A DNA stretch of 64,000 nucleotides from Nereocystis luetkeana (Eukaryota > Sar > Phaeophyceae > Laminariales > Laminariaceae), in NCBI GenBank assembly GCA_031213475.1, contig JARUPZ010000009.1:10573601-10637600 (forward strand), given 5' to 3'. This document shows, in pieces, positions 1 through 64,000 of this stretch (position 1 is the first letter of the stretch; each line of letters begins with the position of its first letter). Made by a program: the position numbers and the translations under genes. The notes under the pieces are model-generated. The model did not search any database, was not told the origin of the DNA, and worked only from the letters and a program-made list of their open reading frames with translations.

Positions 1-33
1 CTCGTGTAATAAGTATCTGGTTATTCATCATAC

Positions 34-351
34 GGTCGCCCCGGTGGTTCAAGTGGTTAACCTCGAATTCTACTTGTTTGAGTCCTGGGTTCGAGCCCTA
101 GGAGGGTCGGACTTTGACTTTATTTGCAAAAATAAAAAAAGGGATTCAATTGTTGAGAGCGCCTTGCAGCGTGGGTAGGCACAATTCGATGCGAGTCGAC
201 GAGGGAAGAAAAGGCTGAAATCTTCTCGCGATAAAAAATGAAGGCACGTACCGTAGCGGGAAGGGGGGAGAAGAGCCTGCTATGTGACCCCGGATCTGAG
301 TTACGAGTTGGAAGGAGAGAGAGAAGAAGATGTGCGAAGATAATGAATGGG

Positions 352-386
<35 letters not shown>
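34..386 (+). mobile_element. tRNA-derived SINE, full length (copy 1)
   Basis: The head resembles a tRNA with an A-box-like GGTGGTTCAAGTGG at 43-56 and a B box GGTTCGAGCC at 88-97, the internal RNA polymerase III promoter. A ~270-bp body follows (AAGGCACGTACCG core near 241), then a poly(A) tail of about 29 to 386. It matches the copies at 7443 and, in reverse, 1364 and 14757. Confidence 0.9.
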
Positions 387-389
<3 letters not shown>

Positions 390-743
390 TCACAATTTGT
401 TTTTTTATTTTTTAGCCATCACTTTTGCTTTCCAGGCTAACTCGTAGGAGGTTTTACCCTCAGCGATCTTCTGGACGAGCCGTGGTCACAGGTGTCGTCC
501 CTTCTCCCCCCCGGCACGTGTCTTCATTTTTATCGCGCATGTATAGGGTTCATTCAGCATTCCCGCTGCTCGTCGATTTTCATCCGGAATGTAGCTTAAC
601 TCACGCTCTCGCGCTTTCCGCCAATCAATTTTTTTATGCAAGAAAAAGTCCCTATTAATAGGAGCATGCACTCGGTGGGACTTGAACCCACGAAATTGAT
701 CTTGATGGGCTCGCGGACCACCTACCAAGCCACCGGGGACGCC
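387..743 (-). mobile_element. related SINE subfamily, minus strand
   Basis: Read on the minus strand it begins with a tRNA-like head near 743 (B box GGTTCAAGTCCC, complement of 678-689, with a perfect 5-bp T-arm stem). It keeps the core GCGATAAAAATGAAG and ends in an A-rich tail near 387-415. The body differs from copy 1 outside the core. It abuts copy 1 tail to tail. Confidence 0.7.
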
Positions 744-755
744 GGCTTATATACA

Positions 756-860
756 TTACGGGGGGCCATAGTTAATAGGACCTATGGTATCCTCAATAAC
801 CTTTATATTTAACCATTTTTACTAACACCATTTGGTCCTACTTACTATGGCCCCCCGTAA
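756..860 (+). mobile_element. family A MITE
   Basis: ~105 bp with inverted ends TTACGGGGGGCC and GGCCCCCCGTAA. The family recurs 36 times here and targets TA. Strand is assigned arbitrarily: plus when GGACCTATGG comes first. Confidence 0.9.
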
Positions 861-1315
861 TAGATACTTGTATAACCAAGACAACACACAGACTGAAATG
901 AAGAACGGCACAAAAAAAACGTCAATAATTCTAAGTTCGTTCGAATACTCGCATGCGAGTACGAGTGTACCGTCCGCGAAAGTGCAGTCGTAAATTGGGT
1001 AACTTTTCAGCTCTACGATCGTATGCCTTTGGTACGTACGTACCTGGTATGGTTTAGGTACCCTGCATGATATATATGATACGAGGTACCAGGGTATCTA
1101 TTAATATGATCGCTCTCTGTATCAGTATACCAACCAGTATCAGAGCGTACTAATAATATTAAATATTAATACTGTATCAGTATTTTTCAGTAGACGGTCA
1201 TCAGTATTATAGCAACTATACCAACTATTATCGTTTTTATTAATGTCAGGTATTTTTAGACTTTTCGATTCTAACCAATACCTGGTGTGATAGGAAATAG
1301 TACTGACAGCAGTCC
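861..1315. other. no gene seen
   Basis: AT-rich sequence with TACCTGGTA at 1041-1049 and GGTACCAGGGTATC near 1083. No coding signal. Confidence 0.6.
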
Positions 1316-1319
1316 TTAA

Positions 1320-1755
1320 CCCTTTGAGTACCCCAGTCCCGTTTTGGGTACAAATCGCTTGGATTTTTTTTTTTTTTTTTTTTTTTTCCATCCCATTTAT
1401 TATCTTTGCACATATTCTTCTCACTCTCCTTCCAACTCGTAACTCAGATCCGGGGTCACATAGCAGGCTCTTCTACCCCCTTCCCGCTACGGTACGTGCC
1501 TTCATTTTTATCGCGAGAAGATTTCAGCCTTTTCTTCCCTCGTCGACTCGCATCGAATTGTGCCTACCCACGCTGCAAGGCGCTCTCAACAATTGAATCC
1601 CTTTTTTTATTTTTGCAAATAAAGTCAAAGTCCGACCCTCCTGGGGCTCGAACCCAGGACTCAAACAAGTAGAATTCGAGGTTAACCACTTGAACCACCG
1701 GGGCGACCGGTCTAGACTGGTATGTCCCCTCATCGGGACTGCGGTACTAAAAGGG
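1320..1755. mobile_element. family B hairpin MITE, split by a SINE
   Basis: Left arm 1320-1363 (after TTAA at 1316-1319) and right arm about 1709-1755 belong to one ~90-bp hairpin. The SINE 1364-1708 sits in its loop. Confidence 0.85.
1364..1708 (-). mobile_element. tRNA-derived SINE (copy 2), inserted in a family B hairpin
   Basis: Minus-strand full-length copy: poly(T) at 1364-1387, the common body, B box complement near 1650, head ending at 1708. The flanks on either side are the two arms of one family B hairpin, so this SINE inserted in its loop. Confidence 0.88.
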
Positions 1756-2040
1756 TTGGCAATCAATTAATTTGTCCTTCCACCAACTTTCGCATACAGC
1801 AGCAGTAGTTTCATACACCAGGCGTAATATTAAATACCCTGGCACGCGATATCCACACATGGACTACTGCTGTCTATTCTATCTATTAACAGTTGTAAGG
1901 TAATGAATAGTGTAATAACGACGTAACTTCAGCATGATATCAGTGATACATAGATGAGATGAGATGATCAACACCAATATCTGCCAGTGTCTCTTAATCA
2001 ATATCTACATTTCCCCACCTACCCAGGGACCACCTCCCCG

Positions 2041-2429
2041 ACCACCACCACCGCCACCACCACCACCACCACCACCACCATCAACCACCGCCATCTCCGT
2101 GGACCGCTTTCTTGCTGCTTGCCGCTTACCTGGTACTCTTTATTGCTGTGTCGCAGATCGCACCTCCTCGGTGACCGCAGGAGCTGGCACCTGGCACGTC
2201 GTGACACCTCCGGCGGGCACCCAGTTCCACGATGGGAGATGTCGCGCTTCCCTCGCGAACAGTCTCCTCGGCGGACGAGGGGGGTGGCGGGGTGAGCGTC
2301 AGCGTAACCAACACCAACAGGAGCAAGAAGAAGAGCATCATCAGCAGGAAGAACGGCAGCAGGAAGAACAACAACAACAACAAGAACAGCAACAACAACA
2401 ACAACAACAACGATAACGACAAGATCTGC

Positions 2430-2469
<40 letters not shown>

Positions 2470-2501
2470 GCAGCAGCAGCGGCGGCGGCGGCGGCGGCGG
2501 C
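2041..2501. repeat. ACC, CAA and GGC triplet repeats
   Basis: (ACC)n at 2041-2083, (AAC)n at 2367-2468, (AGC)/(GGC)n at 2468-2501. The last two fall inside the candidate exon. Confidence 0.85.
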
Positions 2502-2660
2502 TTGAGCAAGACGAAGGTTACGAAGTGGCTGGAAGATGACCACGGGCTTTCCCCCTTCTTCGATCAACAGCTCGCCCGTGAGGAAGGAGACGCTGGAGGC
2601 GGGGGCGGGGCGGACAAGCTTGGCAAGGAACGGCAAGGTTCCCTCTTCGCGCGTCTCCAG
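2232..2660 (+). CDS. candidate coding exon of an unrecognised gene
   Basis: An open frame from ATG 2232 reaches a good donor (CTCCAG at 2655-2660, then GTAACG). It encodes an Asn-rich tract, Ser and Gly runs, then a normal-looking segment KVTKWLEDDHGLSPFF and DKLGKERQGSLFARLQ. GC content and the donor resemble exons of the synthase gene. CAG acceptors at about 2153-2155 and 2177-2179 could make it an internal exon. Other frames and the opposite strand are also open through the CAA/GGC repeats, so the frame rests on the unique 3' half. I did not find the following exon. Function unknown. Confidence 0.4.
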
Positions 2661-2851
2661 GTAACGTACTTGATCGACAGCAAAGTAGAGCCGTAAGTTG
2701 CTGCGCCTATTTTTGGGAGGAAGTGTAGCGAACGTTTTGTAACATGGGGTGTATGCAAAAAAACATGCCATACGTCGTATTTATATAGTGTGAATGACCG
2801 AAAAGGTGCCTACATTTCCGCCAACGAAAGTCGTGTACAACTGCTGTAATA

Positions 2852-2957
2852 TCACGGGGGACCATAGTTAAGAGGACCTATGGTATACATGAAAACGTAT
2901 ATATTTGACCATTTTTTCGAACACTAATTTAGTCCTATTAACTATGGTCCCCCGTAA
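2852..2957 (+). mobile_element. family A MITE
   Basis: Starts TCACGGGGGACC (T-to-C variant of the end) and ends TCCCCCGTAA; flanked by TA on both sides. Confidence 0.9.
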
Positions 2958-3376
2958 TAGTATATACCTGTGGTACAATTGTTGACCTTTCTTTTGTTCT
3001 TTCCTTTCTTTTCCTTTTTTTTTTGTTTTTTTTTTGTTTCGACAGATTGTCTCTCTTTCGTTCTTTCTTTTCGTTCTCGTTTTCTTCCATTTTTTTTTGT
3101 CTCTTGTTTTTTTCTTTTTGCTTTGTTTTTTTTTTTTTGCTTTGTTTTTTTTGTTTTCTCCTTGTATTTTTTCTCTCTTCTCTCCTGCTTACTTGTCGTC
3201 TGGTTTGCGTGTCTTGTGTACATACCTCGTACGTACATGGATACATGTCATGCTTGCGATATGATGTGATGTTGATATGATGTGCTATGACTACCCGTAC
3301 GTACGTGTAAGAGGCTTGTTACGCTCTTCTTATCCCTCCTACGGTGCAACATGGTAATCAGGGCCAAACACGCTTA

Positions 3377-3481
3377 TTACGGGGGACCGTAGTAAATAGA
3401 ACCAAATATTGTTGGTAAAAATAGCGAAATATATACGATTTTGTGTCTACCGTAGGTCCTATTTAATATGCCCCCCTGTAA
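3377..3481 (-). mobile_element. family A MITE, left half of a dimer
   Basis: TTACGGGGGACC to CCCCCTGTAA. Only TA (3482-3483) separates it from the next copy. Confidence 0.9.
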
Positions 3482-3483
3482 TA

Positions 3484-3588
3484 TCACGGGGGACCATAGT
3501 TAACAGGACCTATGGTATACATAAAAACCTATATGTTTAATCATTTTTACCGTCATTGTTTGGTCCTATTAACTATGGCCCCCCGTAA
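3484..3588 (+). mobile_element. family A MITE, right half of a dimer
   Basis: TCACGGGGGACC to CCCCCCGTAA, opposite in orientation to its neighbour and sharing one TA with it. Confidence 0.9.
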
Positions 3589-3589
3589 C

Positions 3590-3662
3590 AGTAAAACTAC
3601 TGAAATATATACTGTAGGTTTTGGTGCGGATGATGGGTCCTGATTACTCTGCTCCCCCCGGT
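3590..3662 (+). mobile_element. half copy of family A variant (A2)
   Basis: Carries GGGTCCTGATTACTCTGCTCCCCCC, the right half of the variant whose spacer reads CAGGACC/GGTCCTGATTAC. The left arm is missing. Confidence 0.5.
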
Positions 3663-4039
3663 ATCGGCTTCAGGAAAAACTACTTGAAAATTTGACGGAA
3701 GATGTCAGGAGACCTGCCAAGCAAAAGGCGAAACGTGCGCTGTCGAGGGTGAATTTATGTACATAGGGCCGAGTGTACCACACTAAGACCTAGTAGTTTG
3801 GTGTGAGTCAAGGCATGTCGAGGCAAAGGTCGCTGTCTGTCAAGGGTTGAAATTGCTGTCTCCTGACACAAATACTCGTTTTCTGTCCCAACGTGGGGCT
3901 GCAGTTCCTGCCTTGGAGGGTTCAGAACAGGACAGACACAAAGAATCACCACTCTGCCACTGGGATGAATGTGGCTGGATGTGGATATAGGAAGAAATAA
4001 CTTTTTCAGATTCCTGACGTGGCTTCTTCTAGTAGTCCC

Positions 4040-4130
4040 CCCTTTTTTAGGACCGCAGTCCCGTTTTGGGGACAAACTACTCACAATGTGACTGGTTCGT
4101 CCCCAAAACGGGACTGCGGTCCTATAAGGG
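4040..4130. mobile_element. family B hairpin MITE
   Basis: GACCGCAGTCCCGTTTTGGG pairs with CCAAAACGGGACTGCGGTC around a short loop. Confidence 0.88.
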
Positions 4131-4244
4131 CCAAAACCATATTCACCAAAAGCAGCAGTGATGACGTTTCGTGTCAAGCAACCGCCGACGAGCCTGCGCG
4201 AGCTCCCCCAAGCACGGATAGCCCGTGCCATGCCAACTAAACTA

Positions 4245-4348
4245 TTACGGGGGGCCATATTAAATAGGACCTACGGTACACACAGAAGCCAATATATTCC
4301 GCTATTTTTACTTGCAATATTTGGTCCTATTTACTATCGCCCCCCGTA
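4245..4348 (+). mobile_element. family A MITE
   Basis: TTACGGGGGGCC start, GCCCCCCGTA end; preceded by CTA. Confidence 0.88.
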
Positions 4349-4429
4349 CGATAATAGGCTCCTCTTCTTTGTGCTGTAACTCGGGAACCAACTTGTGACC
4401 CCTCCCCCGCCCTCCACAAACGTACTGCT

Positions 4430-4612
4430 GTTCGGTGAAAACCCGACGTGCTCCGTAACGGCATTGTGGGAAGGCGAGGGACTCTACGGTCATACGACCA
4501 CAGTCAGGCATGATGATGAGTACCCCCCCCCCCCCCCCGTCTATGGTCATACGACCAAGGCCATGCATGAGATCGGGTACACCTCTCCTATCGAGTACCC
4601 CCCCCCCCTCCC
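4430..4612 (+). mobile_element. poly(C)-tailed LINE-like 3' end (family C)
   Basis: AAAACCCGACGTGCTCCG, GGTCATACGACC and GATGAGTACCCCC, then a second module ending ATCGAGTACCCCC. Two tails in tandem. Confidence 0.75.
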
Positions 4613-5112
4613 CCTCCTCCTAATCACGCAGTTTCTGTCGCTGAAGCCGCCACTTTGACTCCCCAAGCGCTCGTAGTGCTCGCCGAAGGGCTCGCCATGC
4701 CCTCATCACCGCTAGACAAGTTGCTGCAGCATGAGCCGCGGATACTGCCGCCGCAGCTCCTTCGTTACGCGACCTTAAGTTCCCCCGAATGCCGCCCCCC
4801 CCGGCCCCGCCCCCCCCCCCCTGCCCCGGTGCCCTCCCCTAACGAGCGCACCCCTCCGGTCCGTAAACATCACGGTGACCCCTACTGCATGCAATACACC
4901 GGCCCAAACGGGGGGGGAGAGAGGCTTCTCAATCTCCAATCTGTTTTGTGAAGAATACAGCAAACGTAGGATCGATGGGAAGCCTTGTCGCCAAACCGCA
5001 AATATCCGCGCAGACATCGGTTTTGATTCACGCGGTAGGTTTTGATATACATGCACCAGAGTACTTTGGGGTTAGCATGGGCCTGCTTGTTGTGGGTCTC
5101 CGTGGTTTAATA

Positions 5113-5224
5113 TTACGGAGGACCATATTAAATAGGACCTACGGCCCACACAAAAAACTACCAGGTATGTATTTTTATATTTTTACTGGCGATATTTGGT
5201 CCTCTTTATTATGGCCCCCCGTAA
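5113..5224 (+). mobile_element. family A MITE with an internal TACCAGGTA
   Basis: Standard ends. At 5159-5167 TACCAGGTA replaces the TA seen in other copies, making this copy longer. Confidence 0.9.
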
Positions 5225-5559
5225 CAGTATAGCATGGGGACGCTATATACCTGACCCTATCGAAAGGGTGAATAACGCACGTGATATCGGCGGCAGGCAG
5301 GCAAGCAGCAGAAGCAGGAGCACGCACGCACGCACGCACGCACACACGAGCCCACGTATCCGAAGCTGTAAAAATCAAACTATTAATAACTGCTTTTATC
5401 TTTTTTTCTTTTTTCGGAATTGGGGGGAAGATCTTTTGTTGTTTGGGGAGGGGGGGGGGGAAGGGGGGGGTGGGGGGGGATGAGGAGTTCAGAGGACGAT
5501 TCGTCTATTGTGCCGCACTGACTCGCCCGGTCGTGCCTGTGGAGGCTTCGTGGTCAGTT

Positions 5560-5836
5560 ACCCTCTACCGCCGTTCGGGTTGACACTTGAGGTCAAGCCC
5601 CACCGTTGTGATATTTTGACTATGTTCTGCAAAACGAGAGGATCAACTGCTGAGAGCGCGTGTATGGCGAGGCGAGGGTAGGCCCAATTTTAATTGGACG
5701 CGAAGTCGTCGAGGGAAGAACGAACCGAACTCTTGCTCACACATAAAATAAATAAACAAGGCACGAAGCGCGGTTTGGAGGGGAGGGGAGGGGAGAGCCT
5801 GCTGCGGGTATCCCTGAAGTTGAGTCACGAGTACGC
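5560..5836 (+). mobile_element. diverged SINE copy
   Basis: Shares GAGAGCGCG, AGTCGTCGAGGGAAGAA and GAGAGCCTGCTGCGGG with the SINE body in the right order, with a degraded B box near 5591. The poly(A) is missing; a family A MITE follows at once. Confidence 0.55.
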
Positions 5837-5838
5837 TA

Positions 5839-5939
5839 TTACGGGGGGGCCATAGTAAATTTGACCCACGGTACACACGAAAACCTATATATTTAACAAT
5901 TTTTTTACGAACAAAATTTTGTCCAATTGGTCCTCCGTA
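5839..5939 (+). mobile_element. family A MITE, degraded right end
   Basis: Left end TTACGGGGGGGCC; the right end is decayed to GGTCCTCCGTA. Directly follows the diverged SINE. Confidence 0.75.
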
Positions 5940-6086
5940 TTAGGAGGGAGGGAGGGAGAAAAGAAGGGCGGAGAGGATGAAGGATGGCATTGTATGGCAT
6001 GGTCTGCCGGCGGCACGATAGAAGCGGGATGGACAGTATAGCACGCGCGTGTGCAGCATGGTAGATGGTATCAGTATGTATATAGT

Positions 6087-6089
<3 letters not shown>

Positions 6090-6138
<49 letters not shown>

Positions 6139-6147
6139 GCTGCTGCT
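6090..6147. repeat. (TTG)n microsatellite
   Basis: About 16 TTG/TGC units. Confidence 0.9.
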
Positions 6148-6850
6148 ATTGTTGTTGATCTCACATTAACTCATCGCCACAATGCAATAATGCAGTCCGT
6201 GGTCGCAGGACAGGCTCCAATAACTCTGTAGCGGAAGAAATACCTCGGTTGAAGAAAAAACAAGAAAATCAAGCAAAGAACAATACACAGGATATGTGGA
6301 ACACATCTACACCAAACTTTGTCCTCGTGCTTGGCGCACGTGCTCGTGCTTGGTGCACGCTCTCCGTGGAAGGATAGTATTGATGAAAAACATATCAGGT
6401 ATGCACGTAAGACGGCGCTTGTCGCTCTCTGGCTTTGCTATGGCACGTGTCGGGTCCCGACAGGGTCAACTATCCCTTGGCCCGTAACTTACACCAAGCC
6501 GGCGCCTTGAATTAATAGTCAGCCTTGCGGTACTGGTTGTGCTTGTAGCCTGCTGGTGCTGGTGCACGCTCTCCGTAGAAGGGTGGGTAATGCCGCGACA
6601 CTCGTCGCCCGCTCTTTCGGTTGCTATTCCTGTGGGTGATTTCCGTAGAGGTGAATACTCCTGAGCCAACTAAAATCTACAGCGGTAGCCGTCGACAGCT
6701 CATTGCGCCATCGATTATACTCGTATTATACTGGTGCTGGTGCACGCTCTCCGTAGAAGGGTGGGTAATGCAGCGACACTCGTCGCTCGCTCTTTCGGTC
6801 GCTATTCCTGTGGGTGGTTCTCAAAGAGGTTATTATTCCTCAGCCAACTA

Positions 6851-6955
6851 TTACGGGGGGCCATAGTTAACAGGACCAAATATTGTTAGTAAAAATGGTT
6901 CAATATATAGGTTTTTATGTGTACCATAGGTCCTGTTAACTAGGGTCCCCCGTAA
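6851..6955 (-). mobile_element. family A MITE in the satellite
   Basis: Inserted in the satellite word GAGCCAACTAATATC, intact at 7091; TA borders both sides apart from an extra AA. Confidence 0.92.
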
Positions 6956-7442
6956 ATAATATCTACAGCAGTAGCCGTCGACAGCTCATTGCGACATCGA
7001 TTATACTCGTATTATACTGGTGCTGGTGCGCGCTCTCCGTAGAAGATGGATAGGTAGGTCGCTATTCCTGTGGGTGATTTTCCAAAGAGGTTAATACTCC
7101 TGAGCCAACTAATATCTACTTGGTACAACAGTAGCCGTCGACAGCTCACTGCGCCATCGATTACACTAGTATTTTACTCTTTCGGTCGCTACTCCCGAGG
7201 TGGTGTTTCGAAAGAGGTTCATATTCCTTGGCCAAATAATATCTACAGTAGTAGTAGTCGTCGCCAGCTTCATTGTGCCATCGATTATGCTAGTATTTTA
7301 CTGGTGCTGGTGCCCGCTCTCCGTAGAAAATGGACAAGGCCACGATACTTGCCGCTCGCTCTTTTGGTCGTACACCCGTGGGCTCCCAAAAGGTTAATCT
7401 TCCTGAGCCGACTAGTGTCTAGTCGGCGATTCCTAATGAGCC

Positions 7443-7760
7443 GGTCGCCCCGGTGGTTCAAGTGGTTAACCTCGAATTCTACTTGTTTGAGTCCTGGGTT
7501 CGAGCCCTAGGAGGGTCGGACTTTGACTATATTTGCAAAAATAAAAAAAGGGATTCAATTGTTGAGAGCGCCTTGCAGCGTGGGTAGGCACAATTCGATG
7601 CGAGTCGACGAGGGAAGAAAAGGCTGAAATCTTCTCGCGATAAAAATGAAGGCACGTACCGTAGCGGGAAGGGGGGAGAAGAGCCTGCTATGTGACCCCG
7701 GATCTGAGTTACGAGTTGGAAGGAGAGAGAGAAGATGTGCGAAGATAATGAATGGGATGG

Positions 7761-7789
<29 letters not shown>
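7443..7789 (+). mobile_element. tRNA-derived SINE (copy 3) with target-site duplication
   Basis: Full-length copy with A and B boxes and a 29-nt poly(A). ATGAGCC occurs just before it (7436-7442) and again at its end (7789-7795), a target-site duplication. It interrupts the ~180-bp satellite. Confidence 0.92.
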
Positions 7790-7791
<2 letters not shown>

Positions 7792-8500
7792 AGCCAAACC
7801 AGAACCCTAACGGGCTGCGGCTTGTACTGTTGCTGGTGAACGCTCTCCGCAATTGTTCTGCTCTTCAGCTCGCTATACCCTTGAACCCCTATTTTTTTGT
7901 TTACTATTCGTTCAAGCCAACTTATGAGTATAGTCGGCGACTCGAAATCAATCACAGCCAACTGACGGCCGACCCTTTGCATTGCTCTTCTGTAAGATGA
8001 TTCATATAATAGCGCACGGCGGCTCTCCGCCCGAGGTGCTCGCTGTTTAGGTCGCTACTCGTACCTGCGAGGCAAAATATCCGGCCGTTAAAATAACATC
8101 TTGTCACGGACAACTCAAGGCCCCCTCGTTAGCACGAAAATTTGATGTATATACATTACATATCATACTGTTGCTGGTGCAAGCTCTCCGTAGAAGATTG
8201 ATAAGACCCTCTCCTGAAAAGATTGATAAGACGCTCTCCTCAGAAGGCTGATGATGCCGATACCGCGCTTGGTCGCTCTTCTGCGATAGGTCGCTACGAG
8301 TACACATCTGGAGGTTTCCAACAGGGTCAAAACTATTCTGTCGCCGACTACTATCTATTATAAGTACCAGGTAGCCGGTAACTTGAAAAAAAATATATAT
8401 ATGTATATATTTTCGGTCAGCGAACTTACAGCCCACATCCCTAAACATCTAAACAAGATGAGATACGTTTGCACATACCCGTGTGTCCCCGGTGCACGCT

Positions 8501-8827
8501 GCCTGAGAAGGTGAAAAACAAAACGGTTGAAGCAAAAATCACGCTTTCTGCCGCGGCTTTTTAGATCCGCTGCACACGAGAGCCGTGGCACAGCCAACTT
8601 TTAAACTCGTCTGGGGCTGGTCCGTGTTACTTGCCAAGGTTATATATATAACTGGTATAGCTTTTTTTCCAGGTCACTTGCCCCCGGTGCCTATATCTTT
8701 TTTCTTGAGTTATCGTTTCGAAATTTTTGTTTTTTGTGTTTTTCGTTCTTGTCTTTCTGCTCCATGCGTGTTCTTCGTTCCTGTTCGGTGCCTACGCACG
8801 AGTAGATAGCTTGGGACGAACGAACGC

Positions 8828-8858
<31 letters not shown>

Positions 8859-8985
8859 CTTTTTTTTCCCTTTTCGGCTTTTGCGACCCCCCTTTTCCCC
8901 CCCGGAATTCTTCAAGTCAAAGCGCATTTCCGAAGGGCAAAACCTTGTGTACCCAATATACCCGAGGGTCTCGAAACGGTTACTA
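8501..8985. other. no gene seen
   Basis: T-rich DNA with a short CTG repeat (8829-8848). Nothing recognised. Confidence 0.5.
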
Positions 8986-9090
8986 TTACGGGGGACCAAA
9001 GTTAAAAGGACCAAATATTGTTGGTAAAAATGGCTAAATATGTAGCTTTTTATGAGTACCATAGGTCCTATTAACTATGGTCCCCCGTAA
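8986..9090 (-). mobile_element. family A MITE followed by a fragment
   Basis: TTACGGGGGACC to TCCCCCGTAA. TA then TCACGGTGGCCCATAATA follows (9091-9110), the remnant of a second abutting copy. Confidence 0.9.
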
Positions 9091-9331
9091 TATCACGGTG
9101 GCCCATAATATGTAGAGGCCCAAAATGGGGGGGGAAGACGCTTCGTCGCCAATTGATGAATAGAATACGAATGTAGCATCGGTGGAGAGTCTATCATCAA
9201 CCGCGTATTTGAAACGGACAAGATTTTCGAATCACGCCGTGGTTCGAGAGATACAACTCACCAGACTGGGTGACTCGGTCTTATTTCGGGCCTATATATA
9301 CAATGGGCCTCCGCGAGAATCATTGGTAACA

Positions 9332-9446
9332 TTACGGGGGACCACAGTAACTAGGACCGAAATATTTTGCGAGTAAAAACAAGGAAATATATACCTGATA
9401 GGTCTTTGTGTTTACCGTAGGTCCTATTTACTATGGTCACCCGTAA
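9332..9446 (-). mobile_element. family A MITE with a TACCTGATA insert
   Basis: Standard ends; at 9393-9401 it has TACCTGATA, a one-base variant of the TACCTGGTA insert. Confidence 0.88.
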
Positions 9447-10640
9447 ATAGTCTCCCTTCTTTTGGCAAAATTAATGCGTTTCTAGCCGACTGTACAGCAG
9501 TAGTACGTACCGCGCAGTCAGTCGTCAGTCGGCGGTCGGCGGCCTATTGTCGGGGCCTTGCTGGGGAAAATTCCAGCGGGATTTTCACGCGAAATGTTTT
9601 TTGTTTCCGTTCCCGTGCAAAAAAAAGTCGCTCCCCCCTGGTATCATCCAAACAGTTCCCGAAGAAGTCTTGTGATATCTAAAGCCGACTTATCAGTGGT
9701 GAATGGTCGGCAGTCGGGGGTCGGCGGCTTGTTATATATGGGGTCTGGCCAGCCAACCCGTCACCCTACTGTAGCTATTGGGGTGCGGGTTCTCTTGTGG
9801 GGAACGGGCCGCGTTGAAGTACCAGGTATCAACTTCATGTACTGCTCGTACTGCTGCAGTGTACGATATCGCGTTTTCGCGTTCATGGTGCCTGTATGCA
9901 GACTTTCGTTTCGGCTAGTGCCTGTGTGCTACCAGGTATTCGATACCGGTCCGCATTGTATCGCAGGATCTGACCTGCCGATGCCCATCCTCTCCTGTGA
10001 TGTTGCCGCCCGCTTGAACCGAAGTCCTGCGCGCGTTTTTTGGTGTGAGAGTACCGATATTTCGAACGATCAACAATTTGCGGTACAGAGCGCTCCGTGT
10101 ACTACCGTGCAACGCTCGTTTTGCGACGTGTCTGCCTGCGACTGCATGCCTTCCCTTTTCACCTACGGCTCCCCATTTCCTGCTGTACAAACAACGTGTG
10201 AAACTGGCCTGGCTCATCCCTGTTCTCTCTCTGTACGCACAAAGTGTGTACGGAACCTTTCAATTTTTTTTTTTTTTGTTGTTGTTCATGTGCCACGTAT
10301 TCACAGGTTGGTTCGCTACTTGCCGATAACTTGCTGTACGAAATTCCAATAACGGGAAGTACACCCCCAACTGCCGACTTTTAGGAGGGTGGAAAAGCGG
10401 GGCTCGCAAGCGTTACTATAAGTAGCTCAAGCGGCAGAGTAGCAAACAGTGCCAACACCGAAATAAGACCAGGTATATATTTATATATATAGCTGACGAA
10501 CGGTAGCCCCCCCGAGGGCACTAATTGCAACGTGAGGTTATGTATCGAAATATCTCGGTGCAATACGTAGGGATGGTAGACATTATCGATACAGTGGTCG
10601 GCTAAGGGCCTAAAAGTGCCGATTTTTGGCCACCTCTCGT
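9447..10640. other. no supported gene
   Basis: A 264-codon open frame (9558-10352) lacks recognisable motifs, is Cys/Val-rich and carries two TACCAGGTA copies (9820, 9930); I treat it as chance. GTCGGCGGTCGGCGG-type short repeats occur near 9525-9545 and 9710-9730. Confidence 0.5.
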
Positions 10641-10641
10641 T

Positions 10642-10993
10642 GGAGCTTGCCATCCACATGCAAGCCCGCCTCAACAGCGGTTCCTGGTATTACGGGGGAC
10701 CATAGTTAACAGGACCTATGGTACACATAAAAACCTATATGTTTAACCATTTTTACTAACAATATTTGGTCCTGTTAACTATGGCCCCCCGTAATAGGAT
10801 GCTACACTCTTGACGCGCCTCGCCGAACAACTCACGTTTCGCGTCGCGCTTGGTGCAGGCAAATTGTCTGCCTGTTCGTTGAAAACCCGACGTGCTCCAG
10901 TCCCGGCGTTGTCGGGATGCGAGGGTCTATGGTCATGCGAATACGGCTATGCATGATACCGAGTACCCCCCTCCCCCCCCCCCCCCCCCCCGC
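10642..10993 (+). mobile_element. family C LINE end, interrupted by a MITE
   Basis: ACATGCAAGCCCGCCTC, CGCGCTTGGTGCAGGC, AAAACCCGACGTGCTCC, then GAGTACCCCC and a long C run. The MITE 10690-10794 splits it. Confidence 0.8.
10690..10794 (+). mobile_element. family A MITE in a LINE end
   Basis: Splits GCGGTTCCTGGTA/GGATGC; the empty form GCGGTTCTTAGTAGGATGC is at 40808. Gives a TA target duplication. Confidence 0.93.
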
Positions 10994-11099
10994 GCCTCCT
11001 ACCTACCGCACTGTAGAGGTACGGCTATCTACTCTGCCGTGTATTGTCTCTCTCCCCGACCGCACTGTGGTGGCATGGCATGGGTACACCCCTCACCCT

Positions 11100-11444
11100 C
11101 ACCCATCCTAGAAGATGGATGGTGGCCACATGCGGCGAAGAGGAACGGGACAAAACTAGCTAAAACGTGTCCTATGTAACATACGGAAACAACGTATTTA
11201 CGGGGGGCCGTAGTTAATAGGACCAAATATTGGCAGTAAAAATGGTCAAGTATGTAGGTTTTTATGTATATCATAGGTCCTATTAACTATGGTCCCCCGT
11301 CAATAATGAGCTCCCAAATGTTTGGAGGTGTCTCTAATAGGAGCAGGAACGGTTCGGTCCCTCTCGAAAGGGATGCGTGGTCAATGGTCGAATGAATGGC
11401 TGAGGCATGCAGCAAATGAGTACGCCCCCCCCCTCCCCCCCTTG
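11100..11444 (+). mobile_element. family C LINE end, interrupted by a MITE
   Basis: Matches 27085-27276: a decayed end of ORF2, GGTGTCTCTAATAGGAGCAGG, CTCGAAAGGGATGCGTGG, AGCAAATGAGTACG and a C run. Confidence 0.8.
11198..11303 (-). mobile_element. family A MITE in a LINE end
   Basis: Splits the LINE 3' region between AACGTA and ATGAGCTCCC; an uninterrupted relative lies at 27150-27170. Confidence 0.9.
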
Positions 11445-12551
11445 TATACCTTAGCGTATGCCTCTTTACACTTGGGGGCTACATTAGGCGTTCATGTCTT
11501 CTGCCTTACAGACGCTAGAACTGTTCACGACGGTACTGTGTATACCGCGCAAAACGTTGAACTCACGCAGGGGTCCAATCGCTTTTCAGCGCGCCCGTTC
11601 TCTCTTCGACAACGATCAAGTAAGGGTTGCTCGAAATTTGCAACACTCTCTTTTTTTTTGGTTTTCCGGAAAAATAGAAGAAATGTAGGTTTTCGGTCCC
11701 CCCCATTTCTTTCCGAAGACACCTTTTGCTGTTTTGTTGGTTTTCTCGGGAAAAACCATCGTCTTTTTGTCATGAGTCATGGATAGTAATTGTCTTGGCG
11801 TAGTCATACCAGCGGTATGATTTCTAGTTTTGACAGCCCTGTGTGGTGCTGTTAGATATGCCGGGTAGCCACACGAGTCTTTTCCTGCGTGCATGCGCTG
11901 CACGTTCGCTGCCGGTAGTGTCTGGAGAAAATCATGCAATTTATGGTGAAATTCGTGTGCAACATTTCGAAACCATGGAACCATCGACGGCAGTCGATAC
12001 GGTATCCAGCGCTACGGCGGTAGTTAAACGGTTGCTCTGGGTGACACGTAGCTCACACGAGTTGCTACTAATAGGTGAGGTTGTCGTCTTTTGTCTTGCG
12101 TGCCGCCCGCGTTATTATTTACCATGGTACACCGGAATGTTACACCTACCTGGTACTGCGGCTGTGTATATATATACCAGACCAGGCACCAGGTATACGA
12201 TAACTAAAAAAAATAAATGTCTATATAAAATGTCCGATTTTTCGCTATGTTCCTGTCGATACATCGAAAGTGCGAGATTTCGATAGAGGGATGCTGTCGA
12301 TACGATATATATCCCCATCCCTAATATTAATATTAATAGTTGAACGACCCTTATGGGTGGGTGCGTGGGTGGGAGTGGGAATGTTCGTTGGGTAGCCGGA
12401 GCGGTTGATTGTGGACGACGGACTGACGACACACGGAAAGAAGCTTTCAAGCACGACCCGCGACAGGCGACAGATAAAAAGTACTCTCATTTCTGTTCTC
12501 GCGATTCACTCGTAAATCCGAGTACACGACGAGATGCTACTTCTAGGATTG
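11445..12551. other. no supported gene
   Basis: Unremarkable sequence with short open frames on both strands, a TACCTGGTA (12147) and a CACCAGGTATAC cluster (12172-12196). Confidence 0.5.
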
Positions 12552-12712
12552 AAGAATCGGCACGGACACTGGTTGTGCTGGATGTCGACGGGTAGAAAGA
12601 ACGGTTTAATGTGAAGAACACACACACCGTTCTGCACTGTAAATTTTATGGTATAATTTTACGGTCAATTATTCCTTTTGTTTCCGAGGTTTTCTTCTTT
12701 CGGGAAAGTTAA

Positions 12713-12801
12713 CCCCTTTAGAACCGCAGTCCCGTTTTGGGGACAAACCACTCAAATTTCAAGTAGTTTGTCCCCATAACGGGACTGCGGTTCTAAAGGG
12801 G
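12713..12801. mobile_element. family B hairpin MITE with TTAA on both sides
   Basis: CCCCTTTAGAACCGCAGTCC pairs with its complement at the right end; TTAA at 12709-12712 and 12802-12805. Best evidence for the family's target site. Lies within the long inverted repeat. Confidence 0.92.
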
Positions 12802-12868
12802 TTAAGAGTGAACAATGTTGAAGATCATGCTGCACATTGTCGGATGGCAAGGGAAATAATAACTATTA

Positions 12869-12973
12869 TTACGGGGGACCATAGTTAATGGAACCTATGG
12901 TACACATAAAAACCTATACATTTAACCATTTTTACTAACAATATTGGGTCCTACTAACTATGGTCGCCCGTAA
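12869..12973 (+). mobile_element. family A MITE
   Basis: TTACGGGGGACC to GGTCGCCCGTAA, TA on both sides; lies inside the long inverted repeat. Confidence 0.92.
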
Positions 12974-13346
12974 TAGTAGAACCGCGGTGCTTGTTGTTGT
13001 GCATCTCGCATCTTTAGCTCGTGAAGCTGCTTCGGCAAAACCTGTCATGTCTCATGATACAGATGGCGCATGAACTACGCAGAAGCGGCAGGAGTCTACA
13101 GCACCCTGTGGCAGTTACCCGAGGTATCATAAATGCTACTGCTGTGCATGTAGGCATACGCAAGATACCTGGTGTTCCGCGTAAGTATACCGGGTGTACC
13201 GGCATGCGCGAGCTAACAACACCGGGACTATAGTGCCGACCGGCACTATCTACTCCTACGCTGCTGTGTGTGTTCTTCACATTATTAAACCGTTCTTTCT
13301 ACCCGTCGACATCCAGCACAACCAGTGTCCGTGCCGATTCTTTGTT

Positions 13347-13460
13347 CCTATTGCTGGGGACCATAGTAAATAGGACCGAGTATTGGAAGCAAAAACAGGA
13401 AAATATGTACCTGGTAGGTTTTTGTGTGTACCGTAGGTCCTATTTAATATCCCCCCCCCC
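13347..13460 (-). mobile_element. family A MITE, decayed ends, TACCTGGTA insert
   Basis: The core GGGACCATAGTAAATAGGACC is clear but the outer ends are eroded. TACCTGGTA at 13408-13416 replaces TA. Confidence 0.8.
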
Positions 13461-13671
13461 CTTCCGTGTTGAAAGAGATACAAGTTATGTGGTCACAAAG
13501 CTACGCCACAGAGATGCTACGTTGCCCCGGACGCAGTAAGCACAGCAGTCGGCAATGCAATCAATGCCATGCCATCATACTGGATTCGTCTGGGCCACCC
13601 TGATTAGTCCCTTGTGTGCCGGGCGATTTCACAGACACTGTGCCGGGCAGCCGGCACCATAGAGGGCAACC

Positions 13672-13779
13672 ATGGAGGGCAACCATAGTAAACAGGACCT
13701 ATGGTACGCACGAAAACCTATATGTTCACCTATTTTTTACCAACAATACTTGGGTCCTATTTACTATGCCCCCCCGTAA
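13672..13779 (+). mobile_element. family A MITE, duplicated left end
   Basis: The left end GAGGGCAACCAT is present twice (13662 and 13674); the right end GCCCCCCCGTAA is intact. Confidence 0.8.
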
Positions 13780-14206
13780 TACTACTACTGCTGTATATAT
13801 ACCACCGCTGCTTTGCGTGTTCTTTGTGTCCGTAAATATAATGACATTTTTGCACGTTGTTAGTAGTGTTTGATGCAATAAACGTTCCCATTTTGAGACT
13901 CAGACTGCTGTGGTGGTATGCCCTACTATGACGAGCATGAGAACACGCGACCCTCCTACGAACTTCGAGGCTGATTGTGGAGCGAGGTGCACGCGCCGCG
14001 CGGTTGCCATCTACGCAGACCGTCTCGTCGAGATCGTCCCGAACCCACCCTTTTGGCTGGTGCGTCTTGGGGTCCTGTGTGTCTCAGGAATGCGCCCCGG
14101 GGCGTGTGCCACCTTTTGCGCGTTAGACGGACGATGCACGACAGCAGTGACGCCGCGCAACAACACGCAGTAGGTATATATATATATATGTATATATATA
14201 TTTTGC

Positions 14207-14366
14207 TCATCCCATTTATTATCTTCGCACATACATCTTCTTCTCTCTCTCCTTCCAACTCGTAACTCAGATCCGGGGTCACATAGCAGGCTCTTCTACC
14301 CCCCTTCCCGCTACGGTACGTGCCTTCATTTTTATCGCGAGAAGATTTCAGCCTTTTCTTCCCTCG
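14207..14366 (-). mobile_element. 5'-truncated SINE copy
   Basis: Only the 3' half of the SINE body is present on the minus strand (CCCATTTATTATC to CTTTTCTTCCCTCG); the tRNA-like head is absent. The tail has been replaced by a TA repeat at 14174-14201. Confidence 0.8.
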
Positions 14367-14629
14367 TAGCCTCTTTTCATGTCTTTATAAACCCTCGGTG
14401 CGTTCGGAATTGGATATATGTCCCTTTCGGACTTGTCAACGTCCATATCAGAGTTTTGGTGCCTATCCCTTACAGTTTCAGTTAGTCGGTGTGTGTTATC
14501 TTCGGATTGAACCGTTTTTTCTACCCAGCTAACCCAGTACGTCCAGTTCCCTATTACGTTCATTATAGTACGGTGACATCCCCCCCCCCCCCCCCCCTCC
14601 CTTCTACGTAGGATTATTTTCCTGTTGAC

Positions 14630-14717
14630 TCTTTTTTAGGGCCGCAGTCCCGTAGGGGATAAACCATTCAAATTCTAAGTAATTCGTCTCCCAAACGGGA
14701 CTGCGGTCCTAAAAGGG
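14630..14717. mobile_element. family B hairpin MITE
   Basis: Both arms present with a 5-bp loss in the left one; no TTAA flanks. Confidence 0.85.
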
Positions 14718-14756
14718 TGCATGGACGGTTTTCCCCTTGAAGTTGTCGTACGTACA

Positions 14757-15108
14757 TTTTTTTTTTTTTTTTTTTCTTTTTTTTTTTCATCCCATTCATT
14801 ATCTTCGCACATCTTTTTCTCTCTCCTTCCAACTCGTAACTCAGATCCGGGGTCACATAGCAGGCTCTTCTCCCCCCTTCCCGCTACGGTACGTGCCTTC
14901 ATTTTTTATCGCGAGAAGATTTCAGCCTTTTCTTCCCTCGTCGACTCGCATCGAATTGTGCCTACCCACGCTGCAAGGCGCTCTCAACAATTGAATCCCT
15001 TTTTTTTTATTTTTGCAAATAAAGTCAAAGTCCGACCCTCCTGGGGCTCGAACCCAGGACTCAAACAAGTAGAATTCGAGGTTAACCACTTGAACCACCG
15101 GGGCGACC
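14757..15108 (-). mobile_element. tRNA-derived SINE (copy 4)
   Basis: Minus-strand full-length copy: poly(T) from 14757, body, B box complement near 15046 and head ending at 15108. Almost identical to copy 2, implying recent activity. No clear target-site duplication. Confidence 0.9.
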
Positions 15109-15352
15109 ATACCAGTACGTGGTTACCGGGCCGACCACACGACGGCGCACGCACGAACTGCTCTCCTTGCTGCCTCACGATGTTCCTGGTACTGCTGCTG
15201 TACTGACAGTTGTCACTACTGCGTGCGTCGTAGTTTGAGATCACATAACGCACTGCTGTAGATCTCCTTGGACAAGAAGGAACCAGCACTGTTACGTGGG
15301 CGTGTGCTTGGATGTCGACGGCTAAAAAAACAACGGGTTAAAAACATTTTTT

Positions 15353-15430
15353 TGGGACTGCAGTCTCGTTTTGGGGACATTTTGGGACACATTGGCTTGT
15401 AATTTGGAGTGGTTTGTCCCCCAAGACAGG
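15353..15430. mobile_element. truncated family B hairpin
   Basis: GGGACTGCAGTCTCGTTTTG and GGTTTGTCCCCCAAGACAGG remain; outer ends lost. Confidence 0.6.
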
Positions 15431-15605
15431 TTCATGTGAAAACACGCACCACAACGCAAAAAAGGCGGCTTTCGAGAAATATCTCGAGATCTTGCGATGT
15501 ATCATATCTCGGAGAGATCCACCTGTCAATTATCTCGAGATCTCCCGATGGTCCCGAGATCCCTGTCAAAGATCTCGCGATCTTTCCGTGATCTACCTGG
15601 TACTA

Positions 15606-15710
15606 TTACGGGGGGCCATAGTTAATAGGACCTAGGGTACAGACAAAAACCTTCATATTTCGCTATTTTTGTCACCAATATTTGGTCCTATGAACTATGG
15701 CCCCCCGTAA
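15606..15710 (+). mobile_element. family A MITE in the CGAGATC array
   Basis: TTACGGGGGGCC to GGCCCCCCGTAA. TACCTGGTA lies immediately outside (15594-15602). Confidence 0.92.
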
Positions 15711-15729
15711 TATTAATAGTAATACTTGA

Positions 15730-15818
15730 CCCCTTTACAACCGCACTCCCGTTTTGGCGAATAACTACTCGAAATGTGTGTGGTTCGTCCCCAAAACGGG
15801 ACTGCGTTCCTAAAAAGG
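15730..15818. mobile_element. family B hairpin MITE
   Basis: CCCCTTTACAACCGCACTCC to TAAAAAGG. TTGA on both sides, perhaps a variant or mutated target duplication. Confidence 0.85.
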
Positions 15819-16028
15819 TTGACAATATCTCGGGATCTGTCGAGAGTATCTTCGGCATCTTTCGGTGATCCCAGATCTGTCCAGGCATGGACGGCCTGTA
15901 CCGCTCGGTGTTTGTTACGAATCTCCCCGTTGCTGCCGAGAAATTTGGCTTCGAGATCCGTCCGTTGGCGTGTGTATGATATCGTCTCTTTTTTTACGAT
16001 ACAGGTGGGGGGTATGTAACCATTTTAA

Positions 16029-16117
16029 CCCTTTTTAGAACCGCAGTCCCGTTTCGGGGACAAACCATTCAATTTTTAAGTGGTTTGTACCCAGACGAGA
16101 CTGCAGTGCTAAAAGGG
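16029..16117. mobile_element. family B hairpin MITE
   Basis: TTAA at 16025-16028 before CCCTTTTTAG; right end CTAAAAGGG then CCAA. Confidence 0.87.
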
Positions 16118-16119
16118 CC

Positions 16120-18544
16120 AAGACCACCCCGTGACGAGCTATTAATAACAAACGTGGTCCCAATCTCTATTATGAATAATAATATGTTTTTTTCACCGCT
16201 ATATAACTTGGGGAAATAAGATGGTCGAAGTATCTTCCAAGTACTTTTTTCTCGTGACAAAGCCTACGTATTTACCTTACTTTATCTTCCGACAAAAATC
16301 TAAACACGGGTGGATGGTCTTGAGGTGGGTACAGGTGGGGTTGACCCACATAGAAGTGCCTTGTAAATATCGGGTTTGCTGGCTTTGTGCACAGCTAGTA
16401 TGTTGTGCTGGCCGTTTCCAGTATGTACGTACGTTGACACGAGGGGTAGTGAACCTCAAACCGGAAGTCGTTTGTTTCGGTCGGCTTTTATCGGTTTTCC
16501 CCTCTACCGAGAACCGTTTTTTTCAGTCGGTTTTTCGGTTGCAAAAGAAAAACGAAACCGAAAACCTCGATCAATTAGTTTTCCTCATTCCTTTTCCCCC
16601 TAGGCCATAACGCCTACATATCTTCATGGAACCCCCGAAAGCGCGATCGAAACCGACCGACACTTCCGGCAATGAACCGAAGCACCGACAGCAGCGGGGG
16701 AGCTGTAGGTTAAATTGACACACGACACGAAACTGGAACGTGGAAGTGTGGTGAGCTTAAGCTTTATTTTTACCAAACCAAGCCGGAGGATAAAAAGAAA
16801 AAAAAAAAGACAGAGCCACGTTCGGAGCCGGTTCACAACTCTCGCCTCGTGGCACCTTGAAATTACTATACGATCATGAGGTTACATGATACCAACATTT
16901 TCACACCGAGTACTTCGAAATGTTGACCATTTGGCTGACTCGCCGAGAAACCGACCGAGAAGTGCTCGGTTGGGTTTCTTTTCGGTTTCCGTTCAGTTTC
17001 GGTTCGGTTTCGGTTCGGTTCGGGTTTTCGTGTAAAAACCGACCGAAAGCGACCGAGTTTTCGACGAAATAACAAAAAAACGAAAAACCGACCGAGCCAA
17101 TATCCATGTTCGGTTCACAACCCTGTTAACAATAAATAGGCGTTGCGCTGACTGCTAACTTACTATCTAGTCTCCGTACAGCAGCAGCACCGCATTTGCG
17201 ATGCACCTGGTGTGTGTGATCGTTGTCACGTACGTATGAGAGCTTTTGTGACCACACAGCTCGTATCTCTCTGGGAGGAAGACTCAGCACGGATTTCGAC
17301 TGGTGGAAACGCCACTTTTGGCGGCGAGAACAAGGCAAGCTGCACAACAGCAAAGAGGGAACGGCAGGAGCACTACACAGCGGTTTTACACCAGCATTTT
17401 CGGCCAAAATAATAACAACACGAAAAATAAAAAAAAAAGCTGCGAATCACTTTTTTTTTTTTCTTCTTCTCGGAACTAATCACGCACATCTAAAGCGAGT
17501 TCCTTGTGATACTTCGCGCGCGCGCGCTCGTACGCACGTTCTCGAGTTTCAAGTACGCTGACGGCTGACTTCTGCAAATACTTGCCTGTAATTTCGACAG
17601 TTTTTGTACGCAACGAAGTCGCTGCCTAGACTGCCATAGTTGCGGTATTCCCTGGGTTGGCGTTCTCTTCTTTTTTTTCGCTCGAACCCGGTTGTCATAC
17701 GCAGCCTTTGCTCCTTTTCACCCCCCGACTTCAACTTTCGACACCAATCAATCAATCAATCAATCAATCGATCAATACCTGCCTGCTTCCTGTCTACGTA
17801 CGTGGTTGAAGCGAATCATCCATCGATCAATCACCCTTCGTATGCACGAGTACTATGACGAGGGGGACATATTAAATAGGACCTACGGTACAGACAAAAA
17901 CCTATATATTTCACTGTTTTTACCAACAATATTTGGTTCTATTTACTATGCCCCCCCGTAATGTTCCTATTACTTCTGTACTTGTAATAATAGTACAAAC
18001 TGCCTTTTTTCCCCCCCTCTTGCATCTACACGAACAGTAGCATGGATGAGCACGGCGATGTCTACGGCTATGTGAGACCCTCTGAATATATCGATTGGAG
18101 GGTCAGGGTCACACGGTGACGCATGGCGCACTGGCTGTTTGCTGTAGCTGAAAGCATCCTATCGCCATCGACGGACGACGCACGCACGCAAAAGAAGCGA
18201 TCGCTGTGCGTTGTTCGCGGTTTCAGCCGTTCCTTCTACCCCTTGAAACATCCAGCGCACACATCACCACTGCGTTCCGATTCTTGGTCCCAGGGAGATA
18301 AAAGCTGTGTGGTCACTGGAAACCACGACACCTCAGAGATACGAACGACTGTCTGTACACTGGTGTTACTTCGCACCTGCTACGAACATGGCCGGGTATG
18401 GTAGTACTCGTACACGTTTTTTTCCGCATATCGCAGTTTTCCTGGCCAGCCGGGCAAGGGGCAGAGGATTTTTATTTTTTCATTATTATTATTATTATTA
18501 TTTTTTTTATCCCTCGGCGGATTTGTAAAAACAGTGCTTGAACC
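16120..18544. other. no supported gene; CGGTTT-rich segment
   Basis: 16470-17110 has many GGTTTCGGTTCGG and complementary CCGACCG words on both strands. (CAAT)n at 17747-17770. One family A MITE lies at 17855. A relative of the long-inverted-repeat arm is at 18230-18300. Confidence 0.5.
17855..17961 (+). mobile_element. family A MITE, degraded left end
   Basis: Left end reads TGACGAGGGGGACAT; right end CCCCCCCGTAA. Confidence 0.82.
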
Positions 18545-18633
18545 TCGTGGCAACGCAGAGTCCCGTTTTAGGGACGAACAACTCAAATCCTAAGCAAGTG
18601 TGTCCCCGAAACAGGACCGCAGTTCTTGAACGG
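18545..18633. mobile_element. family B hairpin, first of three in tandem
   Basis: CGTGGCAACGCAGAGTCCCG ... GGACCGCAGTTCTTGAACGG, then TTAA shared with the next copy. Confidence 0.75.
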
Positions 18634-18637
18634 TTAA

Positions 18638-18735
18638 CCCTTTTAGCACTGCAGTCTCGTTTTGGGAACAAATGGGTACAAATTACTTGGAACTTGAGTG
18701 GTGTGTCCCCAAAACGGGGCTGGAGTTCTGAAAAG
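18638..18735. mobile_element. family B hairpin, second of three
   Basis: CCCTTTTAGCACTGCAGTC ... GGGGCTGGAGTTCTGAAAAG. Confidence 0.8.
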
Positions 18736-18825
18736 CCTCGTGGCACCGCAGCCCCGTTTTGTGGACAACTTAATCGGAGAATTCGACTGGTTTGTCCACA
18801 AAACGGGACTGCAATCCTGACTGGG
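18736..18825. mobile_element. family B hairpin, third of three
   Basis: CCTCGTGGCACCGCAG at its left edge repeats the left edge of the first hairpin, suggesting duplication of a block. Confidence 0.78.
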
Positions 18826-19052
18826 TCAATCAAGCTCACGACGCTTCCACGTTCAGATGATTGTTTCCCGCCCAGCTCGTGTTATGGTGAGGGTCGGGTC
18901 GTCGGGGGAAGGGTTGTGATTATTTACCTCAACCAATATCAGGTTTCACAATAAGGAAGGATGCGGAACTCGTACGTAGGGTTAAAAAGTCGGTTTCGCG
19001 ATATATAATAATATCCGTTTTTTTCTTTTTCAGTGTGGGTTTTACGGGTCCC

Positions 19053-19054
19053 TC

Positions 19055-19092
<38 letters not shown>
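19053..19092. repeat. (TGC)n microsatellite
   Basis: About 13 CTG units in non-coding DNA. Confidence 0.9.
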
Positions 19093-19786
19093 GGCCATGG
19101 ATAGGAGCGTTATGGCACGGGGGGCGGCACGACGACGTGGTCGTGCCCGCTGTAGCCCCATGGGGGGCTGACTGCCTGTAGGCTGACTACACAACGGGTA
19201 TCATGTATCTCTCCTATCTATCTCCATGTTGGGCTTTTATCGTATCCAGCGGTACGATGGTAGAGGCCGTATCGCATCGTTTCTAGTCTCCCTACTACGA
19301 AATACGTCCAGGCAGGAGTCGTTTTTTTCCCATGGCCTCAGGACTTGCATCGCTCTATTAGGAGAAAGAACATCGCACGGACACTGCGTGTGTAGTGCTG
19401 GATGTCGACGGGTACATACGTAGAATTGTCGGCCGAATGTCAAGAGTCAGGACACGAAACAACATGGATCAAGAATCGGGACAGACACTGCGACGAAGAA
19501 GATTTCGGTTTCTTCTTCTTAAGATTTCGGTTTCTTCATTTGCAGACGATTTGTGAGGATAAAAAAGAACAAAACGAACAAAAACGAGGACGCGCGACAT
19601 AATAGACATCCCAAACCGATGGTCGCGCGAAACCCTCCCACGTGCACAAACCAAAACGCCCCCCCCGCATCTCACATCCGTCAAGCAGCGACTTCACTTA
19701 TAGCCCCTCCCCCCTCTAAAAGCCTCCAAACGAAGCATCAACCAAAACCCCGCTGTCCGTGAAAATCTGTGGTATCCGCGGTTTCA

Positions 19787-19876
19787 TCCTTTTAGGGGAG
19801 CAGTCCCGTTTTTGGGGACAGACCATTCAAATTATAAGTGGTTTGCCCCCAAAACGGGACTGCAGTCCTAAAGGCT
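19787..19876. mobile_element. family B hairpin MITE
   Basis: CCTTTTAGGGGAGCAGTCCC ... GGGACTGCAGTCCTAAAGG. Confidence 0.85.
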
Positions 19877-20228
19877 TTAATAACCGATTTTCCGTTTCCA
19901 GACATACCGCACCTTTTTACTACAGTAAAAAATTTGAATTGCTTCAAAAAGGATCCTACACTAAACCCAAGTAAATTATGTACCCCAAAACGTGGGTGCT
20001 GCTGCTGCAGAGTCGAAGAAGCAGGGGTGTATCTGTCCCTTGCCGGTCGGTGCACATCTCTCTCTCCCTGCGCAGGTAGGTCTTGGTGCTAATTCCGCCA
20101 CGTTTTCTGCCCGGCGGGCCGGCGCAGCAGGCGGCGCCGGCGGCCAGCGCGCACGCATCGTATATCGTAGTGCCGAAGCGGCTGGTCACGAGACAGCGAG
20201 ACAGGCTTTCCTTTGTCAGATTTAACGA

Positions 20229-20326
20229 ACCCTCTTGGGTGCTGCCGTCCCGTTATATGGGGAACAATCCACTCAAGTTTTGGGCAATTCACCCCCCGAA
20301 AGGAGCCCCGCGGTTTTGTGAGAGGG
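20229..20326. mobile_element. diverged family B hairpin
   Basis: GCTGCCGTCCCGTTATATGG and a weakened right arm ending GAGGG before TTAA. Confidence 0.6.
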
Positions 20327-20854
20327 TTAAAAAAGAGAAAAACTCTCGAAAGCTTTCAGAGGGCTCGAAAAATGACCGAGAGAGCAGAACGGGAAACCCG
20401 CCACGGCGACGACGACCGCTGCCTTTTTTTTTGGGTGACAACCTGGGCGATCATCGATTAACCGATTGGTGTCCCGAGACACAATGGTTGAAACGCAAGG
20501 AGGCCGCGACCGTACGGCCACGACCCCCGCGGCGTGATCCTTCCTACAGCACGCGCCCGCACGTGGTGCTGGAAGGGGGGAGGGGTGGGGGTGCGCTCAG
20601 GTTGACCCTTGGACGGTTGGGCTGATGTCGCCGAATTGATGAATTTATCATCGGTTTGGTAGAAATCTCGGGGCTCCACAGAGATTAAATGGGGCGTCTT
20701 CGGAGAATCGTGCGCTCGATCCTCCGCCCCCCCCCCCCCCCCCCCCACCCTCGCGCCCCCCGCCCCTTGGGGCCTCTAGCCCTCCTCACCCCCTATTCAG
20801 CAGTACCGGGGTTTTCTTTCGATCGCGTGGGCCCTTTTGCCGCGGAGGGCTCTA

Positions 20855-20969
20855 TTACGGGGGACCATAGTAGACAGGGACCAAAAATTGTTAGAAAAAG
20901 TAGCGAAATATATAGGTTTATGTGTTTAGCGTAGGTCCAATTCAATATGCCTCCCCCCCCCCGCCGTAA
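20855..20969 (-). mobile_element. family A MITE, left half of a second dimer
   Basis: TTACGGGGGACC to CCGCCGTAA; one TA (20970-20971) separates it from the next copy. Confidence 0.9.
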
Positions 20970-20971
20970 TA

Positions 20972-21077
20972 TTACGGGGGGCCATAGTTAATAGGACCTA
21001 TGGTCTGCACAAAAACCTATATATTTTCCTTTTTTTTACTCACAATATTTGGTCCTATTTACCATGCCCCCCCATAA
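20972..21077 (+). mobile_element. family A MITE, right half of a second dimer
   Basis: TTACGGGGGGCC to CCCCCCCATAA, opposite in orientation to its neighbour, the same arrangement as at 3377-3588. Confidence 0.9.
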
Positions 21078-21261
21078 TATAATAGTAGCCCGAAGATGCT
21101 GGCGTCAAGAGCAAAAAGAGGTACGTGTAGTTTGCGTACCAAGCGCCAGGGTGTTTGTTTCTGTTTCTGTTTCTGTTTTTTTCCTGAAAAATCACCCTTC
21201 GTCGCTGGTGTACTCGTTTTGTTTTTACATGTACAGGGTATGCTGTGTTATGTCGTTGTTA

Positions 21262-21366
21262 TTACGGGGGACCATAGTAAACAGGACCAAATCTTGTTAG
21301 TAAAAATAGGTAAATATGTAGGTCTTTGTGTGTACCGTAGGTCCTATTAACTATGGTCCCCCGTAA
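21262..21366 (-). mobile_element. family A MITE
   Basis: Well preserved: TTACGGGGGACC to GGTCCCCCGTAA with TA on both sides. Confidence 0.93.
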
Positions 21367-21936
21367 TAGTTGCGTTTGCAGACGACGGGGTTGCAGCGCG
21401 CAGCTTCTGCTCTGATCAGTCGTGAAAGCCTTTTTGCCCGGAAGAGGAAAGCCAAACGGAAACCTGTGCACGAATCTGTGATGTCTCCCTTCGGCGCCTA
21501 CTCCAGCTTGTCAGCTCCAACCACCTGGCATCTGCTTCAGTTTTGCTAGCCATTGCTCCTGGCTGTTGCCCGAATTCTCAAACCGACGCACACGACAAGA
21601 GGGCGTATGACGCATACCAGGTATATATACATATATTAGGTATATATATATATCTATACCAGGGTATTTTATATATTATATATATATTGTGCGTCAGTTG
21701 CAATTATCCTGCTGCGCGAGTTGTCTACGTAGCAGGGACATAGTCTATTCATGGTATCTTCGTTGCCACGACAATGCCCCTGCTGCTGTTTGGTGTCGCC
21801 CTCCCGTCTGCCTCGTGATCGCTGATCTCTCGATCTGTTTTCTGTCACATTCGAGGTCGAAATGTATACCAGGGTACACCGCACTCGGGCGCATATTTTT
21901 GAGTGTTTCGGACATGTATACGTTGCCGGAGATTAA

Positions 21937-22026
21937 CCCCTTTAGTACCGCAGTCCCGGTTTGGGGACAAACCGCACTAATTTCAAGTACTTTGCTCCCT
22001 AAACGGGACTGCAGTCCTGAAAGAGT
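21937..22026. mobile_element. family B hairpin MITE with TTAA on both sides
   Basis: TTAA 21933-21936, CCCCTTTAGTACCGCAGTCC ... GGACTGCAGTCCTGAAAGAG, TTAA 22027-22030. Confidence 0.9.
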
Positions 22027-22036
22027 TAAGTAAAGC

Positions 22037-22125
22037 ACCAGAGCTGCGAGGTCGAGGATTTCGTCCAAAAAAAAAGTACCAGGTAACGTTTTGCAGGCTG
22101 TGTGTGATCTCTTCGATCGCGCGGC
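22037..22125 (+). repeat. dispersed repeat E, copy 1
   Basis: AGCTGCGAGGTCGAGGATTT and GCTGTGTGTGAT match 52095-52150. This copy has TACCAGGTA at 22077 in the intervening part. Confidence 0.6.
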
Positions 22126-22315
22126 ATATTATATTCTACGCTTGATACTATTAATAGACACCTGCATTGGTTCTACAGGGACCTTGTGAAGGATGTGTAT
22201 GTCTTTTACTGAGAGGAACAAGTCAGGTGGGGGGGGGGACATGTATATTTGAAAAAATAAACAATATGTAGAGCAGCGAGTTTTTTTTTTTTCCTCGATA
22301 CTCATCTTGCTTGAA

Positions 22316-22405
22316 CCCTTTTCGGGCAAAACGGCAGCCCGGTTTTGGGGACAAACCACTCTAATTTCAAGTAGTTTGTCCCCCCCGAAACGGGACGGCA
22401 GCCCA
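22316..22405. mobile_element. diverged family B hairpin
   Basis: GGCAGCCCGGTTTTGGGG pairs with CCCCCCGAAACGGGACGGC. Confidence 0.75.
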
Positions 22406-22445
22406 CTCTAATTTAAGTAGTGTGTGTCGGTTTGATGATTCCTAC

Positions 22446-22548
22446 TACAGGGGACCATAGTTAATAGGACCAAAAAGTGTTAGTAGAATGGTTGAATATA
22501 TAGGTTTTCATGTATACCACAGGTCCTATTAGCTATGGTCCCCCGTAA
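22446..22548 (-). mobile_element. family A MITE next to a family B hairpin
   Basis: Left end decayed (CTACAGGGGACC), right end intact; TA then TTAA lead straight into a family B copy. Confidence 0.88.
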
Positions 22549-22554
22549 TATTAA

Positions 22555-22642
22555 GCCTTTTAGGCCTGTAGTCTCGTTATGGGGATACTCCAGTCTATTT
22601 TCAAGTGGTTTATCCCCTAAACGGGACTGCGATGCTAAAAGG
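22555..22642. mobile_element. family B hairpin next to a family A MITE
   Basis: TTAA at 22551-22554, just after the MITE's TA; GCCTTTTAGGCCTGTAGTC ... GGGACTGCGATGCTAAAAGG. Confidence 0.82.
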
Positions 22643-23242
22643 ATTAGTACGTAGCGGTTGCACGCATATGGTTACGTGTGTGTTTAATGTATATACCTGG
22701 CGCGAAGCCTGTCCTGTTTCGTTTTGCGATATTTGTTCGTACCAGGTGTTTCTGTTGCCCTTTTCTCGTTGAAGAACGGCCACTGCTCCCGCCCGATGTG
22801 TTTGTTCATCGTAAGCAGCGGTAGCTTTCGGTTGGCTGCTGGTGTGCGTGCGTGAGCGCGTGCGTGCGTGCGTGCGTGCGTGCGTGTGTGTCGTTCGTGC
22901 GTTTCTTGCTTCAATTGTGTAGTCTGTTGGTAGTTTTGTTTTGCTCGTTGAGGGTGGTCACTGCAATTACCCTGTAGGATGGATGCACCAGGCACCAGGT
23001 ATTATTCTTACGCACGTTCCTATTTCTTCGATCCGTAACATGTTTGTCGTTACGTACGAATGTAACAACATTCATGGATTAATCCAGGTTTTTTAAGTGT
23101 GCGACTGCGGGACGAGTCGCGTCTCTTCGAAGACGGTGCCTCGAAGCTCTGTCAATAGTTTCGTTCGTTTGGTTGCCGTTATATATATATACCCGGTGTT
23201 GCGCTGCTGCTACTTCTGCCGACGCGTTGTACGATAGAGGTA

Positions 23243-23347
23243 TTACGGGGGACCACATTAAATAGGACCTATGGTACACACAGAACCCCATATACTTCGC
23301 ATTTTTTACCAACAATATTTGGTCCTATTTACTGTGGTCCTCCGTTA
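23243..23347 (+). mobile_element. family A MITE
   Basis: TTACGGGGGACC to GGTCCTCCGTTA with TA on both sides. Confidence 0.9.
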
Positions 23348-23349
23348 TA

Positions 23350-23590
23350 GCACATTTCCGCAAACAGATTTTTCTGAATGACGGGGCCCCTTAATTATAA
23401 CCCAAAATCTCGAGAATGCCAGTCTTGTTTCGGAAAATGAGGTTTTTGTATACTTTAGATACGAGATTACTCATCGGGACGCGATTTGATTTCTGCTGAC
23501 GTCAGTCTTCAGGGTGAGGTACGGGGCTCGTGAATTGAGAAGCCTCAGAAAGTTTAGGGTAAACCTCGACGACCGTAGAAAGCCTCGGCC
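23350..23590 (+). repeat. dispersed repeat D, copy 1
   Basis: GCACATTTCCGC, TTTCTGAATGAC, GGGCCCCTTAA, CTCATCGGGACGCGATTT and GAAGCCTCAGAAA recur in order at 31741-31985. Follows a family A MITE. Confidence 0.65.
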
Positions 23591-23886
23591 GTACGGGTAT
23601 ATATTTGCATGGCGCCCCTCTTTCGGACAGTTATGATTCAGGCCCGACTGCTATTCAATTCGCACTTTTTGTTCGTATTCATCGGGTGCTACTGCTGTAG
23701 TTAATTAACCTTTTCGTGCGTGAATGGCATGAATGATCGGAGTAGCGTTACACACTTGGCAGAATGGTAAATGGAATAATAACGATCGAATCTCGGCCCG
23801 CGCTTCTCCGAATGTTCTTATCTTAGGTACCGACGACACAGCCGAGGCACGACTGCGCGTTTTGTAGGCTGTACGTAGCATCTGTT

Positions 23887-23989
23887 AAGGGGGATCATAG
23901 TAAATAGGACCTACGGTTCACACAAAAACCTCTATGTTTACCTGTTTTTACTCTCAATATTTGCTCATATTTGCTACGGTCCCCCGTAA
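23887..23989 (+). mobile_element. family A MITE
   Basis: Left end TTAAGGGGGATC, right end GGTCCCCCGTAA. Confidence 0.88.
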
Positions 23990-24104
23990 TAGAGATTGCG
24001 TTCATTTTTTTAGTGGAATTCATCAATTGCAGCAGTATTGTATCACACTAGGGCGATACGTTAACACACCCCCCTGAGACGATGTTCAGGCCCGATTTAC
24101 TCCA

Positions 24105-24180
24105 AAACATGGGGGGGGGGGGGGGTGGGAGATATGTACTCGATCTCATGCATGGCTGCAGTGGTATCATGACCATACCC
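24105..24180 (-). mobile_element. family C LINE end, minus strand
   Basis: A G run followed by GTACTCGATCTCATGCATGG, the complement of the common tail. One of two reverse copies, both outside the synthase gene. Confidence 0.75.
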
Positions 24181-24504
24181 ATGGGGCTCACAGAAAATGC
24201 TGGCTCTGGGAATATTTCGTCCAGAAGGTTGTGCACATCTAGACGCATCATTGGTTGTCGTATTCAGTACGCCCTCCCCGTCGTCTAGAAAACCCAGCTT
24301 TGAAAATCGTCCGAGGGGGTGTGTTATATTGTCACCGGGGTGTGATAGTGTTATATACCAGTACACGGGTGACTCCTCTTCCCCCCAAATATTTGCTTAC
24401 GGCAGTACCACTCTTCTGGACGTAAATATAGGGGCGGCTTCGTCTTGATATTTGATGTCTTCGCGTTCCTTATATTGCCGTCCAGAGTCACGCTGCCCTC
24501 TAAT

Positions 24505-24596
24505 GTAGGGCAAAAATTGCAGGCCCGTTTTGGGGACAAATCACTTGGAATCTGACTGGTTTCTCGCCCAGACGGGACGGTAGCACTAAAAAAGTG
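24505..24596. mobile_element. diverged family B hairpin
   Basis: GGCCCGTTTTGGGGAC ... GTCTGGGCG-type arms (CGCCCAGACGGGACGG). Confidence 0.65.
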
Positions 24597-25601
24597 TGCC
24601 TACAAAGCCGATACGGCAGTATAGGCCCGTCAATAAGAAGGTGCCCAATAAGAACATGCTGCTCACTTTTGGGAGAACGCTAAGAAAATTGGGCGTCGAA
24701 AAACGGCTCGGCGGTAAACTCTGCACTAAATCCTACCAGGTATATAGTAGCCTGTGCTCAAGGCTGCCTGAAGATGGCGCCCCAATAAGAATCTCAGGCT
24801 TTTGCCCATGTCAGGTGTTTCTGGTTGGCGGACCCGTAGTAGACGCAAGAACAAGGATTTTTTGTAGTCTGTAGGGCCAAAAAAAATCGTCTCTCGTCTA
24901 AAACACGCCTACGAGTCGTAATGCAGTTCTATGCATATGCGTATGTATGTATGTATGTATGTATGTATGTATGTATGTATGTATGTATGGGTGTATGCAC
25001 CATGGGTATTTTCCTGGTAGATATATACGGTAGTACTACTGCCGCCCGTATTTTGGTGGTGTACGTGATGTGGTACGGTTATTTACAGAGCCCCGTCGTA
25101 TCCGTAGTACCGCCCCCTCATGTACGTACCGGTACGGCCGTGCGCGTGTAGCAGTACCAGGTGTGATAAGTAGCGCGTCCTGTACCATGGTTATTTCGTG
25201 TCTTTTCCTTCGTTCTCTTTTCATCGAGACGTTTTTTTTTTTTTTTTTTTTTTGCATTTTCACCTCTTATGTTTTTCGTCCGCGTGCTCTTATGTACCTG
25301 GTACTCACTACCCTGGTACCTGGTATTGTTTTTTGCCCTCGTCGTATGGTGCGTGCTCCTTTCCGACTCGACGTGACTCGAAGATCTTGTAAAACCGCGA
25401 TAGTAGTCCGTCTGCCTTCTTTCGCGCTGGACCAATACGTGCCCACCCCCTTTCCTTTCTTAGAGGCTCGTCGTAGCCTTTCCCTCCCTTGGCACACCCT
25501 CGTTCACCATAGACTACCTGATGCCAGGTGTACCAAGGGTATTTGGAGAGAATCAGATATTGATACTATCAATAAATGTATAGCAGTACGTAACGTAGGT
25601 A
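24597..25601. other. no supported gene
   Basis: GTAT microsatellite, a poly(T) of 23 at 25231 and three exact TACCWGGTA copies (24734, 25295, 25317). Confidence 0.5.
24944..24988. repeat. (GTAT)n microsatellite
   Basis: About 11 GTAT units. Confidence 0.9.
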
Positions 25602-25706
25602 TTACGGGGGACCATAGTTAATAGGACCAAATATTGTTAGTAAAAATGGTTAAATATATAGGTTTCTATGTATACCATAGGTCCTATTAACTATGGTCCC
25701 CCGTAA
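25602..25706 (-). mobile_element. family A MITE, near-consensus copy
   Basis: Both 28-nt arms are nearly perfect; TA on both sides. A good reference copy. Confidence 0.95.
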
Positions 25707-26119
25707 TAGTAGGATGCGCAATGATGATGTAACAACGCCATCGTTACCATCATCATCGGTCATCATTGTCACGTGCTGACTCCTACAGCAGTCGCGCTGT
25801 TCTGCATGCATACAACGCAAGCACGCGCTTTATCCGGGCGTTTCAATCAACGCCCGGCAAGATAGCCCGGGAGCTACGTTAGCTTGGTCCCGCGTCTGCT
25901 GTACCAGGCACACTTAAAAAAGTATACGAAGTATCACACACACACACATCGTGCAAAGATGAGCTTCGATTAAAAATCTTCACAATCTCACAGCTGTTTT
26001 TTTTTTTTTTTTTTTTTTGTTTTCCACATTTTGTACCATTCGTATATATTAACCACGCTCCTACCAAGTTACTTCCGAAGAGCCCTACTACTCGGACGTA
26101 ACCAACGGGGTATGCTTAA

Positions 26120-26208
26120 CCCCTTTAGTACCGCAGTCCCGATTTGGGGACACAACAGTCTAAGTCCAAGTGATTTGTCCCCAAAACGGGACTGGGATCC
26201 TGAAAGGG
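26120..26208. mobile_element. family B hairpin MITE with TTAA on both sides
   Basis: TTAA 26116-26119 and 26209-26212 bracket CCCCTTTAGTACCGCAGTCC ... GGGACTGGGATCCTGAAAGGG. Confidence 0.92.
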
Positions 26209-26789
26209 TTAAACCAAGTAATATGTCGTGGGTATGATGGTTTCTATACTTTCCCCCACCATGTTCGCCTAGCATGCGATTCGGTATTTCGTATTTTTTC
26301 GGTACTTTTGCCTACACCTTTGTCACCTTGTGTGAAAACTGCAAAGGTGACTCGCACCGCCTCAGCTTTGTGGGTAGCCCCCCCCCCCCCCCCCCCCCCC
26401 CCCCCTCAGCACCTATTTTAGATGTACCTCATAGCATCATTGATGCCTTTGGAAGGTGTGCGTGTTCGGGCTAAAGGCGCGCACGGTGACGGCGGCAGCA
26501 CAGCGGAGGCAAATCGCCCTTTTTTTCCCCCCACGTCCTCGCGCACAGAAATCCGACGCCACGGTCTTATTTTTTGTTTTTTTCTGACACGCGGAAGGGA
26601 GGGGGGGGGGGGGGGTTGGGTGGTATGTATGTCAGAACGCCAGAGCCAGTAACACCGACGACCGGTATAACAGCAGCAACAGCATCAACGAAGGCTACTT
26701 TTCGAGCGGCAAACAACGACCAAAACAAAAGCCATAGCCTGTCGCCCTCCGCTCCGCTCCCACCGCAACAACAATATACATGTATTTGC

Positions 26790-27290
26790 ACGGCCCAATG
26801 GACTTCGCGAAAGCGCCTGAAACTGCGATTTGGTGTAGGTGGCCTGGACCTGCCGGAAAGAAGAAAGAGGTATACACCAGTAGCCGGGGGGAGGAGGAAG
26901 TAGATGCACAGATGTGCCCGTGTGGCAAAGCAATAGAGAGAAGAACTCACGTAGTTGGAGGATGTGAAGTGTACGAGGAGGAACGGGATGTGTGAAAAGA
27001 GATGAGGGAAATAGACGAATGTGACATGGAGGAGTTTGGTACACTAGATAGCAGCGAGAAAACCGATCGCTGTCCTGGGAGATAGATGGTGGCTACAGGC
27101 GGGGCAAACGGGAAGGGGATACGTCTAGCAAAAAATTTCCATGTAATGCATGGAAACAGCGTAGTGAGCCCCCTAATGTTGGAGGTGTCTGTCAGGAGTA
27201 GGAACGGTGCTCCGCCTCGAAAGGGGTGTGTGCCCAATGGTTAAATGACTAAGGCAAGCAACAAACGAGTACACTCCCCCCCCCCCCCTC
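26790..27290 (+). pseudogene. LINE ORF2 C-terminus with poly(C)-tailed 3' end
   Basis: Best copy of family C. Reading frames with breaks encode GLDLPERRKRY, AQMCPCGKAIERRTH and GGCEVYEEERD, a CxC...H...C knuckle like that at the C-terminus of LINE ORF2 proteins, then EMREIDECDMEEFGTLDSSE. The 3' UTR (GTAGGAACGGTGCTCCG, AAATGACTAAGGCAAGC) ends in GAGTACACTCCCCC and a C run. It is 5'-truncated with a stop near 26993. It lies about 200 bp before synthase exon 1. Confidence 0.7.
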
Positions 27291-27468
27291 CCTTTCCCCC
27301 CCCACCTCACCTCCCCCCATCCCTCTTCCACCCGACCTCACCTTTCCCCACCCCCTCCCGTTCCCCCCCCTTCCCCCTCCTCCCCCCGCTGCGAACCCTC
27401 GTCGACAAAAACAGGAAGATGCGACGGCCCATAAATCCTGGTCGACGGAATCCGGGTCGCCACCCGGG

Positions 27469-28181
27469 ATGATAGCGCTAGGGGAGGACGATACCGTGGT
27501 CACCCCTGTGTCGGACTTCAGTCGGAATAGTCGGAGGAAGGGAGATAAAAAGCAGCAGCAGCAGCAGCAGCAGGAGGAGGAGGAGGAGGAGGAGGAGGAC
27601 CACGATCAGCAGCAGGAGCACCGGCAGCAGCAGCAGCAGCCGCGGCAGCGTGAGAATGGGCATGAGGACAAGGAAGACGTCGGGCGCCACCAAGAAGAGC
27701 AGGCTCCTGCAAGCCCGCTAGCCCGTGATTATCATCATCATCATCATCAGCAGCAGCAGCAGCAGCACTCTCACCCTTATATTCACGAGCACGTCCAGAT
27801 TGTGCGGGTGGGGTCTACGACGGAGTCGATAGTGGACTCCTGGGCGCCTGCGTTAGAGGTGAGGCAGGGGCAGGGGGTGTTCGACACAGCCCCGTACAAT
27901 AACGCGGAGGGCCTCGAGCAGCAGCAGCAGCAGCAGCAGCAGCGCCTCTCGAGACCGACCAGCAGGAGGCACAACTACAGCCTGTCCAACTTCGTCGACG
28001 GCTATCGGAGTCGCGGGGGGGAGAGCAGCAGCACCGTCGGCGGCAGCGACGCCGGAGGCAACGCGACCGATAGGGGAGAGACTCTGCACGAGGCGCTGAC
28101 GCTGAGGCTCTCCCGCCCGGCCAGCAGGAGGGGCGCGATACCGATGTTCGGGGAAGAGCTCGGCGCGAGCTTCGGCAGCGA

Positions 28182-28213
<32 letters not shown>

Positions 28214-28724
28214 CTTACTATAACGGGGGGACGGGGGCAAGGGGGGTGGCGGAGGCGGGGGGCGACGGTGCGATGTACGACTCGACGAACCCTCTTTTCG
28301 GCGCCGGCCGGGCGGGGGGCCCGCTCAGCCCGATACACTCCGCGCTTGGGGTGGAATCCGCTCTGGGCGTGGAATCCGCGCTCGGTGTCGGCTCCGCGAT
28401 GGCGGTGGAGGCCGAGGTGGAGGAACCGTTGTCGATCGCTAACCTCAGGCTTCTAGACGGCAGGGGGGGGAGCCAGGGTAGTCGCGGGGGCGGAGGGGGG
28501 AGCGGGGGCGTGGGGGCGTGGCAGGGCGCGAGGGAGCGTGGCGACGAGGACGGCGACGATGATGATGGTGGTGATGAGGTGCCGAGCGTGAGTGTGTTGT
28601 CCGTGGGCGACGATGGTGGGTCCTGGGTCAACGGGAAGAAAGGGAAGGCTCCTTCTTCTTTGTGGGACTCTCCCGAGCCGGTTTCTTGGGAGGAGGCGAG
28701 GGGCGACACAGCAGAAGTAGCAGC

Positions 28725-28755
<31 letters not shown>

Positions 28756-28882
28756 TATGAAGATGAGCAGGCGGCGGTGGCGGCGGCGGCGGCCGCGGTG
28801 GTCGCACTGGCCGAGACCGTCAGGAAGAGAAATGGCTATGTTGGGGTAGCAGCTGCTGCTCCTGCTGCTGCTCCTGCTGCTG

Positions 28883-28913
<31 letters not shown>

Positions 28914-30294
28914 CGCCGACGATGAGAGCTGGATGTGCGCAGTACGCCCGAAGGTTCCCTCTGCCGCGTCCCGCGAGGCTAGGGGTGCTGACAGTGGTTT
29001 CGCGAACGGCAGCGGTGGTGGTGTTGGTGGCCGCGGCGCCTCGAAGGGGACTCCAACGCGGGGGTCTAAGACGGACCTGTCTCCGGACATTGTGACCTTG
29101 TCTTCCGTGGACTACGGCGTCGACGAGGACGCTTGCGCTGGCGGCGGTGCCGGCGTTAGCCCCGCGGCTGCTGCGATTGTCGCGCGGTCTCGTCCTGCCG
29201 CGGCTGCTGCCGCTGCCGCGAACAGCCGTCGTGGTGGTGGTGCTGCTACCCGTCATGATAAACGCGGCTCCATCGGCGGCACCGCCGCCGCCGCCGCCAC
29301 CACCGCCGCTGGGGCTGCTGGAGGGGACAGTGGCATCACCGGTGCCGGCGACGGCGACAACAGGCGCGCGGTGGAGGCGGCGGTCCCGGCCGACCGCATC
29401 TCCCCCTTCGACGCCAACAACGCCTCCTTGTGGGCGAGGGCGGCCGCCGCGGCGACCAGCGCCATGACCCCCCGGAGAGGAGGGCCCTCCATCACCTCCC
29501 ACAACTCCTTCTCCGCTTCCGCCTCCGCTTCCGGCGGCCTCCACCGGCAGAACTCGATAGCCTCGTCTTACTCCGCGCAGGTGGACGAGGGGACCCAGGC
29601 GGAGATTTTCTCCACCCTCCGCAGGGCGGCTCGCGGGCTGACTAAGAACACCGCGAGGATCGCCCCGGCCCGGCGCCCGCAGTCCCTGCCCCCCGCGCCA
29701 GACGCCAGCGCGAGGGGGGAGACGCCGCCGCCGCCGAGGCGACTGCCCGCCGCGCTTTCTCCCCCCTTGAAGAAGGACCCCGACGGCCTCGCCCTCCATC
29801 TCCCCCTCGACGACTACGACTTCTACTCCTCCTCCGTGTCCCCGTCCGGTAAAAAGGCGGGATTCCGCAGCGGTGGCGGTCGTGGCGTCGGCGGGCCGGA
29901 GAAGAACGGCGACGGACGACGACCGTCTACGGGAGGCGGGGGGGTGGTGGGGAAGACGCCCCTGGTGTCCCCGTTCGGCTCCTGGGCCAGTGACGGGGGT
30001 ATTTGCGACGATACCGCCTCCTCCACGGAAGAGTCGGGGACGTCTTCCTCGTCTCCCCGTGCCCGAGCCAGGGCGAGGGTGGAGGGGGAGGAGGGGGATG
30101 TGGAGGAGGGGGGGAGACGCGCGGCGGCGGCGGCGATGGGTGTGAGGGCATCGGTGGCGAGGAGGGTGGGGGGGATGAGTTCGGCTCGGGTGGCTCCTGC
30201 TGACTCTGTAGGCGCTACCGCGGTGGCTGTACGGGAGGATGGGAGCGTGGCGGTTCTGCCGTGCGCGCCGTCTGATGCTGAGAAGGCAAGGGGG
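27469..30294 (+). CDS. exon 1: long low-complexity N-terminal region of the synthase
   Basis: Open for 942 codons from the ATG at 27469, rich in Gln, Glu, His, Gly, Ala and Ser runs: polyQ/polyE near residues 25-40, a His/Gln block near 87-100, a repeated ALGVESALGV motif, and (AG)n and Ala tracts. Two copies of an RLSRP(T/A)SRR motif and a basic HRQNS motif could be kinase sites (inference). The frame is also open upstream to a possible acceptor AG at 27413-27414, so an earlier 5' exon is possible. The end is set at a GT donor (30295); a GC donor at 30286 would keep the same phase and drop three residues. Both join exon 2 in phase 0. Open frames also exist antisense here, as expected from GC-rich triplet repeats. 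Membership of this gene rests on position, phase and length rather than homology. Confidence 0.65.
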
Positions 30295-33200
30295 GTGTTT
30301 TTTTGGAGGCTTTTTTTTTTGTGTGTGAGCCCTTGTACATGTAGATATATACATGCGCCGACTGGAAGCTTATGGCTCGGAGGTGAAGTGTTCTCTCCTC
30401 CTCCTGGTGCTCGAAGCCAGACAAGTAATTCAGTTAGGAAGAAATGTAATTTGGATCGTATAGCTGTCAACGAAATTTGTATGGCTGAAAGCACAGCGTT
30501 CATCATTATCGTTCATACATCTGTATTGAAACCTGGAATATAGTGAAAACAAAAACATTCACAGCAATAACTGTTAGTAAGAGAAAATAAACACTATTAC
30601 CGGGGGCCATAGTTAATAGGACCAAATAATGTTGGTAAAAATGTTTAAATATGTAGATTTTTATGTGTACTATAGGTCCTATTAACTATGCTCCCCGTAA
30701 TAGTTGATTGTTATTTGTTTGTCTGGTACCTAGATTACACGAGGAAACACCAGGTACGTATTTATTCATTCCTGGAAGGCCAATGGGATGGGATGAACCG
30801 CGTGAACCGAAATGAAATGCGGTTTTATTTTACCGGCATTGTGAGGTCGGTTTTACCCTCGATGGACCCCCATTCAACACAACTCTACGCCTACAACCCC
30901 CCCCCCCCCCCCCCCGCCCCCCCGCTACCGCCGCACTGTAGTCGTGTGCCATGAGCACCCCCACCCCCACCCCACTTTTGATCGCGCGAACGCAGGTAGG
31001 CTTCACCACGAGACCCATTGCCCCCCCCCCCCCCGACAAACAAACCCTATTTTGCCCCCTAAAACAAATCCCTCACTCCCGCAATAACCCCCCCCCCCCC
31101 CCCCCCCTTTCCCCCACCCCTATTGACAACTCCCCTCCTTCCCCTCCCCCCCCGCTTTGTATTCCCCATCCTCATGGTGCAGGTGCTCTACCACGAGACC
31201 GATCGTGTCGGCCTGATCTGCTTCGCGCTGGTGTCGTTCTTCACGATGTCTGCCGGCATGTGGCTGTTCACGATCGTGACGCCTGCCTTCTACTGGTTCG
31301 GCGTGCCTGCGGTGTTCGTCATCGTCTACATGGCATGCCACTGTGAGCAAAAAAAAAAATGCGAGAGAGTTTACGCGTGAGCAGAAGCTGTCGGGGTCGC
31401 CCCCTTTGTTGTTTTTTTACGGTGGTGGTGTTTTGTGTGCGTTGGTGGTGGTGGTGGTGGTGGTGGTGGTGGTGTTTCGTGTTGGTTGGTGGTGTTGGTG
31501 TTGGTGTTTTGTGTTCGTTGGTGTTGGTGGTGGTGGTGTCGGTGTTGGTGTTGGTGGTGGTGGTGGTGTTGGTGTCGGTGGTGTTGCTGTTGCTGTTGGT
31601 GTTGATGTTGGTGATGGTGGTGGTGTTGGTGGTGGTGTTGGTGGTGTTGGTGTTGGTGTCGGTGGTGGTGGTGGTGGTGGTGTCGGTGTCGGTGGTGTCG
31701 GTGTCGGTGGTGGGTGACGCGTTCTACGATATAGGTACGTAGCACATTTCCGCTGAACTATTTTCTGAATGACAGGGCTCCTTAACCCGAAATCGTGGGA
31801 ATGCCATCCTTTGTTTCGAAAACTGACGTTTTAGTATGCTCGGGGGCCATTGGACTTTTCATCGGGGGGTGCGATTTATTTTTTGTTGAAGTCTACCGTA
31901 TATTCCGGTGGGGTTGTGAAGCCCCTCGATTGAGGAGTCTCAGGAATTTTGGGGCGAACCTTTATCGTAGAACATGGTGACGAGATGTTTCCGTAGACGC
32001 AATCGCTCGGCGTCTTCACGCTTTCCCCCCTTTCGTTGAGTTAGATAAAAGACAGCTTAGCGAATTTTCACCGGCGGAAGGTGAGCTCTCACGAAAGTGT
32101 TGTTCCGTGTAGATGTTGTACGTTGAGCTGCGTGCTTGGCATCGCTTTCTGTGTGTGTAGCCCGATTCTTTCTTCAACATCCAATCACAGCAAAGAGGGG
32201 AAAATCCGTTTTGTCGGCGTCGAAGAGACGAAGCACGAGCGGGAAAATAATCCGCAGCTTTTGTTGATCTCCGTTATTTGGCAGCCTATTAATAGTGCAC
32301 GGGGGACCATAGTAAATAGGACCAAATGTGTTAGTAAAAGTAGCGAAATACATAGGTTTTTCGTATGTAATGTAGGTCCTATTTAACACGGTCCCCCGGT
32401 TAAGTTCACGGGGTGGGGGTGATCAAATAACCCTGCTGTTGCTGCTGCTGCTGCTGCTGTTGCTGCTATTTCATTTCCTCTTGCGCTTTTTTTGTTTTTC
32501 TCCGATCCTGACTGGCAGTTTTATAACCAATATAAAAAAATAATCATGATTTCTCCGCTTTTTTCCCTTTTTTTTTTTTTTTTTCGAAGTGAATTGCGGT
32601 GGGCCGTAGTGAATAGGGGACCTACAGTACACACAGAACCCTACATGCTTGTCAATTTTTTTCTAATAATATTGGGTCCCCTATTTGCTATGGTACCCCT
32701 GGAATAGCATGAAATCTATACCTTTGACACGCGCTTCTGACATCACTTTCTCTCCAGCTTCTTCGGCTAGTGGCATCACTCTTTCTCTCTCGTCTCACCT
32801 GTTGTCTCGACCTCTACGAACACGAGAAAGTAAAATCAGGCTGCTGTTTCGATTTCCGTTTTTTGTTTTTTGTTTTTTGCTTTTTGTTTTTGTTTTTGTT
32901 TTCGTTTTGTGGAACTTGGTGAATATTCCTACACAGCTTTTTGCCATGTATAGGGCAAACGTTGCAAAGCTTTTTTTTTTATTTTTTCACGCCGATGACT
33001 CGCGTTGTTCGGAAAATACGGACGCTACAGCTTTTGGTATGATGCACCCGCACTTTTCGGAATTGTAAGGACTGGTTCTGATTGCGTGGTACAGTAATTT
33101 ACGATGGTAAAACACAGTTCGGGACGGGGGGGTTGATCGCAGGTACCAGGTATAGCGCAATATTAGCCAACTGCTTGCGGCGTCTTTTCTGGCCGGCCTG

Positions 33201-36200
33201 TTTGCCTCAATAGTCGAGGTGTTTGAACCTCAGCAGGCGGTCTGTTCGCTTCATTATTCGATAGTGATGGTCTATATGGAGAGGGGAGGAACTAAAAAAA
33301 AAGGCAACCGTGCTTCCCCTTTCGGACCCTGAGGCTCTCTCTGTCCCGATCGCTCATGCACTGTGTTACGGGGCACCATGGTTAATAGGACCAAATATTG
33401 TTAGTAAAAATGGTTAAATATACACTTCGGAGTAGGTTTTTATGTATGCCATAGGTCCTATTTACTATGGCCCCCCGTAAGAGTTGAAGACGACGATGTT
33501 ACGTATAGCAGGTGTGGCCAGTGCTGTTGTATCGTTTTCTGTCGGTGTCTTTCGCTTCTATGGTGGACACGTCAGCATGCAGAGAAGACAGACTCAAATC
33601 ACTTTTTTCTCAGCACTGTATGCACCCCACCCCCGTTTAGGTTTGAGAATCTTTTTGATGTCTCCAAATGCTCCCGTTTTCCAAAACGGCTGGTGCTATT
33701 GTTACACTGCGGGGGGCAATAGTTAATAGGACCAAATACTGTTGATAAAAAGAGGGAAATATACATGTTTTTGTGTGTACCATAGGTCCTATTAACTATG
33801 GTCCCCCGTAACAATAATATTCAATATTCTACTCACATCACAGGTGGTGGGAGATAGGCCCTGCTGTTTTAGCGTTGGGGTTTTGGCCCGCCTTCTACCC
33901 GCGTACGGCACATATAGGCCTGCTTCTTCTTGCTCTTTTACGAAACTGGCTTTTCTTCTTTCGAATGACTTTGCTCGTATATATATACTGATGTCTAGCG
34001 TTTTTGTTAGGCACGCCTCTTACGTCCGGCACATACCTGCTTCTTCTTCTTCTTCTTCTTTCTCTGAATGGTTTTTGCTCGTATACGCTGACACGAAACT
34101 TACGTTCCTTCTTCGAACGATGATTTTGCTCGTGTACACTGGATACGAAACTGTTTTTTTTTTTTTTCGGGAATGGACTTTTGACACTATGTTATTCATA
34201 GAAAAAACCATGTCTAAACAATACCCGATCCAGAGGTCCGCCCGACGTCAAGAAACGACAATTTGGTGTCCAGCAGGCTCAAATGTCTTCTTTTTTTTCG
34301 GACCTTGACCTAACTCTATATTGTATAGGTTTTAGAGTTGGTCCCACTGTTGAGCTGCGTGTCTTAACCCATTTAATTTTTTTTTGTTCGTGCCCGTCTG
34401 AGCCTATTTTTCTCAACATAATAATATACACAAGGGTTTCTTAACCGCGGGCGCCAACTGCTGCACGTCTAGAAAACGGGAGTTCGATAGTATAGCAGCT
34501 TTCTTGTTCTAGACCCTCTGGGGGGGAGAAAACGGTGGACACTAATCCATGGTAAAAAAACTCGATTTCAGCATCGGTCTGGCCGGTGATTTTTTTTTGT
34601 TTTTTTGTACTTCAGTGCATCCTACGGCAGTTCGGTAGAAGTAAAAAGGTTAAGCTCACCGCACTTTCAACGCTCTAATTTCGTGCCGTGTGCCAATAGG
34701 TAATAGGACCTATGGCATACATGAAGACCTATATATTTCACCATTTTTACTAGCATTTTTTGGTGCTATTAACTAGGGTCCCCCGTAATATGTAGCACCC
34801 GTTCCTTGCCACAGCACTCACTGCTGTTACTCCTGGCGCTTGGGAACGTTGATTCTCGTACCCTATATCAAGCCAAGATGACACCCCAACGACTATGGCC
34901 GTGAATGTTGTCGTGTACATCCGCCTGCCTCCCCTTTCAGTCGGTTTCTATGTAGTATACCGGTGAACACCCGACATGCTCCGTCCCGGCATTGTAGGGA
35001 TGCGAGGGTCTATGGTCATTCGACTACGGCCATGCATGAGATCGAGGACGTCTCCCCTATCAAGTACACCCCCCCCCCTTCCTCTTCGTTTTTCATGTAG
35101 TTTACTGGTAAGGAAACAACGTAAACGAGCGCCCAAATGTCGAAGGTGTCCCTGTTAGGGGTAGGAACAGTGCTCCGTCTCGAAAGGGATGCGTGGTCAA
35201 ATAATCGAATAACGAAGGCAAGCAGCAAATGAGTACCCCGTTATACGACTACGGCCACTCATGATATCGAGGACATCACTCCTATCGAGCAACCCCTCCC
35301 CCCCCCGCCGCGTAGGGTCATACGACCACGGCCATGCATGATAATGAATACCCCCCCCCCCCCCGACCCTCTTCGGGCAAAATTTCCATCAGGATGCTTT
35401 GTACTACTGTATTTCCCCCCACAGGTGAAATTAAGTAAACGCCTACGTACAATACGTACAGCAATGGCCCCTCTATAGTGCCGGTCGGTATGTATGCGCC
35501 AGTCAACAATACCGGTACTGTAGCGGCAACCGGCAGTATTCCGCACACTGCCGCAGTGCGTGGTTAATCCCATCCGTTGCCAAGCTACTCCACAGGCACT
35601 ATATCGGGCGACCGGCAGGCACTATAGAGGGACACCTACTATTATACAACAAAGGAGACCATACTGAATACCAGGTAGGACATACGGTAACACAAAAAGC
35701 CTACATATTTCGCTATTTTTTCTAAGAATACTTGGTCCTGTGAACTATGGTCCCCCCGTAAATAGTGTGTGCTCCAATCTCGCAGGCTTTGATGTCGCCG
35801 CCTTAACCCCATCTCCCCTTCCCCCCCCCCCCCCCCCCCAAAAAAAAAACAAACAAACAAAACAAAACCCAAAAAACAAAACAAAAACGCCCATTTATTC
35901 GAATCTCGCAGACTTTGGTATCGCCGTGTGGGGGGAAGACTTCTGCCCCGACAGGCACGCCGATATCCTCCGCGAGTCCGAGCGGCAGGGTTACCGTCCC
36001 ACCGTGGACGTCTTCCTGCCCATCTGCAAGGAGCCCCTGTACCTGCTGGAAAACACTTGGAAGCATGTCGCCGCCCTCGACTACCCCCACGTCAAGGTCT
36101 ACGTGCTGGACGACGGCGCCAGCGATGAGGTTCGGGAGCTCGCCCGGACTTTCGGGTTTAACTGTGAGTTATCTGTTTCGTTTTGTTTTTTGTTGAGGGG

Positions 36201-39200
36201 GGGTAGCGGGGGAGGGGGGAGGAGGGGGGGGGGGGGGGGGGGGGGGGGATGTGTGTGCTCGTGCTGTATGCATATGTCCGAAACATGAGTGCAATATCAT
36301 ACGACATACAGACGTACTTTGCATTTTCTCGTGTGTGTAAAAATCGCGACCCCACCCACGCGTTGTTTGTCGACCCTTTCTGGGCGAACGAACAAGTGCA
36401 GTCCCGTCTTAGGGACACGCTTTCTCGTATTTTGAGCGATTTTGTTCCGGAAAACGGGGACCAAGCAGTTTTTTATTTTATTTATTTTTTTGCCATATAT
36501 GGCTCGTCGACGGTCTCGCTCTCGATACGCCCTTTGAGAATTTCATCCCTGGTTTTCGGGGAAACCAAACTTATTACGGGGGTGCCATAGTTAATAGGAC
36601 CTATGGTATACATGAAAACTTTAATATTTAACCATTTTTACTGACAATATTTGGTCCTGTTAACTATGGTTCCCCGTAATAGTTGATGCTATTAATAGTG
36701 TCGGATATTTTTCACAGGTGGGAAAAAACAGTCAAGCTCATACATGCAACACACTTTTGTTTGTCCGGCGACCTTGACCCGACCCGACCCGACCCGACCC
36801 GACCCGACCCGACCCGGCCCGACCCGACCCGGCCCGATCCGATCCGACCCGGCCCGCGACCTTCGTAGACATTCGGCGGGAAAACGCTCCGGAGCTGAAG
36901 AAGGCGGGCAACCTCCGCTACGCCTTCGCCCGGACTTCGGGAGAGGCCATCGCTATACTGGACGCAGACTTCTGCCCTCGGGCGGACTTCTTGAAGGAGA
37001 CGGTGCCGTACTTCGGCCACGACGCCTCCATCGGGATCCTGCAAACCCCTCAGTTCTTCCGCTTCAAGAAGGAGCAGACGTGGGTGGAGCAGGGCGCCGG
37101 CGTCACCCAGGAGTTTTTCTACCGCATGGTGCAGGTGAAGATATACTGTAGATATTTTTGTGTTTTGTTTTGTGTTGTGTAGTGTAGTGTTTTTTTTTCG
37201 TGTTTTTCGTGTTTTTCGTTTTTTATCGTTTTTTTTATCGATTTTTTTTCGATTTTTTTCGTTTTTTTGTTTTTTTTGTTCTTGATTTTTTTTTGCGGTA
37301 GTGGAGTGCGTGCGTGTGCCCATTTTTCAGAGCATCCGATTTTCACGCCATGGCAGAGACAAACAAGCCCGGGTTGGAAAAAAAAACTAAAAAAAAACAC
37401 GAGAGAAACTATTTTTTTTGCGCGGGACCATGTTGGGCCGGATCTTATGCAATTTTTTTTGAGGTGATTATATGACTGTTTACGGAGGCTTCGGGGTATC
37501 TGGTCCCATATCTGATCAAATTTTATCAAAACCACGTCTTATGGGGCCTGTTTGGTGGAAAAAATGTTCCTCCGAGATTTTATCACTCCTGAAATTCCAT
37601 GAAATGATTTTTTTTGGCAGCCTTTTCTGATCAACTCTGAAAGTGATAAAATTTGGCTTTGCACTAGACCTCGGTGGCATTATACAATTTTGTCTAGGTT
37701 GTAGACTGGGTTCATGACGGGTCACGACGCTACATGCTTGGTTACGCTTGTACACAGCTGGGCTCCAACACTTGTGCATCGGCCACCACGGAGAGGGAGG
37801 GCATCAGTACCTTGGCCACCATCGTGTCCCTTGCGGCTGCCCAACTGCAGCTGCTCTAGGCGAAACAACTTTGGCAACGAATAGGACGAGACTAAAGCAG
37901 CAGTATCAAAACAATCAAACGGTAGTTTTCTGACTACGACCGCCGCAAGCAGCTCATGCTCCGCGAAGGCGAGAGCTCCTTGCTGGTCCAGCGACTAGCA
38001 AACCCCTTACGCAGCTCCCCAGGGGCTTCCACATTCCTCTGCTTCCTTCGAGGAGCTGGTGGTGAAGGTTGATCGCCCAACCCGGCGTGAGCGACTCTCG
38101 TTCGTGTCGTGGTCCACGTGGAGTTCAAAATGTCGGTTGTGTTCTGTTTTTTTAGTTCTCCCATGAAATAAAACCAAAATCACGATAAGACGGCACATGG
38201 CGCACCGATCTGGTGTGGCTTTTTGCCGGTGGAAAATCCGACTTCCTGCCTTTTTCAATCACTCAAAAAAATTTGCATAAGACTCAGCCTTAATATAGGA
38301 CCTACGGAACACACAAAAACCTACCAGGTACCAGGTATATATTTCGCTATTTTACGAACAATCTTTGGTCTTACTTACTATGTTCCCCCTGTAAAATAGT
38401 GTGAATTGCAGTAAGTTGAATGCGGCATCGTTTCTCCAGTGCTATTCACACACTACAGTGCCGTACTGCGCGTGTGGGATAGGTCTGAAATGGGCACCTT
38501 CATGACTGCACGCGCTCCCGAGCGGGGGAAAAATATATCTTGGGAGTCAGAGTAGCGCAAACCTGTTCATGTACAGTGCGGCACTGCTATCAATACATAG
38601 GAGTTAAGGGGTTTCCATGTGAAGAAGTGGCGTTTTCTGTTTCAGGGAGCGGGGTCTGGGTGAGAGGCGGCGGGTGGGTTACGAGGCGAAAAATTGCGAT
38701 GACTATAGAGGACGTGTTCCGAGGGGACGCAGTAGGCAGGACCAAATACGCTCTGTAAAAATACTAAAGCACACAGGATAATGTGTGTACGACGGGTCCT
38801 GATTTATTTGGCCCCCCGTGATGTTATCACGTACCAGGGTATTTTTTGTTTTTTTGTTTGGTTCCGGGGCGGATCAGACGTGTGGGTGCGTAGAGCAGGA
38901 GGTCTGTGTCAAGACCTCAGGAGTTTTTTTTTCAACGCCATGGTTCCGGCGACTATGTATTTGGGTGTTTTATGGGTTTCTACGGCAGAGCATGTGGCGT
39001 TATTGATTTTCAGGGAACGAGATGAGTGAGGGGTGAAGACAAAAGGGGGTGATCACTTTTGGTTCCTACCGCGTATTCCAGGTTTTCCAGCAGAGCAGGG
39101 CGCCTGTCGCCCTGGGGGATTTCTATTACATGGTTCCGGCGATAGTGTCTGTGTTCTATGGGTTTCCACGGATATGTGTTGCGTTGGTGAAGGGTAAAAA

Positions 39201-42200
39201 GCTACTATTAATGTTATATATAATACCAGGTATTATTATACGGAGTGACCATTTGTTCCTTCTACCGCATTATGCTGCATGCAGGTGACCGTGAACACGT
39301 GGCTCGGAGGTCGGAACCTCCCAACATGGGTTTTCACGGGCATTTTTTGACGCAACGATGTTAGCGGGTCTTTCAACTGTTGTTTTTGTTGTTATTGTTG
39401 TTGTTGTTGTTGCCTCTGAACGACGATTTTCAACGAACCTCTGAACGACGATTTTCAACGGACCTCTGAACGACGATTTTCAACGGACAGGTGAACCAGG
39501 ACAAGTTCAACGCCGCGGTGTGCGTCGGGTCTTGCGGGCTGTACCGCAGGCAGGCCCTTGAGCCCTTCGGAGGGATGGCGGCCATCGCTCATTCGGAGGA
39601 CATGTACACCGGCTACAAAATGACAACAACGGGCTTTTCGGTGAGCACTACTATATAAGCGCTTTTACTTTTCGTTTTCGCTGTTTTTCGTTATTACGGG
39701 GGACCATGGCTAGTAGGACCTATGGTACACATGAAAACCTAAATACTTAACCATTTTTACTAACAATATTTGGTCCTATTAACTATGGCCCCCCGTAATA
39801 GTGCTGTGTTGAATTATGTATGATACACGATTTTGTTTTTGTATTTTTTGTTTTTTTCTTGTGTTTTTTTTTTTTCACCATGGCGAGTTGTACGAAAAAA
39901 AAACAACGTAAGTACGGCACGGACCCTGAAATACACCAATACGCCCATCGCAGATCTACCCCCACCTCCCCTGTACGCCTCATTTATCATTTAGCTTCTT
40001 GAAGCCTTAACCCCCCCCCTCCCCTCCCCTCCGAGGGTCTATGGACATACGACTACGGCCATGCATGAGATCGAGTTCATATCTCCCATCGAGTACACCC
40101 CTCCCCCCCCCTCTTGGGTTGGCGTCGGTTGGCCACGACGCTGTAAAACACGCCTCTCACTGCGTGAGCTAGACAGCCAGGGTACCGTTTTCGTTTTTTC
40201 TTGGCGGTCACCACGGCTGGCGGTCGAGTTAGATCATTTTTGTGCGGGCAGAACCTTCGCTCCGCACACGGGAGATGCTCGTATCACGTAGTGTGTATAC
40301 GGTGAGGCACCCACGAGGCAGTTACAAAGTAAAACCCATTGCTGTCTCTGGAAGTGGCCACACCAGAAATTAAATCGATTCATTGACGCTGTTCTCCATA
40401 TGCAAGAAAATCCGCCTCAAAAGCGTTTCTTGAAATAGTAGGATGCAGATCACCCCTCATGCGACTCGTCCAACACCTCACGACGCTTCGCGCTTGGTGC
40501 AAGCAATGTCTGCCTGGTCGGTGCAAACCCGACATGCCCCGTCCCGGCACCTCTCGTATAGAGTGCCCCCCCCCCCCCCCCCCTCCCCCCGCCCGCCGCA
40601 CACACCTGGTTGTCGAGTTAGATCATTTGTGCGAGGTGAACAACCGTTACTCCGCACAAGTGGAAATGATCGTATCACGTAGTGTTCAAGGTAAGGCACC
40701 CAAGAGGCAGTTACCTAGTACTCCCATTGCTGTCTCTGGAATTGCCTACGCCGGAAATTAAATCAATTCATTGAAGCTGTCATCCGTATGCAAGTCCGCC
40801 TCACAAGCGGTTCTTAGTAGGATGCAGCTCATCCTTCATGCGACTCGCCAGACACCTCACGGCGCTTCGCGCTTGGTGCAAGCAATGTCTGCCTGGTCGG
40901 TGAAAACCCGACATGCTCCGTCCCGGCATTGTAGGGATGACAGGGTCCATGGTCATACGACTACGGCCATACATGAGATCGAGTACATCTCTCCTATCGT
41001 GTACCCCCCCCCCCCAACCCTCTGCCGCTAGTTTTGGCGACCTCCCCCCCCCCCCCCCCCCCCCCCCCAATATACGCCTTCTTCAACTCCTTATTGCGGT
41101 ACACCAATACACGTGCTCCATCCCGTATTTGTTGGGATTCGAGGGTCTACGGGTGGACGACTACTGCCATGCACGACAGGAACCCCCCACCCCGCCCCCC
41201 CCTCTTATGCCTTCCGCCCCCCCCCCCCACCCCCGCTCCCCCCCCCCCTCCCGCCCTCGCTCTCCTGTGCTCTCTTTGCCACGCCTCTCCCCTCCTCCCT
41301 CCAACGCCCCCCCCCCCCGCGCCCCTTCCTCGACCAATTATAGATCAAGTACCTGCCGCTGGTTCTGGCGATGGGAGCCTGCCCGGATGATGCGCAAACG
41401 TTTTTCATGCAGCAGTACCGTTGGTGCATGGGCAGCGCCACTCTCGTGCTCGAGAAGGAGTTCTGGCGGTCGAGCATCTCGAAGATCCACAAGCTGTGCT
41501 TCCTGAACGGGATGCTGTACTACGTCGCCACGGCACTGGTGCGTGCGTGCGTGCGTGCGTGCGTGTGTTCGTGAAACGTTCGCGGGGAAACAGAAGACAC
41601 GTATGCACACGCACGTGCGCAGTCGGCGCCAATGGAGTTCGTTCGATCTACTGGAACACCGATGAATATATATATATATATATATATATTTTCGCAGGGA
41701 ACATACAGAAGTTTATCAGGACCAAACGTCATCGGTGAAAGTACTGGATATACTACCCGGTGTAGCTTTTTTTGTGTGTACGATGGGCTATGATCGGGAC
41801 CAAATGTGCTTGGTAAAAATCATATCGCGTATGTAGTTGTTCGTGTGTACAGTGGGTCCTGATTGCAATTGTCCCCAGGATTAAATGTTGGTTGACTTTT
41901 GCGGCGCACCGTAGCAATCAGGACCGGATATGCTTGATGAAAATGCTGGATTTTATACCGTGGCTTTTTGTGTGTACAATGGATCCTGATTAGTATATGG
42001 TCAGGATCAGATATGCCAAGCGTCAAAATACTGGAATACCTGGTATGTATACATCTTTTTTTCTTGTACAATGGTCCCCGAGTAACAGATTTTGGTCTAC
42101 TTTTACGGGGCACCATAGTAATCAGGACCAAATATGCTTGGTAAAAAATACTGAAATATATAGTTTTTTGTATGCACAACCCGTCCTGATTACTATGGTC

Positions 42201-43841
42201 CCCAGTAATAGATTATGGTTGGCTTTTACGGGGGACCATAGTAATCAGGACCAAACACGCTTGGGAAAGATACTGGGGTATGTAGCTTTTTGTGTGTACA
42301 ATGGGTCCTGATTACTCGTATGGTCCCCCGAAAAACTGAAACTAAGAAATGTCGGTTTGACTTTTACGGGGCACCATAGTCATCAGGACCAAATATGCTT
42401 GGGAAAAATGCTGGAATATGCAGCTTCTTGCATGTACAATAGGTCCTGATTACTGCAGTAGCAGACACCAGTCAAGTTGCGTATTAAGCCCGGTGTTCTT
42501 GATGCTGATGGAGTTCGGCATGATAACGACAGGCACAACACCTACTCGCAGTCGATGTTTTGATGGAGGTTGATTTGATTCGGATGAACAGCGTTTTTGT
42601 GTATGCTGTACCGCACGGCTGCGGCGCTGGTTGGTGCGTGTGTGAAGGGTGGTGGTGGTTGTGTTGTTGTTGGTACTGGTGGTGCTGCTGGTGGTTAGTG
42701 ATGGGTTAGTGATGTGTTTGCCCACGTAAGCAGTAAACGAGCTCCCCCCCCCCACCCCCGCTGAGCTCTCCTTCGCGTGAAGCTGTCATCCACATGCAAG
42801 TCCGCTGCACAAGCGGTTCTTACTGTTAATAGGATGCAGCTCACCCCTCATGCGACTCGCCGGACACCTCGCGTTCCGCTTCGCGCTTGTGGCAGGCATT
42901 ATATCTGCCTGGTCTTTGAAACCCCGATATACTCCGTTCCGGCATTGTAGGGGTGCGAGGGTCCATGGTCATACGACTACGGCCATGCATGATAATGGGC
43001 ACCCCCCCCCCCCCCCTTCAACAAGAGCGTAATATGCGCCCAAGTGTTGAGGGTGTCCTTGTTGGGAGTAGGGATGATGCTCCGTCTCGATAGGGATGCG
43101 TGGCCCATGGTCAAATGACTAAGGCGACAAACGAACGAGTACCGCCCCCCCCCCCCCCCCCCCCCCCCCCCCCGTTCTCTCTTCTCCGCTTCTTTGTCTT
43201 GCTCATCGATGAAAACCTGAACACCCCCCCCCCCCCCAATGCCCGCCCGCCCTCTCCCCCATCCCTCCCCGCCGCGTCGTTGCCTTGTGGGACGACGAAA
43301 CATTTTTGTTGTTGTTCCCCACAGCTCGTCTTCCTGGCGCCCGTCCCAATCCTGCTGCTGGTGTGGATGGAGTCCGACGGCGTGCTGTGGTACCACTCCG
43401 CCTTTGCCCTCCCGTCCATAGTCTTCGCGGCGGTGTTCATGCCGTTCTGGTCCAAGCAGCCCTACGGCATGGCCTGCCACAGGGTCAAGGTTTTGCAATG
43501 GTGAGAAGCGTTTTTTTTATGTTCTGATACCAGGTACGCTTCTAGTTTTTCGTTGGCAAAAGGCGCTTTTCGTTAAATGTTTGGGGGTATTTTTGGTTAA
43601 TGTGTTTTGTTGTACCGTACGGATACACGTTTTTGGGCCATAAGACAGCATGGCCTGCCAGGGGGTCAAGGTTTTGCCAGGGGGTCAAGGTTTTGTATTG
43701 GTGAGAGGCTTGCTTTTTTTCGGGTTTTAACGGTCTGTTTTGTTCGTTTTGATTGTTTCGTTTTGTTTTGTTTGCTGTGTTCTGTTCTGTTTTCGTTTGC
43801 GTTGTTATTTCTTTTCTGATTGTGTGTTCGTTCTGTCTGTA

Positions 43842-43893
<52 letters not shown>

Positions 43894-45673
43894 CGTCCGT
43901 CTGTATGTATGTCTTTTTTGTTTGTTTTTTCCCCAGCTACGCCCACATGTACGCAGTCAAGGACCGTCTCATGGGTCGATCGGCGCCTTGGGTCCCGTCC
44001 GGTGCTGGTTCTTCCAGGTAAGGAAGCATAATATGTGCACGGCGTCACTCTTTTTTGTATGCTCTACGTTTGTTTGTTTTATTTTTGTCGCTTCTGTCGT
44101 GTTTGTAGCCTCTGGCGCGGTGCCAGTTCTGTGTTAGTTGTCCCTTTTTGTCAGCTTCCGTCTTGAGCTTGTTTTTTTTTTTGTCATGTCCGTCTTCACC
44201 TGTGTCCCGTTTGGCTTTTTCCGTTGTTTTTTGTCCCGTTTATCTTTTGCCGCCTTTTTTTTCCCGTTTTGTCGTTCCCGTTTTTTTGTCCCGTTTTGCC
44301 GTTTTCCGTCTTTATTGTCCCGGTTTGTCTTTTCCCGTCTTTCTTGTACCGTTTATTTTTTCCCGTCTTTTTTCTCCCGTTTTGTCATGTCCGTTTTTTT
44401 TTGGCTCGTTTTATCATTTTCCGTCTTTTTTGGTCCGGGATGTCATTTTCCGTTTTTTTTTGTCCCGTTTTGTCATTCCCGGTTTTTCTGGTTCCGTTTT
44501 TTTATCATTTTCCGTCTTTTTTGTCCCGGGTTGTCTTTTCCCGTCTTTTTTTTGTCCCGTTCTGTCATTATTGCCGTTTTGTACTTGAATACCAGGTATA
44601 TACATCTTCTGCGTGTTGTGTTTGTTGTTGTTTTTTGCCGTTTTTTTGTTTGCGCTTTAATTCCTGTTTCTCCAGCCGTTCTGTCTTGGTCTGTCCGTTT
44701 TGTTGTTGTTGGAATTGTTTGACGTTAGTAGTGGGGAGGAGAGAGGCATTCCGTGCTTGCTCTAAACAATCTCGAGAGAGAGCGGAGTGCAGTCGATGGA
44801 TGGCCTGTTTCCATTATAATCCTTCCCAACATACATGGAAACCCCTCTTTTTGTGGTGCACAAATAGCGCATGTTTGCTCTGCACTTGGTCTACACAAGA
44901 AATGTCTTTGGTGACATTTTTTGGTCGTACTGCCCCCCCCCCCCCCCCCCCAGTTTTAATGTGCCTAGTACAATGGTAACCACGTCATGAGCGCCCAACT
45001 GTTGGTGTCATATTTGCGATCGGAACGGTGCTCCTTCTCGAAAGGGATGGGTGGTCAATGCTCAAATGACTGAGGCAAGCGAAGCTTGAGTGCCCTCCTG
45101 GGAAGGTCTATGGTCACACATACGACAACGCCCATGCATGGCATCGAGTAACCCCCCCCCCCCCCGTTCGAAAAGTACCTGCATTCGGAGTAGGAACGGT
45201 ACTCCGTCTCGAAAGGGATGCGTAGGTAATGGCCAAATGACTATTACGGGGGACCATAGTTAACAGGACCAAATATTCTTAGTAAAAATGGCTAAATATG
45301 TAGGTTTTTATGTAAAACATAGGTCCTATTAACTATGGTTCCCCGTAATAGGGCAAGCAACACATGCGTCTATGGTTATACGACTACGGCCATGCATGAG
45401 ATCGAGTACATCTCTCCTATCGAGTACACCCCCCCCCCCCCCCCCCCCCCCCCCCACCGCTACGGCCATGCATGGTACTGAGTACCCCCCCCCCCCCCCC
45501 CCTCCATGATACACCTAAGGTCTGCAACAAATGAGCTCGTACACGCCCACCCCTTTGTTTTGCCTGTGGTGTGGTCTCAGGGCGTCCTCTGTGACATACA
45601 AGTCGTCAATGCGATTGTTGATTGGGTGGAACCTCCTCATCACGGCGCTTATCATCGGAGGTTCGGCATGGAG
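27469..45673 (+). CDS. cellulose-synthase-like processive glycosyltransferase (GT2), nine exons, 3' incomplete
   Basis: Join of 27469-30294, 31183-31342, 35912-36163, 36869-37134, 39491-39640, 41344-41538, 43325-43500, 43937-44017 and 45581-45673. All junctions keep one reading frame and total 4199 nt, about 1399 residues. Visible GT2 hallmarks in order are VFLPICKEP and VLDDG (Asp near residue 1062), ILDADFCP (DxD near 1111), SEDMYTG (near 1205) and QQYRW (1241-1245). These bind the UDP-sugar and metal, supply the general base, and hold the acceptor glucan in CesA/BcsA-type enzymes. Membrane segments lie before the core (exon 2) and after it (exons 6, 7, 9). The family makes beta-linked polysaccharide at the plasma membrane from cytosolic UDP-sugars; cellulose is the likely product but another beta-glucan or mannan cannot be excluded. 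The first ~940 residues are low-complexity and unusual. No stop codon or final exon was found after 45673. Confidence 0.88.
30295..31182 (+). other. synthase intron 1
   Basis: Contains one family A MITE (30597-30700) and, near its 3' end, C-rich homopolymer tracts (30898-30930, 31021-31110) that appear to act as the pyrimidine tract. No other coding sequence seen. Confidence 0.6.
30597..30700 (-). mobile_element. family A MITE (intron 1)
   Basis: TTACCGGGGGCC to TGCTCCCCGTAA; TA on both sides. Confidence 0.9.
31183..31342 (+). CDS. exon 2: N-terminal transmembrane pair
   Basis: Begins after the acceptor CAG at 31180-31182 and ends before GTGAGC at 31343. It encodes HETDRVGLICFALVSFF and then two hydrophobic stretches ending in VIVYMACHC, the membrane segments that precede the cytosolic GT2 domain in this superfamily. 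It is 160 nt long and leaves one base, which completes a Tyr codon with exon 3. A 130-bp C-rich tract with long C runs lies just upstream. Confidence 0.85.
31440..31720. repeat. (GGT/GTT)n tract in intron 2
   Basis: About 280 bp of GGT/GTT/GTC triplets, 60 bp after the exon 2 donor; open in several frames on both strands. Confidence 0.9.
31741..31985 (+). repeat. dispersed repeat D, copy 2 (intron 2)
   Basis: Same order of words as copy 1, diverged. No TIRs or tail recognised. Confidence 0.65.
32296..32403 (-). mobile_element. family A MITE (intron 2)
   Basis: TGCACGGGGGACC start, GGTCCCCCGGTTAA end. Confidence 0.85.
32594..32704 (+). mobile_element. diverged family A MITE (intron 2)
   Basis: Recognisable arms (GGGCCGTAGTGAATAGG and the matching CTATTTGCTATGG) with several changes. 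Confidence 0.7.
33366..33480 (-). mobile_element. family A MITE (intron 2), 10-bp internal insert
   Basis: Standard ends; CACTTCGGAG is inserted in the centre near 33423-33432. Confidence 0.9.
33706..33811 (-). mobile_element. family A MITE (intron 2)
   Basis: Left end CTGCGGGGGGCAAT, right end GGTCCCCCGTAA. Confidence 0.85.
34692..34788 (+). mobile_element. family A MITE lacking its left end (intron 2)
   Basis: Begins near GGTAATAGGACCTATGG; right end GGTCCCCCGTAA intact. Confidence 0.8.
34960..35365 (+). mobile_element. family C LINE ends, three tail modules (intron 2)
   Basis: Three successive modules ending in C runs at about 35070-35078, 35235 and 35348-35364, each with the ACGACTACGGCCA and GAGATCGAG words. 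Confidence 0.8.
35648..35761 (+). mobile_element. family A MITE with a TACCAGGTA insert (intron 2)
   Basis: GAATACCAGGTAGGAC at 35666-35681 stands where other copies read AATAGGAC. Confidence 0.85.
35912..36163 (+). CDS. exon 3: start of GT2 catalytic domain (first Asp motif)
   Basis: Acceptor CGCAG at 35907-35911, donor GTGAGT at 36164. It encodes WGEDFCPD, then VDVFLPICKEP, the usual GT2 start strand, and VYVLDDGASDEV with the UDP-binding DD at 36109-36114. The length is 252 nt and the phase matches both neighbours. A degenerate copy of the acceptor and first codons lies upstream at 35777-35800. A very long G run follows the donor at about 36217-36248. Confidence 0.9.
36574..36679 (+). mobile_element. 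family A MITE (intron 3)
   Basis: TTACGGGGGTGCC to GGTTCCCCGTAA; TA on both sides. Confidence 0.9.
36778..36858. repeat. (CCCGA)n microsatellite before exon 4
   Basis: About 16 pentanucleotide units with GGCCC variants, ending 10 bp before the exon 4 acceptor. Confidence 0.9.
36869..37134 (+). CDS. exon 4: GT2 DxD motif
   Basis: Acceptor CGTAG at 36864-36868, donor GTGAAG at 37135. It encodes KKAGNLRYAFA, then AIAILDADFCPRADFL with the metal-binding DxD, then LQTPQFFRFK and QEFFYRMVQ, all typical of the CesA/Csl core. The intron end before it consists of a CCCGA pentanucleotide repeat (36778-36858). Confidence 0.92.
38290..38394 (+). mobile_element. family A MITE with a double TACCAGGTA insert (intron 4)
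   Basis: Eroded ends. CTACCAGGTACCAGGTATAT at 38321-38340 replaces CTATAT of other copies. Confidence 0.78.
38722..38822 (-). mobile_element. diverged family A2 copy (intron 4)
   Basis: GGCAGGACCAAATACGCT and GGGTCCTGATTTATTTGG match the A2 variant of the intron 6 array. Confidence 0.65.
39413..39490 (+). repeat. 3x 25-bp repeat ending at the exon 5 acceptor
   Basis: CTCTGAACGACGATTTTCAA is repeated three times; the last unit ends in GGACAG, the splice acceptor. Confidence 0.9.
39491..39640 (+). CDS. exon 5: GT2 catalytic-base motif (SED)
   Basis: Acceptor GACAG at 39486-39490, donor GTGAGC at 39641, exactly 50 codons in phase 0. It encodes VCVGSCGLYRRQAL, a substrate-loop region, and AHSEDMYTGYKM, the TED-like motif whose Asp is the general base. 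The acceptor lies at the end of a 25-bp sequence repeated three times. Confidence 0.92.
39694..39798 (+). mobile_element. family A MITE (intron 5)
   Basis: TTACGGGGGACC to GGCCCCCCGTAA; TA on both sides. Confidence 0.92.
40035..40110 (+). mobile_element. family C LINE tail (intron 5)
   Basis: GGTCTATGGACATACGACTA to TCGAGTACACCCCTCCCCCCC. Confidence 0.75.
40207..41015 (+). repeat. ~400-bp tandem duplication of a long family C segment (intron 5)
   Basis: GTCGAGTTAGATCATTT at about 40217 and 40612 opens two units that share GATCGTATCACGTAGTGT, CCATTGCTGTCTCTGGAA, GAAATTAAATC and TAGGATGCAG, each ending in a C run (40566-40583; 41003-41014). Confidence 0.8.
41090..41320 (+). mobile_element. 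family C tail and C-rich DNA before exon 6
   Basis: ACACGTGCTCCATCCCG, GATTCGAGGGTCTACGGG and CATGCACGACAGG match the tail module; C runs follow up to the exon 6 acceptor. Confidence 0.6.
41344..41538 (+). CDS. exon 6: QxxRW motif and interfacial helix
   Basis: Acceptor TTATAG at 41338-41343, donor GTGCGT at 41539, 65 codons in phase 0. It encodes ACPDDAQTFFMQQYRW, the QxxRW motif that binds the terminal disaccharide of the growing chain, then CMGSATLV and the start of a membrane helix (LCFLNGMLYYVATAL). The donor runs directly into a GTGC microsatellite. The acceptor follows several hundred bases of C-rich DNA. Confidence 0.92.
41700..42463 (-). repeat. tandem array derived from a family A-like MITE (A2)
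   Basis: Five to six head-to-tail units. Full units begin GACTTTTACGGGGCACC-like at 41897, 42093, 42222 and 42359; spacings of 129 and 137 bp fit one unit each and 196 bp fits one and a half. Each unit is a MITE-like core (CATAGTAATCAGGACC ... GGTCCTGATTACTATGG) plus a ~25-bp linker (GATTATGGTTGGCTTTT). The linker is shared between units, so the array arose by tandem amplification, not repeated insertion. Confidence 0.85.
42778..43172 (+). mobile_element. family C LINE ends (intron 6)
   Basis: Two modules: CAAGTCCGCTGCACAAGCGG to GGGCACCCCC (43017), then GTCTCGATAGGGATGCGTGG to CGAGTACCGCCCCC and a ~30-nt C run. Confidence 0.82.
43325..43500 (+). CDS. exon 7: C-terminal transmembrane segments
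   Basis: Acceptor CACAG at 43320-43324, donor GTGAGA at 43501. It encodes LVFLAPVPILLLVW, a short loop and ALPSIVFAAVFMPFW, two membrane helices, followed by a cytosolic loop with HRVKVLQ. It leaves two bases; with exon 8 they make a Cys codon. A degenerate duplicate of its last ~30 bp with its donor lies in the next intron (43648-43708). Confidence 0.88.
43501..43936 (+). other. synthase intron 7
   Basis: Contains a duplicated copy of the exon 7 end with a usable-looking donor (to 43700) and a CTGT microsatellite (43844-43905). Confidence 0.7.
43844..43905. repeat. (CTGT)n microsatellite (intron 7)
   Basis: About 14 units just before exon 8. Confidence 0.9.
43937..44017 (+). CDS. exon 8: cytosolic loop YAHMYAVKDRL
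   Basis: Acceptor CCCCAG ending at 43936, donor GTAAGG at 44018. It encodes YAHMYAVKDRLMGRSAPWVPSG, matching the conserved loop (KDR..., WVPTG) between late membrane helices in CesA/chitin-synthase-like GT2 proteins. It is 81 nt long, with one base at its start completing the split Cys codon and two left over for exon 9. Confidence 0.85.
44205..44580 (+). repeat. ~30-bp T-rich minisatellite (intron 8)
   Basis: TTTTTTGTCCCGTTTTGTC and TTTTCCGTC alternate a dozen times, keeping all plus-strand frames open. Confidence 0.75.
44975..45505 (+). mobile_element. family C LINE ends (intron 8), one split by a MITE
   Basis: Four tail modules ending in C runs, the last at 45485-45502, 80 bp before exon 9. 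The MITE 45244-45348 interrupts one. Confidence 0.8.
45244..45348 (-). mobile_element. family A MITE in a LINE end (intron 8)
   Basis: Splits AAATGACTA/GGGCAAGCAAC; the empty site AAATGACTAAGGCAAGC is at 27244. Clean TA duplication. Confidence 0.94.
45581..45673 (+). CDS. exon 9: further transmembrane segment
   Basis: Acceptor TCTCAG at 45575-45580, donor GTGGGT at 45674. In the phase required by exon 8 it encodes a short polar start and then MRLLIGWNLLITALIIGG, a clear membrane helix where one is expected. Poly(C)-tailed LINE ends lie immediately upstream (to about 45502). The exon leaves two bases, so at least one more exon must follow; I could not identify it. Confidence 0.72.
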
Positions 45674-45709
45674 GTGGGTAAAGAGACGTGTTCCGCAAAT
45701 CGTATGATA

Positions 45710-45775
45710 CGATATGATGTGATATGATGTGATATGATATGATATGATATGATATGATATGGCATGATGAAGTAT
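45710..45775. repeat. (GATAT/ATGAT)n tract after exon 9
   Basis: ATGATATGAT-type repeats begin 37 bp after the exon 9 donor. Confidence 0.85.
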
Positions 45776-46345
45776 GATCAGGATACGATATTTTGTGATA
45801 CCGCATGGTTTTGTATGGTACGACTGTGATGGCATGTGCTGCTGTGATGCGATGGGGAAGGGAAATACTTGGTACGATATGGCGCAATATTATGTAGCAC
45901 AAAGTCTACCACCAGGTATGATGTTTTACGGTGTGATGTTAGTTTACGGTGTATGGTATGACGTCACACGACATGATGATGTTGTACGTAATTTGTCATT
46001 TGATGCATAAGGTGTCTATGATATGCTGCGATAATAGATTGTAGTATGTGATGTAACCGTGATAGCATATTATGAAACGATATATACACGTGGTGTGATA
46101 CTCTCTGATACGGTAGGCTGGAGCACAACTCTATTTTGTAGCCCGGCTCAAGTTGTTACACGAAGAAAAGACAAAAAAAAAAACTATCCTAATGGACCTT
46201 ACCCCCTCCCTTCCTCTTCCCGGCGAAATTTCCCGCGAAAATTTCTTGCCTGATGTTATGTTTCCTCAGGATGACGGAGTTTCCCTGGTACCACTTCCTC
46301 CCGGCCGTAACTCTTGCGGCCGGCAGTTTCATCCTGAGCATGAGC

Positions 46346-46620
46346 ACGCTCTTTCACTGACCAATCAGATGGAGCGCCCCCTTCCATCGACCAATCAAAA
46401 GCAACAGGCTGTTCCACTGACCAATATGATGAGCGGAGCACCCTCTCCCGCTGGCCAATCATGTCGAGCGCCATTTTCCACGGACCGATCAGATGGAGCA
46501 TACCCTTCCCCTGACCGATGAGGTGGCGCGCCCTCTTCCACCGACTAATCAGGTCGAGCACCCTTTTTCCTATGGCCAATGGGACTGGACAGTATCTTCC
46601 ACCGACCAACAGGATCGACG
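46346..46620 (+). repeat. ~32-bp minisatellite containing CCAAT
   Basis: About nine units of the form TTCCACTGACCAATCAGATG plus a GGAGCGCCC part, at roughly 46356, 46387, 46417, 46450, 46482, 46512, 46543 and 46574. Confidence 0.8.
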
Positions 46621-47196
46621 GACGGAGAGACGCTCGATCGTTTGTATTCCAAAGCGCCTGGTACCAGATTTCATAACTAGATTTTTCATGCGTTATCAGG
46701 TACCAGGTATTTATTTTGCCGAACTTCCTTTCACGAAGTTTTTCATCGCAAATGTCATTTGCAATTTATTTAGAAAAAGTGCAGTTTTTTTTTTTTTTTT
46801 TGCAATTTAGGTAAATCGCAAAACTCAGTGCAATTTTTGTTTTTGCTTCCGATTGGTTCGGACGCTTTTCATTTGCGCTTGGCATTTTGCGAATATCAGT
46901 TTACAAGAATGTTTCGTCGCCAAATTTGATTTGCGATGTTTCGTTGCATTTTTTCGTTTCAGCTTTCATTTAAGAGTATATCTATAGTACGTACCTACCA
47001 GGTATCATATTTCATTGCATTTTTTTTTTCTTCATTATTGCAGGTCTTCACTTCAAATTTCATCCCCCCCCCCCCCCCCCCCCCCGAAAGAACGGCTGTG
47101 TTTCTACTATGTGTTCTATTATACTATCTAGTGTACTGCAATGAAAATACGTTTAGGTGCGTTGGGTAGGATAACGCCTCCGGTAGAGGAGAGGGA

Positions 47197-47227
<31 letters not shown>

Positions 47228-47229
47228 TA

Positions 47230-47310
47230 CCCCGTTTACCGCTGCGGAATATTTTCCACATTTAATCCCGAGTAGTTTGTCCGCCAAAGCGTGGGTGCAG
47301 TCCAGAAGGG
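47230..47310. mobile_element. degraded family B hairpin
   Basis: GTAGTTTGTCCGCCAAAGCG and GTGCAGTCCAGAAGGG match the right arm; left arm eroded. Confidence 0.5.
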
Positions 47311-47414
47311 ATTATCAGCAGCGGCAGCAAATGTACTACGGGTCCAAGGGGAGACAAGCCTTGAGCTCATGATCCCCGCGCGTCCCGACTCGCAAAATGT
47401 GCTATTGTAGTGGG

Positions 47415-47770
47415 ACGGACCGGCCATTCCGCGCCGTGTCTCGAGGCCTTTCTTTTGGCCTCCGTATTTCAGTTGGTCGTCTCGATTTCCTTCGTGATGG
47501 CATCGCGGAGATGCCAAGGAGTCGGTCATTTAGGCCCCGTCTTGAGGCCGTTTGTTGGCCTTCGTGGTGTAGTTTGAAATGTCATGATTGCCTCGTGCTG
47601 GCAACGCACATGTGCCGAGGAGCCGGCCGTTCAGGCCGTGTGTTACGGCCTTTTTGTCCGGCCTTCGTATCCTATTGTCATGGCCACAGTTTGCTTTTTT
47701 GTGCCCGAGTAAAATATGCCGTGAAAAGACCGGGGTCGTTAAGGCCTTCCGTTTGGCCTCTTACCTGTTC
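47415..47770 (+). repeat. ~105-bp tandem repeat
   Basis: GGCCNNGTCTTGAGGCC ... TTGGCCTTCGTA recurs near 47425, 47530, 47630 and 47733, which keeps a 200-codon frame open by chance. Confidence 0.7.
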
Positions 47771-48038
47771 TACGCTTTCAGTCGAAGCTCGCATTTCTCG
47801 CCGGGTGAGCGACTGGAAAAGTTGTGTGTGTCTATGTATTTTCCCCCCGGTATGTTTTGGAAAGAATAAAAAAAATATACGCCCGACAGAAGCATGGAGC
47901 GGCGACGGGCGCTTCGGACGAATGTGGCCTGGTCTACGTCTGCCGTGCCGTGAGCTAAATAAAGCCAAGGCTGAGCCGGGACATGTCGAAACACCGCTAC
48001 CCTTGCGCCTACCCCTTGTTTGCTCCACCTTTAAGTAA

Positions 48039-48127
48039 CCCTTTTAGGACCGCAGCCCCGTTTGGGGGGCAAACTACTTGGACTTTGAGTGGATTGCCCC
48101 GGAAACGGGACTGCAGTCCTAAAAGGG
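48039..48127. mobile_element. family B hairpin MITE
   Basis: CCCTTTTAGGACCGCAGCCC ... GGGACTGCAGTCCTAAAAGGG. Confidence 0.88.
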
Positions 48128-48537
48128 CCAAGAACGACGCTTTTATTTGGGGGGGGGGGGGGGGGGCGGGGGAGAGGTACTACGGGGGAGTCTTTGGGTT
48201 TTGCGTTTTTTTTTTTTTTTTCGTTTGGTGGGCATTTTGTGCCGACACCGTGACAAACTCTTCGTCTCTGAACAGAGTTCTGCATCGTGCTTGACAGGTG
48301 TTGCTGCCTTTTTGAACAGAGTCTGGGCATCGTCCTTGAAATTGGTTGCTGCATTTTGAATGAAGTCTACGCCTTTGGTCGTAGTGACGGGGATATTGTG
48401 TTTGGTGTTGTGTCGATAATTCAGGGTTTCGTTTCAGGGAGGGCGTTTTTTTCTGTTCGTTTTGTGTGTGTTTGGGTCTGGGGGTAATTCCGTACGTTTG
48501 ATGATGGGAAGGGAGCTCCTTGTGTTTTGGCAAGGTT

Positions 48538-48660
48538 ATGATGATGAGGGTGGTGGTGGTGGTGGTGGTGGTGGTGGTGATGATGATGATGATGATGATG
48601 GTGATGATGATGGTGATGATGATGGCGATGATGATGGTGATGATGATGATGGTGCTACTC
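48538..48660. repeat. (GGT)n/(GAT)n tract
   Basis: GGT units then GAT units with GGC variants. Confidence 0.9.
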
Positions 48661-48954
48661 ATGGTGGGGATTTTTTGAGGATGCTCACGATGCTGATTTG
48701 GTGATTTTGCTTGTGATTCTGATTTGGTGATGATTGATGCTCATGATGGTCATGACAGTTTTGGCGGTGATGATGCCGATGGTGATATGGTAATTGACGA
48801 TGCTGGCGATGCTGCTGCTGCTGCTTTTGCTGCTGACGAGTGACGACTGCAGATGGTGCTCGTCGCGATGATGCCGATGATGGCGATGTTCATGTATTCC
48901 CGTCTTATCGACGAGGCGTTGGCTAGATGCTCACAGCAGCGGGCGGATGCATCC

Positions 48955-49080
48955 ATTTATCGAAAGGATGTATTCTCCCCCTTTCTCGAAAGGATGTGTT
49001 TTTTTTTTTCTCTCGAAAGGATCTTCTCTCTTTCGCGAAAAGATTCTTTCTCTTTCACGAAAGGGCCCGTTTCTCCTTGC
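48955..49080 (+). repeat. ~30-bp tandem repeat
   Basis: CTCGAAAGGAT(G/C)T and TTCTCTTTCNCGAAAGG alternate about five times. Confidence 0.65.
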
Positions 49081-51279
49081 CCAACGGATCCTTGCAAGGC
49101 CGAGAAGATTCCACACGAGCATTATTGTTTTCCACTCGGGAATCGAGTAGGGCCCTTGAACGGCCTCCTCGCGAAAAACGTTTTGATGCTTTGTTTACTC
49201 TGTAGCAGGGGTACATGCGTACTCACGGAGTACACCCGGGTACACAGCCGACTGCCACCGAAACCGCCAGGTTTAGCGTCGGGAACGCCCCAGAATATTT
49301 ACCCTGCCATTTTTTGACAATACCCTTGAAAACTTTTGTTTCGTTTTGTTTTGTTTTGTTTTGTTCTTTGGTGCGTGTTTTGTTTCGACGAGCGCGCATT
49401 TTTTTTTTTTTGTTCTCTTTTCCACGCGTTTTCCTCTCTATTCTGCCGTTCAAAACGAGTGGTTGTGTGCAGTATTTCTCGGGTGAGGGTGTCGGTGGTT
49501 AGAGCGACAGAGGGAGGGCTTTTACTTTTGTGCCCCATCCGGCAGCGCCTTTCTTCGCTTGGGAATGAAGGAAGGATTTTGTGTGTTTTATTCATCGACC
49601 CCCGCCCCCCCCCCCCCCCCCTCCCCCTCCCCCCCCTGCCTTATACCCCCCCCCCCATCTCCCAGCCTAAATATATCCAGGAAAGCAGCCTTTGGTCTGT
49701 TCTTCCCCTCTAACTTATTTACGCGGGATGTGCTGCGTACATACATAGGTCCGCGCCATTTGCTTTGTAAGCTTTATTGCGACCAGCAAATTGTTCGGGT
49801 GTTTTCTTATTTTTCGTTGTATTTCGGGGGTTCTTGCCAGCATCTATTTCTAATAACAGCAGGCGAACTTTGTCCGGGTTTCCTATGCTTTGTGTTTCGG
49901 GTCCGCGCCCGTCAGCCTATTGCCGCGACGAGCTGGCTGTGTTCAGGGTCCTTGCTTTCTGTATTTCTGGTGTTTTCTTGCTATAGCTTAGTTGCAGCGA
50001 CAAGCTGTTCATTTTTTTTTTTGTCTTCTGTATTTTGGTTCCGTGCCCCGACTGCTTGTTGCTGCGACGACGAGCTGTGTTCTGCTGGTAGTTTCTTTTT
50101 TGTGTGTGTTTTGGTCGTTCTTGCCCACTTGTTTTTTGCAAAGGAGAATGAGGGCTTCGGGTTCCTACTTTTCGCCTCGGTTTCTGGGGTTTCCATCTGT
50201 TCCGACTTTTTGGGGTTTCGTCGTGTAAGCTGGGGTTTTTGAGCGTTTCGGGGTGCTTGCCTCAAACTCAGTAGTGGATTTGACTCTAAATGATGGTCAT
50301 GTTTTTGATTCCTGGGTACTGCGTGTTAAGATCCCGTCGGTATTCTGCGCCAGTATTGTTTGGCCAGAATGTGGTTCCATCAAAATCACACCTGTGCTTC
50401 CCGTGCATACACGGTCGCAAGGTCGTACGCGCGTCTCCGCAGCAGCTATAGCCATATTTGATCGTATGGACTATACCCATATCTGGTCGTGTGGACAGCG
50501 CAGTATTTGCTGCAGCTTTATATAAATATGCATATACTTCGTGTGCACGAAGTATTTTTCATGCGTAGCCTACACGTAAGACAGGAGATTGAATCTTTGG
50601 ATGGATTGATGGATTGATTGATTGATTGATTGGTGTTCTAGTGGTGTTATGTTGTGCGAGAGGGCTTTGCTTTCCCGTTCGCGCGTCTCTTCTATTTTTC
50701 TGTTTTTTTTTAAATGAAGACGAAGATCGCGTTTTTTTCTTGTTAGATTTTTCTCAGATTTTTTCCATGAAAATACCCGATAAATGTGGTCCGAATTTGT
50801 TTCAATAGAAGAGTGAGTTGAGTGAGTTGAGTGAGTGAGTGACTGCGTGTGTGTGGGAGTTTCAGCTCGGTTTGGTCGCGACGGGGAAAGAGTATTCTGT
50901 GACCTGCTTCGTTTTGCGGAAACATTATATAAGGACGGTTGGAGTATGCGCTGTTATACCTATACCTCGCTTATATCGCCGTTTTTTGGAGTGAATGGTA
51001 TTTTCTCTCGCTGTTGAAAACAAAAAAACGATATCGTCCAGCCCGCGTGCACCAAATAGGCGACGGCTACGTGTGACGAAGGAAAAAGTCGGGTGGTCAA
51101 GACGGTACATGCAAGCCACGGCCAACCATTTTGTCGGTGCGTGGATCTTCCCTCGCCCATCAAAACCCCTGTGATATGATTGTCACCGCATACATTCCTT
51201 GCCTTGCCTGAGAAGGAGGGAGGGAGTAATGAGATAAAGAGAAGGCGAGCCACGCCAAGGGTCCGATAGGAGAGAGGTA

Positions 51280-51580
51280 CATATTTTCTTGCATGTCCGT
51301 AGTCTGACGGCCGTGATAGACCCTCGGATCGCTACGTACAATGCCGGGACGGAGCAAGCTGGTCGGGGTTGGAGGGAGTTCCTGATTCACTGGCGGAGTT
51401 TGGCAGCTATAGCTGATGAGGAATATGGTTTTGTATGGGAGTGGGGGGGCGGCGGGAGGAGGGAGGGTACTCATGTCATGCAGGGCCGTAGTTGCTATGA
51501 CGGTATATAGTCCCTCGCATCCCTACATTGCCGGCACGGAGCACGTCGGGTTTTCACGGAGCAGGCAGGTGGGGGGTATA
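51280..51580 (-). mobile_element. family C LINE ends, minus strand
   Basis: Complement of CCGACGTGCTCCGTGCCGGC and ATGTAGGGATGCGAGGG is visible at 51500-51560, with a G-rich run at 51444-51452. Confidence 0.7.
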
Positions 51581-52094
51581 AACGTTTGGATTTTGGGCCT
51601 GCAATGGTTTCGACTGACCGCTGACGGGGGGCTTCGCAGTCCAGGAAAAACTGCACCCGGGTATATTTGCGACTCCGTTTTGCGTTTTTTTGTTTTGTCA
51701 TTTTTATTTTTGTTCGTTATAGATATACCAGGTATATGCCTCGTATAGTAAGCGCTCCATGAGATTTGTTCTCATTGGGTGTGTTGCCTGCGCGTACAAT
51801 TTTCGTTTTTTTACACTCCGGTTACTTCGGGTGAGGTATTTTCGAGCTACCCCCCTGCAAACCGTACAGTAGCATGACTCTAATGAGATAATAACGGTCA
51901 AAACCTATACGCTTGCTGGCATCGGTGCAGTGCGTGCACACGCACGCGCGATAAATCGACCGAGTGGCGCCACTTGTGAGGATCTACCGAAGATCTTTCA
52001 CGGCATACACGTCCCTGATGATGTCTACATACCTGGTACCTGGTACCAGTACTTCGTATATACGTCGTATTTTATCGAATAATACAAAACAACA

Positions 52095-52165
52095 GCTGCG
52101 AGGTCGAGGATTTCGTCGAAACTCATCTTTGCAAGCTGTGTGTGTGATGCTTCAATCTCGCGTAC
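52095..52165 (+). repeat. dispersed repeat E, copy 2
   Basis: AGCTGCGAGGTCGAGGATTT followed by GCAAGCTGTGTGTGTGAT; no TACCAGGTA between. Confidence 0.6.
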
Positions 52166-52767
52166 CACGGGTTTTACATGACTTTGCCTGCAGGGTATAC
52201 AGCAGCAGTCCGACCACGAGGAAGACATAATCTGAAGCTGCAGAATTCAAATAATGGCGTCTACGAGTACTTACTTGAATATATATATTGATAGGATCTA
52301 CTGTAGGTCGTGTTACCGGGCACTCAGTGATCTGTAGATCTTTCACCTCAAGTACATTCCTGATATGTGCATACTTCGTGAAAAAATCTACCTGGTAGGT
52401 CGTGCTGGCGGGCGGGGTCTCGTGTGATCTTGCATGGTCTCCATGCCTGGGATGTTCCGCCCACGATCTGATGCGCGTTTGATTTCGTGAGATAAAAGGA
52501 ACCCCTGGGCTCTTCATTTCAAAAGATCAGTCCACCCGCGCCTATATCCAGGGACAGTCCCATGTTGTATTGCTACGATATCCGCCCTTCAGATATTCGT
52601 TACATGCCCCACCCCTGCTCAAAGCCCTTCATTCGTGGGTCAATCTACCCCTATAGCCGCGCGCTTTTTTTTCTTTGTGGGATAATCCACCTATTTATGT
52701 GCACCAAGAGTACACCCTTCATTTTTGAAGGATAATCCGCCCCCTACTACGCCCCTGTTCTAATTTA

Positions 52768-52942
52768 TCAGCTCATTCATGGCAAGGATTGGCTCAATCG
52801 CAAGGAGGAGTACACAACTCGGGGCTAGAGTTACCGCCAGGCAGAGGGACAAAAGTAGAAAGCCAGGCACGTATCAGGTACCAGGGTATCAGTTGTCCAG
52901 CCCCTAAAAGAAGTGAAACATGAGTCATTCCGTCCTCTCTCT
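52768..52942 (+). repeat. repeat R upstream of the LTR element
   Basis: Matches 63637-63785 in the same orientation: CAGCTCAT, GATTGGCTCAATC, ACAACTCGGGGC, AGTAGAAAG, ATCAGGTA, AGAAGTGA. Decayed. Confidence 0.65.
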
Positions 52943-53250
52943 TACTCACCACGCTGGAACACAAAGGCTCCCGTTCGGGGAAGTACACAACTCGCCGCAT
53001 CTCCGTAGAATTCATGCAGTCACACCTATTAATATATAGTTGAAATTGACGCAAGTAGCCGTAAACTCCTACAGCCTCCCTGCTTGCGACACTTTCATGC
53101 GGTACTAAGGCAGAAGAATCTATGACGTGCTGGATCCACAATAAACCGGAACTCATGAACCTCATGATGTGACACTGGAGATAACAGTGTTACGCTCCCC
53201 ACTTTTTGTTTCCTACGCCTACTACCAGTACGAGGTAAACAGCCACGAAC

Positions 53251-53750
53251 TGTTGCGGCGGAGGGACATGGGAGCAATCAAAAGTACGACAGGTCGAGGC
53301 ATGCAGCCACGAGTTCGTCGGGTGCAAAGTAGAGGCGGATCACCCTATATGGGTGTGCGACTCTGTGGGCGTGGGAATTGCGTTTCATTCACCAGACGGT
53401 TTCAGTCTGGTGAATGCAGAACACCTCACACCAAGGTGAACAGCTCATGCAGTACCGAGGCCTACACCGAGTGTTTTCAGACGCTACCAGGCAAGAAAGA
53501 GGAAACGTGCAACATCTAAAAAAGTTAACCCAAGAACTAGGTACTAAATAACAAAAGGCTAAACCGACTGCCCTCTCGCGTAAGCGCCTCATTACACGGA
53601 TCTGCATCGCTCGTAATCGGGAGGTTCGGTCATCGTTTACTACGCCCTAAGTCCGAGCAAAGCACTGGAGTCACTTTGACTGCCAACGGGTCTAACTTAC
53701 GAACTGTGGAGGCAAGTCAGGTGACTGTTGCCGGGGAGCTTGCCGTAACA
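53251..53750 (+). repeat. 5' LTR
   Basis: Begins TGTTGCGG, ends GCCGTAACA, with TG...CA termini. It aligns throughout with 63016-63507. A perfect 12-bp stem occurs at 53386-53416. Confidence 0.92.
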
Positions 53751-53768
53751 TGGTGATCCCTGGGAGAC
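53751..53768 (+). other. candidate primer binding site
   Basis: TGGTGATCCCTGGGAGAC starts immediately after the 5' LTR; TGG pairs with the CCA end of a tRNA. The tRNA was not identified. Confidence 0.65.
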
Positions 53769-55870
53769 CGACCCAAGCAGGACCAGGAGGTGGTGATAGG
53801 GGTATGAGCACCATGCAGGTCGTAGAGCAAGTCACGCGAGCAATAGATGCTACGTAGAGGGCTGGGGTCTGGAAAAAAAGTCGAAGAGGTTCGGCCAAGA
53901 GATGGGATCTGATGCGTACGTAACATTTGTTTTGTGAACTTAGTGCAATCCGATAAAGCTTCTGGTCGGGTGAAGCTTTGGCTTCGCGAACTGGTGGAAC
54001 CCGAGGCACAGTTGTAACTCGCCGCACGCAGCTGGAAGACGATCGTGACCGCCCACCAGTAGATGCGTCGAGGGGTGAGTGCTTCTCGGGGTTCTCGGGG
54101 ATAGCGCTCGGGGTGACCGTGGGCACTGAGGAGCAGGCGTACTGAAGTGCTGTTATCTGTGCACTACGTAAAACATCGCATAAATGGCGACCTACAACCG
54201 ATACACTTGGTACGAAAATGAAAATCAGCTTTCATCGTGAATTGGTCATAGATGGTGTTTATAAGAGGGGCCTGTGCGGATACGAAAGGCGGTTGGGGAG
54301 AACGAACGAGCCCACACAGAGACCGCGCGTAGCTGAACTGTTTGCCGTGTTGTGCTGCCGGCCGAGTCAATGAAGCAACATGCTGATGACGACGAGGCAT
54401 TGAGCTATGCCACGTGAATAGGAGCAAAGCTGCCATACTCGGACTAAATACCAGAAGTAATACCAAATATGCATATTGGTCCACGATAAATGGTGCAAGA
54501 TACCACTGCCACTATCATAGTAAGAATATACTATTAACATACCTACATACGACCGAGGAGCGGAGGATCTCAGCTGGTATTCTGAAGCACAAGTACGCGA
54601 CAACAGTAAGGGGGACGCTGGCAGATAAGCGTCCCCCGGCCCCCGGGTTTCTGGTCGGTCTAATCTCTAGACGTTTCATTTGAGCAGAAAGAAGCATCGC
54701 CATCTTTTGACACGCTGCGTTTAGAACTTCGGCTGGTTCGTGCTTACCAGAGAGCGACGGTGACTCGAAAGAGGTTCGTCGCAGCAGCTTGTATTTCTCT
54801 CGAAATTGATCTTCCGCCCGTTCTCAACAGAGGCCTACACCTCGACATTAGAGGTGGTCCAGTGGTCGAAATTGGTCGAAATTTAGGGTGCATATAGAAC
54901 AAGAGGTGACAGGCTGATACGTTCGAGGACGGGGGTGATAGGCTCCTGTGTTTGAGGGTGTACCAGGTATGAGGTATCCTCATACACGTCAGGAGAAGGG
55001 GGGGATACAGAAATGATCGTACAAGTACGTCGCCGTTGTTGTCCGGACGTTACATTCCCTCCACGTGGTAGCCACATGATCATGTCAGGTTCAAGCCGGT
55101 CGCCCGCATGTTTGCAGTTGATCAACACTGCTTGCCGGGGAAACGTGAGCTCGCTTGGTGATGGGGAAACGCATGGATAAAAACAAGTACAAACATACAT
55201 ATACAACACGCAAACGAACAGGTGCACTATTGATCCAAGATAAAACCGCCGGAATATCACAGTTATCCCGATCATCGCTGTTGCTAAAAAAACAGCCAAG
55301 AACGAAACACAAACGAAACAAGGACGGAAGGAAACAAGAAAGGAAGAAGAAAATATATACGTACAAGCAGAAGTAAACCAGAAGGAAGATCATGTCGTCG
55401 CAGCGGCTATAAGCCTCTGTAGGCTGTATGTGGGGGAACACCCCCACCCCCACGGCCTCGACGTCTCCCCCAGCCGGTTATGGCCATGAGGGAGGAGATT
55501 AGCACATCACAGGCCGATGGTGCAGGAGACCCGACCCCGCCGCCTCCGCCGTCCCGCCAACAGCTCCCGGTGCGGTCGAACTTTCTACTGCCGCCCCAGC
55601 TGAGACCCTGGTCCCCTGCCCCGTCAGTCGTGGGAGAACCGCAACAACAGTAGCTTCAGGCGTAGCCACAGCAGATACAGCCTCAGCAGCCCCCATCTTG
55701 TCGCTCCTGCCTTTAGCTATCGGGGGGAGAGCCTCATACCCCTAGTACCAACAGTGGCCACAGCAGATCCAGCTCCACTAAAGCCCCGTCGGGGTTTTGC
55801 ACCTCGTACATTAATTACGTACGCGTGACGAGAGCGTCGTGTTGTGCGCTGCAGCGACCGCCACCTAGTA
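53769..55870 (+). other. retrotransposon leader
   Basis: About 2.1 kb with no recognisable domain. It contains a perfect 10-bp hairpin at 54610-54637 and one TACCAGGTA (54961-54969). Confidence 0.5.
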
Positions 55871-56202
55871 AGTAGTGGGCACTCACGGCAGCTCCGGCAA
55901 GGGCTTTTCTCTCGTTTGGGGGCAACCCATGCAGCACAGTCCACTCTACTGGGGTCGGTCTCAGTGTGCGTTTCCTCAAGGGCTGGCTACACTTAGCGGA
56001 GAGCAGGCACCGCAGGCGCCAGATACATCAGTGGGGGCGCAGGACCCTCCTGCCTCCTATCACTCCAACCCGCCCCCGCTAGCTGCGCCTTTCGCGCCAG
56101 AAGAGGAGGGCCTTTGCTATAGGCGCAAGGACGCGAGAGGGCGACCACCAACAGAACTGTCTCCTTGACGAGTTCCCCAAGGATGGGGAAGGACACGCGT
56201 GT

Positions 56203-57640
56203 ATGGGCCTATCTATCGGACAACGAAATACCCTCGTGCCAAGGAACCTTCCTTTCGCTTTCTGTGACCTGCTGAAAAAGGTGATGGAAAGCAAGGGGGG
56301 GGGGGGATGTGGGTCATGCCCGCGGATCAAACTACGGAGAACGGCTCCAACATCCCTCACCAGGCGGACAACCGAACGCCTATGCTGGTGGAACATTTCA
56401 TGAAGCTGGTCTCACCCAACCTGGCCACGCAGGACGTGGTGGTAAAAAACACTGTGGTAGAAACCTACCAGGTGAAGGGTGAGTCACGCTCACAGACTGG
56501 GCCCGCCTGCTAGTAGCGGAAGTGTCGAAATAAGGTGGAACACGTGAGGCAGCCCGACTGGCTTTGGAGAATATCAGGCTCACGAAGGGCGGATCCTGGC
56601 TGTCCGCATCGACGAGGTTGGTACCCCACATGACACTCTAGGCCTTGCGCTTCATTACGGAGGTGGACCTACTCACCCTGGTGGAACGAGCGCTGGATCC
56701 GTTCTTCCCACCCATGCTCGAAAGGCTGCCGCTAAGGTCTCATCTGGTCCTGGTGCAGAAGGAGATCATAGCCACAGCTAGCAAGAATGCCCGTGGAGAT
56801 CAGCAACCAAGGGTCGGCGTATATGCTGCAGAGGGGAAGCATCTCACGAACCATCTACGGTAGCTTCGTGTACGACTTGGCCGGCAGGGGGCCCCGCTGA
56901 CCACTCAAGTGCAGATACCGCCACCCCGACGAGTCGAATCCGGGCCCTCGGGGCCGTGGGACTACGGAGCCTGAGGAGATCCTTAAGCATATGGGAGGAC
57001 CGCACGACTCCGACGAGGGAGTCCTTCGGGGGGGGGCAAACGCAGGACGCCGAGGCAGCTCAAAGCGGTACGGGCGCTTGCGGAACCAGTGATGGCGTCA
57101 CTGGAGAACCTTGCCACCCAAGCGAACGAGAAGGACAAGGACGCCGAATCCAGCCAAGGAGAACCAGCAGCGGCATTCGCGAATGAACCAGCTTCCACTC
57201 CAGGTTGCCACGGAACCCCCTTTTTACAAGGAGGCGTTGTAACCGGAACGATTGACACTCCAACATGAAGGAGGGGGAGGGGAGGGAAGCCTCCACCGTT
57301 GGGTGAAACCAGGACAGGGAGGCGGACTAGGTAGGAATGGAGGAGGGGCTGCCGTCCCCATCATACGGCCCCGGAACCGCCAACGAGACCATCAAGCACC
57401 ACAAGGTATGCTTTTATCACGCCAGAGGTGACGAGGGCCGACACCAACAACAAGGGAACGACTGCCGCTTTTCGCACGACGACACAGTCCTCCCGTTTGC
57501 CCACTACCCCCAGAACGAGGCAGTCGCTCTGTCTGAGCTGACGCGGTGTGAGATGGAACAGGCGTACGGGGCGGACACCGTGCAGCCGGCCAAGGGCCTG
57601 GACCCGGACCAGGAATCATGAGGGTGCGCCCCAGAGGAGC
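56203..57640 (+). pseudogene. gag-like region, broken
   Basis: Several short frames: one with EHFMKLVSPNLATQDVVVKN (near 56390), one with LVERALDPFFPPMLERLPL (56660) and one with HKVCFYHARGD ... NDCRFSHDD (57400-57480). The last resembles a CCCH zinc finger with its middle Cys replaced. Assignment to gag rests on position before the protease/RT and on the finger. Confidence 0.55.
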
Positions 57641-57899
57641 ATCCGCTGGGGAACCCTGAAACACGTCATGGACGGAGAGAACAAGGGAGGACACATAAAA
57701 AAATACCGACCATCACATCCATCAAGGGTGTACATGACAACACGAGACAGGTGTGGGTCAGGGCGACAATCTGGCACCCCAGCAGGAGCAGGTTTCCGCT
57801 GCCGGTGGAGGTATTGGTAGTAGAGACAGGAGCAGGGGGGGGGGGGGGGTTGCGCGTTGGAGTGTTGTGTTCGCTCGGTCGAGTAAAACACAAGGGGCG

Positions 57900-58130
57900 G
57901 GGCAGAGGATGATCAGCTCCAGTGGTAAGGAGTTACCTACAGGGTGGCCAACCCAACTCGGAGCAGACTTCTCCCCTCGACATCGTAGGATCATGCGGTA
58001 CACCGTTGGTATTCATGTCGGAGGACCGGGTTCGCAGGTTAACGGCAAGGGCGGTGGAAGAGTTTCCCTACGCAGGGGTTGGTGTTATAGTCGCCGCATG
58101 CCTGAAATCGCGAAAGCGTCTTTAATTTTG
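57900..58130 (+). pseudogene. protease-like fragment
   Basis: A frame with LDIVGSCGTPLVFMSEDRVR resembles the D-S/T-G flap of retroviral-type aspartic proteases followed by a FxSE motif, but the DTG triad is altered. Position between gag and RT supports it. Confidence 0.45.
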
Positions 58131-58959
58131 CACAAGGGGGAGGCGTCAAGCCAGCGCCGCCGGAGTCGCCGTGGATGCCACTGAATCAGGAAGGTCAGCA
58201 CAATGAGAGGGGAGAGCGACCGGCGAGACAAAGGTATGACAAAGGGAGAGCTAGGGAACCCAACCCCAACGGCAGCAGTGTGAACAGTGGGGAGAAAGCA
58301 TGGGACGGCTTCTGTGCTGTCGTGCCGGCCCCGACGGTAGGGGAGCCCGAGGGACTGGCAGCGCCTGCGGCAGTTCTAAGGGAAGGTGAGGTGGCGTGGG
58401 AGGACCACGGTAGCTTGCAGTGGAACCCGCGCATGGCGAAATAAGGTAGAGATGGTGGGTTTAGTCAGTGTCCAGACGGAGACCTTTGTGAAGGGTCCCC
58501 AAACTCGAAACAGACGACTAGTGCTGGTGGCTCCGACGAGACCGTTCCACATGGAGCTCGTAGCCGAGCTGGGGGTAGCGAGGGAAGGACAGTCCTGGCA
58601 ACCCCCTTCAATGCAAAGTTGTCAATCGGACGGCACGCCACTAGCCGTTCCGCAAGCCCTCGTGTTAGCGAAGGTATACGCGGAGCCAACGCAAGCGACG
58701 CGGCGAGGATGCCGCTACTGCTGCAGCGGCCCGGGAAAAGGGCTCCAGCTTTGGAGGTAGGTGGAGGGGGAGCGGAAAGGCAGACGGAGGAGACGGGGAA
58801 AGGGTCGGAGAACCGAAGGGGGTCGACCTCGCAGAAGCCAAGTGGGAGCCGCTAGGCCAGGGGTACAAGTCGGACTTGCTCGAGAGCTGCTACGGGTGTT
58901 CTGCGACAGGGGACTGTTTCCAGCCAACCCCACGATTGTGCCGGCGTGCTTCGAGTTCC

Positions 58960-59870
58960 CCTGATCAAAGAAAACAGCACGCCACACGCGGCAAAAAACC
59001 GACGATACACACCAGAGGAGGAAGCCGTGATCCAGAGTAAGGTAGCGAAGCAGTTCAGAGCTGGGGCCATCCGCAGGTCGTCATCGGCATGGGCGACTAA
59101 GTGTGTGGTCATTCGCGAAGAGGGTGCAACAGCGAGGGTCTGCCTGGACTATCGAGCTCTCAACACTGTGTTGATTTCGGGCAATGGAGGCGTCGGGGAC
59201 ATCCAGACCATCTTGGGCGGCATGAAGAGGGCAGGCTGTTTCACATCGACATACCTAGCTAGCTTCGGGTTTTACGCAACTATTGCGGGGGACCATAGTT
59301 AATAGGACATACGGTATACATAAAAACCTGTATATTTAACCATTTTTACTAACAATATTTGGTCCTATTATCTATGGTCCCCCATAATAGAGATCGCTGA
59401 GGAGGACAAGCATAACACCGCGTTCTGAGACGCTCGCACGGAACATTGAGGGAGCTCAACCGATGTGGATTCGGACCGGAGACTTTACCAGCGGGCTTCA
59501 TCGCTTTTGTTGGTGGGGCCCTCGGTCCGAGGAGAGGCTAGGGAGTCCATAACTAACTTGACGATGTCATCACCTACGCTAAGCAGGCAGAAGGACACCC
59601 GGTCCTTGTAAGGCAAAGACTAACGAAGCTATCTGCTGAGGGCTTGTTGGCGAACTTATCAAAATCCTGGTGCTGCTGCCTCCACCAAGAGGGTGTAGGG
59701 CGTGGTGACGAAGTGCGCCCGTCGCAGTCTAAGATCGACGCCGTCGCCGAGCTTGCCAAGGTTGGTACAGTCGAGGAGGTGACGGCCTTGTTGGGTAGGG
59801 CTGGCTATCTGAGGAAGTTCGTACCCCGATATAGCGCACTGGCGTCGCCTGTAGACCTCGGATCTACTCC
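58960..59870 (+). pseudogene. reverse transcriptase region, broken by a MITE
   Basis: EEEAVIQSKVAKQFRAGAIR and RVCLDYRALNTVL (58990-59180) are classic Gypsy RT motifs, then DIQTILGGMKRAG. The MITE 59283-59387 interrupts; afterwards IAEEDKHNTAF resumes in another frame. LDDVITYA near 59556 carries the catalytic Asp pair, preceded by a stop. LLGRAGYLRKFVPRYS near 59790 is the thumb/connection segment. Confidence 0.9.
59283..59387 (+). mobile_element. family A MITE in the retrotransposon RT region
   Basis: TTGCGGGGGACC to GGTCCCCCATAA with TA at 59281-59282 and 59388-59389. RT sequence resumes directly after it. Confidence 0.95.
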
Positions 59871-60069
59871 TAGACAGGAGATTTTCGTCAAAACGGGCGC
59901 CAACGATGAAGGTACCGTAGGGCGAGGAACAAGATCAGCCGCTGGCGGAGATGGTTCAGGCTTTGACATCGCCCCCGATCTTGGCCACGCCGGACCGGAA
60001 CACCCCACTTCAGCTGCACACGGGCCACAGCTAGCTAGGAGCAGGACCTGCTTTTACCCAAGTAACCGC

Positions 60070-60400
60070 CAACTCGGAGCATGTGGCAGCATTCACGAGG
60101 CACAAGTGGTCAGTCAAGTGGTCGCGAACCGACGCGAAGGGACCAAACACGAAAACCAGACGTTATGGCGGTGTCGTGGCAAGTGACGCACTTCATACCA
60201 TACATGCAGGGGGGGGAGATTCCCCCTTATTTCCGAGGAGATTCACCCTTATCACTGAATGTTCGAAGAAAACTTCGTCAAGCTACACCGATGGTCCCTA
60301 CGCCTGAACGAGTACGGCATGGAGCTACAACGGTGGCCAGGCGTCCGCCACCTGCTCCCGGATGGGCTATCAAGGCTGTCGCGCCCTGAACCGCCAGGGG
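60070..60400 (+). pseudogene. RNase H region
   Basis: FTRHKWSVKWSRTDAKGPN and then LHRWSLRLNEYGMELQRW ... LLPDGLSRLSRP, the conserved end of Gypsy RNase H (RW-x-L-x-L-x-EY ... D-x-LSR). Frameshifts split it. Confidence 0.75.
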
Positions 60401-60889
60401 AGGACGTCAATGAGGCAATTCCGGATGATAGGTCGATCCGCCAGGCATACAGGGGGCCGGAGGGAAGCGGTGCTGGACGACACTCTCCTCACTGCACTCG
60501 GTGCCGACGAGGTGGGTGCGCTGGCAGCGGTGATCGTATTGGCAGCGGCAGGGGTAGCTATCACTCCGGTCGGAGTGGAGGGCAGGTCGGGTGAGGAGAT
60601 CCTTCCACCCCCAAGGCCTCTGGAACGGACGCAGGGCGGATTAGAGACCGGAACGAAGACGGCGAGAGTTCCGGAGGACTCATAGGGCTGAGCGGTATCA
60701 CGACGGTCGCCAGAGCGGTAGCAAGGTCATCATATCGGCCCCCGACACGAACCCTTGGGCCGGTGCGGCTACCTCAGCCCCCGCCCAATGCTGAGCCCGA
60801 GGATCCCACTCCTCGCCACAGGGGAGACGCGGCAACGGATGTGGGCCCTTCAAACCCCTCGTGGCCCAGACTGGCTCAGACAGCCACCA

Positions 60890-62205
60890 CGCTACCGAAC
60901 GCACGGCGGTTGGTGGAAGTCCACAGCAGAGACGGAGTGATAGGACCTATCTTGGCCAAGCTCGGCTTAGGCGAGAACCGATCGTATCTGTTGAATAACG
61001 AAGGTATCCTGTGGCACGTCTCACATAAAAAGGAGAAATACAAGTTGGCCATACCCAGAGCCAAGGTTCCAGGGGTGTTGGCTCAGGCCCACGGCATGTT
61101 GGGCCACTCAGGCGTGGCGCGCACAACTCTACTAGTTGTGGGAACGTACAGCTGCCATACGCTAGTCGGGGTGCACGCGAGTAGGTGCTTTCGTGCGGGA
61201 TCAGGAAAAGGAAAGGGGCGAGTAGCCAACGAGTGGCCATGATGCCTGCCACGTCCCTATGATCGTGGGGAGTCCTTGGGGTGGATATCGAAGGCTATGA
61301 AGAGTAATCCCACGGTAGGGGTTGCAGGTTTTGGGCCTAAGGTCTCTGACCAATTTAGTTCCTCAAGTGAGGAACTACCTGTGAGGATCAAACTTTTACT
61401 CGCATATTCGTTTGAGGACTGGCGCATACGAGTGCCGGTCGGGTGGATCGAACGAATTTCGTAAAAGTATTGTATCGGGTGAGATATTGAGCTCCTAATG
61501 CGAGGGGCTCAGGAACTTCTGGTGCACCCCTACTGTGGGATGGTCCAGAGCAGGAGCGGTTGGCGGGGAACAGGTATGTTCTGGTCGTTGTGAATCGAGC
61601 CAGCAAGTTCTTGTTAGCTTGCCTGCTACCATCCAAGGAAGCAGTGGGGGCGAGTCGTAGGCTGCTGGAACTCCTCTCGACCTTTGGGGTGCCGCTATCG
61701 ATTCGGAGCGACACAAGGGGGGAGTTCACCGCGCAACTAACTGGTGAAGCACTTTGCGCCAATGGTTAAGGGTATCGATAGGCTACGGCCCCGCCAACCA
61801 CCCCCCAGCATACGGAGCAGTTGAGAGAGCAGGGGTGTGGCTTCGGGAGGTACTATCGGGGCTCTGCAAGGCTTGGCCTCGGTCGTGGGACAGATACGTA
61901 CTCCCGGCTTGTTGGATCCAGCGTGTCGCCCTCGACCCCAGCCTGACGTCGAACCTGACCCCATCCCGCTTGATGTTCGGTCGAGATGCTCGCACACGGC
62001 TGGACTCGATCACGCCTGCAGTTGATGGCGTGAAGTACAGAGGAGGACTGGATGCCTTCGTGGCGGACGAGCGCCAAGCCGTCCGAGAGTTACGCCAAGT
62101 CGTAGAGGAGGGACATGCCGCCCAAGACCGAGCTAAAGAAGGCCATAACGACAGCATACTATTAGGCCGAGCTTCACCGGGGGGGGCAAGCCAAGGACGG
62201 TGACC
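60890..62205 (+). pseudogene. integrase region
   Basis: The zinc-binding part shows AQAHGMLGHSGVARTTLL with a His pair and two later Cys residues (60960-61190). The core shows RYVLVVVNRASKF, where the first catalytic Asp appears as Asn, then SIRSDTRGEF with the second Asp and PAYGAVERAGVW with the Glu. About 300 bp between the zinc-binding and core parts are not recognisable. Confidence 0.85.
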
Positions 62206-62499
62206 ACGTGTTGCCCAAGGAGGCAGCAAGCGCATGGTCGAGAGAAAGTGTTCACTCGAAGCTAGCACACGCTTACTGGACGGGCCGTGGCAAGTAAGCA
62301 CGGTGGTGCACCCGGGTCTCAGCTATATGCAGTCAACCTGAATGGTCGCTGTATCAGGAAAATGATGGCGTCTACAACGGATTATGTAGCCCTTTCATGA
62401 ACGCCCAGCGGGTCTCCGCCACGCCTTCGAATACAGCTCCGTACACCCGGCTTGAGAACCGGACGTTGGACTCGCCGAGACGTCCACAACCGCAGCGCC

Positions 62500-63000
62500 G
62501 CTGCATACGCTGAGTGGCCGTAGGCTCCTGTGGGATACTGCAGACTTGAGGTCCTGGGAGTACAAGGGGAACTACCAGGACGGTGCGGACTCCAACTGGC
62601 TGAACGAGGAGTGGGCGAGGGAGAGCTTTACCCCATTGAAGCTGGATGTATTCCCCGCTCTGTGAGAACTCCACGACGCCGGTTGCACGACTCGCCTGGC
62701 CGGGACGCAGACAAAGGGAAAAAAGAGAAGCGGGTTCCAGGGAAGAGGCGCTCAAGGTACCACTGATGCGAACCATAGTCAGGAGGGAGTTTACGGACAT
62801 CAGAGGTAGGAGAAAAGTATTCGATGAGGAGGTGTGCGTGCGACTTCATCGAACCGTTCTGGCGGGTGATGTATCCGGGCGTAGATTGCGAGGAGATGGT
62901 CCAAACGGTGGGTCTGGCGGGGATGGGAAGGACCGGGGGTGGGAAGGGTAAGAGCTCTGTCATCCGGGGCCGCACTCGTGTAAGACCTGGAAAACAGTTC
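62500..63000 (+). pseudogene. post-integrase C-terminal region
   Basis: Frames encode GNYQDGADSNWLNEEWARES and, later, CDFIEPFWRVMYPGVDCEEM. The latter W-R-V-x-Y ... EE pattern resembles a Tudor/chromo-like module at the end of some Gypsy polyproteins; this is tentative. Confidence 0.4.
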
Positions 63001-63008
63001 GAGATTTT

Positions 63009-63015
63009 GAGGGGG
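63009..63015 (+). other. candidate polypurine tract
   Basis: GAGGGGG directly abuts the 3' LTR, where plus-strand priming occurs in LTR retrotransposons. Confidence 0.7.
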
Positions 63016-63507
63016 TGTTGCGGTGGAGGAACGTGAGAGCAATCAAAAGTACGACAGGTCGAGGCATGCAGCGACGAATCGTCGGGTGCAAAGCAGAGGC
63101 GGATCACCCTATATGGGTGTGGGACTTGCGTTTAATTCAGCAGGTGATATCAGTCTGCTTGATGCTAAACTCCTGACCAAGGTGAAGAGCGCATGCAGCG
63201 CCGAGGCCTACACCGAGTGCCTCTAGACATTGCCAGGCAACAAAAAGAAAACATGCTAAACCTAAACATTCATGATTTGACTACGTGCTAAATAACAAAA
63301 GGGTAAACCGACCGTCCGCTTGCATAAACGCATTATTCCGCGAAATTGTGAGTACTATCAAGGATCTGCATCGTTGGCCATCGTTCGCTCCGCTCTAGTC
63401 CGAGCGGAGCACTGGATCCACTTGCACCACCGACGGGGTCAACTTACCAACGGAGGAGGCTAGTCAGGTGGGCGTTGACAGCTCACGCCGGGGACCTTGC
63501 CGTGACA
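63016..63507 (+). repeat. 3' LTR
   Basis: Begins TGTTGCGG right after a purine tract, ends GCCGTGACA. It has indels and many substitutions relative to the 5' LTR. Confidence 0.92.
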
Positions 63508-63636
63508 AAGCATCTGCCTGCCTGCCTGCCTGCTGTGAAAACACCAAACCCATTGGAAATATTTCGAATGAAAATGCAGTTGATACACTATAGTCATCCT
63601 GGAAATCGACCCGACACCGTCGTGAGCATCACCAAC

Positions 63637-63785
63637 CAGCTCATGCAAAGGGTTGGCTCTATCACGAAACGGGACCGTTAACAACTCGAGGCCAGGTCTG
63701 CCATCAATCAGGCGAGAGTAGAAAGAGGACCAGGCATCAGGTATTCAGCCGGAACAAGAAGTGATGCAAAATAATTCCACCCGCT
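63637..63785 (+). repeat. repeat R downstream of the LTR element
   Basis: CAGCTCATG, GGTTGGCTCTATC, ACAACTCGAGGC, AGTAGAAAG, ATCAGGTA and AGAAGTGATG occur in the same order as at 52768-52942. Confidence 0.65.
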
Positions 63786-64000
63786 CCTTTCCAAAGCAAT
63801 CTGGGACCGACCCCATGAAAAAAAAACCGTCTAAAAAAAAACAAATCAGCCAGAAATAATGGGTCAGGCTCCGATGTCCCGAGCGAGAATCCCGGCCACA
63901 TCCGTGGAAGATTCAGCCTCGATGGTTTGGCGTTATCAAGTGCCCTGCGCGGCGAGGAATCGGCGGCGGCGGCCAGTAGGTAGGTAGGTGCTGTGTGTTG
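63786..64000. other. no feature seen
   Basis: Sequence after repeat R; nothing recognised. Confidence 0.5.

Follow-up and report, generated by a model that had tools for sequence, protein, structure and literature searches.

The window, a 64-kb stretch of DNA from Nereocystis luetkeana, carries synthase exons, copies of a MITE that we call family A, and 29 copies of the nine-base motif TACCWGGTA. Dinucleotide shuffles give an expectation of 0.43 copies, in line with the ~0.5 put forward in an earlier note on this DNA, and 0 of 100 shuffles reach 29. All 29 exact sites listed in that note are present, one of them at a corrected coordinate (39224 instead of 39234), and none falls in the five synthase exon pieces (borders set by eye), as it had also stated. 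The central base is A at 18 sites and T at 11, never C or G. Because TACCAGGTA and TACCTGGTA are reverse complements, W stands for a single sequence read from either strand. Recursive splicing at AG|GTA was rejected as an explanation, the motif being palindromic and present in both orientations. Ten reading frames of the window compared with Pfam gave a single weak match, to glycosyl transferase family 2 and under the cut-off, and viral_contigs held no exact match to a 17-base piece of the MITE.

The central TA of family A MITEs is filled by TACCAGGTA at 5159-5167 (MITE 5094-5240), by TACCTGGTA at 13408-13416 (13335-13481) and by the tandem double TACCAGGTACCAGGTA at 38322-38337 (38257-38410); it holds a decayed insert, TACCTGATA, at 9392-9400 (9316-9466) and a different, 10-base insert, TACACTTCGGAGTA, at 33421-33434 (33350-33499). 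A non-central TA of the MITE (AATA|GGACC) is filled by TACCAGGTA at 35669-35677 (35637-35777), and TACCTGGTA at 15594-15602 adjoins the outer end of a copy starting near 15603. Further exact motifs are TACCAGGTA at 8365-8373 (followed by GCCGGTA), 9820-9828, 9930-9938, 21615-21623 (with TACCAGGGTA variants at 21657 and 21867), 22077-22085, 24734-24742, 33144-33152, 39224-39232, 43528-43536, 44590-44598, 46996-47004, 51726-51734 and 54961-54969, and TACCTGGTA at 1041-1049 (with TACCAGGGTA downstream at 1087-1096), 2127-2135, 12147-12155, 42037-42045 and 52389-52397. TACCAGGGTA, the six-base insert form, also occurs at 38832-38841, and the one-base variant TACTTGGTA at 7117-7125. Tandem doubles outside these MITEs are TACCTGGTACCTGGTA at 52030-52045, made of exact motifs, TATCAGGTACCAGGTA at 46694-46709, with one change in the first unit, and TATCAGGTACCAGGGTA at 52872-52888, with one change in the first unit and a six-base form at the end. 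A cluster at 25295-25325 combines TACCTGGTA at 25295 with TACCCTGGTA at 25309 and TACCTGGTA at 25317, the last two in tandem.

Near-identical repeat copies hold a bare TA where others hold TACCWGGTA, which shows that the motif arises by insertion. For each site we joined the flanks at a single TA and aligned them to other copies. Matches across the joined TA among copies in the window numbered 35 for 5159, 37 for 13408, 30 for 35669 and 37 for 38322, counts that include both strands of the palindromic MITE; in a wider set, 35, 32, 26 and 35 matches, respectively, were gap-free within 8 bases of the junction. Four of the five filled and empty examples named in the earlier note are thereby borne out, and the fifth, 42037, lacks a spanning partner. 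Filled and empty copies agree with the gain it described, CCWGG plus a duplicated TA, and the possibility that the nine-mer is present in all copies of each repeat is contradicted by the empty copies that align across the joined TA. With doubles merged, 27 window sites were queried and 20 had no spanning copy in the window. Among the remaining seven, 15594 matched only in part, at a MITE end, and for 24734 and 52389 the matches were short and led to a filled site. Outside family A, matches between any two of the merged sites never exceeded 24 of the 50 flank bases.

Other loci and repeats show the same two states. Gap-free empty-site alignments were obtained for the exact motif in L004/L019 (93% over 163 bp) and in satellite L006 (97.5% over 162 bp), for the six-base form in L005/L014 and L006, and for TACTTGGTA in L015 against L020 and L018, as well as at window position 7117 against the copy at 6619-6732, which is not family A. 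With variants counted, filled and empty states occur in six apparently unrelated repeats, and exact differences are seven or eight bases. The insert itself, only 5-7 bases between the TAs, does not qualify as a MITE in its own right.

The enrichment extends to the whole genome (465 Mb), where the genome-wide count proposed in the earlier note, set here against the reversed pattern, gives 182,395 copies of TACCWGGTA versus 1,744; the extended form CTACCWGGTAG occurs 2,378 times versus 152 in the control. In 269.5 kb picked without regard to the motif, we counted 68 TACCWGGTA and 5 TACCSGGTA. Seven of eight other palindromes of like form had 0 to 5 copies in the same sequence, and the eighth, TAGGWCCTA, had 34 and belongs to the MITE. 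General clustering as a sign of local hopping was rejected: after merging of tandems, spacing in the window does not exceed chance (2 gaps of ≤120 bp versus 1.6 expected), and close pairs exceed chance only in other loci (2 within 25 bp versus 0.15 expected; share of shuffles 0.0085).

The same TA can be filled repeatedly. The MITE position AATA|GGACC is filled 1,366 times versus 0 in the control, and among 100 matches listed the centre is A in 31 and T in 69 (p 0.0002). At the central TA, 38 filled copies were recognized by eye among 60 fetched of 373 matches, 35 of the 38 with centre A. Which of the two centres prevails thus differs between these TAs, a point against the excision reading given below. 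Further TAs of the MITE are filled in L078, L076 and L089, and its end in L052. Mixed doubles, TACCAGGTACCTGGTA, occur in L037 and L016. Changed scars, and doubles in which one unit has changed, show that scars persist and mutate. The scar in L037 also carries telomere-like filler with loss of flank, which fits a repaired break. Inheritance may explain part of these same-site fillings. In the window, four copies carry a filled central TA; they group together in 0 of 200 bootstrap trees, and a single origin of their fillings is not rejected (AU p 0.17).

The insertions favor particular TA sites. We assembled 65 sites, 5 of them within family A, and compared their 130 half-flanks with background. 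A stands directly beside the TA in only 6 of 130 half-flanks (19.6% background, p 1.3e-6), T is found at +6 in 52% (26% background), and A or T at +7 in 81% (53% background). This preference is symmetric around the TA and points to a TA-targeting transposase. The insert comes in forms of 5, 6 and 7 bases between the TAs (CCAGG, CCAGGG and CCAGGGG). The variants TACCAGGGTA and TACCTGATA claimed in the earlier note are real, TACCAGGGTA occurring in 9 distinct contexts versus 0.59 expected. Several MITE copies with CCAGGG resemble each other. TACAGCAGTA and TACAGTAGTA are also enriched (17 and 8 contexts) and may be decayed trinucleotide repeats; TACTGCAGTA was discarded as a second footprint, 10 of its 14 occurrences being one satellite.

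We consider that TACCWGGTA is probably the excision footprint of a Tc1/mariner-type cut-and-paste transposon whose ends start with CCA, probably CCAGG. The proposal of Tc1/mariner-type excision holds for TA insertion and TA duplication, both visible between filled and empty copies, and for the enrichment, the repeated filling in two orientations and the symmetric target preference, but the transposon was not found. The A/T-centred palindrome read earlier as a sign of excision has a real W centre, but W alone is no proof of mismatch repair. The parent element that we infer would enter at a TA, duplicate it and, at exit, leave a few terminal bases starting with CCA, probably CCAGG. Two cut positions can be envisaged. 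If the cut lay five bases inside the element, near-palindromic protruding CCAGG ends could pair via CC:GG, and the A-A mismatch would be resolved to A or T. Alternatively, an ordinary shorter cut would leave remnants that differ in length, three to five bases from one terminus and two from the opposite terminus, giving CCA+GG, CCAG+GG and CCAGG+GG plus their mirror forms; this second route also predicts CCATGG and CCGG scars, whose counts, 1 and 4, are close to what chance would give. Good TA targets would be struck again, yielding tandem doubles and several filled TAs per MITE. The element would be rare or extinct, with excision frequent and copying during repair seldom, and scars would therefore far outnumber elements.

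The search for a TA-flanked element with CCAGG ends and a DDE/D transposase, suggested in the earlier note, found none in the sequence examined, which yielded no such element with inverted CCWGG or CCA ends, and its CCAGG-like leads proved false. Inspection by eye of the 38 copies filled at the central TA (from the 60 fetched of 373 matches) showed a large insert in 0 of 38. Half-sites TACCWGG without an adjacent TA numbered 76 in the sample, with ~62 expected by chance (4 x 254,000 / 4^7), and 13 of the 76 continue with GTAT, that is, the six-base form. In 295 kb, nine inverted pairs had CCA ends, and the 8 of 9 that were listed lie between family A copies; pairs with CCC, CCT or CCG ends in the same 295 kb revealed no recognizable element, a CCC pair at window 1565/7586 being left aside. 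The inverted pair TACCCGG...CCGGGTA at L018 2166-5303 (17 of 20 end bases match) was rejected as parent, its homology to L008 extending beyond the TA. The arms of this pair resemble SINE-like tails arranged in inverted order. There were 1,255 occurrences of TACCAGGGG with A, C or G as the next base, versus 23,174 for a reversed control that is inflated because GGGGACCAT is MITE sequence, and the commonest extension of TACCAGGGG is protein-coding. TACCAGGGGAGCGGGGAGCGAAATATTAC, which together with close variants makes up 9 of 100 matches listed, was dismissed as an element end: the single copy retrieved consists of an open reading frame whose product ends in VVLVGDFNSR, read here as a LINE endonuclease motif. 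DDE_3 (PF13358) gave no match at E 0.001 among 30 candidates scored. DDE_1 gave 28 matches, six of which were viewed with 1.5 kb flanks and one delimited, a Tc1/mariner-like element of 4.3 kb with TA ends that begins with CGCGACA, not CCA.

An outcome of this kind would also be expected if most sites never received a large element, and a TA-specific integrase or transposase either joined to a TA no more than a short piece of an element end (CCAGG, CCAGGG or CCAGGGG) or broke the TA, with the piece added in repair; the seven-base unit would then itself be what moves. The uniformity of 182,395 scars, half-sites near chance and the 0 of 38 occupied MITE copies speak for it. However, target preference and scar form follow from ordinary cut-and-paste steps and we know of no process that joins only short end fragments into TA, so that we find this unlikely. 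We are likewise doubtful of its boldest form, in which an element-free, TA-specific transposase keeps joining end stubs to TA and the 465 Mb gained ~180,000 near-identical nano-insertions where no transposon ever was. Scars without elements, together with TA boundaries, would also fit an element that is kept in the germ line or in one life-cycle stage and removed by a programme, so that the tissue taken for sequencing shows a seven-base scar, by analogy with the TA-bounded IES of Paramecium. IES excision in Paramecium is precise and one TA remains, whereas here two TAs and 5-7 bases stay; altered scars and half-changed doubles show persistence and mutation, programmed elimination is to our knowledge not reported for brown algae, and we hold this to be very improbable.

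That the nine bases are inherited within repeats, or maintained by selection because they regulate or bind a protein, with loss from the empty copies, draws on the four window copies that share a filled central TA and its orientation, on their single origin not being rejected, and on the likeness of several CCAGGG-bearing MITE copies. It is already disfavoured, and quite improbable in our view, given that six repeats with no apparent relation differ by exactly seven or eight bases, that a single MITE TA is filled in either orientation, and given several TAs filled per MITE and the 20 of 27 sites with no repeat partner in the window. CCWGG is also the Dcm methylation motif, which counts for a sequencing or assembly artefact, but a base-calling error does not produce a seven-base gain in which the TA is doubled, nor does it select targets via bases 6 to 8 away, which leaves an artefact barely conceivable.

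If the scars are footprints of a transposon, they form a base-countable fossil record of jumps by a rare or vanished element, show that excision scars can exceed element number by orders of magnitude, and offer a gauge of transposition without copy-number gain. The 182,395 intact scars amount to ~1.3 Mb of added DNA, and any scar inside an exon would be a frameshift. If instead it is true that the sites never held an element, they represent a new way of inserting DNA.

A literature text search for the nine-mers matched 217 papers, and the 15 listed had titles unrelated to transposons; no account of this scar was met in the literature listings. The Sleeping Beauty (SB) footprint, TAC(A/T)GTA, is a palindrome with an A/T centre. 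The Nereocystis scar shares with SB and mariner the TA target, TA duplication, what is probably a short end remnant and an A/T-centred palindrome. In the part of PMC7827188 that deals with SB and mariner, protruding ends turn into footprints and the first nick lies three bases inside the element, unlike the 5-7 base insert, 182,395 scars and parent not found here. The brown alga Ectocarpus hosts such transposons: passages of a study describe 17 Mariner-Tc1 families and a 4.4-kb autonomous element, the word footprint being absent from its main text (PMC12477816), and the genome analysed here has the 4.3-kb element with TA ends. For rice Mariner, an excerpt reports that insertions exceed excisions 2.6-2.8 to 1 (PMC4423477). 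Grass Stowaway/Osmar5 footprints, in the portion of PMC1925063 concerned with them, consist of 2-4 bp from one element terminus plus 1-2 bp from the opposite terminus, and the TA is reused after excision. These TA-flanked remnants of unequal parts, up to ~six bases in total, are like the products of the shorter cut; as far as that portion describes them they vary from case to case, whereas one sequence dominates here, a uniformity that is odd beside the mixed grass scars and would need explaining by the transposase or by algal repair. Passer, of the pogo group, leaves footprints of 0 to 4 bp according to a section of PMC9976928, which are likewise cut-and-paste scars of Tc1/mariner relatives. 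Set beside the lengths given in these partial sources (3 bases for SB, 0-4 for Passer and up to ~six for Stowaway), the scars found here measure 5, 6 and 7 bases, and the seven-base form exceeds all three.

All 29 sites of the palindrome TACCWGGTA counted by hand in the earlier note are present in the window, against 0.43 expected from shuffled sequence, and their coordinates stand except for 39234, which is correctly 39224. The excess extends to the genome, with 182,395 occurrences in 465 Mb compared with 1,744 for the backwards pattern used as a control. In 269.5 kb not selected for the motif, it gave the top count (68) among the nine-base palindromes compared. TAGGWCCTA, part of the local MITE, came second with 34, and the seven others occurred 0 to 5 times each. 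The motif is absent from positions 56001-64000 of the window, 8 kb of higher G+C whose reading frames resemble retroelement parts by eye, as if this sequence were younger than the scars. Among named relatives of the synthase, the best six come from brown algae (two from Ectocarpus, one each from Choristocarpus, Scytosiphon, Hapterophycus and Sphacelaria) and the seventh from a rotifer, which makes a brown alga the very probable host.

TACCWGGTA is an insertion of CCWGG together with a duplicated TA. Each site was cut down to a single TA, and the joined flanks were aligned to other copies. At 5159, 13408, 35669 and 38322, where filled sites had been proposed to face copies with only TA, the joined flanks do match other copies of the MITE family A (42 loci aligned), with 26 to 35 matches each that are gap-free at 8 bases or less from the junction. 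Filled and empty states of the exact motif were also found between two loci fetched from the same genome, L004 and L019 (93% over 163 bp), and within a 528-bp satellite at locus L006 (97.5% over 162 bp). The variants TACCCTGGTA (L005 compared with L014), TACCAGGGTA (L006 satellite, second half-unit) and TACTTGGTA (L015 compared with L020 and L018; window 7117 with 6619) are likewise insertions. The pair L002 and L013 is ambiguous, since a TA is missing from the empty copy at that point. The L006 satellite (~2700-8900) is built of two related half-units: TACCAGGTA sits at the TA of one, TACCAGGGTA at the corresponding TA of its partner, and each type also includes empty units.

Insertion happened repeatedly. 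The AATA/GGACC position of family A (the slash marks the insertion point) is filled in 1,366 exact copies genome-wide, with none for the control. At the central TA, AAAACC followed by TACCWGG and then A, C or G has 373 matches, and its control 29. We fetched 60 of the 100 matches listed for this pattern, namely the 19 in which the next base is A or C and 41 of the 81 in which it is G; 38 were family A by eye, and a crude rule found both family A halves in 34 and the left half alone in 2. None of the 38 holds a large insert at the filled central TA: in 35 the scar runs straight into the right half, and L037, L079 and L085 are rearranged. L037 is a damaged MITE with most of its right half gone and CCCTAA telomere-like repeats after the scar. 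Additional scars lie at another TA in L037, L043, L050, L062, L076, L078, L079 (decayed) and L089, and at the MITE end in L052. Within the window, four family A copies are filled at the central TA, all in the same orientation. Mapped on their tree, this filling takes four changes, and the bootstrap trees never unite the four copies, while a single origin was not rejected (AU p 0.17); same-site fillings need not all be independent. In one window copy (33421-33434) this TA instead holds a 10-base insert of another sequence, TACACTTCGGAGTA, which may be a scar left by some other TA element. In a younger-looking subfamily, no window copy has CCWGG at the central TA, and copies resembling it among L056-L095 do carry CCAGGG. 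The order of family A bursts could be dated from such scar states.

The choice of target was analyzed at 65 sites (5 within family A), both sides being pooled into 130 half-flanks. A adjoins the TA in 6 half-flanks, against a background of 19.6% (p 1.3e-6). There is a preference for T at +1, +3, +5 and +6 (52% versus 26% at +6), and +7 is A or T in 81% versus 53%. A dimeric integrase acting at TA gives such a two-fold preference, extending 7 to 8 bases outward; slippage or base-calling error does not produce it. Tandem doubles occur at 6 of the 65 sites, and the first 100 genome-wide matches listed include eight pairs with a spacing of exactly seven bases. Since some doubles are mixed, A then T (L016, L037), doubling is not slippage alone.

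CCAGG is the dominant form. CCAGGG was found in 9 distinct contexts against 0.59 expected, and CCAGGGG at the MITE centre in L070, L077, L086 and L095 and in a double at L090. In 276 kb, 82 one-mismatch forms accompany 74 intact ones, where simple arithmetic predicts ~53 one-mismatch forms. Transitions make up 44 of the 82, the pattern that decay of old scars would give. The centre base, A or T, depends on the site. A to T is 31:69 at AATA/GGACC among the 100 matches listed, counted by eye (p 0.0002), while A is present in 35 of the 38 family A copies fetched for the central TA. Across the 65 sites, T follows an A-centred scar in 37, versus 22 on the opposite side (p 0.013). In the window and L005-L024, TACAGCAGTA (17 contexts) and TACAGTAGTA (8) are also enriched between TAs, with unrelated flanks; they may be trinucleotide decay or another scar. 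Insertion, scale, target rule and forms are the solid part of the finding.

The best reading of TACCWGGTA, and a fairly probable one, is an excision footprint. The first nick of SB and mariner is described as lying three bases inside the element, the protruding bases giving the footprint (PMC7827188), and Stowaway scars as keeping 2-4 bp from one end and 1-2 bp from the other (PMC1925063). A Tc1/mariner-like element could leave the motif by two routes. In route (a), protruding CCAGG ends would pair via CC:GG, and the single A-A mismatch would become A or T. In route (b), unequal remains of ends beginning CCAGG would give CCA+GG, CCAG+GG, CCAGG+GG and the mirror forms, which most simply accounts for the longer scars; however, equal remains are near chance in the 269.5 kb (CCATGG 1, CCGG 4). 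Neither route accounts for the site dependence of the centre base, and both predict a parent with ends beginning CCA.

We searched for this parent among half-sites, inverted ends and transposases. TACCWGG half-sites are near chance in ~254 kb, with no visible shared extension there beyond the six-base scar and a TACG microsatellite. Inverted ends that start with CCA were sought in 295 kb, and the best 8 of 9 pairs were between family A copies; the one inverted pair ending in CCNGG proved not to be a transposon. The end expected under route (a) with longer cuts, TACCAGGGG then A, C or G, occurs 1,255 times, its commonest extension being protein-coding. DDE_3 had no match in the search; DDE_1 had 28 in the genome, those on contigs C2, C809, C872, C1099 and C1378 with identical score. 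Six DDE_1 loci with 1.5 kb flanks showed no inverted CCA ends. Of three fetched wider, one is a 4.3-kb Tc1/mariner-like element (L033, 516-4829) with TA, inverted ends CGCGACAKCACTTAAGAA and the DDE_1 match inside; the other two lack inverted ends. L034 and L035, with no inverted ends nearby, carry DDE_1 transposase-like reading frames, LLLMDGCSS in L034 corresponding to LLLLGSHSS in L035. Separately, repeat copies ending in (ACA)n (L018 2166-5305, inverted; L008 4649-4844) read as SINE-like or a LINE tail, and window 1565 and 7586 form an inverted pair 6 kb apart with exact 18-base ends CCCACGCTGCAAGGCGCT and TA, perhaps two copies of one repeat. This search would miss an element that is extinct, low in copy number or from a different transposase group. 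While rice Mariner insertions are described as outnumbering excisions (PMC4423477), here scars exceed any candidate element by a very large factor, an excess to be expected from an element that almost always excises and is not copied during repair.
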